From NCBI RefSeq assembly GCF_004803755.1, contig NZ_CP032311.1, positions 4,356,501 to 4,420,500 on the forward strand: a stretch of 64,000 nucleotides of DNA, in the 5' to 3' direction. The stretch is from Pseudomonas sp. DG56-2 (GTDB taxonomy: Bacteria; Pseudomonadota; Gammaproteobacteria; Pseudomonadales; Pseudomonadaceae). The notes under the pieces are model-generated. The model ran no database searches, was not told the DNA's origin, and saw nothing but the letters and a program-made list of their open reading frames with translations. Positions 1 to 64,000 of the stretch are shown piece after piece (position 1 is the stretch's first letter; each line of letters begins with the position of its first letter). A program made the translations under genes and the position numbers.

Positions 1-30
1 TTCATTCACCTGTGCGCACAAGGACTCGCC

Positions 31-975
31 ATGCACCACGATGCGTTCTGGCTACCGGCCAGCGATCACTGCAGCCTTTATGTTTACCAATGGCTGCCGA
101 GTACGCCCATCAAGGCCGTCGTGCTGCTGGCCCACGGCATGGCCGAACATGCCGGTCGCTATCAGCGCCTAGGCCAGGCCCTGAGTGCTGCAGGTTATGC
201 CCTGATTGCCCATGACCAACGCGGTCATGGCCGTACCGCCGAACTCGGAACCCAGGGGCTGTTCGCTCGCCACAATGGCTGGAGCGCCGTGGTCAACGAT
301 CTCGGGCTGCTCAACCAGCACATCGGCCAGCAATTCCCTGGCACCCCTGTGTTTCTTTTCGGCCACAGTATGGGCAGCTACATTGCCCAAGCGTATCTGA
401 TCCACCACGGCGCCAGCCTGCAAGGTGCGATTCTCAGTGGCTCGAATTTCCAGCCACCGGCGCTGTACCGCGCGGCCTGCATGATCGCCCGCCTGGAGGC
501 CTGGCGTCAGGGACCACTGGGGCACAGCGCAGTGATCGAATGGTTGTCCTTTGGCTCGTTCAACAAAGCGTTCAAACCCACTCGCACAGCCTTTGACTGG
601 CTCAGTCGCGACACTGCCGAAGTCGACCGTTATATTGCCGACCCCTTGTGCGGTTTTCGCTGCACCAACCGGTTATGGATCGACCTGCTGATGGGGCTTG
701 AACAAATCAGCCAACCGGCCAACCTCAAACAGATCGATCCGAACCTGCCGATCCTGGTCATGGGCGGCGAATGTGATCCGGTCAGTGCCGGCAAGCGTCT
801 CAAGGATCTGGCCGGTGCCTTGCGCCTGGCCGGCAACCAGCATGTTCAGTTGCAGCTTTATCCAAAAGCGCGACATGAACTGCTCAACGAAACCAACCGT
901 GACGAGGTCACGGCCGCGATCATTGACTGGTGTGAGCACGCGTTGGCCCTGTGCCGCCCTGCCCGCAGTGAATAA
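31..975 (+). CDS. alpha/beta hydrolase, lysophospholipase/monoacylglycerol lipase-like
   Basis: Protein of 314 residues with the serine hydrolase fold of the PldB/monoglyceride lipase family. An oxyanion-hole segment LLAHGMAEHAGRY lies near residue 32, the nucleophile elbow GHSMGS near residue 112, and a late Asp/His pair in GGECDPVS and ARHELLNE completes the triad. There is no signal peptide, so it is probably cytosolic and hydrolyses acyl esters or lysolipids. An AAGGA Shine-Dalgarno precedes the ATG. The PhaJ-type hydratase gene follows 35 bases later on the same strand, so a link to fatty acid metabolism is plausible. The true substrate cannot be read from the sequence. Confidence 0.85.
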   Translation: MHHDAFWLPASDHCSLYVYQWLPSTPIKAVVLLAHGMAEHAGRYQRLGQALSAAGYALIAHDQRGHGRTAELGTQGLFARHNGWSAVVNDLGLLNQHIGQQFPGTPVFLFGHSMGSYIAQAYLIHHGASLQGAILSGSNFQPPALYRAACMIARLEAWRQGPLGHSAVIEWLSFGSFNKAFKPTRTAFDWLSRDTAEVDRYIADPLCGFRCTNRLWIDLLMGLEQISQPANLKQIDPNLPILVMGGECDPVSAGKRLKDLAGALRLAGNQHVQLQLYPKARHELLNETNRDEVTAAIIDWCEHALALCRPARSE

Positions 976-1010
976 TGGCCGTTTCCCCGCCCTTAGCAGG
1001 AACCGAATCG

Positions 1011-1481
1011 ATGTCCCAGGTCACCAACACTCCTTACGAAGCCCTTGAAGTCGGCCAGACTGCCAGTTTCAGCAAGACCGTCGAAGAACGTGACATCCAG
1101 CTGTTCGCAGCGATGTCCGGTGACCACAACCCCGTCCACCTGGATGCCGAGTTCGCAGCCAAGAGCATGTTCAAGGAGCGTATCGCCCACGGCATGTTCA
1201 GCGGTGCACTGATCAGCGCCGCAGTTGCCTGCGAACTGCCTGGCCCGGGCACCATCTACCTGGGACAGACCATGAGCTTCCAGAAGCCGGTCAAGTTCGG
1301 CGACACCCTGACCGTGCGCCTGGAAATCCTGGAAAAACTGCCCAAGTTCAAAGTGCGCATCGCCACGCGGGTGTTCAATCAGAATGACGAATTGGTCGTC
1401 GATGGCGAGGCTGAGATCCTCGCGCCGCGTAAACAACAGACAGTGGAATTGGTCAGCCCGCCGCCAATCACCATCGGCTAA
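1011..1481 (+). CDS. phaJ1: (R)-specific enoyl-CoA hydratase, PhaJ1-like
   Basis: A 156-residue single hot-dog protein of the MaoC family. The catalytic segment SGDHNPVHLD supplies the Asp and His that hydrate trans-2-enoyl-CoA to (R)-3-hydroxyacyl-CoA. This feeds beta-oxidation intermediates into polyhydroxyalkanoate synthesis. Length and sequence, from MSQV at the start to PPITIG at the end, resemble P. aeruginosa PhaJ1 as I recall it. I chose the ATG at 1011 because it has AGGA upstream; a longer frame opens at 975 but would add 12 non-homologous residues. It lies downstream of the lipase-like gene and converges on the sigma factor gene. Confidence 0.88.
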   Translation: MSQVTNTPYEALEVGQTASFSKTVEERDIQLFAAMSGDHNPVHLDAEFAAKSMFKERIAHGMFSGALISAAVACELPGPGTIYLGQTMSFQKPVKFGDTLTVRLEILEKLPKFKVRIATRVFNQNDELVVDGEAEILAPRKQQTVELVSPPPITIG

Positions 1482-1484
1482 ACC

Positions 1485-2720
1485 TCACAACTGGCTCAAG
1501 CGGCGTTCGATAAAGCGCCGCTCGGCACCTTGTTGGGTTAGGTTCAGCGCGGTTTGATAGGCCGCGCGCGCTTGATCCACGCGCCCCAGTTGCCGACAAA
1601 GTTCAGCACGGGCGCAATGGGCCAGGTGATAGTCCTGCAACTGGCCTCGCGCCAAAATCGCGTCCACCGCCAGTAACCCCGCCTGGGGGCCATCGCGTGA
1701 CGCCAAGGCAGCGGCACGATTGAGTTCCACCACAGGCGATGGCCAGCCCCGCAGCAATACATCGTAAAGGCCGACAATTTCTTCCCAGTCGGTTTGTTCT
1801 GCGCTGGCCGCTTCAGCATGCACCGCAGCAATTGCAGCTTGCAGGCTATACACCCCGAAGTGGCGCGTTCGCAATGCCTGCTGCACCAACTCGCTGCCTT
1901 CGGCGATCAATGCGCGATTCCAAAGACTGCGATCCTGTTCATCGAGCAAAATCAATTCGCCCTTGTCGTCACTGCGCGCGTCCTGCCGCGAAGCCTGCAG
2001 CAACATCAACGCCAGCAACCCCAGCACTTCCGGGTCTGGCAGCAATTGCTGCAACAGCCGCCCCAGGCGAATCGCTTCATCACTGAGGTCGTTGCGCATC
2101 AGGTTGTCGCCCGAGGACGCCGAGTAGCCTTCGTTGAACACCAGATAAATGACCCTCAGCACACTGTCCAGGCGCTCCGGCAATTCGTTCAGCGCCGGCA
2201 CTTGATAGGGAATCTGCGCATCACGGATCTTCGCCTTGGCACGCACGATGCGCTGGGCAATAGTGGCCGGGCTCTGTAGAAAGGCCCGGGCGATTTCCTC
2301 GGTGGTCAGGTCGCAGACCTCACGCAAGGTCAGTGGCACCTGGGCATCGGCGGCCAACGCCGGATGACAACAGGTAAAGATCAGGCGCAGGCGATCATCT
2401 TCCAGCTCCTCGTCTTTCACCTCATCCTCCTGCTGTGCCTCCAAGGCGATCATCAACTGCGCCTGGGTGCGGTCGAAACGAGCGCGCCGACGCAATCCGT
2501 CGATGGCCTTGAAGCGGCCGGTGGACACCAGCCAGGCCCTTGGACTGGCGGGTATTCCATCGCGCTGCCAACGTTCGACAGCAACAAAAAACGCTTCGTG
2601 CATGGCCTCCTCGGCCAGGTCGAAATCTCCCAGCAAACGAATTAATGTAGCAAGAATGCGCCGCGATTCTCGCTGATAAACAGACTCGACCTCGGCCTGC
2701 ACCTGGGCCTGCGTTGCCAT
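1485..2720 (-). CDS. ECF42-type RNA polymerase sigma factor with C-terminal extension
   Basis: A 411-residue sigma-70 family protein. Region 2 lies at about residues 10-80 (LGDFDLAEEAMHEAFFVAVE) and region 4 at about 110-165 (LTLREVCDLTTEEIARAFL). The remaining roughly 240 residues form an alpha-helical DUF6596/TPR-like extension, which is the signature of the ECF42 group. ECF42 sigmas have no anti-sigma factor and are encoded with DGPF (YciI) proteins, exactly as here. The start codon overlaps the stop of the SRPBCC gene by one base, so it is the last gene of a four-gene operon that it probably transcribes itself. The signal it senses is unknown. Confidence 0.9.
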   Translation of the reverse strand: MATQAQVQAEVESVYQRESRRILATLIRLLGDFDLAEEAMHEAFFVAVERWQRDGIPASPRAWLVSTGRFKAIDGLRRRARFDRTQAQLMIALEAQQEDEVKDEELEDDRLRLIFTCCHPALAADAQVPLTLREVCDLTTEEIARAFLQSPATIAQRIVRAKAKIRDAQIPYQVPALNELPERLDSVLRVIYLVFNEGYSASSGDNLMRNDLSDEAIRLGRLLQQLLPDPEVLGLLALMLLQASRQDARSDDKGELILLDEQDRSLWNRALIAEGSELVQQALRTRHFGVYSLQAAIAAVHAEAASAEQTDWEEIVGLYDVLLRGWPSPVVELNRAAALASRDGPQAGLLAVDAILARGQLQDYHLAHCARAELCRQLGRVDQARAAYQTALNLTQQGAERRFIERRLSQL

Positions 2721-3205
2721 CAGTCCGGCATCTGCGTGGTCACCACAGTCACCAGTCGGTCCAGGCTTTCACCCCACCCGCGATGAAAACCCATTTCTTC
2801 ATGGGTCAAGCAATCGGCGGCATTCCAGTGCCAGGCGCGTGCGGTGTACTGGGTTTTGCCTTGAACATCCTCGAAGGTCACTACCGCCGTCATGAATGCC
2901 TTGCTCGACGGCACCCAGCCTGGCCCGAAAGCATCAGTGAAAACAATTCGCTCAGGTGCAAGAATTTCCAGGAACACCCCCTGGTTGGGGTACTCGGCAC
3001 CGTCTGGCGCCTGCATTACCGTGCGAAACAACCCGCCTACCCACAACTGCATTTCACACACCGGGGTGATCATGCCGTTCGGCCCCCACCACTGGGCCAA
3101 CAACTGCGGGTCAGTCCAGGCCCGGAACACTTTTCTACGTGGAGCATCAATCAATCGGCTGAGGGACAGCTCATACTGCGCAGCCCCTGGAGGGTGAAGG
3201 CTCAT
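2720..3205 (-). CDS. SRPBCC (AHSA1-like) domain protein
   Basis: A 161-residue protein of the START/SRPBCC superfamily. The typical opening is LSRLIDAPRRKVFRAWTDPQ, followed by LLAQWWGPNGM and a hydrophobic-cavity beta sheet. Family members bind small hydrophobic ligands or act as Aha1-like co-chaperones; the ligand here is unknown. The gene sits between the YciI and sigma genes. It is one of the accessory proteins, like SnoaL and YciI, that recur in ECF42 operons, which suggests a stress or detoxification role. A good GGAGAA ribosome site precedes the ATG at 3205. Confidence 0.85.
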   Translation of the reverse strand: MSLHPPGAAQYELSLSRLIDAPRRKVFRAWTDPQLLAQWWGPNGMITPVCEMQLWVGGLFRTVMQAPDGAEYPNQGVFLEILAPERIVFTDAFGPGWVPSSKAFMTAVVTFEDVQGKTQYTARAWHWNAADCLTHEEMGFHRGWGESLDRLVTVVTTQMPD

Positions 3206-3224
3206 CTTGTTGTTCTCCTTCGAC

Positions 3225-3569
3225 TCAAGGTTGCAACTCGCGGATCGGCCTCACTTCGACACTGCCAACTCTGGCGGCAGGAATACCCCTGGCAATGTTC
3301 AGGGCTTCATTCAGGTCACGGGCATCTACCAGATAGAAGCCCGCAAGTTGTTCTTTGGTTTCGGCAAACGGCCCGTCGGTCAAACTCATATGCCCACCCC
3401 GGACACGCACCGTGGTGGCAGTCTGCACGGGCTTGAGCGCCTCGGCGGCGAGCATCCGCCCAGTTCCCTGGATCGCTTCGGCATACGCCATGCACTCGGC
3501 ATCGGCGGGGCTATCGGGCAAGCTGTGCAGCAGACCTTCTTCACAATAGACCAGGCATAGGTATTTCAT
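3225..3569 (-). CDS. YciI-family (DGPF domain) protein
   Basis: A 114-residue protein beginning MKYLCLVYCEE. It contains the hallmark DGPF motif in LTDGPFAETKEQLAGFYLV, and the ferredoxin-like alpha/beta fold is typical of YciI/DGPF proteins. These are the standard genomic partners of ECF42 sigma factors. They are suspected to be enzymes because the fold keeps a conserved His/Asp pair in some members, but no reaction is established. I set the start at 3569, where GGAGA lies upstream. A longer frame to 3596 adds nine residues without its own ribosome site. Confidence 0.88.
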   Translation of the reverse strand: MKYLCLVYCEEGLLHSLPDSPADAECMAYAEAIQGTGRMLAAEALKPVQTATTVRVRGGHMSLTDGPFAETKEQLAGFYLVDARDLNEALNIARGIPAARVGSVEVRPIRELQP

Positions 3570-3655
3570 CGTCTTCTCCAGCGCAAATGCCAACATGGCT
3601 GCAAGTCGCGCCGCTGCAGCAGGCGCCTTTGGTCACGTTTTCGAAAGTGTTCGAC

Positions 3656-4090
3656 TCAAGGCTTGAGCGAGAACAACGCAGCACCGGTCTCCATGTCGAA
3701 AGGTGCCGACCAATGCTCATGAACAACCATCCATTGCCCATCGATGCGCTTGTAACCGGCGCTGGCGCGCATGTAGCAGCTCTTGTCTTCGCCACTCTCA
3801 TCGCTGGCCGGACCACAGCGGACCAGCCAGTGGGCAAAAGCCAGGTCGGCGCTGGCATGAACCTGCAGTTGCTCCATCTCGAAGATCATGTCGCCGGGAC
3901 AGTGCTCCATACAGGCTTGCCAGTGGTCGCGATAAGCTGCCTTGCCTTTGAATTGCAATTCCTTGACCGCATCGAATGCAACGATGTCTTCGGTATATGG
4001 GGCGAGAATGGCAGGGATGTCTCGCGCACGAACGGCAGGTATCCAGCGTTCGATGAGTTGGCGTACTTCATTTTCGGCAGTGCTGCTCAT
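3656..4090 (-). CDS. SnoaL-like / NTF2-fold protein
   Basis: A 144-residue cone-shaped NTF2-like protein starting MSSTAENEVRQLIERWIPAVR. It includes the segments IAHIxAPYTEDIVAFDA-like (IPAILAPYTEDIVAFD) and VVHEHWSAPF near the end, both typical of ketosteroid-isomerase/SnoaL relatives. It is the first gene of the ECF42 operon. The start at 4090 has GAGGATAAG upstream; the longer frame to 4219 would run through the promoter and leader hairpin and is rejected. Ligand and activity are unknown. Members of the fold isomerise or hydrolyse small polar aromatics or act as binding proteins. Confidence 0.85.
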   Translation of the reverse strand: MSSTAENEVRQLIERWIPAVRARDIPAILAPYTEDIVAFDAVKELQFKGKAAYRDHWQACMEHCPGDMIFEMEQLQVHASADLAFAHWLVRCGPASDESGEDKSCYMRASAGYKRIDGQWMVVHEHWSAPFDMETGAALFSLKP

Positions 4091-4122
4091 GATCTTATCC
4101 TCACAGATTCGATGAGTGCCAG

Positions 4123-4141
4123 GCACCGAGCAAATCGGTGC
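4123..4141 (-). promoter_or_regulatory. 5' leader hairpin of the ECF42 operon
   Basis: A perfect 7-base inverted repeat, GCACCGA and TCGGTGC around a five-base loop, lies between the candidate ECF promoter and the first start codon. In the transcript it would form a stem about 30 bases ahead of the ribosome site. It could protect the 5' end or be a protein site; it has no U tract, so it is unlikely to be a terminator. Confidence 0.35.
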
Positions 4142-4151
4142 GTTCACAGAT

Positions 4152-4179
4152 GGTCGAATGGCTGCTGGAAAAATCGACA
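4152..4179 (-). promoter_or_regulatory. Candidate ECF42 promoter
   Basis: On the minus strand TGTCGA (4179-4174) is followed after a 17-base spacer by CGACC (4156-4152), some 60 bases upstream of the SnoaL-like start. ECF42 sigma factors studied in Streptomyces recognise TGTCGA at -35 and CGA/TC at -10, so this is very probably the autoregulated promoter of the operon. Assignment is by motif only. Confidence 0.7.
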
Positions 4180-4226
4180 ACGCTGCTGGAAAACTTTTGC
4201 GCCGGGAAAAACGCGGCACCTGGAAA

Positions 4227-4258
4227 CCACAAGGAGCCCCTTGCGGGGCTCCTTGTGG
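4227..4258 (-). terminator. Strong hairpin terminator after the 37-residue ORF
   Basis: Perfect 14-base arms, CCACAAGGAGCCCC and GGGGCTCCTTGTGG, flank a TTGC loop. The hairpin begins four bases after the stop of the small minus-strand ORF (4262-4375) and is followed by a short T-rich stretch. It would also separate this unit from the ECF42 promoter downstream. Confidence 0.75.
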
Positions 4259-4261
4259 ATG

Positions 4262-4375
4262 TCATGGAAGGAATCCACTGTTGGCCGAGCGCTTGGCGCG
4301 TTTGGCGGCGCGTTTTTCATCAATGGTTCTGAGGGGCTTTTTCTTGGCCATTTTCTTTGCATCCAGACCTTTCAT
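4262..4375 (-). CDS. Very small basic protein (37 aa)
   Basis: This ORF has a textbook ribosome site, GGAGG nine bases before the ATG, and ends four bases before a strong hairpin terminator. It encodes a lysine/arginine-rich peptide, MKGLDAKKMAKKKPLRT followed by a basic helix KRAAKRAKRSA and the tail NSGFLP. About 40% of residues are K or R, which points to RNA, ribosome or DNA contact. I do not recognise a named family. The start, stop and terminator together make it much more likely real than chance. Confidence 0.65.
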   Translation of the reverse strand: MKGLDAKKMAKKKPLRTIDEKRAAKRAKRSANSGFLP

Positions 4376-4425
4376 CTCGAAGATCCTCCGGCCTGTCGGC
4401 GCCTGCAAATGGGCACCCCGAATGA

Positions 4426-5082
4426 TTATAGACCCGCTGTGGCGGCAGGCACGGCAAGGATGAATTCCCGATAGCCGGAAACAATTACATAGACGGCGAA
4501 GTAACAGAAAATCGCCGCTGAAAGCAGATAGGACCACGTCAGCAGTCGATTGCCCAGCAGTCGTCCACCATGACTGGCGATCAAGCACAGCGACAGGCAC
4601 CAGATGAGTCCTGCAGCAAAAAAACCTGACAGAAACAGACCCGCCTCAATCAGACTGCCACCACCGGAACGGGAGATCAGCACCCCGCCTACAGCCGCAA
4701 ACCAGAGGATCGCCGTCGGTGATGACATGGCCAGGAAAATCCCGCGCAGAAACTCACGCCAGAACGACTCCACAACCACCTGCCCCGCTTGTACCTGGCC
4801 GTCACCGCGCCAGGCGGCCAACAGCATCTTCACGGCAAACCACACCAGCAAAAGTGATCCGCCCAGCCACAGCACCCAGCGCACCGTCTCAAATTGCAGT
4901 AACACGGTCATCCCGACCAGCGCAGCCACTGCGTAGACCAGATCACCGACGCACGTACCCAACCCCAACCAGAAGCCCTGGAAGAACCCACGCTGCATGG
5001 CCAGGGTGATCATGGCGATGTTGGCAATGCCGATATCGAGGCATAAGGAAAGACTGAGAAGAAATCCATTGGAGAAAGGCAT
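4426..5082 (-). CDS. LysE/RhtB-family amino acid exporter
   Basis: A 218-residue inner-membrane protein with about six hydrophobic helices. The N-terminal LysE pattern is present (MPFSNGFLLSLSLCLDIGIANIAMITLAMQ read in two parts), with GLGTCVGDLVYAVAALVG in helix 2. The family exports amino acids, homoserine lactones or small cations by proton exchange; the substrate here is unknown. The start at 5082 is chosen over an in-frame ATG at 5094 because the family begins at MPFSN-like residues. It shares orientation with the small basic ORF downstream. Confidence 0.85.
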   Translation of the reverse strand: MPFSNGFLLSLSLCLDIGIANIAMITLAMQRGFFQGFWLGLGTCVGDLVYAVAALVGMTVLLQFETVRWVLWLGGSLLLVWFAVKMLLAAWRGDGQVQAGQVVVESFWREFLRGIFLAMSSPTAILWFAAVGGVLISRSGGGSLIEAGLFLSGFFAAGLIWCLSLCLIASHGGRLLGNRLLTWSYLLSAAIFCYFAVYVIVSGYREFILAVPAATAGL

Positions 5083-5176
5083 GGGGCATTCCATAGGCAG
5101 CGTTGAAGGCAGGCGCTATTAAAGCGGAAACACGGGCGCTGTACTGGAAAAACTGCCTTGCCTTTACCCCGGTCTG

Positions 5177-5509
5177 TCAGAACTGGGCTGCACGCGCAAA
5201 AACCTCATCCGCCCATTGATTGAGACTTTTGCCTGCAGATTTCGCGGCGATCGTCGCAGCGGCATGCACCTCAGGGCGAATGCGCAACATGACTTTGCCC
5301 GAGGCTGGACGCTCAGGGAGCACGCCTCGCTCCGCACAATCTGCAAGATAATCGTCCAGTGCCAGGTGGAATGCTTCATGTAACTGGCTCACAGAGCTGG
5401 CGTGGAAACTAATAATGTCACGCACCCCCAGCACCCGACCGACGAAAATGTCGTCACGAGGGTCATACTCGACTCGAGCGTTATAGCCCTTGTAGTTCAT
5501 CGCGTTCAT
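5177..5509 (-). CDS. hicB: HicB-family antitoxin
   Basis: A 110-residue antitoxin. The N-terminal HicB-like half (YKGYNARVEYDPRDDIFVGR, then a partly degenerate RNase-H-like fold) is followed by an Arc/ribbon-helix-helix half from about residue 72 (MLRIRPEVHAAATIAAKSAG). The latter should bind the operon operator. Its start overlaps the hicA stop by four bases, so translation is coupled. HicB neutralises HicA and represses the pair together with it. The order hicA-hicB is the common one. Confidence 0.88.
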   Translation of the reverse strand: MNAMNYKGYNARVEYDPRDDIFVGRVLGVRDIISFHASSVSQLHEAFHLALDDYLADCAERGVLPERPASGKVMLRIRPEVHAAATIAAKSAGKSLNQWADEVFARAAQF

Positions 5510-5760
5510 AGCTGAACTCCTGCCCGCAGCAAAAATTCGCGGGCTTCTTCTACTTGATATCGCTTGGTCTCTTTACCGGGGTGGGGGCGATGGCAACGCC
5601 ATTGCTCTGCACCTAGAACCAGCTTGACCCTGGAACCTTCACGCTGCAGAACTTGCCCGCCTAAATACAGCACCAGCGCTTCAATGTCGCTGAACGCCAG
5701 ACTGGCGCTTGTAGGTGAGCGAAAAATACTCTCGAGGATTCTGCGGTATCGATTGTTCAT
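5506..5760 (-). CDS. hicA: HicA-family mRNA interferase toxin
   Basis: An 84-residue small basic protein with the HicA double-stranded-RNA-binding fold. The core is GGQVLQREGSRVKLVLG followed by CHRPHPGKETKRYQVE and a C-terminal helix FLLRAGV. It belongs to the subgroup where GSR replaces the GSH of classical HicA and the His pair sits in HRPHP. HicA cleaves mRNA independently of the ribosome. It is first in the operon, directly after a perfect palindrome. Confidence 0.87.
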   Translation of the reverse strand: MNNRYRRILESIFRSPTSASLAFSDIEALVLYLGGQVLQREGSRVKLVLGAEQWRCHRPHPGKETKRYQVEEAREFLLRAGVQL

Positions 5761-5763
5761 CGG

Positions 5764-5792
5764 AAAATGCTATCAAATTAAGATAGCATTTT
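5764..5792 (-). promoter_or_regulatory. Palindrome upstream of hicA (HicB operator or terminator)
   Basis: Perfect 11-base arms, AAAATGCTATC and GATAGCATTTT, flank a seven-base AT spacer and end only three bases before the hicA start codon. It covers the place where ribosome binding site and promoter should lie, so it is a likely operator for HicB autoregulation. It could also act as a rho-independent terminator for the dehydratase gene just upstream, because it is followed by TTTT on the minus strand. Confidence 0.6.
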
Positions 5793-5817
5793 TTCCTATT
5801 GATCAATTCAGAATTTT

Positions 5818-6774
5818 TCAGTCACCCGCCAAGACCTGCGCATAACGTTGCCGGTCGATATTGGCGCCACTCAAGATTACCGCCACTTTGCGCCCTTGCT
5901 GGCGATCGCGCTCCTGGATCAGGGCAGCGAGGCCGGCAGCCCCAGCGCCTTCAGCTGTGTTATGGGTATCTTCGTGATAGATGCGCATAGCCTGAGCGAC
6001 TTCTTCATCGCTCACCCGTACGATGCGCGCGGCATGCTGGTAAACCAGCTTGAATGCTTCGGGCACAGGAATACGGCACGCCATACCGTCGGCAAAGGTA
6101 TCGGCGGTCGCGGTAGTAACGATGCGCCCTTGCTCGAAACTCGAGGCAAAAGCATCGGCCGCGCTGGAGACCACGCCCACGATTTCGGTGCTCAACCCCA
6201 GCAGGTTGCGGGCCTGAATCAGCCCACAGATTCCCGAGCCCATGCCGATCGGCACATAGACACAATCCAGGTTCTGTACCGCATCGAACAACTCCAGGGC
6301 ATAGGTGGCCACTCCGCGAACGAGTTGCGGGTGGAATGACGGTACCATTTCATAGCCATGCATCTGTGCCTGACGGGCCGCTTCTTCCCGAGACTGATCA
6401 AAATCGACGCCGTATTCGATCAACTCCGCACCCAGCGCACGCATCGCCGCGTTTTTTTCTCGAGAGTTGCCCTGCGGCACCACGATAATGATCGGCAACC
6501 CGGCCTTGCGCGCCGCCAGAGCCATGCTCTGCCCATGATTGCCACGAGTGGCAGTGACCAGGCCGCGAACCTGTGGCTTCTGGGCCTGCAGCCATTGCAC
6601 ATAGAGCAATCCACCGCGCACCTTGAAAGCACCGGTCGGGGCGTGGTTCTCGTGTTTGACCCAGACTTCGCATCCCAGTCGCTCCGCCAACCGGGGCCAA
6701 GCGTACTGGGCAGTGGCAGGCACGCTGGCATGTACCAGGCGGGCAGCTTCACGCAAGTCATTCAGGTCGAACAT
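5818..6774 (-). CDS. PLP-dependent serine/threonine dehydratase
   Basis: A 318-residue fold-type II PLP enzyme related to the catabolic threonine/serine dehydratases. The PLP lysine sits in TGAFKVRGG near residue 50, the substrate loop ATRGNHGQS near residue 80, and the glycine-rich phosphate site GMGSGICG near residue 185. It deaminates Ser or Thr, or a hydroxy-amino acid analogue, to the 2-oxo acid and ammonia. It has no ACT domain, so it should not be feedback-inhibited like biosynthetic IlvA. The start at 6774 (MFDLNDLREAARL) is right for the family; a longer frame to 7257 is spurious. It is divergent from the MocR regulator across 87 bases. Confidence 0.87.
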   Translation of the reverse strand: MFDLNDLREAARLVHASVPATAQYAWPRLAERLGCEVWVKHENHAPTGAFKVRGGLLYVQWLQAQKPQVRGLVTATRGNHGQSMALAARKAGLPIIIVVPQGNSREKNAAMRALGAELIEYGVDFDQSREEAARQAQMHGYEMVPSFHPQLVRGVATYALELFDAVQNLDCVYVPIGMGSGICGLIQARNLLGLSTEIVGVVSSAADAFASSFEQGRIVTTATADTFADGMACRIPVPEAFKLVYQHAARIVRVSDEEVAQAMRIYHEDTHNTAEGAGAAGLAALIQERDRQQGRKVAVILSGANIDRQRYAQVLAGD

Positions 6775-6861
6775 GGAACACCTCGGCAACAGTGGATTTG
6801 ACCAGATCCTAGCGCCGAGCCATTGTATGGGTAAAACCTTATATTGCATGGCCGACAATAA

Positions 6862-8208
6862 ATGTGGACGCCCACCCTCCCCGCCACTGAACAACCCCGC
6901 TACCTGGCTTTGGTCGAGGCCATCGCCGACGCCATCGAGCGCGGTGAACTGAAAGTCGGCGAACGCCTGCCACCACAGCGTCGCCTGGCCTGGGCCCTGG
7001 GGCTGAACCCGAGTACCACCCAACAGGCGTACCGTGAAGCTGCCGTTCGCCATCTGGTCAGTGGTGAAGTGGGTCGCGGCACCTATGTCCTGGCGGGCAG
7101 CAAAGAGGCAACGCTGTTTCATCTCAAGCAAAACGGCCTGCAGCCCAGCCTGATCGATCTGTCCACCAACGTACCGGTGATCGATCCAGACAACCAGGAT
7201 ATTGAGCGCACCTTGCAGGCACTGTTGCACGAAGGTGCAGTTCGCGGCCTGGACCATTATCTGAATGCCGAAGCGCTGCTAATGGCCCGCGCCCATGGGG
7301 CAAGCTGGCTAGCCAATCGCGGGCTGCACCTGAACGCCAGCCAACTGCTGTTGTGCGGCGGCGCTCAACAAGGTCTGTTCAGTGTTCTGTTATCGCTCTG
7401 CCAGGCTGGAGACCCGGTGCTGGTGGAAGCGCTGACCGCGCCGGGCATCAAGGCTGCGTGCCGCCAATTGCGTTTGCCGCTGCACGGCATCGCCCAGGAC
7501 CAGGAAGGAATTCTGCCTGAGGATCTGGACCGCGTCGCCCGCGCCACCGGTGCACGGCTCGTAGTACTCACCCCCAGCCTGCAAAACCCCACGGGGGCCA
7601 CCATGAGTCGCGAGCGTCAGCAGGCGATTGTCGAAGTCATCCAGCGCCATGGCCTGCTGTTGGTCGAGGATGATGTGTATGGTGCTCTGACCGATCAGCC
7701 GCCCCTATGGCCGTTACTGGGTTCGCAGGGAATATTGATAACCAGCCTGTCAAAGACAGTCGGGGCGGGGCTACGCCTGGGTTGGATCGTCGCTGACTCG
7801 CTGTTGCTGGCCAGGATCGACCCGCACGCCCAGGCAACACACTGGCAGGTATCGCCGCTGAATTTGCAGATAGCCTGTCGCTGGATCAGTGACGGCACTG
7901 CACATCGGCGCCTGGCCTGGCAACGTGCCGAGACCCAACAGCGCTGGCGCCTGGCGCGCAGAATTTTGGGTGCTGACAGGCTCTATGGCCAGGCGCCGTC
8001 GCCGCATGTCTGGGTGAACTGTTCGGTGCCTGCACAAACGCTGGTACAACGCTGTCGGGCCAATGCCGTGGAAGTGGTGCCTGCAGAAGTATTTGCCGTA
8101 AAGCAGAGCGAACTGCCGGCGGTGCGTGTCAGCCTTTCGGCCGCCAGCAGCCGCGCGGAACTCAAACAGGCCCTGGAGCGGGTGGTCCACGCCATGGAGG
8201 CGACATGA
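6862..8208 (+). CDS. MocR/PdxR-type GntR regulator with aminotransferase domain
   Basis: A 448-residue fusion. A GntR winged helix is at about residues 10-75 (LVEAIADAIERGELKVGERL, then NPSTTQQAYREA). It is followed by a fold-type I aminotransferase-like domain, with the PLP lysine in LITSLSKTVGAGLRLGW and the Asp/Tyr site VEDDVYG. MocR proteins use PLP or a PLP adduct as the sensing group and usually control a neighbouring gene. The divergent dehydratase, also a PLP enzyme, is the obvious target. The stop overlaps the start of the glycosylase gene by four bases. Confidence 0.88.
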   Translation: MWTPTLPATEQPRYLALVEAIADAIERGELKVGERLPPQRRLAWALGLNPSTTQQAYREAAVRHLVSGEVGRGTYVLAGSKEATLFHLKQNGLQPSLIDLSTNVPVIDPDNQDIERTLQALLHEGAVRGLDHYLNAEALLMARAHGASWLANRGLHLNASQLLLCGGAQQGLFSVLLSLCQAGDPVLVEALTAPGIKAACRQLRLPLHGIAQDQEGILPEDLDRVARATGARLVVLTPSLQNPTGATMSRERQQAIVEVIQRHGLLLVEDDVYGALTDQPPLWPLLGSQGILITSLSKTVGAGLRLGWIVADSLLLARIDPHAQATHWQVSPLNLQIACRWISDGTAHRRLAWQRAETQQRWRLARRILGADRLYGQAPSPHVWVNCSVPAQTLVQRCRANAVEVVPAEVFAVKQSELPAVRVSLSAASSRAELKQALERVVHAMEAT

Positions 8209-8828
8209 ACACGTTATTCACTGAGGCCGAGCAATTTCTGCGCACGCTGGATTCGAAATGGGCCGCGCATGTCCAGGCCATTGGTCCATGCCTGCATCAG
8301 CCACGCCCGCAGCGAGACCCGTACCAGGCACTGGTACGCGCCATTGCCTACCAGCAACTGCACGTGAAGGCAGGCGATGCCATCCTCGGGCGCTTTCTTG
8401 CACTGTATCCAGGCAGTGATTTTCCCAGTCCCGAACAAGTGCTGGCCACGCCAGCCGAGCAACTGCGGGCGTGCGGCTTCTCGGGGAGCAAGTTGGTTAC
8501 CATCCAGGGCATTGCCCAGGCGCGCCAGCAAGGTGTGGTTCCAGACCATGAGCAGGCACTGACAATGACCGATGAAGCGCTGATCGAGCGCCTGGTCAGT
8601 TTACGCGGTGTCGGCCGCTGGACCGTGGAGATGCTATTGATCTACACCCTGGAACGTATGGACATCCTGCCCGTCGATGACTTCGGCGTGCGTGAAGGTT
8701 ACCGTCGCCTGCAAGGTCTGGACACGCAGCCGAGCCGCCGGCAAATGCTCGAGCTGGGTGAGCAATGGCGCCCCTACCGCACGGTCGCTGCCTGGTACCT
8801 GTGGCGCGTGCCCAACCCGCGAGTTTGA
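8205..8828 (+). CDS. DNA-3-methyladenine glycosylase II (AlkA-like)
   Basis: A 207-residue helix-hairpin-helix DNA glycosylase. The hairpin LVSLRGVGRWTVEMLL is followed by LPVDDFGVREGYR, which carries the catalytic Asp of the HhH-GPD family. It lacks the extra N-terminal domain of E. coli AlkA, as is usual for the short Pseudomonas form. It excises alkylated purines, starting base excision repair. The start overlaps the MocR stop by four bases, and the Ada gene follows 76 bases later, so two alkylation repair activities are adjacent. Confidence 0.9.
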   Translation: MNTLFTEAEQFLRTLDSKWAAHVQAIGPCLHQPRPQRDPYQALVRAIAYQQLHVKAGDAILGRFLALYPGSDFPSPEQVLATPAEQLRACGFSGSKLVTIQGIAQARQQGVVPDHEQALTMTDEALIERLVSLRGVGRWTVEMLLIYTLERMDILPVDDFGVREGYRRLQGLDTQPSRRQMLELGEQWRPYRTVAAWYLWRVPNPRV

Positions 8829-8904
8829 ACGCAAGACCCGGAGTTTATTCCTTCAACGTCCGCCCTAACCTGAGCACATCCCTACTGACCAAGAGATTCT
8901 CGGT

Positions 8905-9966
8905 ATGAGCCAAGGTAAATCCTCCATCAGCGAATCCGATCCACGCTGGCAAGCCATGCTCGCCCGCGACCCGGCGGCCGACGGTGAGTTTGTCTATGCC
9001 GTGCGCACCACCGGTGTGTACTGCCGGCCCAGTAGCAGCTCGCGCCTGCCGCGTATCGACAACGTCGAGTTCTTCGACACCCCGACGCAAGCTGAAGCGG
9101 CGGGTTACCGGCCTAGCAAACGAAAGGTTGCTGACCAGACGCTGATGGCCGAGCAACATCGGGCGAAGGTCACCCAAGCCTGCCAACTGATCGAGGACGC
9201 CGAGTCGATACCCAGCCTCAATCAACTGGCCGAACAATTGAGCATGAGCCCGTTTCACCTGCATCGGGTGTTCAAGGCCATTACCGGAGTGACGCCCAAG
9301 GCCTATGCCTCGGCCCACCGCGCAGACAAAGTGCGTCATCAGTTACAGCACTCCAGCAGCATAACCGATGCCTTGTACCAAGCCGGCTTCAATTCCAACA
9401 GTCGCTTCTACGAGTCGAGCAACGCACGCCTGGGCATGACCCCGGGGTCTTACCGCGATGGCGGGGCCAATACCGATATTCGTTTTGCCCTCGGCCAGTG
9501 CTCATTGGGGGCGATTCTGGTGGCGCAAAGCGCACGCGGTATCTGTGCGATTCTCCTGGGCGACGACCCACAGGCCTTGTTGCAGGATCTGCAGGACAAA
9601 TTCCCCAAGGCAAATCTGCTCGGCGGTGATCGCGAGTTTGAATCTCTGGTGGCCAGGGTGGTGGGATTGATCGAGGCACCCGGAATCGGCCTGGATTTGC
9701 CCCTGGACTTGCGCGGCACAGCCTTTCAAGAACGGGTCTGGCAAGCGCTGCGCACGATCCCGGCCGGGACAACGGCAAGCTATGCCGAAATAGCCCAGCG
9801 CATCGGCGCGCCCAAAGCGGTGCGTGCGGTGGCCCAAGCGTGCGCTGCCAATGCGCTCGCCGTGGCGATCCCCTGTCACCGGGTGGTGCGCAGCGACGGT
9901 AACCTTTCCGGTTACCGTTGGGGCGTCGAACGAAAGCGTCAGCTATTGGAGCGCGAAAATCCGTAG
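8905..9966 (+). CDS. ada: Ada: methyltransferase/regulator with degraded zinc site
   Basis: A 353-residue protein colinear with E. coli Ada: an N-terminal phosphotriester methyltransferase domain (about 1-80), an AraC-type helix-turn-helix (about 85-180), and a C-terminal O6-methylguanine methyltransferase (about 190-350). The C-terminal active site IPCHRVVR (Cys324) is intact. The N-terminal nucleophile Cys40 is present (GVYCRPS). However, the three other zinc ligands of E. coli Ada (Cys42, Cys69, Cys72) are Ser44, Ser71 and Lys74 here. O6-methylguanine repair should work, while methylphosphotriester sensing and activation may not. It follows the AlkA-like gene. Confidence 0.9.
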   Translation: MSQGKSSISESDPRWQAMLARDPAADGEFVYAVRTTGVYCRPSSSSRLPRIDNVEFFDTPTQAEAAGYRPSKRKVADQTLMAEQHRAKVTQACQLIEDAESIPSLNQLAEQLSMSPFHLHRVFKAITGVTPKAYASAHRADKVRHQLQHSSSITDALYQAGFNSNSRFYESSNARLGMTPGSYRDGGANTDIRFALGQCSLGAILVAQSARGICAILLGDDPQALLQDLQDKFPKANLLGGDREFESLVARVVGLIEAPGIGLDLPLDLRGTAFQERVWQALRTIPAGTTASYAEIAQRIGAPKAVRAVAQACAANALAVAIPCHRVVRSDGNLSGYRWGVERKRQLLERENP

Positions 9967-9980
9967 CACGGTAATAGGTC

Positions 9981-10000
9981 TGGGCTGGGCTGGGCTGGGC
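9981..10000. repeat. Four tandem TGGGC units
   Basis: TGGGC is repeated four times without variation in the short gap between the converging ada and DUF2790 genes, directly against the DUF2790 stop codon. It may be slippage-prone simple sequence. No function is evident. Confidence 0.7.
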
Positions 10001-10258
10001 TCAGCCGTTAGTGCACCCATTACCCATGGCGCGGTATTCGAGGGTGTGGCGTTGACCTTGGTGATCTTCGTAAACCATGGTTGCCGGCACCACTTCACAG
10101 ACGTTGGGAATGGTCGACAAGCTGATAACCTTGGCAATATCCAGGTTGGTCGAATAATCGTACTGTTCAACTACCGGCTGTACATTGGCGACTTTAACTT
10201 CATCAGCCAAGGCAAAAGAAGACATACCGACAAGGGCAAGAACAAGTAAACTTTTCAT
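10001..10258 (-). CDS. DUF2790 small exported protein
   Basis: An 85-residue secreted protein. A signal peptide MKSLLVLALVGMSSFALA is cleaved before DEVKVANV, leaving about 67 residues with two cysteines (VCEVVP and GNGCTNG) that could form a disulfide in the periplasm. DUF2790 is found mainly in Pseudomonas as several small paralogues, some induced by copper; no biochemical role is established. The start at 10258 is placed at the signal peptide; a further ATG at 10279 would add seven residues. The gene converges with ada. Confidence 0.8.
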   Translation of the reverse strand: MKSLLVLALVGMSSFALADEVKVANVQPVVEQYDYSTNLDIAKVISLSTIPNVCEVVPATMVYEDHQGQRHTLEYRAMGNGCTNG

Positions 10259-10542
10259 GATAATAAGCCTGCAAAGCAATCAAACTAATCGATTGACTTC
10301 ATTGGCCAACAGAGGCGCGGAGAAGTTGTTACATCTACCACTTTGACATAACACGAAGTACCGGTCCCGCTGCTACTTTTTGTCGGGACAAACATAGTTT
10401 ACAAGTTGGCCAATCGGGTTAAATCCCTAAGCCGGACAATCACTATTACCAAAACTGTAACAATCCACTGGAATGTTCACCCTCGACAGGTGAACGTTGC
10501 CCCTGTAAAAGCCCAAGCCAGAGCCTTTGCTGGACGATTGCC
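10259..10542. other. Intergenic, AT-rich divergent promoter region
   Basis: These 284 bases separate the divergent DUF2790 and acetyltransferase genes. AT content rises around TAACAATCCACTGG and TTGACATAACACG, as expected for promoters of both genes. I found no clear operator, hairpin or small ORF. Confidence 0.4.
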
Positions 10543-10995
10543 GTGACCAAATTACGCTACTGTCAGCTGACCGCCCTTGAGCGGCCATTGCTGAATAAAT
10601 TCTATAAAAGCCAGGGTTCTTCCATGCGCGCGGCGGCTCAAGGGCAGTTGTGGGTGGCCCGTGCCGAAGACCTCGTCGCAGCGATGTGCCTGACGCCGGT
10701 TTCAGGTGGCTTTTGGCTGACCGGACTTTGGGTCGCGCATGAACATAGAGGACAAGGGATCGCTCAGCACTTGATTGACACGGCCATGCAAGACGCGCAA
10801 GGAATCACTTGGTTATTCTGCCACCCCGAGCTTGTACCCTTCTATCAGCGACAAGGCTTCGAGCTGCGCATTGATCTGCCCGCCGCGCTGGCTGAGCGCC
10901 TGGTGCGTTACCAGCGCAGCAAACAGTTATTGGCCATGGCCCGGGTTCAATCGTCGCTGGCAGGATCCAGCCCGGGAAACAGCACCTCGGTATAA
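10543..10995 (+). CDS. GNAT-family N-acetyltransferase
   Basis: A 150-residue protein. The GNAT acetyl-CoA signature is at [17 protein letters not shown] (about residues 63-80), followed by a C-terminal strand FYQRQGFEL typical of the fold. The substrate is unknown. The start is a GTG at 10543; an internal ATG at 10624 would cut into the first strand. The last 49 bases overlap the end of the convergent peptide deformylase gene, so the C-terminal tail of each protein is read from opposite strands of the same DNA. Confidence 0.8.
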
Positions 10996-11486
10996 CCGAA
11001 CTTATTGAAGTCATGAATGCGTGACGGATACAGCCGTCCGATCAAGTGATCGCACTCATGCTGCACCACTCGGGCATGGAAACCTTCCGCGACCCGATCG
11101 ATTACCTGGCCTTGAGGATCGATCCCCTGGTAGCGAATACGTCGAAAGCGCGGTACCACCCCCCGCAGGCCCGGAACCGAAAGACACCCTTCCCAGCCGT
11201 CTTCGACTTCGGTGTCCAAGGGCGTGATCAGCGGATTGAGGAGGATGGTCTGGGGAACAGGCTCGGCGTCCGGATAGCGTTCGCTACGTTCGAAACCAAA
11301 AATGACCAATTGCAGGTCGATACCGATTTGCGGGGCGGCGAGGCCAACGCCGCCCACATGGCGCATGGTCTCGAACATGTCAGCAATCAGCTGCTCGAGC
11401 TCAGCACTGGCAAGCAATTGCTCAGGCACCGGCGCAGCGATACGCAGCAAACGCTCGTCGCCCATTTTCAGAATGTCACGAATCAT
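10947..11486 (-). CDS. def: Peptide deformylase
   Basis: A 179-residue metalloenzyme that removes the formyl group from new N-termini. All three class motifs are present: GVGLAAPQ near residue 46, EGCLSVPG near residue 98, and QHECDHL near residue 142, which gives the metal ligands Cys, His and His. The longer loop and ending mark it as the second, non-fmt-linked Pseudomonas paralogue. Its start overlaps the end of the YihY gene by 11 bases, so the two are co-transcribed. It converges on the acetyltransferase gene with a 49-base overlap. Confidence 0.93.
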
Positions 11487-12462
11487 GGGATGTACGTCTC
11501 ACGGGCTCATCTTCCGAGGTAGCCGGGTGGTCGAGCGAGTGATCGCGTCCCAACCCGGAAACATGCTTTTTATCATGTTCATGGAGGTTTTCACCGGCCT
11601 CTTTCTCACCGGGATCCTTACCCTCGACGGACATATGTTCAATGACTGCATTCATTTCCGCCCCCAACAACAACACCGCGGCAGAAATATAGAAATACAG
11701 CAGTAGGACAATAATCGCACCGATACTGCCGTACATGGCGTTGTAGTCAGCGAAGGTTTTGACGTAATAGCCGAACCCCAACGAAGCGATGATCCATACC
11801 ACCACCGCCAGTACCGAGCCTGGGGTGATAAAACGAAACTCCTGTTTTACATCGGGCATTACGTAGTAGATCAACGCCACTGCCACCATCATCAAAATGA
11901 TGATTGCCGGCCAACGCAGAATCGTCCACAAGGTCACGATGAACTCCTGCATGCCGACCTGCGAGGCGATCCACTCCATCACCTGCGGCCCGAGCACCAT
12001 CAACGCCGCCGCGGCCAGCAACATACCCGCGATTCCCACGGTGTAGACGACCGACAGTGGAATGCGCTTCCACACTGGGCGGCCTTCGACCACATCGTAA
12101 GCGGCATTCATCGCACTCATCATCAAGCGCACACCTGCAGATGCCGTCCATAAAGCAATCACGATACCCACCGAAAGCAAGCCACCTTTGGACTGCTGCA
12201 GTTGGTCAATGACTGGATTGACCTGCTCCAATGCCTGTGGTGGCAATACCATCTCTGACTGCAGACGCAGCCAGGAAAAAAAGTCAGGCAAGTGCAGAAA
12301 GCCGATCAAAGCGATCAGGAACAACAGGAAGGGAAACAGCGAGAACAACATCTGATAGGCCAGAGCCGAGGCATAGGTCGACATCTCGTCGTCGAGAAAT
12401 TCCTTTACGGTGCGTACCAGCACTCGATGCAACGGCAAGCCGCGCAGGGCGGGAAAAATCAT
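11476..12462 (-). CDS. YihY/BrkB-family inner-membrane protein
   Basis: A 328-residue membrane protein of the YihY/UPF0761 family with about six transmembrane helices. The family pattern is [20 protein letters not shown], then [18 protein letters not shown]. The hydrophilic C-terminal tail is charged. Once called ribonuclease BN by mistake, the family has no firm function. The start at 12462 has AGGAG at good spacing, and the frame to 12519 is an artefact. It overlaps def by 11 bases. Confidence 0.88.
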
Positions 12463-12574
12463 AGCGTCTCCTTTCGCCGCTCGAAAATCATGGGCACGGC
12501 GCCTCAATAAGCTTTGCACTGAAGTCTAAACGACGATTGGCCCAAAGTTGCGATTGATTGGCGTAGATAGCACA

Positions 12575-12596
12575 ACGGCCATCTCAGGATGGCCGT
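12575..12596 (-). terminator. Terminator downstream of csbD
   Basis: Nine-base arms ACGGCCATC and GATGGCCGT around a TCAG loop lie 23 bases beyond the csbD stop on the minus strand. The position suits a terminator for csbD, before the next minus-strand unit. Confidence 0.6.
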
Positions 12597-12618
12597 CGCG
12601 TAACCTTGCCTACAACTA

Positions 12619-12798
12619 TCAAGGCTTTTTCACTGCGTCCTTGACCTCTCCGACCTTTTGTTGAACCTCGCCTTTGCGCTCCTGCATCTCACCTTCTGCG
12701 CGCATGCGATCATTGTCGGTTGCTTTACCTACGCCTTGCTTGATGTTGCCAACCGCTTCGTTGGCCATGCCTTTGACTTTATCTTTGGTGCCACTCAT
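12619..12798 (-). CDS. CsbD-like stress protein
   Basis: A 59-residue hydrophilic helical protein ([20 protein letters not shown] and a lysine/glutamate-rich tail). It matches the CsbD family, small abundant proteins induced in general stress and stationary phase; molecular function is unknown. The start at 12798 has AGGAG seven bases upstream. It forms its own unit with a terminator behind it. Confidence 0.88.
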
Positions 12799-12975
12799 GA
12801 GAGTTCTCCTGAAGGGGAAAAACGGGTTGTCAGAGTCGACAGTCAGTGGACCAATGGCTGTGTTCAGGAGTTTCAATTATTTGTCGGGCGCCGGTTCAAT
12901 CATTACGCCGCTTTATGTTTCGCCGCGTTGCCAGCACAATAGTCGACCTTTCAAGCGTCACCCGTAGGAACCTGC

Positions 12976-13359
12976 ATGAAACTCGATAAACCCGCCGCCA
13001 TCGCCCGTCGTAACCTGGAGCTGGGAAAACCGGTGCTCTCCAGCGACAACAGCCTATTCGCCGTGCTCGACAGCAAACGCAGCCTGTGGTGGTTCGATGT
13101 GCCGGTGAAGCTGGTGCTGCGCAAAGGGGCGGCCGACTGGGTCAACCTGCTGCTGCATACACCCGAAACCGACGAGCTGCAGCATTTGAAGGTGCCGGTG
13201 AACTTTCTGAAAGCCCATCTGGAAAAAATGGAAGTGCGCCACCCCGGCAAGCGGCGCTCCACCATTAGCCTGGCACTGAGCGCCGATCGCGACTCGCTGC
13301 TCCAGGACACTCGTCAAGGCGGCGAAAACCTGAACTTTGCAGGCTTTCGCCAGGCCTGA
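12976..13359 (+). CDS. Conserved hypothetical protein
   Basis: A 127-residue soluble protein starting MKLDKPAAIARRNLELGKPV. I do not recognise a named domain. It has an alpha/beta composition with a basic middle (VRHPGKRRSTISLALSAD) and no signal peptide or membrane segment. AGGA lies upstream of the ATG, and codon usage fits the neighbours, so it is a genuine gene. Its stop codon abuts the stop of the CvfB-like gene on the other strand without a spare base. Confidence 0.75.
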   Translation: MKLDKPAAIARRNLELGKPVLSSDNSLFAVLDSKRSLWWFDVPVKLVLRKGAADWVNLLLHTPETDELQHLKVPVNFLKAHLEKMEVRHPGKRRSTISLALSADRDSLLQDTRQGGENLNFAGFRQA

Positions 13360-14196
13360 TCAGACCAGTTCGATGCGGTCGGCGTGAATGACGATGTGGC
13401 CATCCTTGTACAAGGCACCGATGGCCTTCTTGAAGTTACCCTTGCTGACCCCGAACATATCGCTGATCACCTGCGGATCGCTCTTGTCGCTGACCGGCAG
13501 CACGCCATTGGCGTCCTTGAGCTTGGCCAGAATCTTGTCGTTCAAGCTGTTGGCCAGGTCCTGGCCAATCGGCTGCAGGCTCAAGGCTATCTTGCCGTCG
13601 CTGCGCATTTCCTTGATATAGCCCTTCTCTTGCTTGCCCGAACGCATGTACTTGAACACTTCGTTCTTGTGGATCAGGCCCCAGTGCTTGTTGTTGATGA
13701 TTGCCTTGAAACCCATCGGGGTTTCTTCGACCACCAGCAAATCAACTTCCTGGCCTTCCTTATAGGTGGCCGGCACTTTATCCAGATAACGGTCCAGACG
13801 CGCGGTCGCGGTGATACGACGCGTACGCTTGTCCAGATAGGCGTGCACCACGCAGTACTCGCCGGCTTTCATCTGGCGTTTTTCTTCGGAATACGGCATC
13901 AGCAGGTCTTTGGGCAGGCCCCAATCGAGGAAAATACCGATGCTGTTGATTTCCTTGACCTTCAGGCTCGCGAACTCGCCGACCTGTAGCTTGGTCTTTT
14001 CCGTGGTAGCGATCAGCTTGTCTTCACTGTCCAGATAGACGAAGACGTTCAGCCAATCTTCGACCTCGGTGGGCGTGTCCTTCGGAATGTAGCGATTGGG
14101 CAAGAGGATCTCGCCATCCACGCCGCCGTCCAGGTACAGGCCGAAGTCTGTGTATTTGACGATTTGCAAACTGTTGTAACGCCCAACTAAAGCCAT
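13360..14196 (-). CDS. CvfB-like S1-domain RNA-binding protein
   Basis: A 278-residue protein with tandem S1-like OB folds: YTDFGLYLDGGVDGEILLP near residue 18, INSIGIFLDWGLPKDLLMP near residue 85, and a third near residue 160. A C-terminal winged helix (ISDMFGVSKGNFKKAIGALY) closes it. This is the layout of CvfB/YitL. Such proteins bind RNA and affect virulence gene or translation control in Gram-positives; the Pseudomonas role is open. The start at 14196 (MALVGRYNSLQIV) has GAGG upstream, and the longer frame is rejected. Confidence 0.85.
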   Translation of the reverse strand: MALVGRYNSLQIVKYTDFGLYLDGGVDGEILLPNRYIPKDTPTEVEDWLNVFVYLDSEDKLIATTEKTKLQVGEFASLKVKEINSIGIFLDWGLPKDLLMPYSEEKRQMKAGEYCVVHAYLDKRTRRITATARLDRYLDKVPATYKEGQEVDLLVVEETPMGFKAIINNKHWGLIHKNEVFKYMRSGKQEKGYIKEMRSDGKIALSLQPIGQDLANSLNDKILAKLKDANGVLPVSDKSDPQVISDMFGVSKGNFKKAIGALYKDGHIVIHADRIELV

Positions 14197-14306
14197 TTCC
14201 GGAAATCCTCTTTGCGAGCCCGGCATTCTACACCCAACCGGCAAAAGGAACCGCAATGAGCCAAGCTGTTCTATAAAGACACGCAAGCCACTGCAAGGAT
14301 TCGCTC

Positions 14307-15176
14307 ATGTACGCCTGCCTGCACAAGTACCTGCGCCCCTGCCTGCTGCTACTCGCTCCTGCCCTCTTGGTGGTGGCGTGCAGCCGCATCGACCTGGCCT
14401 ATCGCAACCTCGATGTACTGGTGCCCTGGTCACTCAATGACTACCTGGACATGAACCGCCAGCAAAAGACCTGGCTCAATCAGCGCCTCAAACAGCATCT
14501 GGCCTGGCACTGCCGCACGCAACTGCCCGAGTACCTGACCTGGATCGATAAAGTCCGACAAATGGTCGCCGATGATCAAGTCACTGACGCGCAACTGCAA
14601 TTGCGCACCCAAGAAGCAAAACAGGCCATCGCCAAAGTTGCGGACCAGATCACCCCCTCCGCCGCACAACTGCTAAGTGCCATGGACGACGATCAAGTAC
14701 GCGAAATGCGCCAGGCCTTCAGCGAAGACATCCGCGAACGCCAGGCCAAATTCGTCAAGACACCTCTTGCCCGTCAGATCGAAGCACGTAGCGAACGCAT
14801 GGAAAAGCGCCTTACCCCCTGGCTCGGTGAACTCACTGCGCAGCAACAACTGCGGATAGTCACCTGGTCGCAGAGCCTGGGCGAACAGAACCGCCAGTGG
14901 ATTGCCAATCGAGCGAATTGGCAGGCGCACTTCAGCGAAGCCATGGAGCAGCGTAAAAACGCCAACTTCGAACCTCAACTCGAACAACTACTGAAAAATC
15001 GCGAAAGCCTCTGGACCCCCGAATACCGCGTGGCCTACCAACGTACAGAACAAGCCGCCCGACAGTTGCTGGTTGACCTGATCGCCCAGAGCACTCCCCA
15101 GCAACGCCAACACCTGGAACAACGGCTGAGCCAGGTGCAAAAAGACCTAAGCGACCTCAAGTGCCTGAAAAGCTAA
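14307..15176 (+). CDS. DUF6279 lipoprotein
   Basis: A 289-residue predicted lipoprotein. The signal peptide ends in the lipobox LVVACS (Cys near residue 25), so the mature protein is lipid-anchored. The rest is almost wholly alpha-helical and rich in Gln and Arg (about residues 50-285), suggesting a long helical bundle in the periplasm. It matches DUF6279, a Pseudomonas family with no known function. A hairpin shared with the convergent aceK gene follows. Confidence 0.83.
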   Translation: MYACLHKYLRPCLLLLAPALLVVACSRIDLAYRNLDVLVPWSLNDYLDMNRQQKTWLNQRLKQHLAWHCRTQLPEYLTWIDKVRQMVADDQVTDAQLQLRTQEAKQAIAKVADQITPSAAQLLSAMDDDQVREMRQAFSEDIRERQAKFVKTPLARQIEARSERMEKRLTPWLGELTAQQQLRIVTWSQSLGEQNRQWIANRANWQAHFSEAMEQRKNANFEPQLEQLLKNRESLWTPEYRVAYQRTEQAARQLLVDLIAQSTPQQRQHLEQRLSQVQKDLSDLKCLKS

Positions 15177-15180
15177 ACAG

Positions 15181-15214
15181 CAAGCCCGCTACCACTGTGT
15201 TCCCCGCGGGCTTG
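15181..15214. terminator. Bidirectional hairpin between DUF6279 gene and aceK
   Basis: Nine-base arms CAAGCCCGC and GCGGGCTTG lie between the two converging stop codons. The sequence resembles the core of Pseudomonas REP elements, which often double as terminators. The U tract is poor in both directions. Confidence 0.6.
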
Positions 15215-15217
15215 AGC

Positions 15218-16939
15218 TCAACACTCCCGGGCCTTGCGCCGATACGGGAACACATCAATCACTTTTCCCCCGCGAATCGCTTCCTGCAGACTTTTCCAAT
15301 AGTCAGCGTCATACAACTCGCCATGCAACTGACTGAAAAGCCGCCGCTGCCCGCTATCGGCGAACAGAAACGGAGGAAACTCCTCGGGGAACACATCGTG
15401 CGGCCCAATCGAATACCACGGCTCACCGGACATCTCATCCTCGGGATACCGCGCTGGCGGGATGTATCGAAAATTCACCTCAGTCAGAAAGCAAATCTCG
15501 TCATAGTCATAGAACACCACGCGACCATGCCGAGTAACGCCAAAATTCTTCAGCAACATATCGCCGGGAAAAATATTCGCTGCCGCCAGTTGCTTGATCG
15601 CCAGACCATAATCTTCCAACGCCTCGCGTACCTGAGCGTCGTTGGCATTCTCCAGATAAAGATTGAGCGGCGTCATACGCCGTTCCGTCCAACAGTGCCG
15701 AACTAGCACGGTGTCACCTTCAACTTGCACCGTAGAGGGCGCCACTTCCAAAAGCTCCGCCAGGCACTCAGGCTCAAACTTGCTCAACGGGAAACGGAAA
15801 TCGGAAAACTCCTGGGTATCGGCCATACGTCCGACCCGATCGACACTTTTCACCAGCCGGTACTTCTCGATCACCGTCGCCCGGTCGACACTCTTGGACG
15901 GCGAAAAACGGTCCTTGATGATTTTGAACACGGTATTGAAGCCCGGCAGCGTAAATACGCTCATCACCATGCCGCGCACACCCGGCGCCATGATGAAACG
16001 GTCATCGGTATTGGCCAGGTGATTGATCAGCGCACGATAGAACTCCGACTTGCCGTGCTTGTAGAAGCCGATAGAGGTATAGAGTTCGGCAACATGCTTG
16101 CCCGGCAGGATGCGTTTTAGAAAGCCGACAAAGTCGGCGGGCACCGGAACATCCACCATGAAATACGAACGGGTAAAGGAAAAGATGATCGACACTTCCG
16201 CTTCGTCGGTGATCAGTGCATCGATTTCGATGCCATGACCCTCGCGGTGCAACAAAGGAATCACCAGTGGCCACTGCTCATCCTGTGTGTACAGGCGTCC
16301 GACCAGGTAGGCGCCTTTGTTGCGATACAACACCGGAGAAAACAGTTCCACCGCCAGCGCCGGGTCCTTGCACACCCAATCCGGCAAATTCTCGCGCAAC
16401 TGTCCTTCCAAACGCGCCAGGTCACCTTGGAGGTCGCCATACGCCACGTCGAAGCAGTAATCGTCAAAGACTTGCGCCAGTACACTGCTCAAGCTGCCTT
16501 GCGGATGATAGATGCGCGTTTGCGCGGCCCGTTCGTGGCTGCGCAATGATGGCCGGGTGGTATGAATGAACATGCAGCCGTCGCTGATCAGGTCATGGCT
16601 GAACAGACTGCAGAAAATCGAGTTGTACCAGGTTTCCGAGAGCTCATCGTCCAGGCGCGGATCGATCAAGCCTATATAAGCACTCTTGACCAGCGGCCAC
16701 TGGGCGACATCCAGCAACACTTCAGCGGCAAACGCCTTGTGCAGCCAGTCACTGACCTCGCTGACCTTTTCCTCATAGAGATTGATACGCGCCGCCGAAG
16801 CACTCTGGATCTGCTGCCACTGCGCTTGCTCGAAGCGAGCGCGGGCACCGACGGTGATCTGGCGAAAATGCTCACGGTAATCGTCGAAGCCATCGAGGAT
16901 CATCCGCGCGATATCGGCGGCCGGCCAGTGCTGGGGCAT
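15218..16939 (-). CDS. aceK: Isocitrate dehydrogenase kinase/phosphatase
   Basis: A 573-residue bifunctional enzyme that phosphorylates isocitrate dehydrogenase to divert carbon into the glyoxylate shunt on acetate or fatty acids, and removes the phosphate again. Family marks are [14 protein letters not shown] at the start, the ATP site around [17 protein letters not shown] (near residue 320), and [20 protein letters not shown] (near residue 475), which carries the catalytic Asp. The start at 16939 has AGAGG upstream; the frame to 17110 would add an unrelated tail. It stands alone, as is usual in Pseudomonas. Confidence 0.95.
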
Positions 16940-16998
16940 ACATCGAACCTCTGCAGGAGTGTCAAAGCTTGAGCTTAGCCAGTCGCCGTGGGCAGGGA

Positions 16999-17037
16999 AA
17001 GCCCGACGATACGGGTGTATCGGCCAAACTCGCCGAC
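16999..17037 (+). repeat. Imperfect direct repeat, copy 1
   Basis: Starts AAGCCCGACGATACGGG and contains GTATCGGCCAA. It matches copy 2 at 17459-17497 in 31 of 39 positions. The two copies bracket the low-GC orphan gene at 17180. Copy 1 also holds CGATAC and GTATCG as a small inverted repeat. Confidence 0.6.
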
Positions 17038-17179
17038 CCACAAGTTTCAGTACAGCAACTACTAGCTGAGCGTCCTTCATTGAACTTTTTGAATTTGGGA
17101 ATCGCCCCACAGCCAGCCGCTAACGCTCCACGTTATAGTACCGGGAAGAACAAGGCCAAAATAAGCGTTAGGCGTGATT

Positions 17180-17422
17180 ATGATTTTATGTATCGAAGGC
17201 TTTTTTCCTGATGGCCACGAAAATGAATTCGTGCAGTTTGAACTCGACGTAGAACCAGAATTCACCCAAGCCGTGCTTGAAGTGGTTGGCTGGGCGTCCC
17301 TTCAAGCGGGTGTAAAAGATGGTGTCGTAGATCTAACTCCAACACAAATTACGCAGATCGAGGCGATACTTGATAAAACCATACCGCGAGACCTTGATGT
17401 CTGCATAAGTGTGATGGCGTAG
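17180..17422 (+). CDS. Orphan small acidic protein, low GC
   Basis: An 80-residue acidic protein (MILCIEGFFPDGHENEF at the start). Its base composition, roughly mid-40s percent GC, is clearly lower than neighbouring genes, so it looks acquired. I do not recognise a family. Size, acidity and isolation resemble orphan immunity proteins of polymorphic toxin systems, but no toxin gene is nearby, so this is only a guess. AGG precedes the ATG; a GTG six bases earlier is also possible. It is flanked by two imperfect direct repeats. Confidence 0.6.
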   Translation: MILCIEGFFPDGHENEFVQFELDVEPEFTQAVLEVVGWASLQAGVKDGVVDLTPTQITQIEAILDKTIPRDLDVCISVMA

Positions 17423-17458
17423 TTATCGACGGGCTTTATCCCTGAAAAGGGCATAATG

Positions 17459-17497
17459 AAGCCCGGCGACACAGACGTATCGGCCAATCTCACCGCC
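17459..17497 (+). repeat. Imperfect direct repeat, copy 2
   Basis: Starts AAGCCCGGCGACACAGAC and contains GTATCGGCCAA; 79% identical to copy 1 at 16999-17037. Read as protein, both give K-P-x-D-T-x-V-S-A-x-L, yet neither lies in a convincing gene. It precedes the EamA gene by about 90 bases and may belong to its leader. Confidence 0.6.
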
Positions 17498-17584
17498 TCA
17501 AGAATTCCAGCGCAAGAAAGGGAGAGAGCCAAACTCGGGTTCTGGCGTAAACTCGCGCCCCGCCTCAAAGGACCTGGAGAGCCC

Positions 17585-18472
17585 ATGAGCCCCATTGCCA
17601 TCACCCGCCTGCTGATACTCGCCGCTGTCTGGGGTGCAAGCTTTCTGTTCATGCGCATCATTGCCCCAGTGCTCGGCACGCTGCCTACGGCGTTTTTCCG
17701 GGTATCGATCGCTTGCCTGGGCCTGGTGGTGATACTCGCCCTGCTGCGCGTGCGCTGGAATTTCAACGGCAAGCTTGGCGCCTGCCTGGTACTGGGCATG
17801 GTCAACTCGGGTATACCGGCGACCCTGTACTCGGTTGCCGCCCAGGTGCTGCCAGCCGGTTATTCGGCAATTTTCAACGCGACAACACCGTTGATGGGCG
17901 TGTTGATTGGCGCATTGTTCTTCCGCGAGCCAATGACCCTGGCCAAGCTCAGCGGTATTTTCCTGGGCCTGTTCGGGGTCGGTATTCTCAGCGGCGCTGG
18001 GCCGGTGGAGTTCGACTACAAGCTGATCCAAGGCGCTCTTTCGTGCCTGGCTGCCACCATGTGCTACGGCTTTGCCGGGTTTCTCGCCCGGCGCTGGCTT
18101 GACCAGCAGGGCGGCCTGGACAGTCGTCTGTCGGCGCTGGGCAGCATGATGGGCGCGACCTTGTTGCTGTTACCACTGTTCGCCTACAACGTGATGACCG
18201 AGCCTCCGGCGAGCTGGGGCGGTTGGCAGGTGTGGCTGTCGTTGCTGGGCCTGGGCCTGCTGTGTACTGCGTTCGCCTACATTCTTTACTTCCGCCTGCT
18301 CAGCGAAATCGGGCCGGTCAAGGCTACCACCGTCACCTTCATGATCCCGGCGTTCGGGGTGCTGTGGGGCGCCTGGCTGCTGGATGAACCCTTGTCGATG
18401 GCGCACCTGTATGGCGGTGTGTTGATCGCGTTGGCCTTGTGGCTGGTGCTCAAGCCCGCCAAGGCTCACTGA
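17585..18472 (+). CDS. EamA/DMT-family transporter
   Basis: A 295-residue inner-membrane protein with ten hydrophobic helices in two EamA repeats, beginning MSPIAITRLLILAAVWGASF and with the usual RxxxA motif (AFFRVSIACLGLVV). It is a drug/metabolite exporter of unknown substrate. The start at 17585 has GGAGAGCCC upstream. A frame open from 17456 would add a hydrophilic tail made partly of the direct repeat, which I consider untranslated leader. A hairpin terminator follows the stop. Confidence 0.87.
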   Translation: MSPIAITRLLILAAVWGASFLFMRIIAPVLGTLPTAFFRVSIACLGLVVILALLRVRWNFNGKLGACLVLGMVNSGIPATLYSVAAQVLPAGYSAIFNATTPLMGVLIGALFFREPMTLAKLSGIFLGLFGVGILSGAGPVEFDYKLIQGALSCLAATMCYGFAGFLARRWLDQQGGLDSRLSALGSMMGATLLLLPLFAYNVMTEPPASWGGWQVWLSLLGLGLLCTAFAYILYFRLLSEIGPVKATTVTFMIPAFGVLWGAWLLDEPLSMAHLYGGVLIALALWLVLKPAKAH

Positions 18473-18488
18473 ATATATCACTCGCGCA

Positions 18489-18508
18489 GAGGCCGTCTAT
18501 TCGGCCTC
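18489..18508 (+). terminator. Terminator of the EamA gene
   Basis: Seven-base arms GAGGCCG and CGGCCTC with a short AT loop, followed by TTCGCC, lie 17 bases after the EamA stop codon. Confidence 0.65.
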
Positions 18509-18782
18509 TTCGCCGTGGTTTCACCTACGAAACCATTAGCTAAAATCCGTTACCGAAAAAGCCCTTTCTTATTGCATCAGCAATCGCCCAGCGCAATTGC
18601 TGTGCAATTTCGTGCCATATAGAAAACCTTGTTTCATATATAAAACAACTTACTTTTCACTTACTTTGAGTAAGTAATTAATAAATAACGATTTTTTAAA
18701 TAAACCACGACAACAAGTCACTTGGCATTGTTCATGCACTAAACCGCGTATCACCTATAAAACAGACCAGAGAGCTTCCCCA
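18509..18782 (+). promoter_or_regulatory. Control region of the catabolic operon
   Basis: A markedly AT-rich stretch without ORFs that must hold the promoter of the 18-gene operon. It contains the palindrome at 18629-18648, a further TATAAAACA at 18756-18764 about 20 bases before the first gene, and the run AAGTAATTAATAAATAAC. I cannot place a confident -35/-10 pair. Its skewed composition resembles that of the porin upstream region. Confidence 0.6.
18629..18648. promoter_or_regulatory. Candidate IclR-type operator palindrome
   Basis: TTGTTTCATATATAAAACAA is a near-perfect 20-base palindrome about 135 bases upstream of the ABC transporter gene. One half, ATAAAACAA, recurs four times upstream of the porin gene at 34918. 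IclR regulators bind short palindromes of this kind, and the operon encodes an IclR protein, so it is the likely ligand-controlled operator. Confidence 0.55.
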
Positions 18783-19634
18783 ATGGCTGTGAAAGAGATG
18801 TACGCAATCGCCCCTCAATGGAATTCGCCACGCTCCAGGGAAGACCTGGAGCCGACCGAAATCGAATTTCGCAATGTCGGCAAATGTTTCCCAGCCAAAG
18901 GCAAGTCCGAGGCGCCCTTCGCCATTCGCGAGGTGAATTTCAAGATTCGTCGCGGTGAGGTGGTATCGATCATCGGTCCGTCCGGCTGTGGCAAAAGCAC
19001 CATCCTCAACATGGGCTCGGGCCTTTACCGCCCCAGCGAAGGCGAAGTCTTCGTCGGTGGCGAAGCCGTGGTTGGACCGGTGCGCAAAGTCGCCTTCATG
19101 TTGCAAAAAGATTTGCTGATGCCGTGGCGCAGCATTCGCCGTAACGTCGAGTTGGGCCTGGAAATCCAGGGCATGCCCGCGTCCCAACGCCAGACCATTG
19201 CCGAAGATCTGCTCAACCGCTGCCATCTGCAAGGTTTTGCCGACCACTATCCCTTCCAGCTGTCGGGCGGCATGCGCCAACGTGCAGCGCTGGCCCGAAC
19301 CCTGGCGGTCGATCCACAAGTATTGTTCCTCGATGAGCCGTTTTCGGCCCTCGATGCGCAAACCAAAATGATCCTCCAGCAGGATCTGGCAAAGATGCTC
19401 TACGAAGAGAAAAAAACTGCGCTGTTCATCACGCATGACCTGGTCGAGGCAATTGCCATGTCCGACCGTCTGCTGGTCATGAGTGCCCGCCCCGGCACCA
19501 TCATCGAAGAAATCGATGTCGACCTGCCGTTTCGCGACAACCCGCTTGAACGCCGCAAGCTGCCGGAGATCGGCCCCCTGGCTGGCCGCCTGATGGAACT
19601 GCTGAAAGTCGGCGAAGACACCGAACTGCATTGA
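18783..19634 (+). CDS. ABC importer ATP-binding protein (NitT/TauT type)
   Basis: A 283-residue ATPase. Walker A GPSGCGKST is near residue 64, the Q-loop is in MLQKDLLMPW, the signature is LSGGMRQRAALARTLA, and Walker B is VLFLDEPFSALD, followed by the H-loop FITHD. It is closest in layout to the SsuB/TauB/NrtD group, which serves importers of sulfonates, nitrate, pyrimidine precursors and aromatic acids. It is the first gene of the catabolic operon. The binding protein and permease genes follow directly, so it powers uptake of the operon substrate. Confidence 0.92.
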   Translation: MAVKEMYAIAPQWNSPRSREDLEPTEIEFRNVGKCFPAKGKSEAPFAIREVNFKIRRGEVVSIIGPSGCGKSTILNMGSGLYRPSEGEVFVGGEAVVGPVRKVAFMLQKDLLMPWRSIRRNVELGLEIQGMPASQRQTIAEDLLNRCHLQGFADHYPFQLSGGMRQRAALARTLAVDPQVLFLDEPFSALDAQTKMILQQDLAKMLYEEKKTALFITHDLVEAIAMSDRLLVMSARPGTIIEEIDVDLPFRDNPLERRKLPEIGPLAGRLMELLKVGEDTELH

Positions 19635-19673
19635 TCAACGCCTCACGGCCCATCAACCGATTAAGGAGTACGC

Positions 19674-20672
19674 ATGTTCAAGTCCCTGCAACGCCTTGCG
19701 CAGACTTCGCTCATTACCCTGGGGCTTGGTCTGGCAGTGTCTGCCCAGGCAGAGCCGACCAAGGTTACTTACCTGCTGCCCGCGCCGCCCAACTCCCCGG
19801 CCTTTGCGCCATGGATCATTGCCAAGGAAAAGGGCTATTACAGTGCCAGGGACCTGGACCTGACCTTTATCGCCGCCAAGGGCGGCGTGGATGTCGCCAA
19901 ACAGATCGGCGCCGGCAATGCCATGCTCGGTGGCGCCATCGGTGACACCCCGATTGTGGTTCGTGCCAACGGTATTCCGGTACGCGCCGTGGCCGTGCTC
20001 GGTGCCGGCGGTGTGACCATGATCGCCACTAATGCCGGTGAGAACATTCAGTCGGTCAAGGACCTCAAGGGCAAGACCCTGACCGTGATGTCGTACTCCG
20101 ACACGACCTACTACGCCCTCCTCGCGTCCTTGCGCAAAGCTGGCTTGAGCAAAACCGACGTCGACATCCAGGCCGCCGGCCCGTCGGGCGTCTGGCAGTT
20201 GTTCTCGGCGAACAAGGCGCAGGCCATGGCCGGTGTGCCGGACTGGGTGGTCAATGCCGAAGAGGCCGGACTGAAGATCAACCTGATTCCTCAGGAACAG
20301 ATTTTCGAAAGCATGGCCCAGGCCATCCTGGCTTCCGATGACGCCATCAAGCATCAGCCAAAGATTGTCGCAGGCGTTGTCCAGGCCACCCTGCAGGGCA
20401 TGCACGACATCATCCAGAACCCGAAAGCTGCGGCTGCGACGTTCGCCAAAGCCGTCCCGGCCTACGCCGGCAAGGAAGCGGCGCTGGAGAAAACTTTCCG
20501 CCTCTACGTCGAGCATGTCTACGCCAATCAGCCCGTGCTCGGCCGGATCGATCCCGCACGACTGGACACGGTACGCAAGTTCTATGTCAGCGAAGGCATC
20601 GTCGCCAGAGAACCCAAGCTCGACGAGCTCTACAGCAACCAGTTCATCGAAACCACCACGGCCGCGCAATAA
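19674..20672 (+). CDS. ABC importer substrate-binding protein (NMT1/TauA type)
   Basis: A 332-residue periplasmic protein. The signal peptide runs to about residue 25 (LITLGLGLAVSAQA), followed by a two-lobed NMT1/SsuA-like domain (KVTYLLPAPPNSPAFAPWII, GGAIGDTPIVVRANG, VKDLKGKTLTVM). It captures the substrate for the ABC importer. The ligand cannot be deduced; relatives bind sulfonates, thiamine precursors or aromatic carboxylates such as phthalate. The gene lies 39 bases after the ATPase gene with AAGGAG before the ATG. Confidence 0.9.
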   Translation: MFKSLQRLAQTSLITLGLGLAVSAQAEPTKVTYLLPAPPNSPAFAPWIIAKEKGYYSARDLDLTFIAAKGGVDVAKQIGAGNAMLGGAIGDTPIVVRANGIPVRAVAVLGAGGVTMIATNAGENIQSVKDLKGKTLTVMSYSDTTYYALLASLRKAGLSKTDVDIQAAGPSGVWQLFSANKAQAMAGVPDWVVNAEEAGLKINLIPQEQIFESMAQAILASDDAIKHQPKIVAGVVQATLQGMHDIIQNPKAAAATFAKAVPAYAGKEAALEKTFRLYVEHVYANQPVLGRIDPARLDTVRKFYVSEGIVAREPKLDELYSNQFIETTTAAQ

Positions 20673-20701
20673 GCCTGGATGTATAAAAAGGTATTAGCCC
20701 G

Positions 20702-21478
20702 ATGAGAAATCTCAACACCTCCGTGCTCGGCAGCATTGCCTTGCTGATCCTGTTCCTGCTGACCTGGCAATGGGGTCCTGGCCTGCTCGGCATGCCCGAG
20801 TTCGTCATGCCGCAACTGACTCGCGTAGTGCAAGAAAGCGTGGTCATGTGGCAGTCCAGCGCGCTGCTCGAACACACCCTGATCACGGCCTTCGAAATCA
20901 TCGTAGGCTTTGGCCTCGGCGCTTTGCTCGGCGTTGCCATCGGTGTATCGCTGGGCCTGTCGCCATCGGCCGAAGCCATGCTCTCGCCCTACATCCTGGC
21001 GTTGCAGATCGCGCCGAAGGTGGCCTTCGCCCCGCTGTTCGTAATGTGGCTGGGCTACACCATCTATCCGAAGATTCTCATCGCCATTCTGATCGTGTTC
21101 TTCCCGGTAATGATCAACGTGCTGTCGGCAATCCGCACCGTGGACCCGGACATGATCAACCTGGTACGCACCATGAGCGCCAGCCGCTGGCAGATCTTCC
21201 GCCTGGTGGAATTCCCTTCGGCCATGGCCGCGCTGTTCTCCGGCCTGCGCATTGCTTCGACCCTGGCGGTGATCGGCGTCACCGTCGGTGAGCTGGTTGG
21301 CGGCAACCAGGGCTTGGGTTTCCTGCTGGTAGACGCTGAAGGCCAGGGCAACACCGCCGGGGTTTTCGTCGCCATTGTCATGCTTACCCTGATTGGCGTG
21401 CTGGCCTATGGCGCCGTGGTCTGGGCCGAGAAGCGTGTCCTCCACTACCTGCCCAAAGCCATGCTGAGTACCCAATGA
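20702..21478 (+). CDS. ABC importer permease (NitT/TauT type)
   Basis: A 258-residue integral membrane protein with about six helices and the EAA loop RTMSASRWQIFRLVEFPSAM that docks on the ATPase. It belongs to the SsuC/TauC permease family. Together with the two preceding genes it completes a three-component importer; one permease gene would work as a homodimer. The stop overlaps the start of the SDR gene by four bases, which ties transport to catabolism. Confidence 0.9.
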   Translation: MRNLNTSVLGSIALLILFLLTWQWGPGLLGMPEFVMPQLTRVVQESVVMWQSSALLEHTLITAFEIIVGFGLGALLGVAIGVSLGLSPSAEAMLSPYILALQIAPKVAFAPLFVMWLGYTIYPKILIAILIVFFPVMINVLSAIRTVDPDMINLVRTMSASRWQIFRLVEFPSAMAALFSGLRIASTLAVIGVTVGELVGGNQGLGFLLVDAEGQGNTAGVFVAIVMLTLIGVLAYGAVVWAEKRVLHYLPKAMLSTQ

Positions 21479-22242
21479 TGAGCCCATTCAACACCATGCT
21501 TGAAGGCCGTCGCGTGCTCGTCACCGGCGGTGCTCGCGGCCTCGGTTACGCCTTCGCTCAGGCCATCGGCCAGGCGGGTGCGCGGGTGGTGATCGCCGAC
21601 ATCCTCATCGAGCGCGTGCAGCAGGCTGCCTGCGAGTTGCGCGAGCAAGGCTTGCAGGTCAGCGGCGTCACCCTCGACTTGGGCAACCCCGATTCGATCA
21701 CTGCTTGCGTCGCCCAGGCCACTGCCGAACTCGGCGGCTTGGACGGCCTGGTCAATAACGCATCAATTACCAACTCCGGTGGCAAGACCTGCGAGCAACT
21801 GGACATCGAAACCTGGGACCAGGTGATGCAGGTGAATGTACGCGGTACCTGGTTAATGACCTGCGCCTGCCTGCCAGCCCTGCGTGCCAGCGGCAAAGGT
21901 GCGGTGATCAACCTGGCCTCCGACACGCCGTTGTGGGGAGCGCCGAACCTGCTGGCTTATGTCGCCAGCAAGGGTGCGATCATCGCCATGACCCGCAGCC
22001 TTGCCCGTGAACTTGGCAGCGACAACATCACCGTCAACGCCATTGCCCCTGGCCTGGTGCTGGTGGAGGCCACCGCTTACGTACCCGAGGCGCGCCACCG
22101 GCTGTACACCGAACAACGGGCCATTCAACGCCCGCAACTGCCAGAAGACGTCAGTGGCGCCGTGCTGTTCGCCCTGTCCGATCTGTCTCGCTTCATCACT
22201 GGACAAACCCTGCCGGTCAACGGCGGGTTCGTCATGCCCTGA
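21475..22242 (+). CDS. SDR-family oxidoreductase with intact catalytic site
   Basis: A 255-residue classical short-chain dehydrogenase. The Rossmann motif TGGARGLG is near residue 16, NNAS near residue 90, the catalytic Ser is in INLASDTPLWG, and YVASK (near residue 160) holds the Tyr/Lys pair. It would oxidise or reduce an alcohol/ketone, or dehydrogenate a cis-dihydrodiol, in the pathway. Two ATG codons lie at 21475 and 21478; either gives coupling to the permease stop. The cupin gene follows after 14 bases. Confidence 0.9.
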   Translation: MMSPFNTMLEGRRVLVTGGARGLGYAFAQAIGQAGARVVIADILIERVQQAACELREQGLQVSGVTLDLGNPDSITACVAQATAELGGLDGLVNNASITNSGGKTCEQLDIETWDQVMQVNVRGTWLMTCACLPALRASGKGAVINLASDTPLWGAPNLLAYVASKGAIIAMTRSLARELGSDNITVNAIAPGLVLVEATAYVPEARHRLYTEQRAIQRPQLPEDVSGAVLFALSDLSRFITGQTLPVNGGFVMP

Positions 22243-22256
22243 CCAAGGAGAAATCC

Positions 22257-22796
22257 ATGACCGACCTTTCCGTTCAAAACGACGCACCAAAGACCTGGGA
22301 ACAACCTGCAGGCACTGATCTGGCAGGCTGGATGCAAACCCGCATCGCCCGCTACGAAACCCGCAAGTACGACTGGGATGCGTTGAAGTTCCAGGCCGAC
22401 TTCGATCCCAAGTTCCGTCGTGCCCAAATGCGCTACGTGGGCACCGGTGGCACCGGGGTCAACACCGACATGAACACTATCGCCTCGGAGAACTTTACCT
22501 TTTCGACCATGGTCATCCCGGCCGGCCATGAAGGTCCACCGCACATTCATACCGACGTCGAGGAAGTGTTCTTCGTCCTGCGCGGCAAGTTGAAAGTGAT
22601 CATCGAGAAAGATGGCGAGCGCTACGAAACCATCCTCTCCGACCGCGACCTGATTTCGGTACCGCCAGGGGTATACCGCGAAGAGATCAACATCGGTGAT
22701 GAAGATGCGCTGATGTGCGTGATGCTCGGGGCGAAAAAGCCGGTAACGCCAACCTATCCGCCAGCGCACCCGCTGGCCTCGATCAAGCGCGGGTAA
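22257..22796 (+). CDS. Cupin-domain protein
   Basis: A 179-residue protein with one cupin barrel. Motif 1 is GPPHIHTDVEEVFFVLRG near residue 97, giving His, His and Glu ligands for a metal. Motif 2 is around LISVPPGVYREEINIG, where the usual His is not obvious. The N-terminal 70 residues are unlike other cupins. It may be a dioxygenase, an isomerase or a binding protein for a ring-cleavage product. Tight spacing (14 and 4 bases) to its neighbours shows that it belongs to the operon. Confidence 0.85.
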   Translation: MTDLSVQNDAPKTWEQPAGTDLAGWMQTRIARYETRKYDWDALKFQADFDPKFRRAQMRYVGTGGTGVNTDMNTIASENFTFSTMVIPAGHEGPPHIHTDVEEVFFVLRGKLKVIIEKDGERYETILSDRDLISVPPGVYREEINIGDEDALMCVMLGAKKPVTPTYPPAHPLASIKRG

Positions 22797-22800
22797 GGCT

Positions 22801-23670
22801 ATGTTGCACGCCACCGACAATCCGACCCTCGCGTTGCCCGCCCAGCTGGAGCAACGCTTCCCGCTGCGCCTGGTGCAACTGGACGAGCGCACGCAAGCGA
22901 TACGTGAAGCAGGACAGGGTCCGGCCATCGTTCTTTTGCATGGCATCGGTTCAGGGGCCGCGTCCTGGCTGCAGGTGGCCGTGCAATTGAGTGGCAAAGC
23001 ACGGGTGATCGCCTGGGATGCACCCGGTTATGGGCAATCCAGCCCATTGCCTGACCCGGCACCCAAGGCAACGGACTATGCTCGGCGCCTGCGCCAGTTG
23101 CTCGATGCGATGGACATTGAACGCTGTGTGCTGGTCGGTCACTCCCTCGGCGCCCTCACCGCTGCAGCGTTTGCCTGCAATGCCCCCGAACGAGTCAGCC
23201 GCCTGGTGCTGCTCAGCCCGGCGCAGGGCTACGGCGACCCCGCCCGCGCAGCACAGGCCGATGAAGTGCGCAGCAAGCGCTTGCAGGGGTTGGAGCAACT
23301 GGGCATCGCCAAGCTCGCCGAGCAACGCAGCGCACACATGCTTTCGGCAGCGGCCAACAGCGATGCGCGCGCCTGGGTGCAATGGAATATGGCGCGTCTG
23401 CTGCCACAAGGCTATCGCCAGGCCATCGAACTGTTGTGCGGCGACCACCTGCTGCGCTACGCGAACCACTCTGTGCCTTGCGAAGTGCACTGCGGGGCCG
23501 CCGACAGCATCACCACCGCAACCGACTGTAAAGCCCTGGCCGACACCCTGGGCGCTGCGTTTCATCTGATCGCCGCGGCCGGCCACGCCAGCCCGATCGA
23601 ACAACCCGAGGCCGTGGCAACCCTGCTTGCCCAGGCACTCGACGTCTCACTGACAGGTACTGCGCTATGA
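22801..23670 (+). CDS. Alpha/beta hydrolase, meta-cleavage hydrolase-like
   Basis: A 289-residue hydrolase. The oxyanion segment IVLLHGIGSGAASW is near residue 42, the nucleophile elbow VLVGHSLGA near residue 110, the acidic residue is around HCGAADSITT, and the final His is in AAGHASPIEQPE. The overall layout resembles carbon-carbon hydrolases of aromatic meta-cleavage pathways and 3-oxoadipate enol-lactonases. Together with the VOC dioxygenase in the same operon this suggests hydrolysis of a ring-fission product. It overlaps the IclR gene by four bases. Confidence 0.88.
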   Translation: MLHATDNPTLALPAQLEQRFPLRLVQLDERTQAIREAGQGPAIVLLHGIGSGAASWLQVAVQLSGKARVIAWDAPGYGQSSPLPDPAPKATDYARRLRQLLDAMDIERCVLVGHSLGALTAAAFACNAPERVSRLVLLSPAQGYGDPARAAQADEVRSKRLQGLEQLGIAKLAEQRSAHMLSAAANSDARAWVQWNMARLLPQGYRQAIELLCGDHLLRYANHSVPCEVHCGAADSITTATDCKALADTLGAAFHLIAAAGHASPIEQPEAVATLLAQALDVSLTGTAL

Positions 23671-24491
23671 ATGATTCGGATCTGTTGAAAGACAACCAGG
23701 ATAAATACATCGTCCCCGGCCTTGAGCGCGGCCTGTTGCTGCTCTGCGAGTTCAGCCGGCAAAACCGTACCCTGACGGCACCGGAGCTGGCGCGCCGCCT
23801 GGAACTGCCGCGTTCGACCATCTTCCGTCTGCTGACCACCTTGGAAACCATGGGTTTCGTGACCCGTAGTGGCAACGAATATCGCCTGGGCATGTCGGTA
23901 CTGCGCCTGGGCTTCGAATACCTCGCCTCGCTGGAACTGACCGAGTTGGGTCAGCCGCTGCTGGCACGCCTGTGCGACCACCTTAACTATCCAAGCAACC
24001 TGGTGGTGCGTGACGGTCGCTCGATTGTCTATGTGGCCAAGGTCTCGCCGCCGTCGGTGTTCTCCAGCGCGGTCAACGTCGGTACTCGCCTGCCCGCCCA
24101 CGCCACGGTGCTCGGCCGCATCCTGCTGGAAGACTTGAGCCTGGCCGAACTGCGCGATCTGTACCCGGAAGAACACCTCGAGCAGCACTCGCCGTGCACG
24201 CCGAAAACCGTGCTGGAGCTGTTCGACCTGGTACAGAGCGACCGTCAGCGCGGCTTTGTCAGCGGTGAAGGTTTCTTCGAGTCGTCGATCTCGACCATCG
24301 CTGCGCCGGTGCGTGATCACAGCGGCAAAGTCGTTGCCGCCATGGGGGTAACCATCCCTACCGCGCAAGTTGGCCACATCAACTTCGATGGCCTGCTTGG
24401 CCACGTGCGCGGCAGCGCCGATGAGCTCTCACGCCTGCTCAACTACACGCCCCATGCCGGTGGCCGTGTTACCGCACTGATGAGGGATTGA
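23667..24491 (+). CDS. IclR-family regulator of the catabolic operon
   Basis: A 274-residue regulator. The N-terminal winged helix has the family signature VPGLERGLLLL and RSTIFRLLTTLETMGFV (about residues 12-70), and the C-terminal effector domain ends near residue 260 (PVRDHSGKVVAAMGV). It is close in style to PcaR/PobR-type regulators of aromatic catabolism. It is unusual in sitting inside the operon it probably controls, overlapping the hydrolase gene by four bases and one base before the next gene. This would give feedback on its own level. Likely sites are the ATAAAACAA motifs near 18.6 and 34.7 kb. Confidence 0.9.
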   Translation: MNDSDLLKDNQDKYIVPGLERGLLLLCEFSRQNRTLTAPELARRLELPRSTIFRLLTTLETMGFVTRSGNEYRLGMSVLRLGFEYLASLELTELGQPLLARLCDHLNYPSNLVVRDGRSIVYVAKVSPPSVFSSAVNVGTRLPAHATVLGRILLEDLSLAELRDLYPEEHLEQHSPCTPKTVLELFDLVQSDRQRGFVSGEGFFESSISTIAAPVRDHSGKVVAAMGVTIPTAQVGHINFDGLLGHVRGSADELSRLLNYTPHAGGRVTALMRD

Positions 24492-24492
24492 C

Positions 24493-25293
24493 ATGAGCAA
24501 CCTCTATCAACTGCAAGGGCGTACCGCAATTGTTACCGGCGGCTCTTCCGGGATTGGTCTGGCCTGTGTCGAGCAACTGCTCGAAGCCGGCGCCGCGGTG
24601 GCTTTCTGCGGCCGCGACCAGGACCGTCTGAACAGCGCTCAAGCGCGCCTGCGCGAACGTTTTCCCCAAGCGCGTCTGCTGGCCCAGGTTTGCGATGTGC
24701 TTGATGCCGAATCGGTCAAGGCCTTCGCCGCCGCCAGCCTGGCCGCGCTCGGCCCGGCGCAGGTATTGATCAACAACGCCGGACAAGGTCGGGTGTCTAC
24801 CTTCGCCGACACCACCGATGAGGCCTGGAGCGAAGAGCTGCAGCTTAAATTCTTCTCGGTGATCTATCCGGTTCGCGCCTTCCTGCCACAGTTGCAAGCG
24901 CAGCGCGACGCCTCGATCGTCTGCGTCAATTCACTGCTGGCCAGCCAGCCGGAGCCGCACATGGTCGCTACCTCGGCAGCACGTGCCGGGCTGAAGAATC
25001 TGGTGCGATCGATGGCCACCGAATTCGCCGAAAAGAGCATTCGGGTCAACGGCATTCTCATTGGCCTGGTTGAGTCCGGCCAGTGGCGGCGGCGCTTCGA
25101 AGCCCGCGAAGAACGCGAGCTCGACTGGTCGCAATGGACCGCACAACTGGCACAACGCAAACACATTCCCCTGGGTCGTCTGGGTCTGCCCAAAGAAGCA
25201 GCCCAGGCCATCCTGTTCCTGGCTTCGCCCCTGTCGGCTTACACCACTGGCAGCCATATCGATGTTTCTGGAGGCCTGTCCCGCCATGCGTAA
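24493..25293 (+). CDS. Atypical SDR-family protein lacking catalytic Tyr and Lys
   Basis: A 266-residue short-chain dehydrogenase fold with a good cofactor motif TGGSSGIG (near residue 15) and NNAG (near residue 94), and Ser147 in VNSLLASQ. However, the YxxxK pair is replaced by Thr160 and Arg164 (ATSAARAGLKN). The C-terminal part also has an inserted charged stretch (RRRFEAREERELDW). It belongs to a divergent SDR subgroup. It could still act as a lyase, isomerase or binding partner, or use other acid-base residues. It overlaps the ThDP gene by eight bases. Confidence 0.85.
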   Translation: MSNLYQLQGRTAIVTGGSSGIGLACVEQLLEAGAAVAFCGRDQDRLNSAQARLRERFPQARLLAQVCDVLDAESVKAFAAASLAALGPAQVLINNAGQGRVSTFADTTDEAWSEELQLKFFSVIYPVRAFLPQLQAQRDASIVCVNSLLASQPEPHMVATSAARAGLKNLVRSMATEFAEKSIRVNGILIGLVESGQWRRRFEAREERELDWSQWTAQLAQRKHIPLGRLGLPKEAAQAILFLASPLSAYTTGSHIDVSGGLSRHA

Positions 25294-26968
25294 TGAAAAC
25301 ACTGTCACCGTTGGCGCTGCCATCACTGCCTTCCTTGAGCAATGCGAGGTCAAAGCTGCCTTCGGGGTGATCTCGATTCACAACATGCCAATCCTCGATG
25401 CCTTTGCCGTACGTGGCAACATCCGCTTTGTCATGGCCCGTGGTGAAGCCGGAGCCACCAACATGGCCGACGCCTACGCCCGTACCACCGGCAGCCTCGG
25501 TGTATGCCTGACCTCAACCGGTACCGCCGCCGGCAATGCCGCCGGCGCCCTGGTCGAAGCACTCACCGCCGGCACGCCGCTGCTGCATATCACCGGCCAG
25601 ATCGAAACCCCGTATCTGGACCAGGACTTCGCCTATATCCACGAAGCCCGCGACCAACTGACCATGCTCAAGGCCGTGTCCAAGGCAGCCTTTCGCGTAC
25701 GTAGTGTAGAAACCGCGCTGAGTACCCTGAAACTGGCCGTCCAAACCGCCCTGACGGCGCCTACCGGTCCGGTCAGCGTGGAAATTCCAATCGACATCCA
25801 GTCGACCTTTATCCCGATGCCCACCGATCTTTCGCCGCTGCCGGTTCCGCCCGCGGTGCCTGCGCCTGAAGCACTGGACCTGGTCGCCGAACGCCTGGCT
25901 ACTGCAACGCGTCCCCTGCTGTGGCTCGGCGGCGGCGCCCGTCATGCAGGCGCGCAGGTAAAGCGCTTGCTCGACATGGGTGTCGGGGTAATCACCTCGA
26001 CCCAAGGCCGCGGTGTAGTCAACGAAGACGACGAGCGCTGCCTCGGTGCATTCTCGCAGAACAAACTGGTCGAAGGCTTCCTGCAGACGTGCGACGCCCT
26101 GGTAGTGGCCGGCTCGCGCCTGCGCAGCAACGAAACCTTCAAATACGCCTTGAAGCTGCCCCGCACTACCCTGCGCATCGACGCCAACCCAGCCATCGAA
26201 GGTCGCAGCTACTCAAGCGAACTGTTCATTTGCGGAGACTCCGCCCTGGCGCTTGAGGGGCTGGCTGATCGTTTGCAAGGGCGCTTGAACATCGACCCGA
26301 CGTTCATTGATGAACTCAAGGCGGTACGCGCTCAATCGCGCACGCAACTGGTAGCAGACCTTGGCCCTTATTCGGCCATGGTCGAACAGTTGCAGGCGCT
26401 CACCGGTCGCAACTTCTCCTGGGTACGCGACGTGACCCTGTCCAACAGCATCTGGGGCAACCGCTTGCTCAATCTGTACCACCCGCTGGCAGGCGTACAT
26501 GCCTTGGGCGGTGGAATCGGCCAGGGGCTGGCCATGGGCATCGGCGCCGCCGTTGCCGCGGCAGAAACCGACCCGCAACGCAAAGTGTTTGCCCTGGCCG
26601 GTGACGGTGGCTTCATCCTCAATCTGGGTGAACTGGCCACCTTGGTGCAGGAAAAAGCCAACGTGGTAATCCTGCTGATGAACGATCAGCGCTACGGCGT
26701 GATTCGCAACATTCAGGACGCCATCTACGGCGCCCGCCACGCCTATGTCGAGTTGCACACCCCGGACTACACCAAGCTTGCCGAGTCCATTGGCCTGCGC
26801 CATGGCCTGGTCAGCGACCTGAAAGACTTTGGCCCGGTACTCGACAACGCCCTGAGCCAGGGAGGACCGTTCCTGCTGGAGGTCGACATGCTCAGCGTCG
26901 GCGGCTTCGCCACCCAGTTCGCCGGCCCGCCGAACAGCGAAACCAAAGCCCAGAAAGCCACGGCCTGA
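25286..26968 (+). CDS. ThDP-dependent enzyme, acetolactate synthase/decarboxylase-like
   Basis: A 560-residue three-domain ThDP enzyme. The pyrimidine domain has catalytic Glu54 in MARGEAGATNMADAY, the middle domain spans about 190-330, and the ThDP/Mg site starts at GDGGFILNLGEL (residue 439) and ends with MNDQRYG. It resembles acetolactate synthase large subunits and benzoylformate-type decarboxylases. In this operon a 2-oxo acid decarboxylase is more likely than valine synthesis, since an aldehyde dehydrogenase gene is close. I chose the ATG at 25286; upstream frame is the SDR gene. Confidence 0.88.
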   Translation: MRNENTVTVGAAITAFLEQCEVKAAFGVISIHNMPILDAFAVRGNIRFVMARGEAGATNMADAYARTTGSLGVCLTSTGTAAGNAAGALVEALTAGTPLLHITGQIETPYLDQDFAYIHEARDQLTMLKAVSKAAFRVRSVETALSTLKLAVQTALTAPTGPVSVEIPIDIQSTFIPMPTDLSPLPVPPAVPAPEALDLVAERLATATRPLLWLGGGARHAGAQVKRLLDMGVGVITSTQGRGVVNEDDERCLGAFSQNKLVEGFLQTCDALVVAGSRLRSNETFKYALKLPRTTLRIDANPAIEGRSYSSELFICGDSALALEGLADRLQGRLNIDPTFIDELKAVRAQSRTQLVADLGPYSAMVEQLQALTGRNFSWVRDVTLSNSIWGNRLLNLYHPLAGVHALGGGIGQGLAMGIGAAVAAAETDPQRKVFALAGDGGFILNLGELATLVQEKANVVILLMNDQRYGVIRNIQDAIYGARHAYVELHTPDYTKLAESIGLRHGLVSDLKDFGPVLDNALSQGGPFLLEVDMLSVGGFATQFAGPPNSETKAQKATA

Positions 26969-26978
26969 GGACCAGCAC

Positions 26979-27782
26979 ATGCTCAACATCACCATGATCG
27001 GCTGCGGCGCCATTGGCGTTGCCGTACTGGAGCTACTGGAGAACGACACGCAAATGCGCGTCGAGCATGTGATCGCCTCGGCGGGCTCTGAAGCGCTGGT
27101 GCAACAGCGCCTGGCGGCATTCAAAAACCCTCCGCTGGTGCTCACCGCGCTGCCCGCCGACGCTCGTCCGGACCTGTTGGTCGAGTGCGCCGGGCATATG
27201 GCCATTGAAGAGCACGTGTTGCCGGCACTGGAGCGAGGGGTCGCCTGCCTGATTGTCTCGGTGGGTGCGCTTTCGCAGGTGGGTCTGGTCGAACGCCTGG
27301 AAGCGGCTGCGGCCCGCGGCAATACCCGCATAGAACTGCTGCCCGGCGCCATCGGTGGTATCGATGCGCTGTCGGCGGCCAAGGTCGGCGGCCTGGATTC
27401 GGTCGACTACACCGGTCGCAAGCCGGCCAAGGCATGGAAGAACACCCCAGCCGAACAGATTTGCGACCTGGAAACCATCGATCAGGCCACGGTGATCTTC
27501 CAGGGCAGCGCCCGTGAAGCGGCGCGCTTGTATCCCAAGAACGCCAACGTCGCCGCCACCCTGTCGCTAGCCGGGCTGGGCCTGGACCGCACCCACGTGA
27601 CGCTGATCGCCGATCCGCTGAGCGAGGAAAACGTCCATCACTTCGAGGCTCGCGGCGCCTTTGGCGGTTTCGAGATGAGCCTGCGCGGCAAGCCACTGCA
27701 AGCCAACCCGAAGACGTCGGCGCTGACGGTGTACAGCGTGGTCCGTGCGCTGGGCAATCACGCTCATGCCATTTCCATCTAG
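26979..27782 (+). CDS. Aspartate dehydrogenase-like oxidoreductase (NadX family)
   Basis: A 267-residue NAD(P)-dependent protein. The Rossmann motif MIGCGAIGVAVLEL is at the start, ECAGHMAIEEHVLP near residue 67, LLPGAIGGIDAL near residue 119, and the family block YPKNANVAATLSLAGLGLD near residue 187. NadX oxidises L-aspartate to iminoaspartate. With no nadA/nadC nearby and aromatic catabolism genes around it, this copy more likely oxidises another amino acid, or reduces an imine, in the pathway. Ten-base gaps separate it from its neighbours. Confidence 0.87.
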   Translation: MLNITMIGCGAIGVAVLELLENDTQMRVEHVIASAGSEALVQQRLAAFKNPPLVLTALPADARPDLLVECAGHMAIEEHVLPALERGVACLIVSVGALSQVGLVERLEAAAARGNTRIELLPGAIGGIDALSAAKVGGLDSVDYTGRKPAKAWKNTPAEQICDLETIDQATVIFQGSAREAARLYPKNANVAATLSLAGLGLDRTHVTLIADPLSEENVHHFEARGAFGGFEMSLRGKPLQANPKTSALTVYSVVRALGNHAHAISI

Positions 27783-27792
27783 GGGAATATCG

Positions 27793-29283
27793 ATGACGCT
27801 GGAACAGACTCTACCCATTTGCATTGCCGGCACCTGGCGTCTGGGTGGCGGTGAGCGCTATGCCACCCGCTATCCTGCAACGGGTGAACCCGTGGCGTGG
27901 CTCAACGCCGCCAGCCTCGAAGACGTCGAGCAAGCTGTGCAAGGCGCTCACCAGGCCTTCCTGCACAGCGGCTGGGCACAGCGCAAACCCCATGAACGTG
28001 CTGCTGTGCTGTACCGCATTGCCGAACTGATCCGCCAGCGCAGTGAAGAGCTGGCCCAACTGCAGCGCCAGGACAACGGCAAACCGATCAACGAAACCCG
28101 CGCGCTGGTGGCCAGCGCTGCCGGTACCTTCCAGTTTTTTGCTGCGGCCTGCGAAACGTTGGAAGAAACCATCACCCCATCGCGCGGCGATTTTGTCAGC
28201 ATGAGCGTCTACGAACCCATGGGCGTGGTCGCCGCGATCACCCCCTGGAACTCGCCGATCGCCAGCGAGGCACAGAAGGTTGCCCCGGCGCTGGCGGCGG
28301 GCAACGCGGTGGTCATCAAGCCTGCGGAAATCACCCCGCTGCTGGCCCTGCAACTGGCCCGGATCTGCGACGACGCAGGCTTGCCCAAGGGCCTGGTCAG
28401 TGTACTGCCGGGTAAAGGCTCAGTACTTGGCGACGCCTTGACTCAGCACCCGCTGATCAAGCGTGTGTCGTTCACCGGCGGTACCCGAACCGGCAAGCAC
28501 ATCGCCCATATTGCCGCCGAAAAAATGATGCCGGTGTCGCTGGAACTGGGTGGCAAATCGCCGACCATCGTCCTCGATGATGCCGATCTGGACCACGCCG
28601 TGGCCGGCGTGCTGTATGGCATCTTCAGCTCATCGGGCGAGGCCTGCATCGCCGGTTCCCGACTGTTCGTCGCCCGTGCCCTGTATGCACCTTTCATGCA
28701 GCGCCTGGTCGAAGGCGCAGCGCGCCTGCGCTTGGGTGATCCGGCGGACGAAAGCACCCAGATGGGGCCCTTGATCAGTGCCGGGCATCGCGAGTCGGTA
28801 GAGCGTTACGTGGCCCTTGGCCTGGCTGAAGGCGGGCGCCTGCTGCAGGGCGGCCAGCGTCCCGCAGGAGGCATCTACGATCAGGGCTATTTCTATCCAC
28901 CGACGATTCTCGAAGGACTGAGCAATGACCAGCAGACCTGCCAGGAAGAAATCTTCGGCCCGGTGCTGGTGGCGATGCCCTTCGACAACGAAGAGCAATT
29001 GATCGAGCAAGCCAACGACAGCCTGTACGCCCTCGCCGCCGGGATCTGGAGCCGCGACTACAAACGCGCCTGGGCCCTGGGTCGCAAGATTCAGGCGGGC
29101 ACCGTGTGGATCAACACCTACAAGCAATTCTCCATTTCCACCCCCTTCGGCGGTTGGCGTGACAGCGGCCTGGGCCGTGAAAAAGGTCGCTTGGGAATTC
29201 TGCAATACATGGAACAAAAGAGCCTCTATTGGGGCATGAACGAACAACCCCTGGCCTGGGCCGCAGCGGAGGCAACGTCATGA
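27793..29283 (+). CDS. Aldehyde dehydrogenase
   Basis: A 496-residue NAD(P)+ aldehyde dehydrogenase. It has TPWNSPI near residue 148, the catalytic Glu in LELGGKSP (near residue 248) and the nucleophile Cys in SSGEACIAGSR (near residue 284). It resembles the betaine-aldehyde and 2-hydroxymuconic-semialdehyde dehydrogenase branch. It could oxidise the aldehyde made by the ThDP enzyme or a ring-cleavage semialdehyde. The start at 27793 has AGGGG upstream. It overlaps the VOC gene by four bases (ATGA). Confidence 0.9.
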   Translation: MTLEQTLPICIAGTWRLGGGERYATRYPATGEPVAWLNAASLEDVEQAVQGAHQAFLHSGWAQRKPHERAAVLYRIAELIRQRSEELAQLQRQDNGKPINETRALVASAAGTFQFFAAACETLEETITPSRGDFVSMSVYEPMGVVAAITPWNSPIASEAQKVAPALAAGNAVVIKPAEITPLLALQLARICDDAGLPKGLVSVLPGKGSVLGDALTQHPLIKRVSFTGGTRTGKHIAHIAAEKMMPVSLELGGKSPTIVLDDADLDHAVAGVLYGIFSSSGEACIAGSRLFVARALYAPFMQRLVEGAARLRLGDPADESTQMGPLISAGHRESVERYVALGLAEGGRLLQGGQRPAGGIYDQGYFYPPTILEGLSNDQQTCQEEIFGPVLVAMPFDNEEQLIEQANDSLYALAAGIWSRDYKRAWALGRKIQAGTVWINTYKQFSISTPFGGWRDSGLGREKGRLGILQYMEQKSLYWGMNEQPLAWAAAEATS

Positions 29284-30245
29284 GTGTTTTAGGTATCGAT
29301 GAAGTTACCTACGGCGTCGAGAACCTCGACACCTGCGTGCGTTTTTTCAGCGATTGGGGGCTGACAAAGGTCAGCGAAGCAGCCGACCAGGTGGTCTTCG
29401 AAACGCTTAATGGCTGCCGGGTGGTGCTGGCAGACATCAACAAGGCCGACCTACCGCCCGCCATCGAACCGGGCTCCACAGTGCGGGAAGTGGTTTGGGG
29501 TGTGGAAAGCGAAGCTGACCTGACCGTGTACAGCCAGCGCATCGCCAATGACCCGGGCTTTGTCGAAGGCAACGGGCGTATCGGCTGCACCGACCCCAAC
29601 GGCTTGGCGATTCGCCTGCAGGTTACGCGCAAACGTGCCCTGGACATCGAATGCAGCGGCCACAACACCTGGCAGAGCAAAGGCCGAATCAACAAGCCGG
29701 CGCCGGTCTACGAGCGTGCCACGCCTATCGAAGTGGGCCACGTGGTGTTCTTCGTCAAAGACGTGAATAGCTGCGAAGCCTTCTACCACGAACGCTTCGG
29801 CTTCCAGGCCTCGGACCGTTATCCCAACCGTGGCGCCTTCCTGCGTACCGCCGAGGAAGGCGGTCACCACGACCTGTTCATGCTGCAACTGCCAGCACCC
29901 AGGGCAGGCCTGAACCATGTGGCGTTCACCGTGCGCGACCTGCATGAAGTGTTCGGTGGTGGCATGCACATCTCTCGCAGCGGCTGGGCTACCGAAATCG
30001 GCCCGGGGCGTCACCCGGTTTCCTCGGCGTTCTTCTGGTACTTCAAGAACCCGGCTGGCGCGCTGGTCGAGTATTACGCCGATGAAGACCAGTTGACCGC
30101 TGAGTGGCAACCCCGCGAGTTCGAGCCGGGACCGACCGTCTTCGCCGAGTGGGCAATCGCCGGTGGCATCGATGGCAACACCCGACGCCAGCAGCATGTC
30201 GAGGCGCCGCAAGGCAAGTTTCTTACCGACAAACCGAAACCTTGA
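29280..30245 (+). CDS. VOC-family extradiol dioxygenase-like protein
   Basis: A 321-residue protein with two VOC (betaalphabetabetabeta) modules, about residues 5-115 and 150-270. The second carries the three iron ligands of type I extradiol dioxygenases: His154 (VGHVVFFVKD), His213 (LNHVAFTVRD) and Glu264 (ALVEYYAD). It probably opens a catechol-like ring next to a hydroxyl group. The C-terminal 50 residues are family-specific. The start is coupled to the dehydrogenase stop by a four-base overlap; the frame opening at 29229 lies within the dehydrogenase gene. Confidence 0.87.
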   Translation: MSVLGIDEVTYGVENLDTCVRFFSDWGLTKVSEAADQVVFETLNGCRVVLADINKADLPPAIEPGSTVREVVWGVESEADLTVYSQRIANDPGFVEGNGRIGCTDPNGLAIRLQVTRKRALDIECSGHNTWQSKGRINKPAPVYERATPIEVGHVVFFVKDVNSCEAFYHERFGFQASDRYPNRGAFLRTAEEGGHHDLFMLQLPAPRAGLNHVAFTVRDLHEVFGGGMHISRSGWATEIGPGRHPVSSAFFWYFKNPAGALVEYYADEDQLTAEWQPREFEPGPTVFAEWAIAGGIDGNTRRQQHVEAPQGKFLTDKPKP

Positions 30246-30258
30246 ACAGGAGTCGCCC

Positions 30259-31401
30259 ATGTCTTCGTTGAACATCGCTATCAACGGTGCCGGAATCGGC
30301 GGCCTCACCGCCGCTATTGCCCTGCGCCAGGCCGGTCATCAGGTCACCGTCTTCGAGCAGTCCAAGGCCTTTCTGCGGGTCGGTGCCGACATCAACCTGA
30401 CCCCCAACGCCGTCCGAGCCCTCGATGGCCTGGGCATTGGCGCGGCGGTGCGTGTTCCGGCCGCACGCCCCACACACCGCATCAGTCGCCTGTGGGACAG
30501 CGGCGAGGAAACCTCGCGCCTGGAGATGGCCGAAGCTGCCGAAAGCCAGTACGGCGCACCGCAACTGACGATCCACCGCGCCGACTTGCTGGCGGCGCTG
30601 GCTGAGGTATTTCCACTACAGAACGTGCAGTTCGGCAAGCGTGCCGAGCAGGTGCGCCAAGATGCCAGCGGCATCGAACTGCACTTCAAAGATGGCAGCC
30701 AGCATCGCACAGACCTGTTGATCGGCGCCGACGGTATTCATTCGGTGGTGCGCAACGCGCTGTTTGGCGAGGAGCAACCGCGTTTCACTGGCGTGGTTGC
30801 CTATCGAGCCGTGGTCCCGGCCAGCCGTGTGGCCCACGTCCCGAACATTCAGGCTTTTACCAAATGGTGGGGACCAAACCCTCAAAGCCAGATTGTCACG
30901 TTCCCGCTGAACCAGGGCCGCGACATCTTCATTTTCGCCACCACAGCCCAGGACAGTTGGCATCTGGAGTCATGGACCACTGCGGGCGACGCCGCCGAAT
31001 TGCGCAGTCACTATCAGGACTTCCATCCCGATGCCCGCGCCTTGCTCGATGCCTGCGATGAAGTGCTCAAGACCGCACTGTATGAGCGTGATCCCCTGCC
31101 TTTCTGGTCGCAAGGGGCAATTACCCTGTTGGGTGACGCCTGCCACCCGATGATGCCATTCATGGCCCAAGGAGCCGGTCAAGCCATCGAGGATGCCGTG
31201 GTCCTGGCCCGTCATCTTCACGGTGTGACCGATGCGTCCCAGATAGCCAGGGCCTTGCAGGGCTATCAACAGGCGCGTCTTGAGCGTACCAGTCAGATCC
31301 AGATCGGTTCGCGTGGCAACCAATGGCTCAAGGCGGGTGGCAATGCCGACTGGGTCTACGGCTACGACGCCTGGACCGTGCCGACCACCCATGCCGCATG
31401 A
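30259..31401 (+). CDS. Class A FAD-dependent aromatic monooxygenase
   Basis: A 380-residue flavoprotein of the salicylate/3-hydroxybenzoate hydroxylase type. The FAD-binding GAGIGGLTAAIALRQAGH is near residue 10, the family motif LLIGADGIHSVVR near residue 155, and GDACHPMMPFMAQGAGQAIED near residue 293. It would hydroxylate, or decarboxylate and hydroxylate, an aromatic ring using NAD(P)H, and could supply the diol for the VOC dioxygenase encoded just upstream. The start at 30259 has CAGGAG upstream. The next small gene follows after ten bases. Confidence 0.9.
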   Translation: MSSLNIAINGAGIGGLTAAIALRQAGHQVTVFEQSKAFLRVGADINLTPNAVRALDGLGIGAAVRVPAARPTHRISRLWDSGEETSRLEMAEAAESQYGAPQLTIHRADLLAALAEVFPLQNVQFGKRAEQVRQDASGIELHFKDGSQHRTDLLIGADGIHSVVRNALFGEEQPRFTGVVAYRAVVPASRVAHVPNIQAFTKWWGPNPQSQIVTFPLNQGRDIFIFATTAQDSWHLESWTTAGDAAELRSHYQDFHPDARALLDACDEVLKTALYERDPLPFWSQGAITLLGDACHPMMPFMAQGAGQAIEDAVVLARHLHGVTDASQIARALQGYQQARLERTSQIQIGSRGNQWLKAGGNADWVYGYDAWTVPTTHAA

Positions 31402-31411
31402 GTCTTGGCCG

Positions 31412-31729
31412 ATGAACGAATCGATGCTGCTGACCGTGCTGCTCAAGCACGACCAGTCGAAGAACCTGGAGCAGATCCAGGCGCATATGAAAGCCATGGG
31501 CTGGTGGGAAAGCTTCCCGCCGCAAGGCGTCGAAGTGGTGTCCTGGACCGTGGCCATGGGCCTGGGCCAGATCGTCACCCTGCGCTTGCCGCCGAGCTTG
31601 CTGAGTAAGGTCAATGTAGAGCTGGAGCGCGCCGCCTGGGGCGTTTTCCGCACCGAATGCTATCCAACGTACGACTTTGTCCCGGTCCGCGAAATGATCC
31701 GCGAACGGGTCCGCAATGGAGGTCAATGA
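31412..31729 (+). CDS. Small protein of unknown function in the catabolic operon
   Basis: A 105-residue protein (MNESMLLTVLLKHDQSKNLE, later YPTYDFVPVREMIRERVR). I do not recognise a named family. The pattern strand-helix-strand-strand-helix suits a small ferredoxin-like or dabb-type fold, as in muconolactone isomerase or stand-alone monooxygenase subunits; that is inference only. The start could also be the ATG at 31421. It lies between the flavin monooxygenase and the small HTH-like gene, ten and one bases away, so it is surely translated with them. Confidence 0.7.
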   Translation: MNESMLLTVLLKHDQSKNLEQIQAHMKAMGWWESFPPQGVEVVSWTVAMGLGQIVTLRLPPSLLSKVNVELERAAWGVFRTECYPTYDFVPVREMIRERVRNGGQ

Positions 31730-31730
31730 C

Positions 31731-31958
31731 ATGAGCAACACCGAACGTTACCTGGACCCACACCAGGCGCGCAAACGGCCCAACACCCAGTTCGAGGAGC
31801 TGCTTGGCGACTCCATCGAGCGCGCCTACGGCAATGGCGTGACGCAACTGCCCGAGCTGCTCGCGCACCTCAATCTGGCCGGTCCACCCTGCCCGCTGAC
31901 CAGTGGCGAATGGACTGAAGACTCCTACAAAACCCTGATGGCACGGCTGGGCGCATGA
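31731..31958 (+). CDS. Recombinase-like helix-turn-helix small protein
   Basis: A 75-residue protein (MSNTERYLDPHQARKRPNTQ ... GEWTEDSYKTLMARLGA). The C-terminal part resembles the helix-turn-helix found at the end of serine recombinase domains, and small proteins of this kind are annotated as recombinase-like HTH next to Rieske oxygenase genes. No recombinase catalytic domain is present. It may be an oxygenase accessory protein rather than a DNA binder. It starts one base after the previous gene and lies 21 bases before the Rieske gene. Confidence 0.65.
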   Translation: MSNTERYLDPHQARKRPNTQFEELLGDSIERAYGNGVTQLPELLAHLNLAGPPCPLTSGEWTEDSYKTLMARLGA

Positions 31959-31979
31959 CCCGCCGGAGGTAAGAACAAG

Positions 31980-33014
31980 ATGAATATGCAATTCACCGTC
32001 GACCCTGTTGAGAATCACCTGGCCAATGGCCTCAAAGACCTCTGGTTCCCGGTCCTACCGTCGGACCTGCTCGGCGAAAAGCCGGTATCGGTACGGCGCC
32101 TGGGCTACAAGATCGCCTTGTGGCGCGATAACGATGGCAGCGTACACGCCCTTGAAGACCACTGTCCGCACCGCGGCGCGCCGCTTTCCCAGGGCCCGGT
32201 GCTGGGTGACCGTCTGCAGTGCCCGTACCACGGCGTTGAAGTGCGCTGCGACGGTACCGTGACCAAGGTCCCTGGCAGCCCCGGTTGCAAGCTCGAAGGC
32301 AGCCGCCCTACCCGTATGTTCCACACCCACGAAGCGGCCGGTGCGATCTTCCTGTTCAACGCCACCGATCCACATCTGCAAAACCCACCCGCGCTGGTAC
32401 TGCCTGAGCAGTTGACCTCGCCCGAGTGGAGCAGCTTCCTCTGCTACACCGAATGGAAAGGCGACTATCGCTACGTGCTCGACAACGTCATGGACCCGAT
32501 GCACGGCACTTACCTGCACAAAATGTCGCACTCAATGAGCGAAGGCGAAGCTACCGCCAAATTCGTCACTCGCGACACCGACCAGGGTTTCGTCTTCGAG
32601 AAGGAAGGCCAGCGCGGGGTCAACTTCGACTGGACCGAATTCCTCGACAACGGTTGTCATTGGCTGCGTCTGGAAATTCCATATCCAAAGACCGGTGGAC
32701 CAGGCGGTAACTTCACCATCATCGGCAGCTATACCCCGAGCAGTCGCAACTTGTCCGCAGTGTTCCACTGGCGCGCCCGGCCGTTGACCGGCTGGCAGCG
32801 TGACACCTGGCGTTTCCTCTACAAGAACCGCCTGGAAGCACGCCACTGGGCCGTACTGGAACAGGACCGGGTGTTGCTGGAGTTCATGGAAGCCGATGCC
32901 AATCAGCGTGAAAACCTCTACCAGCATGACCTGGGTGTGGTGCGCCTGCGCCGCTACCTCAAGGGCCAGGCCAAGGAGCAATTGGCGCTGATCGAAGCGA
33001 AGCAGCTGTCATGA
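31980..33014 (+). CDS. Rieske non-heme iron oxygenase, alpha subunit
   Basis: A 344-residue oxygenase of the VanA/phthalate dioxygenase type. The Rieske [2Fe-2S] ligands are Cys62-x-His64 (HCPHRGAPLS) and Cys81-x2-His84 (QCPYHGVEV). The mononuclear iron motif N169-x2-D172-x2-H175-x4-H180 (NVMDPMHGTYLH) follows, with an acidic ligand around EQDRVLLE. It would hydroxylate or O/N-demethylate an aromatic substrate using electrons from the VanB-type reductase encoded two genes later. No beta subunit gene is present, consistent with an alpha3 enzyme. GGAGG lies upstream. Confidence 0.93.
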   Translation: MNMQFTVDPVENHLANGLKDLWFPVLPSDLLGEKPVSVRRLGYKIALWRDNDGSVHALEDHCPHRGAPLSQGPVLGDRLQCPYHGVEVRCDGTVTKVPGSPGCKLEGSRPTRMFHTHEAAGAIFLFNATDPHLQNPPALVLPEQLTSPEWSSFLCYTEWKGDYRYVLDNVMDPMHGTYLHKMSHSMSEGEATAKFVTRDTDQGFVFEKEGQRGVNFDWTEFLDNGCHWLRLEIPYPKTGGPGGNFTIIGSYTPSSRNLSAVFHWRARPLTGWQRDTWRFLYKNRLEARHWAVLEQDRVLLEFMEADANQRENLYQHDLGVVRLRRYLKGQAKEQLALIEAKQLS

Positions 33015-33448
33015 GCCAGGCCGTGCAGCGTATTCAGGCACAGTCTGTGGGCGAGCTGGCTACGGCCAGTTGGTCCAACGCCCTGCTGCTCGGCAATGAA
33101 CTGGTGATGTCCGGCATGACCGGGCATCCCGCCACTCGACATGCAGCCGAAGCCGGAACTCCCTTGGATGCCTATGCACAGACCCTGGTGGTGCTGAACA
33201 AGGTGCGGGCTTTGGTGGAGGCCGCGGGCGGGCATATCGGCAATATCTACCGGCTGACCCTGTACCTCACCCGGATCGCCGACAAAGACGAAGTCGGTCG
33301 CGCACGCCGCGACTTCTTCGCAGGATTTGCTTGCTACCCCACCTCCACTCTGGTCGAAGTGAGCGCCCTGGTATTTCCGGAACTGGTGGTGGAAATCGAA
33401 GCCAGCGCCCGGCTCGACATTGACATGCGCACTGCGCCAACGAGGTGA
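33011..33448 (+). CDS. RidA/YjgF-family protein without the catalytic Arg
   Basis: A 145-residue trimeric-fold RidA relative (ALLLGNELVMSGMTGHP, VLNKVRALVEAAGGHIGNIY, LVVEIEASARL). The Arg that RidA, and the Rid1-3 groups, use to bind the carboxylate of imines is absent: the usual P-x-R-S-x-V-E-V reads PTSTLVEV. It therefore fits the less known Rid groups. It may hydrolyse a different imine or enamine; 2-aminomuconate deaminases of aromatic pathways belong to this superfamily. It overlaps the Rieske stop by four bases. Confidence 0.87.
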   Translation: MSQAVQRIQAQSVGELATASWSNALLLGNELVMSGMTGHPATRHAAEAGTPLDAYAQTLVVLNKVRALVEAAGGHIGNIYRLTLYLTRIADKDEVGRARRDFFAGFACYPTSTLVEVSALVFPELVVEIEASARLDIDMRTAPTR

Positions 33449-34411
33449 ATGATGTCCAACTCCTCTACTGTTACAGCGCTGGTGCATACCCTGCGCCATG
33501 AAGCCGAAGGTATCATCAGCGTCGAACTGCGCCCTTGGGGCGATACCGTATTCGCGCCATTCGAAGCCGGCTCGCACATCGACCTGCACCTACCCAACGG
33601 CCTGGTACGCAGTTACTCGCTGCTCAATTCGCCAACGGACCAGGGTCGCTATGTGGTTGGCATTTTGCGCGATCGCAACAGCCGTGGCGGTTCGGCCTTC
33701 GTACACGAACAGCTACGCGTCGGCTCGCAACTGAGCATTTCGCAGCCACGCAACAATTTTGCCCTCGACCCGCACGCCAGCCACAACGTGCTGGTGGCGG
33801 GTGGCATCGGCATCACCCCGATCTACTGCATGTTTCGCCAGTTGCTGGCGTTGGGTAAATCCGCCGAGTTGATCTACTGCGCCCGCTCACGCAAGGAAGC
33901 GGCGCTGCTGGAACAACTGAGCGGCCTCGATGCCAAGGTGATTTATCACTTCAACGACGAGAAAGGTACGGTGCCGGATCTGGCCCGCTACCTGGCCGGC
34001 CAGCCTTGTGACACGCACTTCTACTGCTGCGGCCCGACACCGATGCTCGATGCCTTCGAAAGTACCTGCGAAAGCCTTGGCTATCCTCACGCCCATATCG
34101 AACGCTTCGCCGCTGCCGAATTGCCGCCGGCCGAAGATGCCCAGGACAGCTACAGCGTCGAACTGAAAAAGTCCGGCAAAACCTTGAACATCGAACCGGG
34201 GCTGAACCTGCTCGATGTGCTTCTCGAAGCGGGATGCGACATTGAATACAGCTGCCGCGAAGGGGTATGCGGGTCATGCGAAACCCGCGTGCTGGAAGGT
34301 GATATCGACCACCGCGACGGGGTGCTGACCAAGGCTGAACGTGCGGCAAACAAATCGATGATGGTCTGTGTATCGGGCTGCAAGAGCCGGCGCATGGTCC
34401 TCGATTTGTAA
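33449..34411 (+). CDS. VanB/PDR-type oxygenase reductase
   Basis: A 320-residue reductase with an FMN-binding beta barrel (RSYSLLNSP near residue 52), an NAD-binding domain (VAGGIGITPIYCMFRQL near residue 113) and a C-terminal plant-type [2Fe-2S] ferredoxin domain (SCREGVCGSCETRV near residue 267, last Cys in MMVCVSGC). It passes electrons from NADH to the Rieske oxygenase in the same operon. It is the last gene before a strong terminator. Two ATGs lie at 33449 and 33452; the second has better spacing from GAGG. Confidence 0.92.
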   Translation: MMSNSSTVTALVHTLRHEAEGIISVELRPWGDTVFAPFEAGSHIDLHLPNGLVRSYSLLNSPTDQGRYVVGILRDRNSRGGSAFVHEQLRVGSQLSISQPRNNFALDPHASHNVLVAGGIGITPIYCMFRQLLALGKSAELIYCARSRKEAALLEQLSGLDAKVIYHFNDEKGTVPDLARYLAGQPCDTHFYCCGPTPMLDAFESTCESLGYPHAHIERFAAAELPPAEDAQDSYSVELKKSGKTLNIEPGLNLLDVLLEAGCDIEYSCREGVCGSCETRVLEGDIDHRDGVLTKAERAANKSMMVCVSGCKSRRMVLDL

Positions 34412-34437
34412 TCGCTGAAGCTTTACGCGCACGATTG

Positions 34438-34464
34438 ACCGGCACCGATGTGCCGGTTTTTTTT
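34438..34464 (+). terminator. Terminator of the catabolic operon
   Basis: Arms ACCGGCA and TGCCGGT followed by eight T residues: a classical rho-independent terminator 27 bases after the reductase stop. It separates the operon from the porin gene. Confidence 0.88.
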
Positions 34465-34466
34465 GC

Positions 34467-34495
34467 CGCCTGTGGCGGGCTTGTCCTGCGATCTG
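34467..34495. repeat. Partial REP-like sequence
   Basis: CTGTGGCGGGCTTGTCCTGC resembles the core of the Pseudomonas REP palindrome (typically GGGAGCGGGCTTG) but is shortened. It lies directly after the operon terminator. Confidence 0.45.
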
Positions 34496-34563
34496 GCGCG
34501 AAACGGCAGCCTGACCTGGCTACCCGGCGTGTCCGTTTAAAATAGCCAGCTAATTATCCACTC

Positions 34564-34801
34564 ATAAAACAAACCATGCGCCACTAACGCGCGCTGTGCA
34601 ATTAAACCGCACTGCAACTGCACACGCCTGTTACTTAATTCCCACCCTGTTCCACCGACGATACAAATTCAATCGTTTCAAATATAAATAATTGTTTTAT
34701 ATAGCTTTTATCAAACTTCCCAGTATTTTCCCGCACTGGCACAGTTCCTGCTTTTTCTCTATCGCGTTCAAGCATAAAACAACGTACCGCCGATAAAACA
34801 A
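34564..34801. promoter_or_regulatory. Porin control region with four ATAAAACAA boxes
   Basis: ATAAAACAA occurs at 34564-34572, 34774-34782 and 34793-34801, and once inverted within TTGTTTTATATA at 34692-34703. The last exactly matches 12 bases of the other strand of the 18629 palindrome. The stretch from 34412 to 34917 contains no gene. This supports joint control of the porin and the operon by one regulator, most likely the IclR protein. Confidence 0.6.
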
Positions 34802-34917
34802 TAAAAACCCAACACCGCCAGCCAACTGTGCACCAACGCTGATTCTCGTTTAACGCCTTGTTCAAGGCAACGGACAGCTGTTGCCCACAGAAATGGCTCA
34901 ACCTTGCAGGGCATGAT

Positions 34918-36147
34918 ATGAACAAGTACGTGGTAAGCCTGGGCCTGATCCTCAGTAGTTGTGCAAGTTTCGCCTCCGAACCCGGTCCGGCCGCACCCGA
35001 TCAGCCACCTGCGGTAAAAAAGCCGTTCCCACACATTGCCTGGCGCAGTGACGACGGACAAAGCTCATTGGATATCGGCGGTGCCCTGCGGGTGAACTAC
35101 CGGGATGAACATTGGGACACCACAGAGAACAATGGCCGTTTTCTTTTCGATACCTTCCGTATCGATGTCCAGGCCACCCACAAACAATTGTTCAGTGATG
35201 TCGGCTACTGGTTTCAGGACGACGGCAAACGCTCTATCGACCGCGGCTACGTGGGTTATCGGTTTACCCCTAATGCCAACCTTCAAGTTGGTGCGCCGTT
35301 CAAACCCTTTGGCCTGGAACCTTACCCACAGTTTGGCTGGAGCTATCACATTCCGTTTTTCATGGGCTACGGCGTGAGTGCCGGCACGGGTCTCAAATAC
35401 AGCTACAAGGACAAGGACTGGGATCTGCAGCTAGGCTACTTTCCGCGCATGCTGCCTAGCGGCATTCGCTACTCACCGGAAGTCGGTCGCTACTCCGACC
35501 TGAACGACAACGCCGTGCCTTTCACCCAATCGCGCCAAGACAACGAAAAGCGCAATCAGGTCAACGCCAGGGTCGCCCGGACCTTTACCGGGGATGGCTG
35601 GAAAACCGAAATCGGCGCCTCGCTGGCCGCTGCGCAACTCTACAACGCCACCACAGACGACAATGGCGACTACTGGGCAGGTGGCGTCCACGCCATCATC
35701 AACGCCGGTCCGTGGACCGTTACCAGCCAAGCCATCCGCTATGAATATGACCCGAAAAACCCGGACGGTGTCAGTGACGACTCCGTGTTGATGGGCGGCA
35801 ACGGCCTGACGCCGGCCTTCCTGATCGCATCCAAGGCAACCATTGCGTCGGTCAACATCGGCTACGACATCTTTACGCCAAGCCTGGGGCAGTTGAAGAA
35901 GATCAAGCTGTACAACGACTACAGCCGGATGATGAAAGACAAAAGCGGCTGGGACGACTCGCAGATGTTCACCGTCGGTGCGCAGTTCCTGGCCATGCCG
36001 ATCATGGCTTGGCTCGACCTGACCTGGGCGAAGAACGCCAACCCTTTCGGCGGCGCGGAAAATGGCACCGGCTGGACCAGCACCAGCTCCATCGGCAGCA
36101 ATGACTGGTATTACCGCACCAACATCAACATTGGTTACTACTTCTGA
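34918..36147 (+). CDS. Outer-membrane porin (OprO/OprP-like)
   Basis: A 409-residue outer-membrane protein. A signal peptide (MNKYVVSLGLILSSCASFAS) is followed by alternating beta strands and the C-terminal aromatic residue (YYF) needed for barrel insertion. The middle segment ANLQVGAPFKPFGLEP is typical of the Porin_O_P family. It is likely the outer-membrane entry route for the substrate of the ABC importer, since both promoters share boxes. The start at 34918 is fixed by the signal peptide, with AGGG upstream. Confidence 0.82.
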   Translation: MNKYVVSLGLILSSCASFASEPGPAAPDQPPAVKKPFPHIAWRSDDGQSSLDIGGALRVNYRDEHWDTTENNGRFLFDTFRIDVQATHKQLFSDVGYWFQDDGKRSIDRGYVGYRFTPNANLQVGAPFKPFGLEPYPQFGWSYHIPFFMGYGVSAGTGLKYSYKDKDWDLQLGYFPRMLPSGIRYSPEVGRYSDLNDNAVPFTQSRQDNEKRNQVNARVARTFTGDGWKTEIGASLAAAQLYNATTDDNGDYWAGGVHAIINAGPWTVTSQAIRYEYDPKNPDGVSDDSVLMGGNGLTPAFLIASKATIASVNIGYDIFTPSLGQLKKIKLYNDYSRMMKDKSGWDDSQMFTVGAQFLAMPIMAWLDLTWAKNANPFGGAENGTGWTSTSSIGSNDWYYRTNINIGYYF

Positions 36148-36154
36148 AACGCAA

Positions 36155-36180
36155 GCCGCCCGGCCTAGGCGCCGGGCGGC
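36155..36180. terminator. Bidirectional terminator between porin and DMT genes
   Basis: Nine-base GC arms GCCGCCCGG and CCGGGCGGC around an eight-base loop lie between the convergent porin and transporter stop codons. No strong U tract is present. Confidence 0.65.
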
Positions 36181-36188
36181 TCGCAACA

Positions 36189-37079
36189 CTAGTCGGTACG
36201 TAGCTGCGTAACAGCTGCCGCTGGCTTGCGGAACACAAACAGCAGGCCGATCACGATCAGCCCCATGCCCAACAGGCTCAACGCTGCCAGGCGGTTACCG
36301 AAGATCAGGTAGTCCATCACTGCAGTCACGGCGGGCACCAGGTAGAACAGACTGGTGACGTTAACCAGGTTGCCACGGGCAATCAGCCGGTACAGCAGCA
36401 ACGTCGCCAGCAGCGAAACCACCAGCCCCATCCACAGCAAGGCGCCGACAAAGCTGCCAGTCATCTCGACATGCAAGGGTTGCAGTGGGGCGAACAGCGC
36501 GCACATCAGCAGCCCGGCAACATACTGTAAAGGCAGGGTCCCCATGGGATTGTCGGTAATGCGCTTCTGCATGATCGAACCCAAGGTCATGCTTGCCAAT
36601 GCCAGCAAGGCGAAGAGCATGCCGAGCAGAGAAATACCGCCAAAACCGATGCCCTGGTACACCACCATGATCAAGCCGCTCAAGCCCAATCCCAGGCCGA
36701 ACAACCGGCTCCAGGAACGCTGACGCTCCATCAACACCACCGTGAGGATCGGCTGCACGCCCATCACAGTCGCCATGATGCCGGGTGTCACGTGGGTATT
36801 GAGCGCCAGCAAGTAGAAGATCTGATAGGCGCCGAGCAGCACAGCACCGGTTACCAGTGCCTGCAGCACTGCCGTGCGCCCTCGCGGCCAGCGCAGCCCG
36901 AGCATCGGTGCAAGCACCAACAGACCACATAACGCCAGCGCCGAACGCATGAGCAAGAAGGCAAAGGGACTGGCATGGGCCAGACCCAGCTTGGAGACAA
37001 TCGCCCCACTACTCCAGAGCAGGACGAACAAGCTGGTGGTGGCCGCCGCGGCCACGGATTCTTTCGAAAGAGCAAACAT
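36189..37079 (-). CDS. EamA/DMT-family transporter
   Basis: A 296-residue inner-membrane protein with ten helices in two EamA repeats (SLFVLLWSSGAIVSKLGLAH near the start, GLLMCALFAPLQPL later). Substrate and direction are unknown; the family mostly exports metabolites. Start at 37079 (MFALSKES) is favoured by an AGGTGG site; a GTG at 37088 is possible. It lies beside the porin in opposite orientation, and its promoter shows none of the ATAAAACAA boxes, so membership of the catabolic regulon is doubtful. Confidence 0.85.
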   Translation of the reverse strand: MFALSKESVAAAATTSLFVLLWSSGAIVSKLGLAHASPFAFLLMRSALALCGLLVLAPMLGLRWPRGRTAVLQALVTGAVLLGAYQIFYLLALNTHVTPGIMATVMGVQPILTVVLMERQRSWSRLFGLGLGLSGLIMVVYQGIGFGGISLLGMLFALLALASMTLGSIMQKRITDNPMGTLPLQYVAGLLMCALFAPLQPLHVEMTGSFVGALLWMGLVVSLLATLLLYRLIARGNLVNVTSLFYLVPAVTAVMDYLIFGNRLAALSLLGMGLIVIGLLFVFRKPAAAVTQLRTD

Positions 37080-37478
37080 GAATGCCACCTGTATTCGGGC
37101 AAATAAGCCGAACGGTGCTGCCCGATGCGGGCAGCCAACCGTAATCAGTAGGGTGCAGGTGTGGGCGACGCAGCGATTGACCGCTTAGCCCAGCACTACC
37201 ACGCCTGGTGGTGCGAGAACGCACACAACCACGCTACTGACAGGTGGTGGGTAGTGACTGATCATGGCCGGCTGCTGACGCCCACGCACGACTACCACCG
37301 CGTCGGGCGCGGTAGTGAATACGATGCTGAGTGGGGAAGCTGGCATGAGCAGGTCTTCGGTGAGATGAAGTTCGCAGACTATAGACCAGCCTATTTCCGT
37401 CTGGCAAGCAGGCTGGTGTGCATTTGCCAGGCACGAACCCTGCCGGCGATCGGGCCAGGGCTCACACCGTGTAAAACA
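37080..37478. other. Intergenic region, no convincing gene
   Basis: Almost 400 bases between the DMT gene start and the lpxO stop. A plus-strand frame from a GTG at 37161 runs through it but continues deep into lpxO antisense, has a poor ribosome site and mixed codon use. I see a possible DMT promoter near 37090-37150 and nothing else that I can support. Confidence 0.4.
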
Positions 37479-38414
37479 TCAGAACAACCAGCGATACAAC
37501 AGGTAGGCAACAACCACCGCCAACACCGGACGCAACACGCGGTAAGCCTTGGGGTTGGCACGCTTGAACTGTTTGACCCGACCACTGATCACGTTGCTGA
37601 AGCGCTTGCTCCAGGCATAGGCCTGGTTGATCCCACCCACGCGCTCGTCGTCGGTGTTCTGCGGTGCGGTCGCACGGCCGAGGAAGGCACTGACCTTGCG
37701 ATTGATGCGGGTCATCAGCGGACTGTTGAGCGGACGCTCGACATCGCAAAACAGAATTACCCGGGTGGTCTCGGTTTCGTTCTTCACCCAATGCACGTAG
37801 GTTTCATCGAACATCACGTCTTCACCATCGCGCCAGGCATAGGCCTGACCATCGACGTAGATCCGGCAGCTGTCGGAGTTCGGCGTCGATAGGCCCAGGT
37901 GATAGCGCAGCGAACCGGCAAACGGATCACGGTGCGGGTTCAAATGGCTGCCACCCGGCAGCAGGGCAAACATTGCGCCCTTTACGTTGGGAATGCTGTT
38001 GACCAGTTCGACGGTCTTCGGGCACAGCGCTTCAGCAGACGGCAGGGCTTTGTCGTACCACTTCAGGTAAAAGCGCTTCCAGCCCTTCTTGAAGAAGGAA
38101 CCAAAGCCTGCGTCGTTATCTTTTTCGGCGGCACGGATGTAACCCTCGTCGAACAAGTGCATGGCCTCTTCGCGGATCACTTCCCAGTTATCCTTGAGCA
38201 CATCGAGCTCGGGAAAGCGCGTACGGTCCAGGTACGGTTTGGACGGTACTCCGGAAAACAGGTACATCAAGGCGTTATAAGGAGCGAACAGCGCCGAATG
38301 GTTGACGAATTGGCGCAACATTGGCAAACGCGCCTTGCCGCGCAGGTGAACATACAAGGTGCTGCCGAAAAACAGCAACAACACACCTGCCTTGGCGACA
38401 AAGGAAAAGGTCAT
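37479..38414 (-). CDS. lpxO: Lipid A 2-hydroxylase (aspartyl/asparaginyl beta-hydroxylase family)
   Basis: A 311-residue Fe(II)/2-oxoglutarate dioxygenase with an N-terminal membrane anchor (MTFSFVAKAGVLLLFFG). The iron facial triad is in LPGGSHLNPHRDPFAG (near residue 155) and ETYVHWVKNETET. LpxO adds a 2-hydroxyl to a secondary laurate of lipid A, facing the cytoplasm. A second hydrophobic segment ends the protein (LAVVVAYLLYRWLF). A lipid A phosphoethanolamine transferase gene lies elsewhere in the window. Confidence 0.9.
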   Translation of the reverse strand: MTFSFVAKAGVLLLFFGSTLYVHLRGKARLPMLRQFVNHSALFAPYNALMYLFSGVPSKPYLDRTRFPELDVLKDNWEVIREEAMHLFDEGYIRAAEKDNDAGFGSFFKKGWKRFYLKWYDKALPSAEALCPKTVELVNSIPNVKGAMFALLPGGSHLNPHRDPFAGSLRYHLGLSTPNSDSCRIYVDGQAYAWRDGEDVMFDETYVHWVKNETETTRVILFCDVERPLNSPLMTRINRKVSAFLGRATAPQNTDDERVGGINQAYAWSKRFSNVISGRVKQFKRANPKAYRVLRPVLAVVVAYLLYRWLF

Positions 38415-38575
38415 GCAACACTCCTTGGAATTTCGATCTGATCATCGCTGCCAGATTAATCGGGCATCATAAACTGATCCGGTCCTGGTAAAAACAACCA
38501 CTGCCAGCATTCACTGTTAAGGATTGTGCAATAAACGCCGACGCAATTAATTGCGCCGGGTCAGCGTGGACGGGC

Positions 38576-39550
38576 TTACTGCTGGGTTTCCTGCTCCGTG
38601 AACAGATCGCTGAAAAGCATGCTCGACAGGTAGCGCTCTCCCGAGTCTGGGAGGATAACGACGATGGTCTTGCCTTGCATCTCGGGTTTTTCCGCGAGGC
38701 GCACGGCGGCCGCCATGGCTGCGCCGGAGGAAATCCCGCACAGGATGCCTTCTTCCTGCATCAGGCGCAGGGCCATGGCCTTGGACTCCTCATCGCTGAC
38801 CAGCTCGACCAGATCGACCATGGCCAGATCAAGATTCTTCGGCACGAAGCCTGCGCCAATGCCCTGGATCTTGTGCGGGCTCGGTTTGATTTCTTCGCCG
38901 GCCAGGGCTTGGGTGATCACGGGCGAGACCATCGGTTCAACTGCTACCGAAATAATGGCTTTGCCCTGAGTCTGCTTGATATAGCGCGAAATCCCGGTAA
39001 GGGTGCCACCGGTACCCACCCCGGAAACCAGCACATCGACCGCACCGTCGGTATCGTTCCAGATTTCCGGGCCGGTGGTTTTTTCGTGAATTGCCGGATT
39101 GGCCGGGTTTTCGAACTGGCCAGGCAGGAAATAGGTCGCCGGGTCGCTGGCAACGATCTCTGCAGCCTTCTCGATAGCGCCTTTCATACCTTTGGCCGGC
39201 TCGGTCAGCACCAGTTCAGCCCCCAGCGCCTTGAGAACCTTGCGGCGCTCGATACTCATCGAGGCCGGCATAGTCAGCATCAGTTTGTAACCGCGCGCCG
39301 CAGCCACGAAGGCCAGACCAATTCCGGTGTTGCCCGAGGTTGGCTCAACGATAGTCATGCCAGTCTTGAGCTTACCGCTGCTTTCAGCGTCCCAGATCAT
39401 GTTTGCGCCGATCCGGCATTTGACCGAATAGCCTGGATTGCGCCCTTCCGTCTTGGCCAGGATGGTCACGCCGCGCGGGGCGATGCGATTGATCTGCACC
39501 AGCGGCGTGTTGCCGATGGAGTGCGCGTTGTCAGCAAAGATACGGCTCAT
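38576..39550 (-). CDS. cysK: Cysteine synthase A
   Basis: A 324-residue PLP enzyme that makes L-cysteine from O-acetylserine and sulfide. The PLP lysine is in [19 protein letters not shown] (near residue 43), the substrate loop is [15 protein letters not shown] (near residue 70), and the phosphate loop [10 protein letters not shown] is near residue 177. The start at 39550 ([18 protein letters not shown]) has AAAGGA upstream; a longer frame is discarded. It stands alone, as usual for Pseudomonas cysK. Confidence 0.93.
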
Positions 39551-39679
39551 CGCGGGGTCCTTTTTGCACCGAAGGGAAAACTCCAAGGGTAAGCCTGCCA
39601 GGCCGGTGCGTCCATCACTGCGAACCCCTGGGGCTGCCCGCAGTCAACCGATCAATACCCCTGACCGGAACCATCGTCG

Positions 39680-40765
39680 ATGAAACCCCACTACCGTTGG
39701 CCCCTATGGGGACTATTGAGCCTTGCCCTGCTGTTGCTGGTCCTGCATTTGAGCCTGCCAGTGCTGGTACGCAATTACCTCAACGACAAACTTGCCGACA
39801 TGGGCGACTACCGCGGGCACGTCACCGACGTTGATCTTGCCTGGTGGCGCGGCGCCTACAAGATCAACGGCCTGACCATCGTCAAGACCACCGGCAAGGT
39901 GCCTGTGCCCTTCCTGCAGGCACCCATGATCGACCTCTCGGTCAGCTGGCGCTCGCTATGGTACGAGCATGCGGTCGTCGCCGAGGTGGTGTTCCTGCGT
40001 CCCGAGCTGAATTTCGTCGACGGCGGTTCCCGGCAAACATCGCAGACCGGGCGCGGGACCGACTGGCGTCAGCAGCTGGAAAAACTGCTGCCCCTTACGT
40101 TGAACGAGGTGCGTATCGATAACGGCACCCTGACCTTCAACAACTTCAATTCCAAGCCTCCGGTCGATTTGAAGGCCACCCACCTGGATGCCAGCATCCG
40201 TAACCTGACCAACGTCGAAGACCTCAAGGGCCGGCGCGATGCGCGCTTCAATGGCAAGGCCCGGCTACTGGGCGATGCCGAGGTACAAAGCAGTGCCACG
40301 TTCGACCCATTCAGCGACTTCGACGACTTCCAGTTTCGCCTGCGTGCCACGGACATCCAACTGCGAAGGCTCAACGACTTTGCCAGTGCCTACGGCAAGT
40401 TCGACTTCAACGCCGGGCACGGCGACCTGGTCATCGAAGCTGAAGCGAAAAACGGTCGTCTTACCGGTTACATCAAGCCCCTGCTGCGCGACGTCGACGT
40501 GTTCAACTGGCAGCAGGATGTAAAAAACGAAGACAAAGGCTTTTTTCGCTCGATCTGGGAAGCATTGGTAGGCGGCACTGAAACGGTGCTGAAAAACCAG
40601 CGCAAGAACCAATTCGCTACCCGTGTAGAACTGAGCGGCAGCGTGCACAAAAGCGATATCAGTGCCTTTGAAGCGTTCCTGCAGATTCTGCGCAACGGCT
40701 TTGTCCAGGCCTTTAATGCACGCTACGAGCAAGCGCCTCCCCAGTCTGACCAAGTCAACAAGTGA
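39680..40765 (+). CDS. DUF748/AsmA-like membrane-anchored protein
   Basis: A 361-residue protein. One N-terminal transmembrane helix (LWGLLSLALLLLVLHLSLPV) leads to a long periplasmic beta-rich domain of the DUF748/AsmA type (DVDLAWWRGAYKINGLTIVK, then repeated beta units). AsmA-like proteins form hydrophobic grooves that move phospholipids between membranes; whether this one does is inference. The divergent cysK gene lies upstream and the AAA+ gene 125 bases downstream. Confidence 0.83.
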   Translation: MKPHYRWPLWGLLSLALLLLVLHLSLPVLVRNYLNDKLADMGDYRGHVTDVDLAWWRGAYKINGLTIVKTTGKVPVPFLQAPMIDLSVSWRSLWYEHAVVAEVVFLRPELNFVDGGSRQTSQTGRGTDWRQQLEKLLPLTLNEVRIDNGTLTFNNFNSKPPVDLKATHLDASIRNLTNVEDLKGRRDARFNGKARLLGDAEVQSSATFDPFSDFDDFQFRLRATDIQLRRLNDFASAYGKFDFNAGHGDLVIEAEAKNGRLTGYIKPLLRDVDVFNWQQDVKNEDKGFFRSIWEALVGGTETVLKNQRKNQFATRVELSGSVHKSDISAFEAFLQILRNGFVQAFNARYEQAPPQSDQVNK

Positions 40766-40890
40766 CGGGCTATTCAGAGACTGAATGGACCGTCTGCGTT
40801 CCCAGTCGACCAGAGCCCGCGTTATAGTCGTGCATGACAATTTTTCTGCCAGGGGCCATGCACCCCGGCGCTACGTTAGAGGATCGGTTC

Positions 40891-41736
40891 ATGAAGTTCG
40901 AAGGCACCAGCACATACGTCGCCACAAACGACCTGAAACTGGCAGTCAACGCGGCAATCACCCTGGAGCGGCCACTGCTGGTCAAGGGTGAACCCGGTAC
41001 CGGCAAGACCATGCTCGCCGAACAGTTGGCCGAGTCCTTTGGCGCCAAACTGATCACCTGGCACATCAAGTCGACCACCAAGGCCCACCAGGGGCTCTAC
41101 GAATATGACGCGGTGAGTCGCCTGCGCGATTCGCAACTGGGCGTGGACAAGGTTCACGACGTACGCAACTACCTGAAAAAGGGCAAGCTCTGGGAAGCCT
41201 TCGAAGCCGAGGAGCGGGTCATTCTGCTGATCGACGAAATCGACAAAGCCGACATCGAGTTCCCCAACGACCTGTTGCAAGAACTGGACAAGATGGAGTT
41301 CTACGTTTACGAGACCGACGAGACGATCAAGGCCAAGCATCGTCCGATCATCATCATTACCTCGAACAACGAGAAAGAACTGCCCGACGCCTTCCTGCGC
41401 CGCTGCTTCTTCCATTACATCGCCTTCCCCGACCGCGACACCCTGCAGCAGATCGTCGATGTCCATTACCCGAACATCAAGAAGGACCTGGTCAGCGAAG
41501 CGCTGGACGTGTTCTTCGACGTGCGCAAGGTGCCGGGCCTGAAGAAAAAGCCGTCCACCTCCGAATTGGTCGACTGGCTGAAGCTGCTGATGGCCGACAA
41601 CATTGGCGAAGCCGTGTTGCGTGAACGCGATCCGACCAAGGCTATCCCGCCATTGGCCGGTGCCCTGGTTAAAAACGAACAGGATGTGCAACTGCTCGAG
41701 CGCCTGGCCTTCATGAGCCGTCGCGGTAACCGCTGA
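40891..41736 (+). CDS. MoxR-family AAA+ ATPase
   Basis: A 281-residue ATPase. Walker A is GEPGTGKTML near residue 34, Walker B VILLIDEIDKAD near residue 110, sensor 1 IIITSNNEKELPDAF near residue 151 and the arginine finger RRCFFHY. MoxR proteins work with VWA-domain proteins to insert cofactors or remodel complexes. The partner VWA gene follows 17 bases later. The ATG at 40891 has GAGG upstream; an in-frame ATG at 40834 adds 19 unlikely residues. Confidence 0.92.
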   Translation: MKFEGTSTYVATNDLKLAVNAAITLERPLLVKGEPGTGKTMLAEQLAESFGAKLITWHIKSTTKAHQGLYEYDAVSRLRDSQLGVDKVHDVRNYLKKGKLWEAFEAEERVILLIDEIDKADIEFPNDLLQELDKMEFYVYETDETIKAKHRPIIIITSNNEKELPDAFLRRCFFHYIAFPDRDTLQQIVDVHYPNIKKDLVSEALDVFFDVRKVPGLKKKPSTSELVDWLKLLMADNIGEAVLRERDPTKAIPPLAGALVKNEQDVQLLERLAFMSRRGNR

Positions 41737-41753
41737 GCCAGGGGGCAATAGCC

Positions 41754-42932
41754 ATGTTGCTCAATCTGTTCAATGAAATGCGCGCAGCCAAGGTGCCGGT
41801 GTCGGTCCGCGAGCTGCTCGATCTGATCAATGCGCTCAAGCAGCGGGTCACCTTTGCCGACATGGACGAGTTCTACTTCCTGTCGCGGGCGATCCTGGTC
41901 AAGGACGAGCGTCATTTCGACAAGTTCGACCGCGCGTTCTCTGCCTACTTCAAGGGCCTTGAGAACCTTAACCAGCATCTGGAAGCACTGATTCCGGAAG
42001 ATTGGTTGCGCAAGGAGTTCGAACGCTCGCTGACCGACGAAGAACGCGCCCAGATCCAGTCCCTGGGCGGGCTGGACAAGCTCATCGAAGAGTTCAAGAA
42101 GCGTCTTGAAGAGCAGAAGGAACGCCATGCCGGCGGCAACAAGTGGATCGGCACCGGCGGTACCAGTCCGTTTGGCTCAGGTGGGTACAACCCCGAAGGC
42201 ATTCGGGTCGGCGATGCTGGCAAGCGTCAAGGCAAGGCGGTCAAGGTCTGGGATCAGCGCGAGTACAAGAACCTCGACGATCAGGTCGAACTGGGCACGC
42301 GCAACATCAAGCTGGCACTGCGCCGCTTGCGCAAGTTTGCGCGCCAGGGCGCGGCCGAAGAGCTGGATATCGACGGCACCATCGACCACACCGCGCGCGA
42401 TGCGGGCTTGCTCAATATCCAGATGCGTCCGGAACGCCGTAACAGCGTCAAGTTGCTGCTACTGTTCGATATCGGCGGTTCGATGGATGCTCACGTGAAA
42501 ATCTGCGAAGAGCTGTTTTCGGCCTGCAAGACCGAATTCAAGCACTTGGAATATTACTACTTCCACAACTTCGTTTATGAGTCGGTGTGGAAGAACAACA
42601 TGCGTCGCACCTCCGAACGCACCTCGACCATGGACCTGCTGCACAAATACGGCGCTGATTACAAAGTGGTGTTCGTCGGCGATGCGGCAATGGCCCCCTA
42701 CGAAATCACCCAGCCGGGCGGTAGCGTCGAGCATTGGAACGAAGAAGCCGGATACGTGTGGATGCAGCGTTTCATGGAGAAGTACAAGAAACTCATCTGG
42801 ATCAACCCGTATCCCAAGGACACCTGGGGCTACACCACCTCGACCAACATCGTTCGCGAGCTGGTTGAGGACCGGATGTTTCCATTGACCTTGCGGGGGC
42901 TGGAAGAAGGAATGCGGTTCTTGTCCAAGTAG
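41754..42932 (+). CDS. CoxE-like VWA-domain protein
   Basis: A 392-residue protein with a helical N-terminal half (about 1-190) and a von Willebrand A domain from about residue 230. The MIDAS-like motif is DIGGSMD, where the second Ser of DxSxS is Gly, as is common in this CoxE-type family. It pairs with the MoxR ATPase just upstream; such pairs mature metalloenzymes or act as chaperones. No obvious client is encoded next to it. Confidence 0.9.
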   Translation: MLLNLFNEMRAAKVPVSVRELLDLINALKQRVTFADMDEFYFLSRAILVKDERHFDKFDRAFSAYFKGLENLNQHLEALIPEDWLRKEFERSLTDEERAQIQSLGGLDKLIEEFKKRLEEQKERHAGGNKWIGTGGTSPFGSGGYNPEGIRVGDAGKRQGKAVKVWDQREYKNLDDQVELGTRNIKLALRRLRKFARQGAAEELDIDGTIDHTARDAGLLNIQMRPERRNSVKLLLLFDIGGSMDAHVKICEELFSACKTEFKHLEYYYFHNFVYESVWKNNMRRTSERTSTMDLLHKYGADYKVVFVGDAAMAPYEITQPGGSVEHWNEEAGYVWMQRFMEKYKKLIWINPYPKDTWGYTTSTNIVRELVEDRMFPLTLRGLEEGMRFLSK

Positions 42933-42938
42933 TGCTTT

Positions 42939-42985
42939 TCGCCGGGCAAGCCCGCTCCTGACCGAGCGTGCTTGCCTAGCGATCC
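42939..42985. repeat. REP-like palindrome
   Basis: TCGCCGGGCAAGCCCGCTCC followed by a degenerate inverted partner ending GTGCTTGCCTAGCGA fills the gap between the converging VWA and pxpC genes. This is the usual Pseudomonas REP type and probably also ends transcription. Confidence 0.7.
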
Positions 42986-42986
42986 A

Positions 42987-43904
42987 TCATCCTGCAAATC
43001 TCTCGATGAACGTCCGCTGCTCCTGCCAAGCCGTCTCCTGCACCACTGGCCGGAATCTCACTACGTTCCCCGGCAGCATCTGCGCCAGGCGTGCCAGCGC
43101 CAACGGCGTCAACGCGCCCAAGCGCGGATAGCCACCAATGGTCTGGCGATCGTTGAGCAACACAATTGGCTGGCCATCCGACGGAACTTGAACGGCGCCC
43201 AGCGCAATACCCTCGGAAATCATCGGCGCCCCTTGATACTGCAAGGCAGGGCCAAGCAAGCGCATGCCCATGCGGTCGGCGCGGTTGTCCAGGGTCCAGT
43301 CACGGTTGAAGACGTCGAACAGACTCATGCCGCTGAAGTCGCCAATCTGGGCGCCCAGCAGCAAGTCCAGGCTGTTGTTGCTGAACTGCGGGCGCAATGC
43401 CAGCGGCACCTCTCGCCCGCCACACGACTGGCCGCTGTAACTCAGTTGCTGCCCCTTGGCCAGCGTCGAGCCCAGACCGTCAAGCCCGCCCAACGCCTCA
43501 CGCACCACGCTGGCACAACTGCCCAGGACCTGTACAGCGTCGAACCCACCCGGTGCGGCGAGGTAGGCGCGAGCCCCCTGCAAGGGCTGGTTCAGGCGCA
43601 GACGCTGACCTCGCGCCAAGGTGAAGCTGGACCAGGGCTTGAGCGGCTGGCCATCAATGCGCGCATCCAGATCTGCCCCTGCAAGTGCCAGGTGGCAATC
43701 CTGCTCAGCCACCAGGCTGAAACCACCCAAGGTAACTTCCACTACCGCAGCATCGGCAGCATTGCCCAACAGCCAGTTGGCCCACCGCATCGACACCCAA
43801 TCCAGCGCCCCACCCTGGGTCACGCCCAGATGACGCACACCAAAGCGCCCGGCGTCCTGCAACAGGCACAGCGCGGTGCTGGCCTCGATCGACAAGCGGC
43901 TCAT
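42987..43904 (-). CDS. pxpC: 5-oxoprolinase subunit C
   Basis: A 305-residue biotin-dependent carboxyltransferase-like protein (urea amidolyase/KipA family), with LQDAGRFGVRHLGVTQGGALD near residue 15 in two parts, VLGSCASVVREALGG near residue 115, and GYPRLGALTPLALARLAQ near the end. PxpA, PxpB and PxpC together hydrolyse 5-oxoproline (pyroglutamate) to glutamate with ATP. It is last in the minus-strand operon and overlaps pxpB by four bases. Confidence 0.92.
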   Translation of the reverse strand: MSRLSIEASTALCLLQDAGRFGVRHLGVTQGGALDWVSMRWANWLLGNAADAAVVEVTLGGFSLVAEQDCHLALAGADLDARIDGQPLKPWSSFTLARGQRLRLNQPLQGARAYLAAPGGFDAVQVLGSCASVVREALGGLDGLGSTLAKGQQLSYSGQSCGGREVPLALRPQFSNNSLDLLLGAQIGDFSGMSLFDVFNRDWTLDNRADRMGMRLLGPALQYQGAPMISEGIALGAVQVPSDGQPIVLLNDRQTIGGYPRLGALTPLALARLAQMLPGNVVRFRPVVQETAWQEQRTFIERFAG

Positions 43905-44605
43905 GCCAACCTCTCCTGCGGGGTATCGTCGCCGCCCAGGTTGATAAAGGTGCCACGGTCCACCGCCACGAATCGCACCCGATCGCCCGGCTGCAGCAGG
44001 CTGTAGCCTTGCCGCTGACGGTCAAAGAGTGTGCTCGGGGTGCGGCCGATCAGGTTCCAGCCTCCAGGCGACACCGCAGGGTAAGCAGCGGTCTGGCGCT
44101 CGGCGATCCCCACGCTGCCTGCCGCCACGCGCTTGCGTGGGGTGGACAAGCGCGGCGCCGCCAGCGCCTCTTCAACCAGGCCCATGAACGCAAACCCCGG
44201 GGCGAAGCCCAAGGCGAACACCTGATACTCGCGCTCACTGTGACGACGCACGATGTCGGCCACCGAGGCATTGCAGCGCGCCGCCAACAGGCTCAACTCC
44301 GGCCCGACACTGAGGTCGTACCACACTGGAATTTCGTGCAGGCTGCCACCGCTGCCATTATCGAGTTGCAGGTTTTCCAGCGCTTCGCGAATCAGGATTC
44401 GGGCCTGCTGCGGCGACAGTTGCATGAGGTCGAAATGCACCATCACTGTTGTATAGGACGGCACCAGATCGATCAGCTGTGCGCCGAATACAGCCCGCAA
44501 GCGCTGACTCGCCGCCAGCATCCAGGGCATGTTGGTCTCATCGATAGCGTCGAACAAACGCACCATCAGGCAGTCAATGGCCGCCGTTTCAATGCGCTGC
44601 TTCAT
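43901..44605 (-). CDS. pxpB: 5-oxoprolinase subunit B
   Basis: A 234-residue KipI/urea amidolyase-family protein. It carries the block [20 protein letters not shown] (near residue 130), then [25 protein letters not shown] in two conserved parts and NLIGRTP. It forms the complex with PxpC that supports ATP-driven ring opening. Start and stop overlap pxpA and pxpC by four bases each, so the three subunits are translated together. Confidence 0.92.
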
Positions 44606-45354
44606 GAGTTCACCAGGCTATCGAGCGCTTCACGAATCTGCTGCACCGCCGCCACCGAACTTTCGTTGTCGCCATGCACGCACAGCGTATGCGCGTGCAG
44701 GCGCAGTTCGCTGCCGTCCACGGCGATCAGCGGCTCGCCTCGAGCCAGGCGCAAGGCCTGATCGACAATCAGCGCCGGGTCATGATGCACAGCGCCCGGC
44801 AAGCGCCGCGACAGCAAGTGCCCGGCGGCATCGTAGCCACGGTCGGCAAAGGCCTCGAACCACAACGTGACGCCATACTCATCGCCCAAGGCCTGGGCAG
44901 CACTGTTGTCAGCCGTGGCCATGAGCATCAACGGTAAATCCCGACCGTAGCTGCTCACCGCCTCCAGCACGGCGCGCAGCTTGAGCGGGTCGGCCATCAT
45001 GTCGTTATACAGCGCACCGTGGGGCTTCACATAAGCAACGCGCGTGCCCTGGGTGCGACAGATGCCATCGAGCGCACCGATCTGGTAATGCAGCAGGTCA
45101 CGGATTTCTTCAGCACTGCAGGCCATGGAACGACGACCGAAGCCTGCAAGGTCCTGATAGGCCGGATGGGCACCAATGCCTACGTTGCTGGCAACAGCCA
45201 AGGCCACCGCTTTGCGCATGATGCCCGGATCACCGGCATGGAAACCGCAGGCGATATTGGCACAGTCGACAAAGGGCATGACCTGGGCATCCAGGCCCAT
45301 GGTCCAACTGCCGAAACTTTCACCCATATCGCAATTCAGTAGTAGGCGGCTCAC
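44602..45354 (-). CDS. pxpA: 5-oxoprolinase subunit A (LamB/YcsF)
   Basis: A 250-residue LamB/YcsF protein: [17 protein letters not shown] at the start, [15 protein letters not shown] near residue 30, [15 protein letters not shown] near residue 60 and [12 protein letters not shown] near residue 107, with metal-binding and catalytic His/Asp residues. I chose the GTG at 45354 because GGAG stands eight bases upstream. The ATG at 45393 would overlap the transporter gene and add a non-family tail. Confidence 0.9.
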
Positions 45355-45379
45355 GTCTGTAACTCCTTCAGGCTTGGCC

Positions 45380-46666
45380 TTAATGGGCTTCAAGTTCTTT
45401 GCCGCGCGTTTCCGGCAGGCTCAACGCTGCCAGAATTACCACTCCGTAGGACACCGCGGCAAATGCGCCGATACCCAGGCCCAGCGGCACCTTCTGGCTG
45501 AGCATACCGATCAGCAGCGGGAAGAACGCTGCCAGGGCGCGTCCAATGTTGTAGCAAAAGCCCTGGCCCGAGCCACGGATACGCGTGGGGAAGAGTTCAG
45601 TGAGAAACGCCCCCATGCCACTGAAAATACCCGAGGCAAAGAAGCCCAGAGGAAAGCCAAGCCAAAGCATGACGCCATCGCTGACCTGCATCTGGGTGTA
45701 GAGCAGCACGATAACGAATGAGCCCACGGCGAACAGAATGAAGTTCTTTTTACGCCCCAGGAGGTCTGTCAGGTAGGCGCTGATCACATAGCCTACGTAC
45801 GAACCGAAGATCACCATGGCCAGGTAGCCGCCCGTGCCGAGTACGCTCAGGCCGCGTTCGTTCTTGAGGAAGGTCGGCAGCCACGAGGTGATGGCGTAGT
45901 ACCCACCCAAGGCACCCGTGGTCAGCAGCGAAGCGCGAAGGGTGGTGAAAAGCATGCCGGGAGCGAAAATTTCATAGAAATGCGACGGTGCCTCGGCTTT
46001 TTCCGCCGCCTTGGCCTGGCGGTAGACTTCCGGGTCCTTGACCAGGCGTCGTACGAAAATCACGAACACCGCAGGCACGATCCCCAACAGGAACAGGGCC
46101 CGCCAGGCATCTTCCGGTGGCAGCAGGGTGAACAGAACCGCGTAGAGAATCGCGGTCAGGCCCCAGCCAATAGCCCAGCCCGACTGCACCATGCCCACCG
46201 CTTTACCGCGGTCCTTGGCGCGAATGACTTCACCGATCAACACGGCGCCGGCGGTCCACTCACCACCAAAACCGAAGCCCATCAGGGTGCGAGCGATCAA
46301 CAGCTGTTCGTAGTTCTGGGCGAAACCACAGAGGAAAGTGAAGAAGGCGAACCACAGCACGGTCAGTTGCAGGGTGCGCACCCGGCCGATACGGTCGGAC
46401 AGAATACCGGCGATCCAACCACCGAGGGCCGAAGCGATCAGGGTGCTGGTGTGAATCAAACCGGCTTCGGCCGTAGTGATCCCCCACAGTGCAATCAGGG
46501 TAGGAACGACAAAGCTGAGCATCTGCGTGTCCATGCCATCCAGGCCGTAACCGATCTTGCAGCTCCAGAAGGTGCGGCGTTCCTGCTTGTTGATGTTGCG
46601 GTACCAGTCGAAAGGTCCCGCCACGGATCTGGATTTGGTCTGTTGCTGCACGCCCGATGGGTTCAT
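45380..46666 (-). CDS. MFS transporter linked to pxpABC
   Basis: A 428-residue twelve-helix transporter of the metabolite:proton symporter type. The MFS motif [19 protein letters not shown] follows helix 2, and [19 protein letters not shown] is in helix 4. It is the first gene of the operon that continues with pxpA 25 bases downstream, so it probably imports 5-oxoproline or a related acid. The start at 46666 has GAGG upstream. It is divergent from a LysR regulator gene. Confidence 0.9.
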
Positions 46667-46807
46667 GGTTGCCTCAGCTTGTTGGTATTGTTTTAAAGGC
46701 GGCGATCTACGTCGCAACCATGCCGATATTTTTTGACCCTGGCGCCGTTACGTCCAACGAGAAAAACCAGCTGTCTGGCATAAGAAAAAATTGATCAGTG
46801 AGCACAC

Positions 46808-47719
46808 ATGAACCTCAAGTTCCTCGAAACCTTTGTCTGGGTGGCCCGGCTCAAGAGCTTTCGCCTGACCGCCGAGAAGCTCTTCACCACCCAGGCCTCG
46901 ATCTCCAGCCGTATTGCCGCGCTGGAGGCGGACCTTGGGGTCAAGTTGCTGCTGCGCGATTCGCGTGGGGTCAGCCTTACGCCTGAAGGCAGCAAGGTGC
47001 TTGAATACGCCGAACAGATGCTCGACACCGCCAAGGCGCTCAAGCAATCGCTAGACAGCGATCGGGCGAAGGTCGGCCGCGTGCGCCTGGGCGTCATGGA
47101 TACGGTGATCCATACCTGGATGAGCCCGCTGGTGTCGGAACTGATGGAGCGCTACCCACAGGTCGAAATCGAGCTGGTCGCCGATACCGCACTCAACTTG
47201 CGCGAACAACTGCAAAAAGGCTTCCTCGATGTCATTCTGCAAACCGACCTGCTGCGTCAGGAATCGATCCGTAGCCTGGACCTGGCGCGCTATCCCATGG
47301 GCTGGATCGTTGCCACCCAGTCCATCTACAACCGCGATTTTTCTTCGCTGGCCGAGCTTGCTCGCGAGCGTATCGTGACCTTCTCGAAAAACTCCCGGCC
47401 GCATCAAGAAGTGCTTAGCCTGCTTCAGGCCGAAGGTGTCAGTGCACCGCGCTTGAACTGCGTGAATTCGGTGGCAGCCATTACCCGCTTGTTACGTGAC
47501 GGCTTCGGTATCGGCGCCCTCCCCCCGGCGCTGGTCAGCGAGGAATTGGCGCGTGGTGAACTGACCCAACTGGCGCTGGTGCAACAACCGCCAAGCCTGG
47601 AGCTGGTGGTGGCCTGGCAAACCGGGGTCGAGCTGGTAGATGAAGTGGTAGCGCTGTGTCGCAATGTGCTTGAACGTTACGCCGCCAATGCCGGCCCCGA
47701 GCGTATCAAACTGGTTTAG
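46808..47719 (+). CDS. LysR-family regulator, probably of the MFS-pxpABC operon
   Basis: A 303-residue LysR regulator. The winged helix is at residues 1-60 (FLETFVWVARLKSFRLTAEK, ASISSRIAALEADLGVKLL), followed by an effector domain (about 90-295). It is divergent from the transporter gene with 141 bases between them, the usual LysR arrangement for controlling the neighbour. The inducer may be 5-oxoproline; that is inference. The stop overlaps the convergent DUF2937 stop by four bases. Confidence 0.92.
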   Translation: MNLKFLETFVWVARLKSFRLTAEKLFTTQASISSRIAALEADLGVKLLLRDSRGVSLTPEGSKVLEYAEQMLDTAKALKQSLDSDRAKVGRVRLGVMDTVIHTWMSPLVSELMERYPQVEIELVADTALNLREQLQKGFLDVILQTDLLRQESIRSLDLARYPMGWIVATQSIYNRDFSSLAELARERIVTFSKNSRPHQEVLSLLQAEGVSAPRLNCVNSVAAITRLLRDGFGIGALPPALVSEELARGELTQLALVQQPPSLELVVAWQTGVELVDEVVALCRNVLERYAANAGPERIKLV

Positions 47720-48237
47720 CGCCAGCTCTCGGCAACCGGCTTGCGCCGCCCGCCAAGTGCTACCCAGCCGACCAGCAACAACAGACTCTCCACCAACAGC
47801 GCCAGCACCAAGGCGCAGCTCAGCCCCCAGGCCAGCGCTTCGGGTGCGAGGAGAATCTGGTAGCTGTAGCCTTTGAGGGTTTCTTCACGCAACTGACTAT
47901 CGGCGTTGACCAGCACGTGCCAGGTTCGCTCCAGCCAGCCGCTCTGCAGCATCTGCCATTCGTGCTCGAACACGCGATTGCGGATCAACAGGCTTTCGAT
48001 GCTGTTGGCATCGCTGTTGAACACCGGATCGTCACTGCTGCGGTAGTGGCGAACCAACGCCTGCAAATCGCCATTGAAGAAACGCTGCGCCGTTGCCTGG
48101 AAGCCCTTGAGGCCTTCGCGAGACTCAAGCAGGTGCGCGTCAACTCGCTGGCTATAGTCGTTGATCAAACCAGGAACCTGCACACCCACCAGCAAACCGA
48201 AGGTGAACAGTATCAACCGCAGGTAACTTCTGAACAT
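47716..48237 (-). CDS. DUF2937 membrane protein
   Basis: A 173-residue protein with an N-terminal hydrophobic helix (YLRLILFTFGLLVGVQVPGL), a periplasmic helical stretch of about 110 residues and a C-terminal helix (ALVLALLVESLLLLVGWVAL). It fits DUF2937. Function is unknown. It lies ten bases before the yafJ start in the transcript direction reversed, that is, it follows yafJ on the minus strand and may be co-transcribed. Confidence 0.82.
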   Translation of the reverse strand: MFRSYLRLILFTFGLLVGVQVPGLINDYSQRVDAHLLESREGLKGFQATAQRFFNGDLQALVRHYRSSDDPVFNSDANSIESLLIRNRVFEHEWQMLQSGWLERTWHVLVNADSQLREETLKGYSYQILLAPEALAWGLSCALVLALLVESLLLLVGWVALGGRRKPVAESWR

Positions 48238-48247
48238 GGACTATCCC

Positions 48248-49021
48248 TTAGCGTTGTCCCTGGGCCAGGCACTCGCCTTGGCGCCACAATGCCCATTGAC
48301 CGGGTTCATAGCGCTGCCAGGTCTCGTTCTCGGTCAACGCCTCGGTAGCAATCACCGTCACCACGTCATTGGGGGTGGTTTCGGCCTGAAAGTCGACAAT
48401 CATGTCGACGTCCTTGAGCCGCGCCGGCCCGAACGGGGCGCGACGGGTGATATGCACAAGCTTGGTCGAGCAGAAGCAAAACAGCCAGTCGCCATCACTG
48501 AGCAGGCAATTGAACACCCCCTTGCCACGGTACTCGGCGCAGGCTTCGACCAGCACCGGCAGAAGCATTTCGACCTCGACCGGTTCCGGGAAGGCTTCGC
48601 GTATGCGGTTGAGCAAGTCGCAGAACGCTGCTTCGCTGTCGGTATCGCCAATCGGTCGGTAGAAACTGGTCGAGCCCTGAAACTGACCCAACTGGCCGTT
48701 ATGGGCAAAGCACCAATTGCGACCCCATAGCTCTCGCACAAAGGGGTGGGTATTGGACAGGCACACCTTGCCGACATTGGCCTGGCGAATGTGGCCAATC
48801 ACCACCTCGCTCTTGATCGGATAACGCTGGACCAGATTGGCCACTTCCGATTCGCAACTTGCCGCCGGGTCCTGGAACAGGCGCAGGCCACGGCCTTCGT
48901 AGAAACCGATACCCCAGCCGTCGCGATGTGGACCGGTGCGGCCACCGCGCTGCATCAGCCCGGTAAAGCTGAAAACGATATCGGTCGGCACGTTGGCGCT
49001 CATGCCCAATAGTTCACACAT
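48248..49021 (-). CDS. Class II glutamine amidotransferase, YafJ-like
   Basis: A 257-residue Ntn-type amidotransferase. Cys2 (MCELLGMS) is the nucleophile after Met removal. The glutaminase core includes HRDGWGIGFYEGRG near residue 36, GHIRQANVG near residue 77 and FAHNGQLGQF near residue 110. There is no synthase domain, as in E. coli YafJ; the ammonia acceptor is unknown. The DUF2937 gene follows on the same strand after ten bases. Confidence 0.9.
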   Translation of the reverse strand: MCELLGMSANVPTDIVFSFTGLMQRGGRTGPHRDGWGIGFYEGRGLRLFQDPAASCESEVANLVQRYPIKSEVVIGHIRQANVGKVCLSNTHPFVRELWGRNWCFAHNGQLGQFQGSTSFYRPIGDTDSEAAFCDLLNRIREAFPEPVEVEMLLPVLVEACAEYRGKGVFNCLLSDGDWLFCFCSTKLVHITRRAPFGPARLKDVDMIVDFQAETTPNDVVTVIATEALTENETWQRYEPGQWALWRQGECLAQGQR

Positions 49022-49044
49022 GCTTGGCTGCTCCGGGGCAAATC

Positions 49045-49533
49045 CTACAAGCGCGGCTCAACCCGCGAACGGTTGCCGCCCAGTGGTGCTTCAGGCGGAT
49101 TGCGATAACGGTCGCGATTGTCGGCGGCGAATGCCTCACTGGGTGTAGCTTCCTCGGCATCGCGCTTGGCGGCTGCCTCAGCTTGCTCACTTCGGGCTCT
49201 GGCGCGCTTTTCCAGCGGCCAACGCACCACCACGAATACCCCGTACAGCGCGAAAGCGATCATGCCGTACATCGCCAGGTCAGCCGCGGCACGCAAGACG
49301 TTGTTGCCAACCTTGAACAGCAGGTCGAGGGCAGTAATGGCAATGGCCGGGGCAAATTTTTCCTTGACCGGGTCAATGATGGTCGGGGTCAGCAGCAGCA
49401 CTGCCATCAATACCCGCAGGGGTTCGCGCAGCCAACGCCACATCCAGCGGGTAAGGCGAAAGCCCACCGCCAGGCAACCCAGGGCGGCCAGGGCGTAAAG
49501 GCCCCAGGCGAGCAGATAGTCGTTCTCGGTCAT
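49045..49533 (-). CDS. Conserved hypothetical inner-membrane protein
   Basis: A 162-residue protein with four hydrophobic segments: LAWGLYALAALGCLAVGF, VLMAVLLLTPTIID, AIAITALDLLF and YGMIAFALYGVFVVV. A charged cytoplasmic tail is rich in Arg, Ala and Glu (EKRARARSEQAEAAAK). No named family is recognised. It lies directly upstream of yafJ on the same strand (23 bases), so the two and DUF2937 could be one transcript. It is divergent from the oligopeptidase B gene. Confidence 0.78.
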   Translation of the reverse strand: MTENDYLLAWGLYALAALGCLAVGFRLTRWMWRWLREPLRVLMAVLLLTPTIIDPVKEKFAPAIAITALDLLFKVGNNVLRAAADLAMYGMIAFALYGVFVVVRWPLEKRARARSEQAEAAAKRDAEEATPSEAFAADNRDRYRNPPEAPLGGNRSRVEPRL

Positions 49534-49617
49534 GGTGTCCGTGGCAAGCTAGGCAAATAGACGCTTATGATAAACACATTTCAGCGCGCAGGCGCCCCCC
49601 AGCCAAGAGATCCCCGC

Positions 49618-51669
49618 ATGTCCGCAGACGCCACAGCCTCCCACGCCCCGATTGCCCGCAAGGCCGAAGGCGCTGATCCGTACGCCTGGCTTCAGGAACG
49701 CGACAGCACAGAAGTCATCGATTACCTGAACGCCGAGAACGCCTACCAGCAAGCTCAACTGGCCGACCAGGCGATCCTGCGCGAACAATTGTTCGAAGAA
49801 ATCAAAGGCCGGATCCTGGAAACTGACTTGTCGCTGCCTTCCCCCTGGGGCCCCTGGCTTTATTACAGCCGCACCACTGCTGGCGAAGAGTACCCACGTC
49901 ATTACCGTTGCCCGCGTCCGGCCGATGACTCCAACACAGTCGATGAAAACCACGAAGAACTGCTACTGGACCCCAACCAACTGGCCAACGGCGGGTTTCT
50001 GTCCCTTGGCGCCTTCAACGTCAGCCCCGATCATCAGCGCCTGGCCTACAGTCTCGATACCACGGGCGATGAGATCTACACCCTGTATGTCAAGGACCTG
50101 ATCAGCGGCGCTATCGAGCAACTGCCGTTCGAGGACTGCGACGGCAGCATGACCTGGGCCAACGACAGCCAGACGCTGTTCTTTGCCGAACTGGACGACA
50201 CCCACCGCCCGCATAAACTGCTGCGGCATCGTCTTGGGCGCGAAGGCTGCCAGGTGGTGTACGAAGAAAGTGACGGGCGCTTTTTCCTGCACTGTTACCG
50301 GGCCAGCTCCGAACGCCAATTGATCCTGCTGCTCAACAGCAAGACCACCAGTGAAGCCTGGGTGCTGGACGCCGAACGGCCGGAGGATGCCTTTACCTGC
50401 CTGGCACCACGGGTCGAAGGTCACGAGTACTTTCCCGACCACGGTCAACTCGAGGGCCAGTGGCGCTGGTTTATCCGCACCAACCAGGACGGCATCAACT
50501 TCGCCCTGTACCAGGCTGCGAGCGATCAAGTGCCTGTCCGCGATCAGTGGCAACTGTTGGTAGCGCACCGCGACACGGGGATGCTCGAAGGCCTGAGCCT
50601 GAACGCCAGCGCCCTAACCCTGAGCTTGCGCGAAGGCGGCTTGCCGATTATCGAGGTGCACCCGCAAGGCCTGGCGCCTTACCGGGTCGAGTTGCCCGAT
50701 GCCGCCTATAGCCTGTACGTGCAGGACACCCTGGAGTTTGCCAGCTCGCGCATCCGCCTGCGCTATCAGGCCCTGAACCGCCCGGCCCAGGTACGTCAAC
50801 TGGAGCTGGCCACGGGTGCTCAGGTGGTACTCAAGGAAACCCCGGTACTGGGCCCCTTCGACGCCGATGCCTACGTCAGCCAACGCCTCTGGGCGACCGC
50901 CGCTGACGGCACCCAAGTGCCGATCAGCCTGGTGCAACGCCGCAGTGACGTGGGCAAGCCCGTGCCCCTGTACCTGTATGGCTATGGCGCCTACGGCGAA
51001 AGCCTTGACCCGTGGTTTTCCCACGCCCGCCTGAGCCTGCTCGACCGCGGCGTAGCCTTTGCCATTGCCCATGTACGCGGCGGCGGTGAGCTGGGTGAAG
51101 CCTGGTATCGGGCTGGTAAGCAGGAACACAAGCACAATACCTTCAGCGATTTCATCGCCTGTGCTGAACACCTGATTAGCCAAGGCGTTACCCGCACCGA
51201 CCAACTCGCCATCAGTGGCGGCAGCGCTGGCGGCCTGCTGATTGGCGCGGTGCTCAATCAACGCCCGGAGCTGTTCAAGGCGGCAATCGCCGAAGTACCG
51301 TTTGTCGACGTGCTCAACACCATGCTCGACCCCGAGCTACCGCTGACCATCACCGAGTACGACGAATGGGGCAATCCTGAAGAGCCCGACGTGTACGAAC
51401 GCATCAAGGCCTATGCGCCGTACGAGAACGTCAAGGCCCAGGCCTACCCTGCCCTGCTGGTGGTGGCGGGCTACAACGACAGCCGCGTGCAGTATTGGGA
51501 AGCGGCCAAGTGGGTAGCCAAGTTGCGGGTCAGCAAGACAGACAACAACCTGTTGCTGCTCAAGACTGAAATGGACGCCGGTCACGGCGGCATGAGCGGG
51601 CGTTATCAGGGGCTGCGCGATGTGGCGCTGGAATACGCTTTTGTCTTCAAGGTCCTGGGCCTGGTGTGA
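49618..51669 (+). CDS. ptrB: Oligopeptidase B
   Basis: A 683-residue S9A serine peptidase. A beta-propeller (about residues 70-405) covers the C-terminal alpha/beta hydrolase domain. The nucleophile is in ISGGSAGGLLIG (near residue 535), and the catalytic His in GHGGMSGRYQG near the end. It cleaves short peptides after Lys or Arg in the cytosol. The ATG at 49618 is preferred to one at 49567, which would add a tail absent from the family. Confidence 0.92.
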   Translation: MSADATASHAPIARKAEGADPYAWLQERDSTEVIDYLNAENAYQQAQLADQAILREQLFEEIKGRILETDLSLPSPWGPWLYYSRTTAGEEYPRHYRCPRPADDSNTVDENHEELLLDPNQLANGGFLSLGAFNVSPDHQRLAYSLDTTGDEIYTLYVKDLISGAIEQLPFEDCDGSMTWANDSQTLFFAELDDTHRPHKLLRHRLGREGCQVVYEESDGRFFLHCYRASSERQLILLLNSKTTSEAWVLDAERPEDAFTCLAPRVEGHEYFPDHGQLEGQWRWFIRTNQDGINFALYQAASDQVPVRDQWQLLVAHRDTGMLEGLSLNASALTLSLREGGLPIIEVHPQGLAPYRVELPDAAYSLYVQDTLEFASSRIRLRYQALNRPAQVRQLELATGAQVVLKETPVLGPFDADAYVSQRLWATAADGTQVPISLVQRRSDVGKPVPLYLYGYGAYGESLDPWFSHARLSLLDRGVAFAIAHVRGGGELGEAWYRAGKQEHKHNTFSDFIACAEHLISQGVTRTDQLAISGGSAGGLLIGAVLNQRPELFKAAIAEVPFVDVLNTMLDPELPLTITEYDEWGNPEEPDVYERIKAYAPYENVKAQAYPALLVVAGYNDSRVQYWEAAKWVAKLRVSKTDNNLLLLKTEMDAGHGGMSGRYQGLRDVALEYAFVFKVLGLV

Positions 51670-51702
51670 CCCCAGGGGCTGGCGCAGCCTTGCCGGGCTG
51701 TG

Positions 51703-51981
51703 CTAGTCCGACTTCCCCTTGGCCTTGCTGTCCTGGGGCGTCAGGCCTGGCAACGGCTGGTCCCTGGGCGGGACAGGCACTTTGATAGCCGGTAGCAGCG
51801 GCGCGCCCGGCCGTGCATCTCCTGCCCTGGGTACCGCGCTTGGGGTGATCTGCGGGTAGGGTGTTGGCGTCGGCGTTCCCGGCGCGCCAGGTACCGGTGC
51901 TATCGGTCGCGGTTGCAACTCGGCCGCCGTTGCGAGTTGCAGGCTGGCAAAGAACAGGACAGCGATGGTCAAAAAGCGCAT
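51703..51981 (-). CDS. Small proline-rich exported protein
   Basis: A 92-residue protein with a signal peptide (MRFLTIAVLFFASLQLATAA). The mature part of about 70 residues is proline-rich and unstructured (PRPIAPVPGAPGTPTPTPYP), ending in KAKGKSD. About a quarter of its residues are Pro. It would sit in the periplasm or bind the cell wall. No family or partner is recognised. Confidence 0.7.
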   Translation of the reverse strand: MRFLTIAVLFFASLQLATAAELQPRPIAPVPGAPGTPTPTPYPQITPSAVPRAGDARPGAPLLPAIKVPVPPRDQPLPGLTPQDSKAKGKSD

Positions 51982-52107
51982 GCGCAGACTCCTCGTAGCA
52001 ACTTCTTACAGGCTACTCCCAAGCGAAGCGGTTTGCCTGTCCGAATCCCCCGTGCACACGCTAAACTTCAAGGCATAACCGTAACAAGCCCGAGAAAAGG
52101 TAATCCC

Positions 52108-52479
52108 ATGAGTTCGCCATCCTCCGCCGCTGCAACCGCACGGCTCGACCGCATCCTTGCCGACGCCAAGCGCGACAAGGAAATGGGCTATCGCGACAAA
52201 GCCCTGAGAATGTACCCGCACGTCTGCGGCCGTTGCGCCCGGGAGTTCGCCGGCAAGCGCCTGAGCGAACTGACCGTGCACCATCGTGACCACAACCACG
52301 ACAACAACCCACAGGACGGTTCCAACTGGGAACTGCTGTGCCTGTACTGCCACGACAACGAGCATTCGCGCTACACCGACCAGCAATACTTCAGCGAAGG
52401 CTCTACCAGCAGCCCAAGCATCGCCAAAGCCACTCATAACCCGTTCGCGGGACTGGCCGGTCTGCTGAAAAAAGACTGA
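52108..52479 (+). CDS. yajD: HNH nuclease-family protein YajD
   Basis: A 123-residue protein with the HNH fold: Cys pair HVCGRCAREF near residue 45, the metal core LTVHHRDHNHDNNPQDG near residue 63 and the second Cys/His pair LCLYCHDNEH near residue 88. E. coli YajD is its likely counterpart; a role in DNA or RNA cutting is assumed but not shown. AAAAGG precedes the ATG. Confidence 0.87.
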   Translation: MSSPSSAAATARLDRILADAKRDKEMGYRDKALRMYPHVCGRCAREFAGKRLSELTVHHRDHNHDNNPQDGSNWELLCLYCHDNEHSRYTDQQYFSEGSTSSPSIAKATHNPFAGLAGLLKKD

Positions 52480-52544
52480 ACCGCCCCCCTACATTGCCGG
52501 CAAGCCCGTATAATCGCGTTCTTTTTTGTGAAGGGCCCCGGCAC

Positions 52545-53015
52545 GTGGCGAACAAACGGTACAGCTGCATTGGTCTGTTCAACCCCAAGTCAGCAGAGAA
52601 CGTCGGTTCGGTGATGCGCGCAGCGGGTTGCTACGGCGTCAACTCGGTGTTCTACACCGGTAAACGCTACGAGCGTGCCCGAGATTTCGTCACCGACACC
52701 AAGCGTGTGCACTACGACATCCCGTTGATCGGCATCGACGATTTGCAAAAAATCATTCCCCTGGGCTGTACCCCGGTTGCGGTCGAGCTGATCGAAGGGG
52801 CTCGCCCACTACCCGAATACACCCACCCGGACCGGGCGATCTATATTTTCGGCCCGGAGGACGGCTCGCTCGATCCGAGTGTTCGTGCCTGGTGCGAAGA
52901 AACCATCTACATCCCGACCAATGGCTGCATGAACCTCGCCGCCACGGTCAATGTGGTGTTGTACGACCGCCTCGCCAAGGGCCTGAACACCCGTTCGGGA
53001 CCAAAATTCAAGTAA
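52545..53015 (+). CDS. tRNA/rRNA methyltransferase, SpoU family (TrmL/TrmH-like)
   Basis: A 156-residue knotted SPOUT methyltransferase. Motif 1 is SAENVGSVMRAAGCYG (near residue 15), motif 2 IYIFGPEDGSL (near residue 103), and motif 3 IPTNGCMNLAATVNVVLYD (near residue 124), together making the SAM knot. It methylates a ribose or base in RNA; TrmL acts on the wobble position of leucine tRNAs. The start is a GTG at 52545 with AAGGG upstream. TATAAT at 52509 may be the -10 box. Confidence 0.87.
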   Translation: MANKRYSCIGLFNPKSAENVGSVMRAAGCYGVNSVFYTGKRYERARDFVTDTKRVHYDIPLIGIDDLQKIIPLGCTPVAVELIEGARPLPEYTHPDRAIYIFGPEDGSLDPSVRAWCEETIYIPTNGCMNLAATVNVVLYDRLAKGLNTRSGPKFK

Positions 53016-53081
53016 TTCGAATGAACAGCCCGGCGCCTGCGATGGTCATTTGATTATCATCGCCCCCACTGGAGAATGACC

Positions 53082-53441
53082 ATGTCCGATAACAAGACGC
53101 CGATCCGTGTCCTGCAAGACAAACCCGCATCCAACGTGACTGGCTGGGAGCGCGCAGGCTCCGTGGCCGGCGGTGTCGTGATGGTTGGCAAGGGGTTGCG
53201 CCGCGGTGGGTTGTTCGGCTTGATTCAAATGGCGATCGGCGGCGTGGCCTTGGCGCGTGGCATTACCGGCCACAGTTCGGTCAAGAGCCTGCTGGAGCGC
53301 GGCCGCAATGACCTCGACAACATCCGCGCAACGATCGAACGCAGCGGCGCCGAGCTTGAAGCCCTAAAAGCCAGTGCCGAAGCGGCGACCCACAGCGCCA
53401 CGGTCACCGGCAACGATTCATTGAAAAACCCGAAAAGCTAA
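53082..53441 (+). CDS. Conserved hypothetical small membrane-associated protein
   Basis: A 119-residue protein with a glycine-rich hydrophobic segment (SVAGGVVMVGKGLRRGGLFG, then LIQMAIGGVALARG, about residues 28-62). It resembles the two-helix DUF2892/YgaP-membrane fold, followed by a helical, probably coiled-coil tail. It is not a confident family match. The ATG at 53082 has GGAG seven bases upstream and is preferred over 53076. The stop overlaps the convergent M61-like gene by four bases. Confidence 0.72.
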   Translation: MSDNKTPIRVLQDKPASNVTGWERAGSVAGGVVMVGKGLRRGGLFGLIQMAIGGVALARGITGHSSVKSLLERGRNDLDNIRATIERSGAELEALKASAEAATHSATVTGNDSLKNPKS

Positions 53442-54658
53442 CGCAGCAGCTTGCTCGACAGCACCTCGGACTCACGCCCCAGCACGCTTTCGCTAAGGTA
53501 AATGAACTCTTGGGTGCTGACACTGTTTAAACGCATCAGCGCCCGCGCGACGTCATCCAGCGAGCGCTGATTGTGGGTGTGTACGCGGATTTCCCGGTCC
53601 AGTGCCTGCAACAGCAGCACCCCGCGCGCAGTCACTGCACCGTCCACCTGATCGCCTTTGAGGCTGGTGACCTTGGCGCTGCGCCGCTCCAGGCCACCTT
53701 GCAGGGCCTGGTAACGATCGTCGGCGATACCGCCCGCCCGACGCAGCAACTCAATGGCGTAATACTCATTGATACTTTCACCAATCCAGTCACTGCCCTG
53801 GCGGTCGTTGATCTGCGCGAACACATGCACCACTTCGCGCAACAATGGGCTTGAGCCGTTTTCGTTGACCAGTGGCCGACTGCTGTGCAGGTAGATCGAG
53901 TTGTGCCCGGCACGTGTACCGCGCCAAAGCTGATCGCGTGCACCGACCAGCAACAATTTTGGCGGGTTGCGCGGGAACACTGCCGTTAGTTGTGGCCACA
54001 CAAACGTCAGCAGGGTGAGGTTATCCAGGCGTCGCATGCCCTGGCCCTGGGGAGCGGCCACACTGACTTCGGTTTCGCCAAGACGCGCACGCCGCGTGCC
54101 GACCTTGCCGGCGATCATCCAGCCGGTGGGGCGATCAAACAGACGTGAAACATTGTCGATGCGAAAACGCTGCTTGCCGATGCGTGGCCATGGCGTCTCG
54201 ACACTTCTCCAGCCAGTAGGCAAGTCAAAGCTCAGACGCGACACCAGTTCGGTGCCATCCTGCTGGTCGAGCCGTGCCGGGGGGACCAGATCGTCGCCGC
54301 GAAACAGCGCCCAGTCGGTCGTCATGCGTGATTCGTAGTTGCTATTACCCAGGTGATGCGCCAGACGCACGCGATAGGTCAGCTCGCTCTTGCCAGCTGA
54401 CGGCTGCCATTTACCGCGCAAGCCATCACCTTGCAGCAACCACTGACCGTCGGCCTTGAAGTCGCTGTAGGCGCCCTCCTTGCCCAAATCGAAATCCAGG
54501 CTGCGCACTGCCTCACCGTCCTCCAGGGTCAGGCGCACTTCGGCCTGCTCGCTTTGAGGGAGCAATCGAACGTGATAATCGAGATTGACCTTCTTCGCCC
54601 AGGCTGGCGAACTGGCAAGTACCGTCAGTACCAACAGCCAATGGCAACGCACCCGCAT
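53438..54658 (-). CDS. M61-like periplasmic protein with altered zinc motif
   Basis: A 406-residue exported protein with a signal peptide (CHWLLVLTVLASSPAWA). The N-terminal half is beta-rich as in M61 glycyl aminopeptidases. The gluzincin core is recognisable at residues 272-305: LLREVVHVFA takes the place of HExxH, with the first His replaced by Arg274, followed by DWIGESINEYYAIEL, which matches the WxSEGxTEYY segment with Glu294 as third ligand. One of three zinc ligands is thus gone, so it is likely an inactive relative or uses another metal site. Confidence 0.75.
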   Translation of the reverse strand: MRVRCHWLLVLTVLASSPAWAKKVNLDYHVRLLPQSEQAEVRLTLEDGEAVRSLDFDLGKEGAYSDFKADGQWLLQGDGLRGKWQPSAGKSELTYRVRLAHHLGNSNYESRMTTDWALFRGDDLVPPARLDQQDGTELVSRLSFDLPTGWRSVETPWPRIGKQRFRIDNVSRLFDRPTGWMIAGKVGTRRARLGETEVSVAAPQGQGMRRLDNLTLLTFVWPQLTAVFPRNPPKLLLVGARDQLWRGTRAGHNSIYLHSSRPLVNENGSSPLLREVVHVFAQINDRQGSDWIGESINEYYAIELLRRAGGIADDRYQALQGGLERRSAKVTSLKGDQVDGAVTARGVLLLQALDREIRVHTHNQRSLDDVARALMRLNSVSTQEFIYLSESVLGRESEVLSSKLLR

Positions 54659-54707
54659 ACCGAAACTCCTTGTTCCACTGACGCGATACCCGCTAAGCCT
54701 GGGCGGC

Positions 54708-55157
54708 TCAGCCGGCGCGGAAAATCAGATAATCTTCCCAGTCGTCCTCGTCCACGCTGTTTTCGCTCAGCATGCGTCCGGACTGGGAAATACGTTGTTT
54801 ATGCACCTGGTCACGATCACCACAAACCAGGTGATGCCAGCTTGGCAGGTCCTTGCCTTCGCTGATCAGCCGATAACCACAGGTGGTCGGCAACCATTTG
54901 AACTGGTCGGCCTTGCCCGGCGTCAGTTGAATGCAATCGGGCACCAGCTTGAGCCGGTTCGGATAATCGCTGCACTGACAGGATTGCAGATCCAGCAGTT
55001 TGCAGGCGATACGCGTGTAATAGACGCTACTGTCGTCCTCATCTTCAAGCTTTTGCAAACAGCACAGGCCACAGCCATCACACAGCGACTCCCATTCCTG
55101 GCGGTCGAGCTGTTCAAGGGTTTTACGCTTCCAGAAGGATTCGGCGCTGGCATTCAT
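54708..55157 (-). CDS. YcgN-family cysteine cluster protein
   Basis: A 149-residue protein of the UPF0260/YcgN family. Clustered cysteines ([11 protein letters not shown] near residue 27, then CQCSDYPNR near residue 62 and CGYRL and VCGD) suggest a bound metal or Fe-S cluster. Function is unknown. The start at 55157 ([18 protein letters not shown]) is the family start; a frame to 55178 adds seven residues. Confidence 0.88.
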
Positions 55158-55314
55158 GTAACGGGGGTCCTGTTTCAATAGGGGCGTCGCAGTACGGCGG
55201 CGCCAGTCTAGGGCGTGTCTTGCGTCAACACCAGACCGCTTGTCAGGGTTGGTTCGACACAGTAGTTTGGCCGGCAGTTGCTCCCCACCTTTTCCTCACT
55301 TTCAGGAACTTGCA

Positions 55315-55908
55315 ATGAGTGCCAACCCTCGTGTTGCCGAACATGCCATCGACGATCAGTTCATCAAGCGCTGGTCGCCACGCGCCTTCACGGGCGAACC
55401 GATCAGCGAAACCACCCTACTGAGCTTCCTTGAGGCTGCACGCTGGGCGCCTTCGGCCTATAACTCGCAGCCCTGGCGCTTTCTCTATGCCCGTCGCGAC
55501 ACGCCAAACTGGGAGCGCTACCTGAGCCTGCTCAACCCGTTCAATCGCAGTTGGGCACAACATGCCTCGGCCTTGGTGATCGTGATGTCCAAGACCACCT
55601 TCACGGCTCCCGGCGCCAGCGAAGAAACTCCAGCGCTGTGGCACACCTTCGATACCGGCTCCGCCTGGGGGCATCTGGCACTCCAGGCCAGCATCAGTGG
55701 TTGGCACACCCACGGCATGACCGGTTTTGACCAGGAGCTGACCCGCAAGGAACTGAAAATCCCCGAAGGCTATGCCCTGCACGCTGCCGTGGCGATCGGC
55801 AAGCTGGGCGACAAGGCCAGCCTGGCTGAAGCCCTGCAAGCCCGTGAAGTGCCAAGCCCGCGCCGTCCGCTGAGCGAACTGGCGGCCGAGGGTGATTTCA
55901 GCCTGTAA
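55315..55908 (+). CDS. Nitroreductase-family protein
   Basis: A 197-residue FMN-dependent NAD(P)H oxidoreductase. The FMN-contacting segment is KRWSPRAFTGEPIS (near residue 18), followed by ARWAPSAYNSQPWRF (near residue 42) and AIGKLGDKA near the end. It reduces nitro groups, quinones or similar compounds; the native substrate is unknown. The ATG at 55315 has AGGA upstream; the frame from 55240 is rejected. Confidence 0.88.
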   Translation: MSANPRVAEHAIDDQFIKRWSPRAFTGEPISETTLLSFLEAARWAPSAYNSQPWRFLYARRDTPNWERYLSLLNPFNRSWAQHASALVIVMSKTTFTAPGASEETPALWHTFDTGSAWGHLALQASISGWHTHGMTGFDQELTRKELKIPEGYALHAAVAIGKLGDKASLAEALQAREVPSPRRPLSELAAEGDFSL

Positions 55909-55914
55909 GCTTAG

Positions 55915-55978
55915 CGCGGGGCAAGCCCGCTCCCACAGGTTTTAGCAACACGGCTGTGGGAGCGGACTTGCTCGCCGA
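55915..55978. repeat. Inverted REP pair (BIME-like)
   Basis: GGGGCAAGCCCGCTCCCACA and its inverted partner TGTGGGAGCGGACTTGCTC face each other across a 15-base spacer. This is the standard Pseudomonas paired REP element. It separates the converging nitroreductase and hydroxyacid dehydrogenase genes and will form a long stem in RNA. Confidence 0.88.
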
Positions 55979-55983
55979 TGCGG

Positions 55984-56916
55984 TCAATAGCCGCGCACGA
56001 AATCCACTTCCCCACGCAACCCCTCACCCGCCTGATACGCCCGAAGGTTCTCGACAAACAAACGCACCATCGCCGTTGGCGAAGTCGGTGCCGAGCTGTG
56101 GCCGGTCAACAGCAACCCCCAGGCAGTCCAGAACGGATGACGTGCCGGCAGCGGCTCCTGGCGGCAAACATCAATCACTGCACCGGCCAGATGGCCGAGC
56201 TTCAAGGCATCGACAAGGTCGCCATCGACCACCGCCACGCCACGTCCAGCATTGATGAACAACGCCTCGGGGTTGAAGCGCGCAAACAGCGCGGCATCGT
56301 ACAGGTCATGGGTAGCCGGGGTGTCGGGCAACAGGTTGACGACATAATCGACCTCGCCGACCAGACGCCCCAGCTCGCTCATGGCTGCCACTTCAATGAA
56401 CGGTGCCTGCTCTCTAGCCTGGCTGGCGATACCATAAAGTTTGACGCCAAACGGCAGGAGGAACTCGGCCACCCGCTGCCCGATGTCGCCCGTGCCAACG
56501 ATCAGCACCCGCCGCCCTTCCAGGCTGCGCCCAGGCCGATCATCCCATTTACGCTCGACCTGACTGACCAGCCGCGCCAAGACTTCCCGCTCATGGCCGA
56601 GCATGTAGGTCAGGACATACTCGGCCATCACCTGGCCAAAGATGCCGACTGCACGGGTCAGGCGGTACTCACGTTGCAGGCCGTCAGCCAGCAGCGGCGT
56701 GATCCCGGCCCAGGTCGATTGCAGCCATTGCGGCTGATGGCCCTGGCGCAACAGAGTAGCCAGTAGATCCGGCTGCCCCAGCCACACGGGGCATTGAGCG
56801 GCATAATCGGCCAGTTCGGCCGAGTTGCCACTGGTCAAGACCTCAAGCGCCGGTGCCGCTTCGCGCAGCAAGCGAGCGTAAAGGGCATGATCCTGTTCAG
56901 CGATCAAAACACGCAT
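55984..56916 (-). CDS. D-2-hydroxyacid dehydrogenase, GhrA-like
   Basis: A 310-residue NAD(P)-dependent enzyme. The dinucleotide motif VLIVGTGDIGQRVAEFL is near residue 135, the catalytic Arg is in INAGRGVAVVDGDL (near residue 226), and Glu and His follow in the RQEPLPARHPFW block (near residue 255). It resembles glyoxylate/hydroxypyruvate reductase A. It probably reduces glyoxylate or hydroxypyruvate. It is upstream of ycgL in the same orientation but 72 bases away from no obvious operon partner. Confidence 0.87.
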   Translation of the reverse strand: MRVLIAEQDHALYARLLREAAPALEVLTSGNSAELADYAAQCPVWLGQPDLLATLLRQGHQPQWLQSTWAGITPLLADGLQREYRLTRAVGIFGQVMAEYVLTYMLGHEREVLARLVSQVERKWDDRPGRSLEGRRVLIVGTGDIGQRVAEFLLPFGVKLYGIASQAREQAPFIEVAAMSELGRLVGEVDYVVNLLPDTPATHDLYDAALFARFNPEALFINAGRGVAVVDGDLVDALKLGHLAGAVIDVCRQEPLPARHPFWTAWGLLLTGHSSAPTSPTAMVRLFVENLRAYQAGEGLRGEVDFVRGY

Positions 56917-56987
56917 GGTTTACAACCTTGGCAGAAACAACGAAGGCCGCCAGGCCCGGTGGCTTGGCGGCATTACAGCGGCTGGAC

Positions 56988-57281
56988 TCAAATCGGGTCG
57001 TTGCGACGCAACAACTCTTCGGGCAGGTGTTCGATGTACTCATCTTCGACGGGTGGCATCTGCAGGTGATACCCCTGCTGCTCCAGGTTTTCCAGGACCT
57101 TGGTGATGTCTTCACGGGCCAATTGGCGCTCTGGGGTGAGTACCAGGTCGAAGGCATGCACCGGCTTGCCAAAGAACGGCAACAAGGCTTCCGGAACGCG
57201 CTCCAGGCCATCGGCCTTGAGCAGATAGAGGTACATTTCGTTCTTGCGTGGGCTCTTGTAGATCGAGCAGATACGTTTCAT
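56988..57281 (-). CDS. YcgL-domain protein
   Basis: A 97-residue protein with the YcgL fold ([19 protein letters not shown]; later [19 protein letters not shown]). It is a small conserved gammaproteobacterial protein without assigned activity. It starts within the end of rnd, with a four-base overlap, a pairing conserved in Pseudomonas that hints at a role near RNA processing. Confidence 0.9.
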
Positions 57282-58411
57282 TGCGGTTCTCCAGCGCTGG
57301 CCAGACAGTCAAGCAGCGCTTGCCCCATCCGCTCACGGCGCCAGCCGCGCAACGAATCGGGAAGTTGATAAGGTCCTGAGGGGTAGCCGCTCTTGAGCAG
57401 CAACTCGAGGACTTTCTTGCGCAGCATCAGTTCCGGCGCAATGTTCAGGCGTTCACCCTCGGCCTGGCCAATGGCACGCAGCTTCTTGAGTAATGCCGAA
57501 GCCTCGATTGGCAGTGGCTCGGGTACCGCCGGGGGCCATTGCTCGGGGGGCAGGCTTGCAGCCTTCTTGATCAGATCGAGCAAAAACTCGCCATCCTGAC
57601 GAATGGTACGCGGGTGCATGTCCTCGATCTTCGCCAGTGCCGACAACGAGTCGGGCTGGGTCTTGGCCATCGGCCACAGGGCGTTTTCACGCAGGATGCG
57701 ATTACGCGGCAGATCGCGGGCCCGTGCTTCACGCTCGCGCCAGGCGCACAGATCGCGTAACACGGCCAACTGAGCACGAGAGAGTTTCCAGGCAAGCTTG
57801 GCGTCGCGGTACAGCTCGTTGGGGTCGATTTCCCGACGCAACTGCGCCACCAGCTCGGCACCGTCTTCGAGTACCCAGGCGTTTTTCTCGTCCGACAACT
57901 GCGGACGCAGACGTTCGTACAGCTCGGCCAGGTGCACCGCATCTTCAGCGGCGTAGCTGACCTGGGTTTCCGACAGCGGACGCTGCAACCAGTCAGAACG
58001 GGTTTCGCCCTTGGGCAGCTCTATGCCAAGAACTTCCTGGACCAGACGCGAGTAGCCCATGGAAAAGCCCAGGTTCAGGTAACCCGCAGCCAGTTGGGTG
58101 TCAAACAGCGGTGCCGGCAGGCTGCCGGTCAGGCGCGAAAGCACTTCGAGATCTTCGCTGCAGGCATGCAGCACCTTGATGACTTGAGTGTCTTCAAGCA
58201 ATTGGGCCAGCGGCTGCCAGTTATTGACCCGCAACGGATCGATCAAAAAGGCACGCGCCCCGTCGCCGACCTGGATCAACCCGGCAATTGGATAAAAGGT
58301 ATCGACCCGCATGAACTCGGTATCGACTGCCACGAAGGGTAGCTTGCGCCACTGCTGGCAATGTTCGGCCAGGCTGGCGTCGTCGCAAATCCAGTGTATT
58401 TCGATGGCCAC
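57278..58411 (-). CDS. rnd: Ribonuclease D
   Basis: A 377-residue 3'-5' exoribonuclease for tRNA and stable RNA maturation. DEDD exonuclease motifs are visible: [15 protein letters not shown] near residue 24, [11 protein letters not shown] near residue 83 and [16 protein letters not shown] near residue 152. HRDC domains follow (about 205-285 and further). The GTG at 58411 is preferred, with GGGAGAG upstream and VAIEIHW as the family start. The longer frame to 58459 is discarded. It overlaps ycgL by four bases. Confidence 0.9.
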
Positions 58412-58507
58412 AAGGCTCTCCCACAAACAATGGCGCGCAGTATATACGGCGCAGGCCATTGCCGGGAGACCGCTCGACCGCTATCCCTGCCTGGCCCGAG
58501 GGTTGTT

Positions 58508-60136
58508 TTAGTGCTGTGCAAGCGTCGGCCGGCAGCTGGCAAACATATCCAGTTGCGGGTCGTAGAGGGCGGTGCGTACGTGCAACAGCCCCAGCATCGA
58601 GTGAAACAGGTTGTCCTGGCTCAGGGGCTCATCACGCATCTTGTTCAGGCAGTTGGTATCGACGTCATAGTCCTTGCCATAGCTGTCGGAAAACCAGGCC
58701 AGCATTGGCACATGCTTTTGTTGCTCCGGAGCCAATACATAGGGGGTACCGTGCAAGAACAAGTTGTACTCACCTAGCGACTCGCCATGGTCGGAGAGAT
58801 AAAGCATGGCGGTGTCGACCGTGCCTTGCTTGCTGCGCAAGATGTCGATCAGCGATGCCAATACATGGTCGGTGTACACCAGGGTGTTGTCATAGGCATT
58901 GATAATGCTCTGTTCACTGCACTGGTTTAACGCATTGCTCGGGCAGACCGGCGTAAAGCGCTCATATTGCATGGGGTAACGCTTGAAGTATTCCGGGCCA
59001 TGACTGCCCATCTGGTGCAATACCAAGACGGTGTCCTGCTGCAGGTTGTCGATCATCGATGCCAAGCCTTGCAACAGGATCTCGTCGTGACATTCGCTAT
59101 TGGTGCACAGCACCGGGTCCTTGGCATTACTCACATCTTCGAACTGGACACGGTCGCAGGTACCTTTGCAACCGGACTGGTTGTCACGCCAGCGAACACT
59201 CAAACCCGCGCGTTGCAGCACATCGAGCAAACCTTCCTGATTCTTGGCCTTGCTAGCCTGGTAGTCCTTGCGGCTGAGCCCGGAAAACATGCAGGGCACT
59301 GATACTGCCGTCTCGGTTCCGCAGGAATGAACATCACTGAAGACGATCAGCCCGGCCTCTTTACTCAGTTGCGGGGTAGTTTCACGGTCATAGCCGAGCA
59401 ACTCGAAGTTCTGCGCCCGAGCGCTTTCACCAACCACCAGCACTGTCAGAGACTTGCGCTCATGCTTCCACAACGGATCACGCTTGGCGTCTTCGCCGAT
59501 CTTGGCAAAGGGCTTGGCCGCAGTGCCGATACGCTCCTTTACATAGCCCATGGAAGCACCCACCACATTGCTCGGCACAACCATCAGGCGAATCTCATGA
59601 TGGTTGCGAAACAGTGAGGCCAGGCCTTGGTAGTTGAGCAGCGCCACCATACCGATCAAGGCAATACACGCCACGCTGGAAATCAACTTTGCGAACAGTT
59701 CGCGATACCACACGCGATAATTGACAGGTGTTTTATACAACAGCAAAGCCGGTACAACTGCCAACAACAATATATACAAGCCAAGCTTGATCGAAAGCAG
59801 ATCGCGCACTTCCGTAGCATTGGTCTCCATTGTATTGCGCAACATGCCAACATCAATCAGAACACCGTACTGATTCATGAAATACGCCGCGCCAGCGCCA
59901 ACAAAAAGCAAGGTAATCAATACCGGCTTCAATACCCCCTTGAAGGCCACAAAGGTCAACAGCAAATTAAACGCACAGAAGATCAGCACCGCGAAGGCCA
60001 GGCGCAGGAAAACACCGGAAACTCCGGGTTCAATTACACTGGAAAGATACTGCCAGAGCACCGGATTAAAGGCGATCAGCAGGTACAGACTAGCGAGCAG
60101 AGTGACCCATTCGGCCCGCAGTGGTTTGATCTTCAC
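58508..60136 (-). CDS. eptA: Lipid A phosphoethanolamine transferase, EptA-like
   Basis: A 542-residue inner-membrane enzyme. Five N-terminal helices span about residues 1-190, followed by a periplasmic sulfatase-fold domain with the nucleophile Thr in SCGTETAVSVPCMFSG (near residue 268) and zinc ligands in VVGESARAQNFELLGY and YLSDHGESLGE. It adds phosphoethanolamine to lipid A, lowering polymyxin binding. The start is uncertain between GTG codons at 60136 and 60184; I chose the shorter, which matches the family. Confidence 0.9.
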   Translation of the reverse strand: MKIKPLRAEWVTLLASLYLLIAFNPVLWQYLSSVIEPGVSGVFLRLAFAVLIFCAFNLLLTFVAFKGVLKPVLITLLFVGAGAAYFMNQYGVLIDVGMLRNTMETNATEVRDLLSIKLGLYILLLAVVPALLLYKTPVNYRVWYRELFAKLISSVACIALIGMVALLNYQGLASLFRNHHEIRLMVVPSNVVGASMGYVKERIGTAAKPFAKIGEDAKRDPLWKHERKSLTVLVVGESARAQNFELLGYDRETTPQLSKEAGLIVFSDVHSCGTETAVSVPCMFSGLSRKDYQASKAKNQEGLLDVLQRAGLSVRWRDNQSGCKGTCDRVQFEDVSNAKDPVLCTNSECHDEILLQGLASMIDNLQQDTVLVLHQMGSHGPEYFKRYPMQYERFTPVCPSNALNQCSEQSIINAYDNTLVYTDHVLASLIDILRSKQGTVDTAMLYLSDHGESLGEYNLFLHGTPYVLAPEQQKHVPMLAWFSDSYGKDYDVDTNCLNKMRDEPLSQDNLFHSMLGLLHVRTALYDPQLDMFASCRPTLAQH

Positions 60137-60309
60137 GTTAACGCTCGCTTGGCTATTGTTCGGTAATGAGTGCCATTGCGGCACGGCCTTTAGACCAAGC
60201 GAACGTTAAGGACAACGGGATCAATTTTTTGTGAAAAAGACGCTAACATTTAGTCGGTGAGCGCCTTTTTGATAATTACAATTTTTTCACATTAGTTATG
60301 CCTGACGCA

Positions 60310-60675
60310 TTAAGCAGGCACGTGCGTTTTTGAATAAGAGTCACGGTCTATATCCAGGACTTCGACGCACAACTGTATATCCACACCTGCCACTGCCGGA
60401 ACGGCCTCTTTAAGCACCTCCAGCAGAGCCGTCGACAGCTGCCGCTTCACCTCTGGCGAGCGGCCGCTGAGAATCGAAAGCTTGATATGCGCGAACGCCC
60501 GCTCGCTCAAGGCCGTACCTACCCGGTAGCTGGCCAGCGCCACTGCCCGGCTCTTGATATCCAGTTCGTCGGCAAACTGACCACTCCCCACCAGCGTATG
60601 GTTCAGGCGCAGCAGTAATCGATCAACATCCAGATCACGCAGGTTGTCGCTGTATTCCACATGCAGATGAGGCAT
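60310..60675 (-). CDS. 5-carboxymethyl-2-hydroxymuconate isomerase-like (HpaF)
   Basis: A 121-residue tautomerase-superfamily protein. The mature N-terminus is Pro (MPHLHVEYSDN), the catalytic base in this family, with an Arg in SYRVGTALSERAF and a second unit HIKLSILSGRSPEVK. HpaF isomerises a ring-cleavage product of homoprotocatechuate. It stands alone here without other hpa genes, so it may serve a pathway encoded elsewhere. The ATG at 60675 has AGGA upstream; a longer frame to 60723 is dismissed. Confidence 0.85.
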   Translation of the reverse strand: MPHLHVEYSDNLRDLDVDRLLLRLNHTLVGSGQFADELDIKSRAVALASYRVGTALSERAFAHIKLSILSGRSPEVKRQLSTALLEVLKEAVPAVAGVDIQLCVEVLDIDRDSYSKTHVPA

Positions 60676-60790
60676 TGGGCAGGTCCTGAAGTCAGAAATG
60701 TTGCAACAGACTACCTCAATCACGAAACCCTACAAACACGACTATCCTGATAGTTCATGACTTCCACCCCAAACCCCGAGAGGTGAAGAA

Positions 60791-61018
60791 ATGCCGGTCA
60801 AGCACGATTTGCTCGCAGACCTGAACATGACCAGGGACGCGTTCGACGCCAAGAAAAAAACCGACGCAAGGCTCAGCGAGCTGCACGAAAAATACAATGC
60901 CATCGATGGTGAAGTGGTCAAGGCAGAAAGCAGTAGCGCCTCCGACGACCAGATTACGCAACTGCGGAAAAAACGCTTGATGATCAAAGACGAGATCGTC
61001 GCCCATGTGAAGCAGTAA
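60791..61018 (+). CDS. YdcH/DUF465-family small protein
   Basis: A 75-residue helical protein (MPVKHDLLADLNMTRDAFDA; then a heptad-like helix LSELHEKYNAIDGEVVKAES and LRKKRLMIKDEIVAHV). It fits the YdcH/DUF465 family of two-helix coiled-coil proteins; function is unknown. GAGAGG precedes the ATG and a strong terminator follows, so it is a monocistronic gene. Confidence 0.87.
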   Translation: MPVKHDLLADLNMTRDAFDAKKKTDARLSELHEKYNAIDGEVVKAESSSASDDQITQLRKKRLMIKDEIVAHVKQ

Positions 61019-61041
61019 CCACCAGGGCAACAGAAAAAAAA

Positions 61042-61076
61042 AGCCCCGCAGACTCACTGCGGGGCTCTTCGTTTTT
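61042..61076 (+). terminator. Strong terminator after ydcH
   Basis: Ten-base arms AGCCCCGCAG and CTGCGGGGCT around ACTCA, followed by GTTTTT and preceded by nine A residues, so it can act in both directions: for ydcH on plus and the dioxygenase-like gene on minus. Confidence 0.92.
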
Positions 61077-61087
61077 AGCCATCAGGC

Positions 61088-61891
61088 TCAACGTTTTGAC
61101 CAGACTACCGGGAACCAGTCCTCGCGCATGCGATCGCCGTTTTGCAGATCGATACCGGGAAACGGCGGCGAAGTTCGACCTGGGCGCTGTACATAACGCA
61201 CATCATCCCCCATGAAGCGCGTCGAAAACGCTCGACGCCGATTGCCGCCAATGTTGCCGGCAGCACCATGCACGGTGCGAAAATCGAACACCACCGCGTC
61301 GCCCGGCTCCAGTTCTGGCGAGATGATTTCATACTCGCCGTTTTCCACATCTGGCATGTCCATGAACAGGCTCTGGCCCGTCTCGGCGTCCTGGGCGCCA
61401 TAGAAGTCCTTGTTGCTGGCCCAACTTTTGGGTCGAACCGGCTTGGGCCATTGATGTGAGCCCAGCACCACGCTCAGGGTGTTGTGACGCGTCACTGGAT
61501 CGAGGGGAATCCAGTAGCTGGCGGTCTGCAAGCCATCCACGCAATAGTACGGCAGGTCCTGATGCCAGGGCGTCGGCTTGGAGGTGCCCGGTTCCTTGAC
61601 CAGAATATGGTCATGAAACACCTGCACTGCCTGGGACTGCATCAGCTCACCGGCAATCGCCGCTGCCGGTGAATTCAAGACAAAATCCGTGAACGCCGGA
61701 ATGCGCTGCCAGTTGCAGTAATCCTCGAAGAATCGCCCGCCTTCACCACTGCCAACGTTCTCGATAGCAAAGGCACTGGGCGCAGCCAGGTTCTGTTCGA
61801 AGCCTTCACGCAGGCGCTCTATCCAATCGCGGAAAACGCCACGTAACACGATTGCACCGTCGCGCTGAAACTGTTCGATATCGGCATTCAT
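61088..61891 (-). CDS. Phytanoyl-CoA dioxygenase-like Fe/2-oxoglutarate enzyme
   Basis: A 267-residue PhyH-family dioxygenase. The iron facial triad is PWHQDLPYYC (His-x-Asp near residue 121) and the distal His in FRTVHGAAGN (near residue 215), with the 2-oxoglutarate Arg in RRRAFSTRFMG. The substrate is unknown; PhyH relatives hydroxylate lipids, ectoine and secondary metabolites. The start at 61891 (MNADIEQFQRDGAI) has AGAGGTGG upstream. It is divergent from the permease gene. Confidence 0.88.
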   Translation of the reverse strand: MNADIEQFQRDGAIVLRGVFRDWIERLREGFEQNLAAPSAFAIENVGSGEGGRFFEDYCNWQRIPAFTDFVLNSPAAAIAGELMQSQAVQVFHDHILVKEPGTSKPTPWHQDLPYYCVDGLQTASYWIPLDPVTRHNTLSVVLGSHQWPKPVRPKSWASNKDFYGAQDAETGQSLFMDMPDVENGEYEIISPELEPGDAVVFDFRTVHGAAGNIGGNRRRAFSTRFMGDDVRYVQRPGRTSPPFPGIDLQNGDRMREDWFPVVWSKR

Positions 61892-62093
61892 CGGGGGCCA
61901 CCTCTCTTGTTGTAATGACAAAAGTATTGGGTGGCGTCGCCCGCGCGGTAAACCACAGATTACCTATTCGCCACTATAGGCAATCTGTATGGCGCAGCTG
62001 TTGTCAGCCCCCGTATTTGACCGGTTAATAGCCTTGCCTGTGTCCTGAGGCGCCTTGCTATCCAAGAATAAGAACAATGAGGAGTTACCTGGG

Positions 62094-63491
62094 ATGAACG
62101 AAAACAGCTCCGCTATGCGGCGCGGTCTGAGTACCCGCCACATTCGTTTCATGGCGCTCGGTTCTGCTATCGGCACCGGGCTTTTTTATGGCTCCGCGGC
62201 GGCGATCAAATTGGCTGGGCCTTCCGTACTGCTGGCGTACCTGATCGGTGGCGCGGCCATCTACATGATGATGCGCGCCCTGGGCGAGATGGCAGTACGC
62301 AACCCGATTTCCGGCTCCTTCGGTCAATACGCCAGTCAATATCTGGGACGCTTCCCAGGTTTTCTGACCGGCTGGAGCTATGCCTTTTCCATGTTGGTGG
62401 TGTGCCTGGCCGACGTCACCGCCTTCGGGGTGTACATGAGCTTCTGGTTTCCGGAGACGCCCCGCTGGATCTGGGTGCTGGGTATCGTGTTGTTCATCGG
62501 CGCCCTTAATCTGTGCAGCGTGAAGGTCTTCGGGGAAATGGAGTTCTGGCTGTCACTGCTGAAGGTTACCGCGATTGTCTCGATGATCCTTGCCGGGGCA
62601 GCAGTGCTGATGTTTGGTATCCAACTGGGCGGTTCCGGTGAACAACTGGCAACGATCAGTAACCTGTGGAGCCATGGCGGCTTTTTCCCCAATGGCATCA
62701 GCGGCATGATCGCTTCGTTCACAGTGGTCATGTTTGCTTTCGGCGGGGTCGAAATGATCGGTATTACCGCTGGCGAAGCCAAGGACCCGCAACGGGTCAT
62801 TCCCAAGGCGATCAACTCGGTGCCCCTGCGTATCTTGCTGTTTTACGTGCTCACCCTGTTCGTGCTGATGTCAATTTACCCATGGACACGGATCGGCAGC
62901 GAAGGCAGCCCGTTCGTACAGATTTTCAGTGGCCTGGGTATTGGCTCAGCAGCCACCTTGCTCAATATCGTGGTGATCTCGGCGGCGATTTCGGCGATCA
63001 ACAGCGACATCTTCAGCGCCGGGCGCATGATGTATGGCATGGCTCAGAACGGTCAGGCGCCGGCAAGCTTTGCGCAACTGTCGCGCTTTGGCGTGCCGTG
63101 GATGACTGTGGTGGTGATGGCCGTCGCGCTGTTGCTTGGCGTGGTGCTCAATTACCTGGCACCGGAAAACCTGTTCCTGATCCTCGCGGCGGTGGTCACC
63201 TTTTCGATCGTCTGGGTGTGGTTGATGATTCTGCTGTCGCAGATGGTGATGCGCCGCGGCATGAACGCCGAGGAAGTCGCCGCATTACGTTTCCCCGTGC
63301 CCCTGTGGCCAGTGGGTCCGGCCTGCGCGGCGGTCTTCATGCTGTTCATTTTCGGCGTCCTGGCCTGGTTCCCTGACACCCGCATGGCGCTGTATGTGGG
63401 TATCGGCTGGCTGGCGTTGCTGTCGCTGGGTTACTGGCTGTTCGTGGCACGCCAACCGGTGCCTGCACTGGCTGACTCAGTCACCCGCTGA
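62094..63491 (+). CDS. Amino acid permease (APC family, ProY/GabP-like)
   Basis: A 465-residue twelve-helix APC-family symporter. The consensus [20 protein letters not shown] is in helix 1, and [20 protein letters not shown] between helices 6 and 7 is typical of AAP-type permeases. It resembles proline, GABA or aromatic amino acid permeases; the exact substrate is not clear. The ATG at 62094 has GGAG upstream. The converging LysR gene lies directly downstream. Confidence 0.9.
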
Positions 63492-64000
63492 TCAATCCAC
63501 AAACTGCTGGCTGGCCCAGTCGAGGAACGCTTGTGCCGCCAACGAAGGGCGCATGGCACTGGACTGGGCCAACACCACGGGCTGCGGGCTGACGCTCTCG
63601 AGCAGCGGCCGGCAAGCCAATGGCTGACCGTCGTAGCTACAATCTGCCACCGGCCGGGTGCACGACAACGCCACGCCATAACCGTGCGCGACCAGACCGC
63701 GCTGCATTTCGAATGTCTGGGTCAATTGCAACGATCCCGGTTGCAGGTCGTGGGCCCAGAACAGCGAGAGAAAGTACTCACGGGTTCGCGAGATGTCTTC
63801 GAGGATCAGGCATTCATTGGCCAGATCCACCAGGGATACCCGCTCCTGCAACGCCAGTGGATGGTCGGCGGGCAGCAAGGCGTAGGGCGTCAATTGCGCC
63901 AGCACGCGTTTCTCTATCGGTGAATCCAGCCCGACATCGTAGGTCAGCGCCAGCTCGGCCTTGCCATCGGCCAGGCGACGGTTTACCTCGGCCAGGTCAG
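63492..64000 (-). CDS. LysR-family regulator, partial (C-terminal part)
   Basis: The C-terminal 169 or so residues of a LysR regulator; the DNA-binding domain lies beyond the right edge. The effector-domain pattern is clear: ADGKAELALTYDVGLDSP, ALLPADHPLALQERVSLVDL and VAHGYGVALSCTRP. The frame stays open to 64000, so the ATG/GTG inside is not the start. It abuts the permease stop (one base) and converges with it. Its target and inducer cannot be judged from this fragment. Confidence 0.85.
   Translation of the reverse strand, partial: DLAEVNRRLADGKAELALTYDVGLDSPIEKRVLAQLTPYALLPADHPLALQERVSLVDLANECLILEDISRTREYFLSLFWAHDLQPGSLQLTQTFEMQRGLVAHGYGVALSCTRPVADCSYDGQPLACRPLLESVSPQPVVLAQSSAMRPSLAAQAFLDWASQQFVD

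What the first reader, a model, noticed from the sequence alone, without database searches (positions are those of the whole stretch)
18783..36147. Unassigned 18-gene aromatic catabolic operon with its own importer and porin
Eighteen plus-strand genes run from 18783 to 34411 with overlaps or gaps of no more than 39 bases and end at a strong terminator; a porin gene follows. The set combines an importer, a Rieske oxygenase with reductase, a flavin monooxygenase, an extradiol-type VOC dioxygenase with all three iron ligands, a C-C hydrolase-like protein, a ThDP enzyme, an aspartate-dehydrogenase-like protein, an aldehyde dehydrogenase and a RidA relative. Each family is known, but I cannot match the combination to a named pathway. 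Inferred role: complete uptake and breakdown of one aromatic compound, probably nitrogen-bearing because of the RidA and amino-acid dehydrogenase genes.
Basis: partly seen in the sequence, partly recalled or inferred. Interest (0 to 1): 0.8.

Follow-up and report, generated by a model that had tools for sequence, protein, structure and literature searches.

The report
Candidate operon for eating kynurenic acid
A Pseudomonas carries an 18-gene operon and a neighbouring pore gene that look like a complete uptake and breakdown route for a nitrogen-containing aromatic acid, most likely kynurenic acid or a close relative, whose bacterial breakdown was studied around 1961 but for which I found no published genes.

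Summary
In detail: 18 plus-strand genes at 18783-34411, gaps of at most 39 bases, a strong terminator, then a porin-like gene. The order recurs in 10 of 10 other sampled Pseudomonas genomes with the Rieske gene. The octamer ATAAAACA occurs 7 times in the window, 6 of them before the operon or before the porin, so both probably share a regulator. The 11-gene enzyme core recurs in a Streptomyces plasmid and, complete or in part, in alpha-, beta- and gamma-proteobacteria. FMO and the ethd/RidA pair are optional. My reading is kynurenate breakdown: Rieske dioxygenation, diol dehydrogenation, extradiol cleavage, enone reduction, ThDP decarboxylation, aldehyde oxidation, then pyridine cleavage to 2-oxoglutarate plus iminosuccinate, which aspartate dehydrogenase and RidA consume. 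The proposed steps balance in atoms; the middle intermediates match a pathway I recall from KEGG. The substrate is inferred, not shown. The own genome lacks tryptophan dioxygenase and kynureninase, and one related cluster lacks AspDH, cupin and hydrolase (L086). My searches found no paper assigning genes to this pathway.

The parts
18629..18648 (.). near-palindrome before the operon containing ATAAAACA (second copy of the octamer at 18757); candidate operator
   Evidence: 6 of the 7 ATAAAACA octamers in the window lie before the operon or before the porin
18783..19634 (+). abcA, importer ATPase (nitrate/sulfonate/taurine type, below the cut-offs of those models)
19674..20672 (+). abcS, NMT1/SsuA-type substrate-binding protein
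20702..21478 (+). abcP, importer permease
21475..22242 (+). sdr1, short-chain dehydrogenase; proposed cis-dihydrodiol dehydrogenase
   Evidence: an SDR directly follows the Rieske gene in 12 of 14 loci and in 9 of 12 annotated loci, though not in the Pseudomonas order
22257..22796 (+). single-domain cupin; proposed ring-cleaving dioxygenase for the 4,6-dihydroxypyridine
   Evidence: H96, H98, E102, E103 and R141 in 58 of 58 aligned
22801..23670 (+). abh, alpha/beta hydrolase; proposed N-acyl enamine (amide) hydrolase
   Evidence: S115, D235, H262 in 60 of 60 aligned
23667..24491 (+). iclR, PcaR/PcaU-like IclR-family regulator (below that model's cut-off)
24493..25293 (+). sdr2, short-chain dehydrogenase (NF005468, over cut-off); proposed enone reductase
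25286..26968 (+). thdp, thiamine diphosphate enzyme (NF005470, over cut-off); proposed 2-oxoacid decarboxylase
26979..27782 (+). aspdh, aspartate dehydrogenase (NF009827, 446.7 bits against a cut-off of 226)
27793..29283 (+). aldh, aldehyde dehydrogenase
29280..30245 (+). voc, two-domain extradiol-type dioxygenase with H154, H213, E264
30259..31401 (+). fmo, flavin monooxygenase nearest in the PDB to 6-hydroxynicotinate 3-monooxygenase; optional gene
31412..31729 (+). ethd, 105-aa protein with no family, predicted ferredoxin-like alpha+beta fold; gained and lost together with ridA
31731..31958 (+). rlh, 75-aa helical protein (Pfam HTH_62) encoded beside the Rieske gene; proposed oxygenase accessory protein
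31980..33014 (+). rieske, VanA-type Rieske oxygenase; proposed kynurenate 7,8-dioxygenase
33011..33448 (+). ridA, RidA-family protein (below the cut-offs of the NCBIfam models hit); optional
33449..34411 (+). red, ferredoxin-type reductase for the Rieske oxygenase
34437..34458 (+). intrinsic terminator ending the operon
34564..34800 (.). region before the porin holding four ATAAAACA octamers (34564, 34693 minus strand, 34774, 34793)
34918..36147 (+). porin-like outer-membrane protein (no Pfam or NCBIfam family), present in 55 of 55 Pseudomonas-type loci

Best explanation
The operon encodes uptake and full breakdown of a quinoline-2-carboxylate, most likely kynurenate. Steps, all inferred from family, residue conservation and gene order: (1) Rieske oxygenase plus reductase add O2 at C7-C8. 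(2) An SDR oxidises the dihydrodiol to 7,8-dihydroxykynurenate. (3) The VOC dioxygenase cleaves at 8,8a, giving 5-(3-carboxy-3-oxopropenyl)-4,6-dihydroxypicolinate. (4) The other SDR reduces the side-chain double bond. (5) The ThDP enzyme decarboxylates the 2-oxoacid to 5-(2-formylethyl)-4,6-dihydroxypicolinate. (6) The aldehyde dehydrogenase makes the 2-carboxyethyl acid. (7) The cupin cleaves the remaining beta-dicarbonyl-like pyridine between C4 and C5 with O2. (8) The alpha/beta hydrolase splits the amide to 2-oxoglutarate plus aminofumarate/iminosuccinate. (9) Aspartate dehydrogenase, helped by RidA where present, turns iminosuccinate into aspartate or oxaloacetate plus ammonia. The ABC importer and porin bring the acid in, and IclR probably controls both promoters.
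For: Residues needed for each assigned chemistry are conserved in the homologues aligned (L005-L084 without identical copies, plus selected annotated loci): Rieske CxH/CxxH and 2-His-1-Asp in 85, VOC 2-His-1-Glu in 84, hydrolase Ser-Asp-His in 60, cupin HxH and Glu in 58. AspDH is over its NCBIfam equivalog cut-off. The core (aldh, voc, aspdh, abh, cupin, sdr1, sdr2, thdp, red, rlh, rieske) is what the nine steps need and stands as one compact operon in Streptomyces chartreusis, at 28-58% identity. The optional genes (fmo, ethd/ridA) are ones the route can do without. An SDR directly follows the Rieske gene in 12 of 14 loci and in 9 of 12 annotated loci, as expected of a diol dehydrogenase. 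Solved relatives include enzymes of hydroxypyridine breakdown: NicC for the FMO and alpha-(N-acetylaminomethylene)succinate hydrolase among the weaker matches of the hydrolase. The proposed steps balance in atoms: 10 C = 2-oxoglutarate + C4 + CO2. 7,8-dihydro-7,8-dihydroxykynurenate, 7,8-dihydroxykynurenate and the carboxyoxopropyl and carboxyethyl dihydroxypicolinates are named in metabolomics papers (passages). [quoted passage not shown] Molybdenum hydroxylase genes, a type often acting on N-heteroaromatics (recalled), lie beside the module in L064, L069, L073, L075 and in Caballeronia NK8 pNK84. Neighbouring transporters elsewhere are types often used for organic acids (TctC, TRAP, MFS; named by eye or by annotation). 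TDO is more frequent in genomes with the Rieske gene: 5 of 11 against 22 of 138 pseudomonads (one weak match, G020, left out) and 9 of 15 against 85 of 383 in the phylum sample; Fisher p 0.029 and 0.002, not corrected for relatedness.
Against: No locus examined has kynurenine-pathway genes inside the operon, and the own genome has neither TDO nor kynureninase. In 5 of 5 pseudomonads with cluster and TDO, kynureninase is present too, so nothing points to a dedicated quinoline branch. In one Burkholderiales cluster (L086, genome G700) AspDH, cupin and hydrolase were not found although the genes on both sides are there; in 11 further loci of 48 AspDH was also not found, mostly short stretches or ones holding only the voc-rlh-rieske-red part. 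In alphaproteobacteria the cupin is a longer two-domain homologue (33-35% identity) and the VOC protein is only about 30% identical. Sdr1 is not next to the Rieske gene in the Pseudomonas order. The Rieske enzyme's best PDB match is dicamba O-demethylase, a monooxygenase. The window cupin has a conserved Arg141 where the longer alpha cupins have His, the usual fourth metal ligand, and its nearest solved relatives are weak quercetinase hits (E 1e-5), so step 7 is the least certain. The nearest solved relative of the neighbouring Mo enzyme is 4-hydroxybenzoyl-CoA reductase. The order of intermediates is recalled from KEGG. From recall, P. aeruginosa, which has a 77% identical Rieske protein (P0004), is not known to grow on kynurenate.
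Confidence: 0.5

Rival explanations
1. The same type of route, but the true substrate is another quinoline-2-carboxylate: quinaldate (entering through a molybdenum hydroxylase) or xanthurenate and its sulfate (entering through sulfatase and FMO); kynurenate is only one entry or an intermediate.
For: Mo-hydroxylase genes beside the module in several Burkholderiales. A sulfatase with a CQPNR stretch near the module, in several cases near the FMO, in beta- and alphaproteobacteria. FMO could give 7,8-dihydroxykynurenate from xanthurenate without the Rieske step, which would explain why it is optional.
Against: The window's own operon has no Mo hydroxylase or sulfatase gene. The loci were collected by their Rieske gene, so they cannot show a cluster that lacks it. 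The sulfatase substrate is unknown.
Confidence: 0.2
2. A route for a different nitrogen-bearing aromatic acid (hydroxypyridine-, indole- or aminobenzoate-type), in which AspDH and RidA still remove nitrogen but the carbon skeleton differs.
For: AspDH is kept in most clusters. FMO is nearest to NicC among solved structures. The enzyme set can be written onto other bicyclic acids.
Against: Extradiol cleavage, ThDP decarboxylation and aldehyde oxidation without a hydratase-aldolase, plus a C4 imine as nitrogen product, are met very economically by kynurenate. The cupin matched no NCBIfam model at 1e-5, so no 3-hydroxyanthranilate dioxygenase.
Confidence: 0.2
3. Breakdown of a methoxylated, nitrogen-free aromatic acid: the Rieske enzyme is an O-demethylase and AspDH/RidA serve general nitrogen metabolism.
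For: VanA_C domain and best PDB match DdmC. Solved relatives of the FMO include decarboxylative vanillate 1-hydroxylase.
Against: AspDH sits among the cluster genes in Acinetobacter, Klebsiella, Caballeronia, Novosphingobium, Nitratireductor, Paracoccus and Streptomyces as well as Pseudomonas, which is hard to explain for a nitrogen-free substrate. None of the 18 genes falls in a family that I recognise as formaldehyde disposal.
Confidence: 0.1

Closest known systems
Kynurenate (quinoline) pathway of Pseudomonas, known from enzyme work around 1961 (seen here: one title in a reference list; enzyme names and the order of intermediates are recalled)
   Same: Needs a 7,8-oxygenation, a diol dehydrogenase, an 8,8a extradiol cleavage, reduction, decarboxylation to a formylethyl compound and oxidation to the carboxyethyl acid; the operon has a fitting enzyme family for each.
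   Different: No gene has been assigned to it in any paper I found. Steps after the carboxyethyl acid (cupin, hydrolase, AspDH) are my proposal.
VanAB / DdmC-type Rieske oxygenases
   Same: Same oxygenase domain layout (Rieske plus VanA_C) and, in the window, a PDR/VanB-like reductase.
   Different: Distant in sequence (E 2e-20 to DdmC). Electron partners vary between lineages: PDR reductase, Rieske ferredoxin plus FAD reductase, or FAD reductase plus flavodoxin.
Naphthalene-type upper pathway (recalled)
   Same: Rieske dioxygenation, diol dehydrogenase and extradiol cleavage of one ring of a bicyclic.
   Different: No hydratase-aldolase among the 18 genes; a ThDP decarboxylase and aldehyde dehydrogenase would take its place.
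2-aminophenol / 3-hydroxyanthranilate meta pathway (recalled)
   Same: An aldehyde dehydrogenase and a RidA-type deaminase are used in both.
   Different: The cupin matches no NCBIfam model at 1e-5. RidA is optional here. No aminocarboxymuconate decarboxylase was seen among the 18 genes.
Nicotinate and vitamin B6 (hydroxypyridine) degradation
   Same: NicC-like FMO, and a hydrolase with some similarity to alpha-(N-acetylaminomethylene)succinate hydrolase.
   Different: The set is led by a Rieske enzyme and a VOC dioxygenase; the hydrolase is equally similar to C-C hydrolases such as BphD.

Membership tests
VanA-type Rieske oxygenase | Rieske CxH/CxxH ligands and 2-His-1-Asp iron site | tested here: met
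   C62, H64, C81, H84, H175, H180, D296 in 85 of 85 aligned; Pfam Rieske and VanA_C over cut-off
Type I (VOC) extradiol dioxygenase | 2-His-1-Glu iron ligands in the C-terminal module | tested here: met
   H154, H213, E264 in 84 of 84 aligned; matches to HpaD and catechol 2,3-dioxygenase below their equivalog cut-offs
L-aspartate dehydrogenase | over the curated equivalog cut-off and active-site His/Asn kept | tested here: met
   NF009827 446.7 against 226 bits; H220 and N190 in 74 of 74 aligned. The activity itself was not tested
Kynurenate degradation pathway | an enzyme family able to do every described step | tested here: met
   the list of steps is partly recalled, and which SDR does which step is open
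Kynurenate degradation pathway | enzymes act on kynurenate and its products | not testable with these tools
   needs growth, enzyme and metabolite assays
Kynurenate degradation pathway | genetic link to tryptophan-kynurenine genes | tested here: inconclusive
   TDO is more frequent in genomes with the Rieske gene but absent from the own genome, and kynureninase does not separate the groups; phylogeny not corrected
Naphthalene-type upper pathway | hydratase-aldolase | tested here: not met
   no such family among the 18 genes
3-hydroxyanthranilate / 2-aminophenol meta pathway | 3-hydroxyanthranilate dioxygenase cupin | tested here: not met
   the cupin hits no NCBIfam model at 1e-5
VanAB O-demethylase | O-demethylation of a methoxy-aromatic | not testable with these tools
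   only domain-level and distant PDB matches
RidA (enamine/imine deaminase) | Rid-family membership | tested here: inconclusive
   TIGR00004 39.7 of 106.25 bits and PRK11401 35.9 of 222, both below cut-off; Pfam was not run on it

The most novel reading that the evidence does not exclude
This operon is the missing gene set for kynurenate degradation in bacteria. It ends with new chemistry: a 2-His-1-Glu cupin that splits a 4,6-dihydroxypyridine, an alpha/beta hydrolase that releases 2-oxoglutarate, and an aspartate dehydrogenase with RidA that harvests the leftover ring nitrogen as iminosuccinate. The optional FMO, with sulfatase or molybdenum hydroxylase partners in other lineages, would be entry doors for xanthurenate, its sulfate and quinaldate. 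The same route would then be present in Acinetobacter, Klebsiella and probably Pseudomonas aeruginosa.
Probability: 0.33. Interest if true: 0.85.

Novelty: new variant of a known kind. Interest (0 to 1): 0.68.

Why it matters
Kynurenic acid is a widespread tryptophan product active in animals (recalled; see PMC11354673). Its bacterial breakdown was worked on around 1961, yet I found no gene assigned to it in the papers I could search. One operon, with a gene-by-gene step list and blocked-mutant predictions, would let that be tested directly. The cluster is spread over proteobacteria and at least one Streptomyces plasmid, and its Rieske enzyme carries generic names such as 3-phenylpropionate dioxygenase or vanillate O-demethylase in public records, so a correct assignment would repair many annotations.

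Tried and rejected
Searched papers for the P. aeruginosa PAO1 counterpart that I recall as PA3498-PA3514 (not verified): listings only, nothing on function in titles or abstracts. A search on aspartate dehydrogenase, Rieske and RidA gave no pathway in its 6 listed papers; it led to a mucin transcriptome paper (passages read) in which A. baumannii A1S_0956-0958, annotated as AspDH, aldehyde dehydrogenase and acetolactate synthase, rise on mucin. That is the order of these three genes in L100; one search found no further paper. A search for AspDH, PAO1, iminoaspartate and RidA found none.

Tested whether cluster-bearing pseudomonads lack kynureninase beside TDO, which would point to a dedicated kynurenate branch. 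KynB-TDO without an adjacent KynU occurs in 4 of 5, but kynureninase is present in all five genomes, within about 11 kb of TDO, so the idea was dropped. I fetched TDO regions of 20 cluster-free pseudomonads for comparison and did not analyse them.

A second TDO gene with an aminotransferase and RidA but no kynureninase was seen in one cluster-bearing Burkholderiales genome (G700, L119; functions named by eye). It did not recur in the TDO regions of the 5 other cluster-bearing genomes of that group, and G700 is also the genome whose cluster lacks AspDH, cupin and hydrolase (L086), so I give it no weight.

TDO plus kynureninase about 12 kb from the cluster in G711 (L118) may be chance.

The Rieske search of 369 class genomes found only the own genome at 1e-80; the phylum sample gave 15 of 398 at 1e-60. 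A 9-genome ThDP search found only the own gene.

Fold search gave no useful relative for the two small proteins: the 105-aa model (pLDDT 77) has a generic ferredoxin-like fold, and the 75-aa helical model (pLDDT 85) has no match below E 1.

The octamer before the porin in relatives: at least one copy of it or a one-letter variant in 31 of 57 loci, so conservation there is partial. Before abcA it is 9 of 9 loci with enough upstream sequence (the tenth had 3 bases).

Full report
WHERE IT IS. The window is G000:C1:4356501-4420500 of a one-contig 5.82 Mb genome. The operon's closest named relatives are Pseudomonas: P. arcuscaelestis P66 has 100% identity in the Rieske protein and 94-100% in the other 15 genes covered. 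Records of the window's own genome may have been left out of that list.

OBSERVATION. The 18 genes run abcA-abcS-abcP-sdr1-cupin-abh-iclR-sdr2-thdp-aspdh-aldh-voc-fmo-ethd-rlh-rieske-ridA-red on the plus strand from 18783 to 34411, with overlaps or gaps of at most 39 bases. A 9-pair hairpin with a T run ends the operon at 34437-34458. The porin-like gene follows at 34918. Ten of ten other Pseudomonas genomes of the sample that hold the Rieske gene have the same order; they differ only in the optional genes, a moved fmo (L117) and a tripled binding-protein/permease pair (L113). The Rieske gene is found in 11 of 149 sampled Pseudomonas species genomes including the own one, so the operon is patchy.

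CONTROL. The octamer ATAAAACA occurs 7 times in the 64-kb window against 0.56 expected (0 of 100 shuffles reached 7). Two copies lie before the operon, four between the operon and the porin, and one elsewhere at 59729. The shuffles are of the whole window, while these sites lie in AT-rich intergenic DNA, so the excess is overstated. One copy before the operon is half of a near-palindrome, TTGTTTCATATATAAAACAA (18629-18648). At least one copy lies before abcA in 9 of 9 relatives with enough upstream sequence and before the porin in 6 of 10. I infer one regulator for both units, most simply the IclR protein of the operon.

CORE AND OPTIONAL GENES. In 55 Pseudomonas-type loci longer than 20 kb (of 59, L005-L063), cupin, abh, iclR, sdr2, thdp, aspdh, aldh, voc, rlh, rieske, red and porin are present in all 55. 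fmo is in 27. ethd and ridA are both in 34, neither in 21, one without the other in none. Outside Pseudomonas I opened 13 of the 26 plasmid-collection records with a Rieske match: Klebsiella, Acinetobacter, Caballeronia, Novosphingobium, Nitratireductor, Pseudosulfitobacter, Paracoccus and Streptomyces. The set is rearranged but largely kept. Over these 48 loci AspDH is found in 36. Seven misses (L064, L069, L073-L075, L077, L084) show only voc-rlh-rieske-red in the stretch held; L066 shows only rieske, rlh and a cupin; L093, L094 and L097 are alpha loci in which further genes lie beyond the stretch or were not seen (for L093 AspDH and ThDP lie in the adjoining L118). L086 lacks aspdh, cupin and abh between genes that are present, so at least one cluster lacks the last three steps locally. 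In Streptomyces chartreusis the core is one compact operon: aldh, voc, aspdh, abh, cupin, sdr1, sdr2, thdp, red, rlh, rieske, at 28-58% identity. The electron partners vary: a PDR-type reductase here, a Rieske ferredoxin plus FAD reductase in Acinetobacter and Klebsiella, and an FAD reductase plus flavodoxin in Nitratireductor, Pseudosulfitobacter and Paracoccus. The transporters vary too (ABC, MFS, TctC, TRAP).

RESIDUES. In the homologues aligned (L005-L084, identical copies removed, over 38% identity, plus selected annotated loci; the loci were not included) the residues for each assigned chemistry are kept: Rieske ligands and 2-His-1-Asp in 85, VOC H154/H213/E264 in 84, hydrolase S115/D235/H262 in 60, cupin H96/H98/E102/E103 in 58, AspDH H220 in 74. 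The cupin's Arg141 is also invariant in those 58. The longer, two-domain cupins of L105, L106 and L162 keep HxH and Glu and have His at that place. The meaning of these positions as metal ligands is recalled from cupin motifs.

MECHANISM. The order of kynurenate intermediates is recalled from KEGG. Their names appear in metabolomics papers, of which I saw only passages: 7,8-dihydro-7,8-dihydroxykynurenate, 7,8-dihydroxykynurenate and the carboxyoxopropyl compound, and the carboxyethyl compound. These papers are compound lists and say nothing about bacterial genes. The historical route, as I recall it, uses 7,8-oxygenation, diol dehydrogenation, 8,8a cleavage, side-chain reduction, decarboxylation to an aldehyde and oxidation to an acid. 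That calls for a Rieske system, an SDR, an extradiol enzyme, a second reductase, a ThDP decarboxylase and an aldehyde dehydrogenase, all in the core. What remains of the core is rlh, cupin, hydrolase and AspDH. The carboxyethyl intermediate, a 4,6-dihydroxypyridine-2-carboxylate with a propionate at C5, cut with O2 between C4 and C5 and hydrolysed at the N1-C6 amide, yields 2-oxoglutarate and iminosuccinate, the imine that AspDH and RidA-type enzymes handle (recalled). The formulas balance at each step. [quoted passage not shown]

WHAT IS SHOWN AND WHAT IS INFERRED. Shown: the genes, their families, residues, conserved order, co-inheritance of ethd and ridA, and the shared octamer. Inferred: the substrate, the order of steps, which SDR does which step, the cupin and hydrolase chemistry, and regulation by IclR. 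An SDR directly follows the Rieske gene in 12 of 14 loci and in 9 of 12 annotated loci, which is why I make sdr1 the diol dehydrogenase; in the Pseudomonas order it does not.

FMO. Its best PDB match is 6-hydroxynicotinate 3-monooxygenase (276 bits). It is optional, and in beta- and alphaproteobacteria a sulfatase and a TctC or TRAP transporter lie near the module, in several cases near the FMO. I suggest, as speculation, that it hydroxylates xanthurenate to 7,8-dihydroxykynurenate and so bypasses steps 1-2.

CONTEXT TESTS THAT DID NOT DECIDE. Tryptophan dioxygenase is commoner in genomes with the Rieske gene (5 of 11 against 22 of 138, leaving out G020 whose match is only E 7e-4; 9 of 15 against 85 of 383; tests), but relatedness was not corrected. 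The own genome has neither TDO nor kynureninase, and kynureninase is present in all 5 cluster-and-TDO pseudomonads. Mo-hydroxylase genes stand beside the module in L064, L069, L073 and L075 and in Caballeronia NK8, but the nearest solved relative of the NK8 large subunit is 4-hydroxybenzoyl-CoA reductase, with quinoline 2-oxidoreductase lower, so they support an aromatic substrate more than a quinoline.

LITERATURE. Searches in 5.39 million open-licence PMC papers for genes of kynurenate, quinaldate or xanthurenate degradation gave none: 25 of 278 papers listed, none of the 25 holding 'kynurenic acid'; 18 listed; 0; 2 listed; 1 listed. Subscription papers are mostly not held and no bioRxiv library is. 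Of the best 120 of 2391 Rieske homologues, the names given, where any, are generic, for example '3-phenylpropionate dioxygenase'.

VERDICT. A real, conserved, unassigned catabolic unit. Kynurenate, or a close quinoline-2-carboxylate, is the best-fitting substrate I can find. The claim is directly testable with one growth test and a few deletions.

Noticed in passing
window 31412-31729 and 33011-33448; L005-L063: The 105-aa protein without a family and RidA are gained and lost strictly together (34 both, 21 neither, 0 discordant of 55) although they are not adjacent; probably a functional pair.
   Followed up: partly
window 31731-31958 and relatives: The small protein matching Pfam HTH_62 ('recombinase-like HTH') is present in all 55 Pseudomonas-type loci beside the Rieske gene and in other clusters; it may be an oxygenase accessory protein and not a recombinase or regulator. 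AlphaFold model of three helices, no PDB match.
   Followed up: partly
L113: Three tandem copies of the substrate-binding protein / permease pair inside the operon.
   Followed up: no
L063: sdr2 appears as two adjacent pieces in my gene finding but once in the first comparison; probably one gene split by the gene finder or by a frameshift, not a duplication.
   Followed up: no
L086: A Burkholderiales cluster without aspdh, cupin and abh between genes that are kept.
   Followed up: partly
L105, L106, L162: Alphaproteobacterial clusters carry a 314-315-aa two-domain cupin in place of the 179-aa one, with HxH, Glu and a His where the window protein has Arg141.
   Followed up: partly
P0004: A P. 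aeruginosa protein record has RidA and Rieske domains in one 432-aa chain; fusion or annotation artefact.
   Followed up: no
L064, L077, L079, L083, L093 among others: A sulfatase (CQPNR stretch read in L064 and L093) lies close to the Rieske module, with a TctC-type binding protein or TRAP transporter and in several cases the FMO.
   Followed up: partly
L119 positions 15397-17916: A second tryptophan dioxygenase gene with an aminotransferase, RidA and a permease-like gene but no kynureninase, in a genome that also carries the cluster (named by eye).
   Followed up: partly
window 17456-18472 and 36189-37088: The operon and porin are flanked on both sides by DMT-like transporter genes (below the model's cut-off).
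   Followed up: no
L100 and paper PMC5757984: In A. baumannii the AspDH, aldehyde dehydrogenase and ThDP genes in this order (A1S_0956-0958 in the paper's table) are listed with change values 2.18, 2.44 and 2.42 on mucin (passages only).
   Followed up: partly
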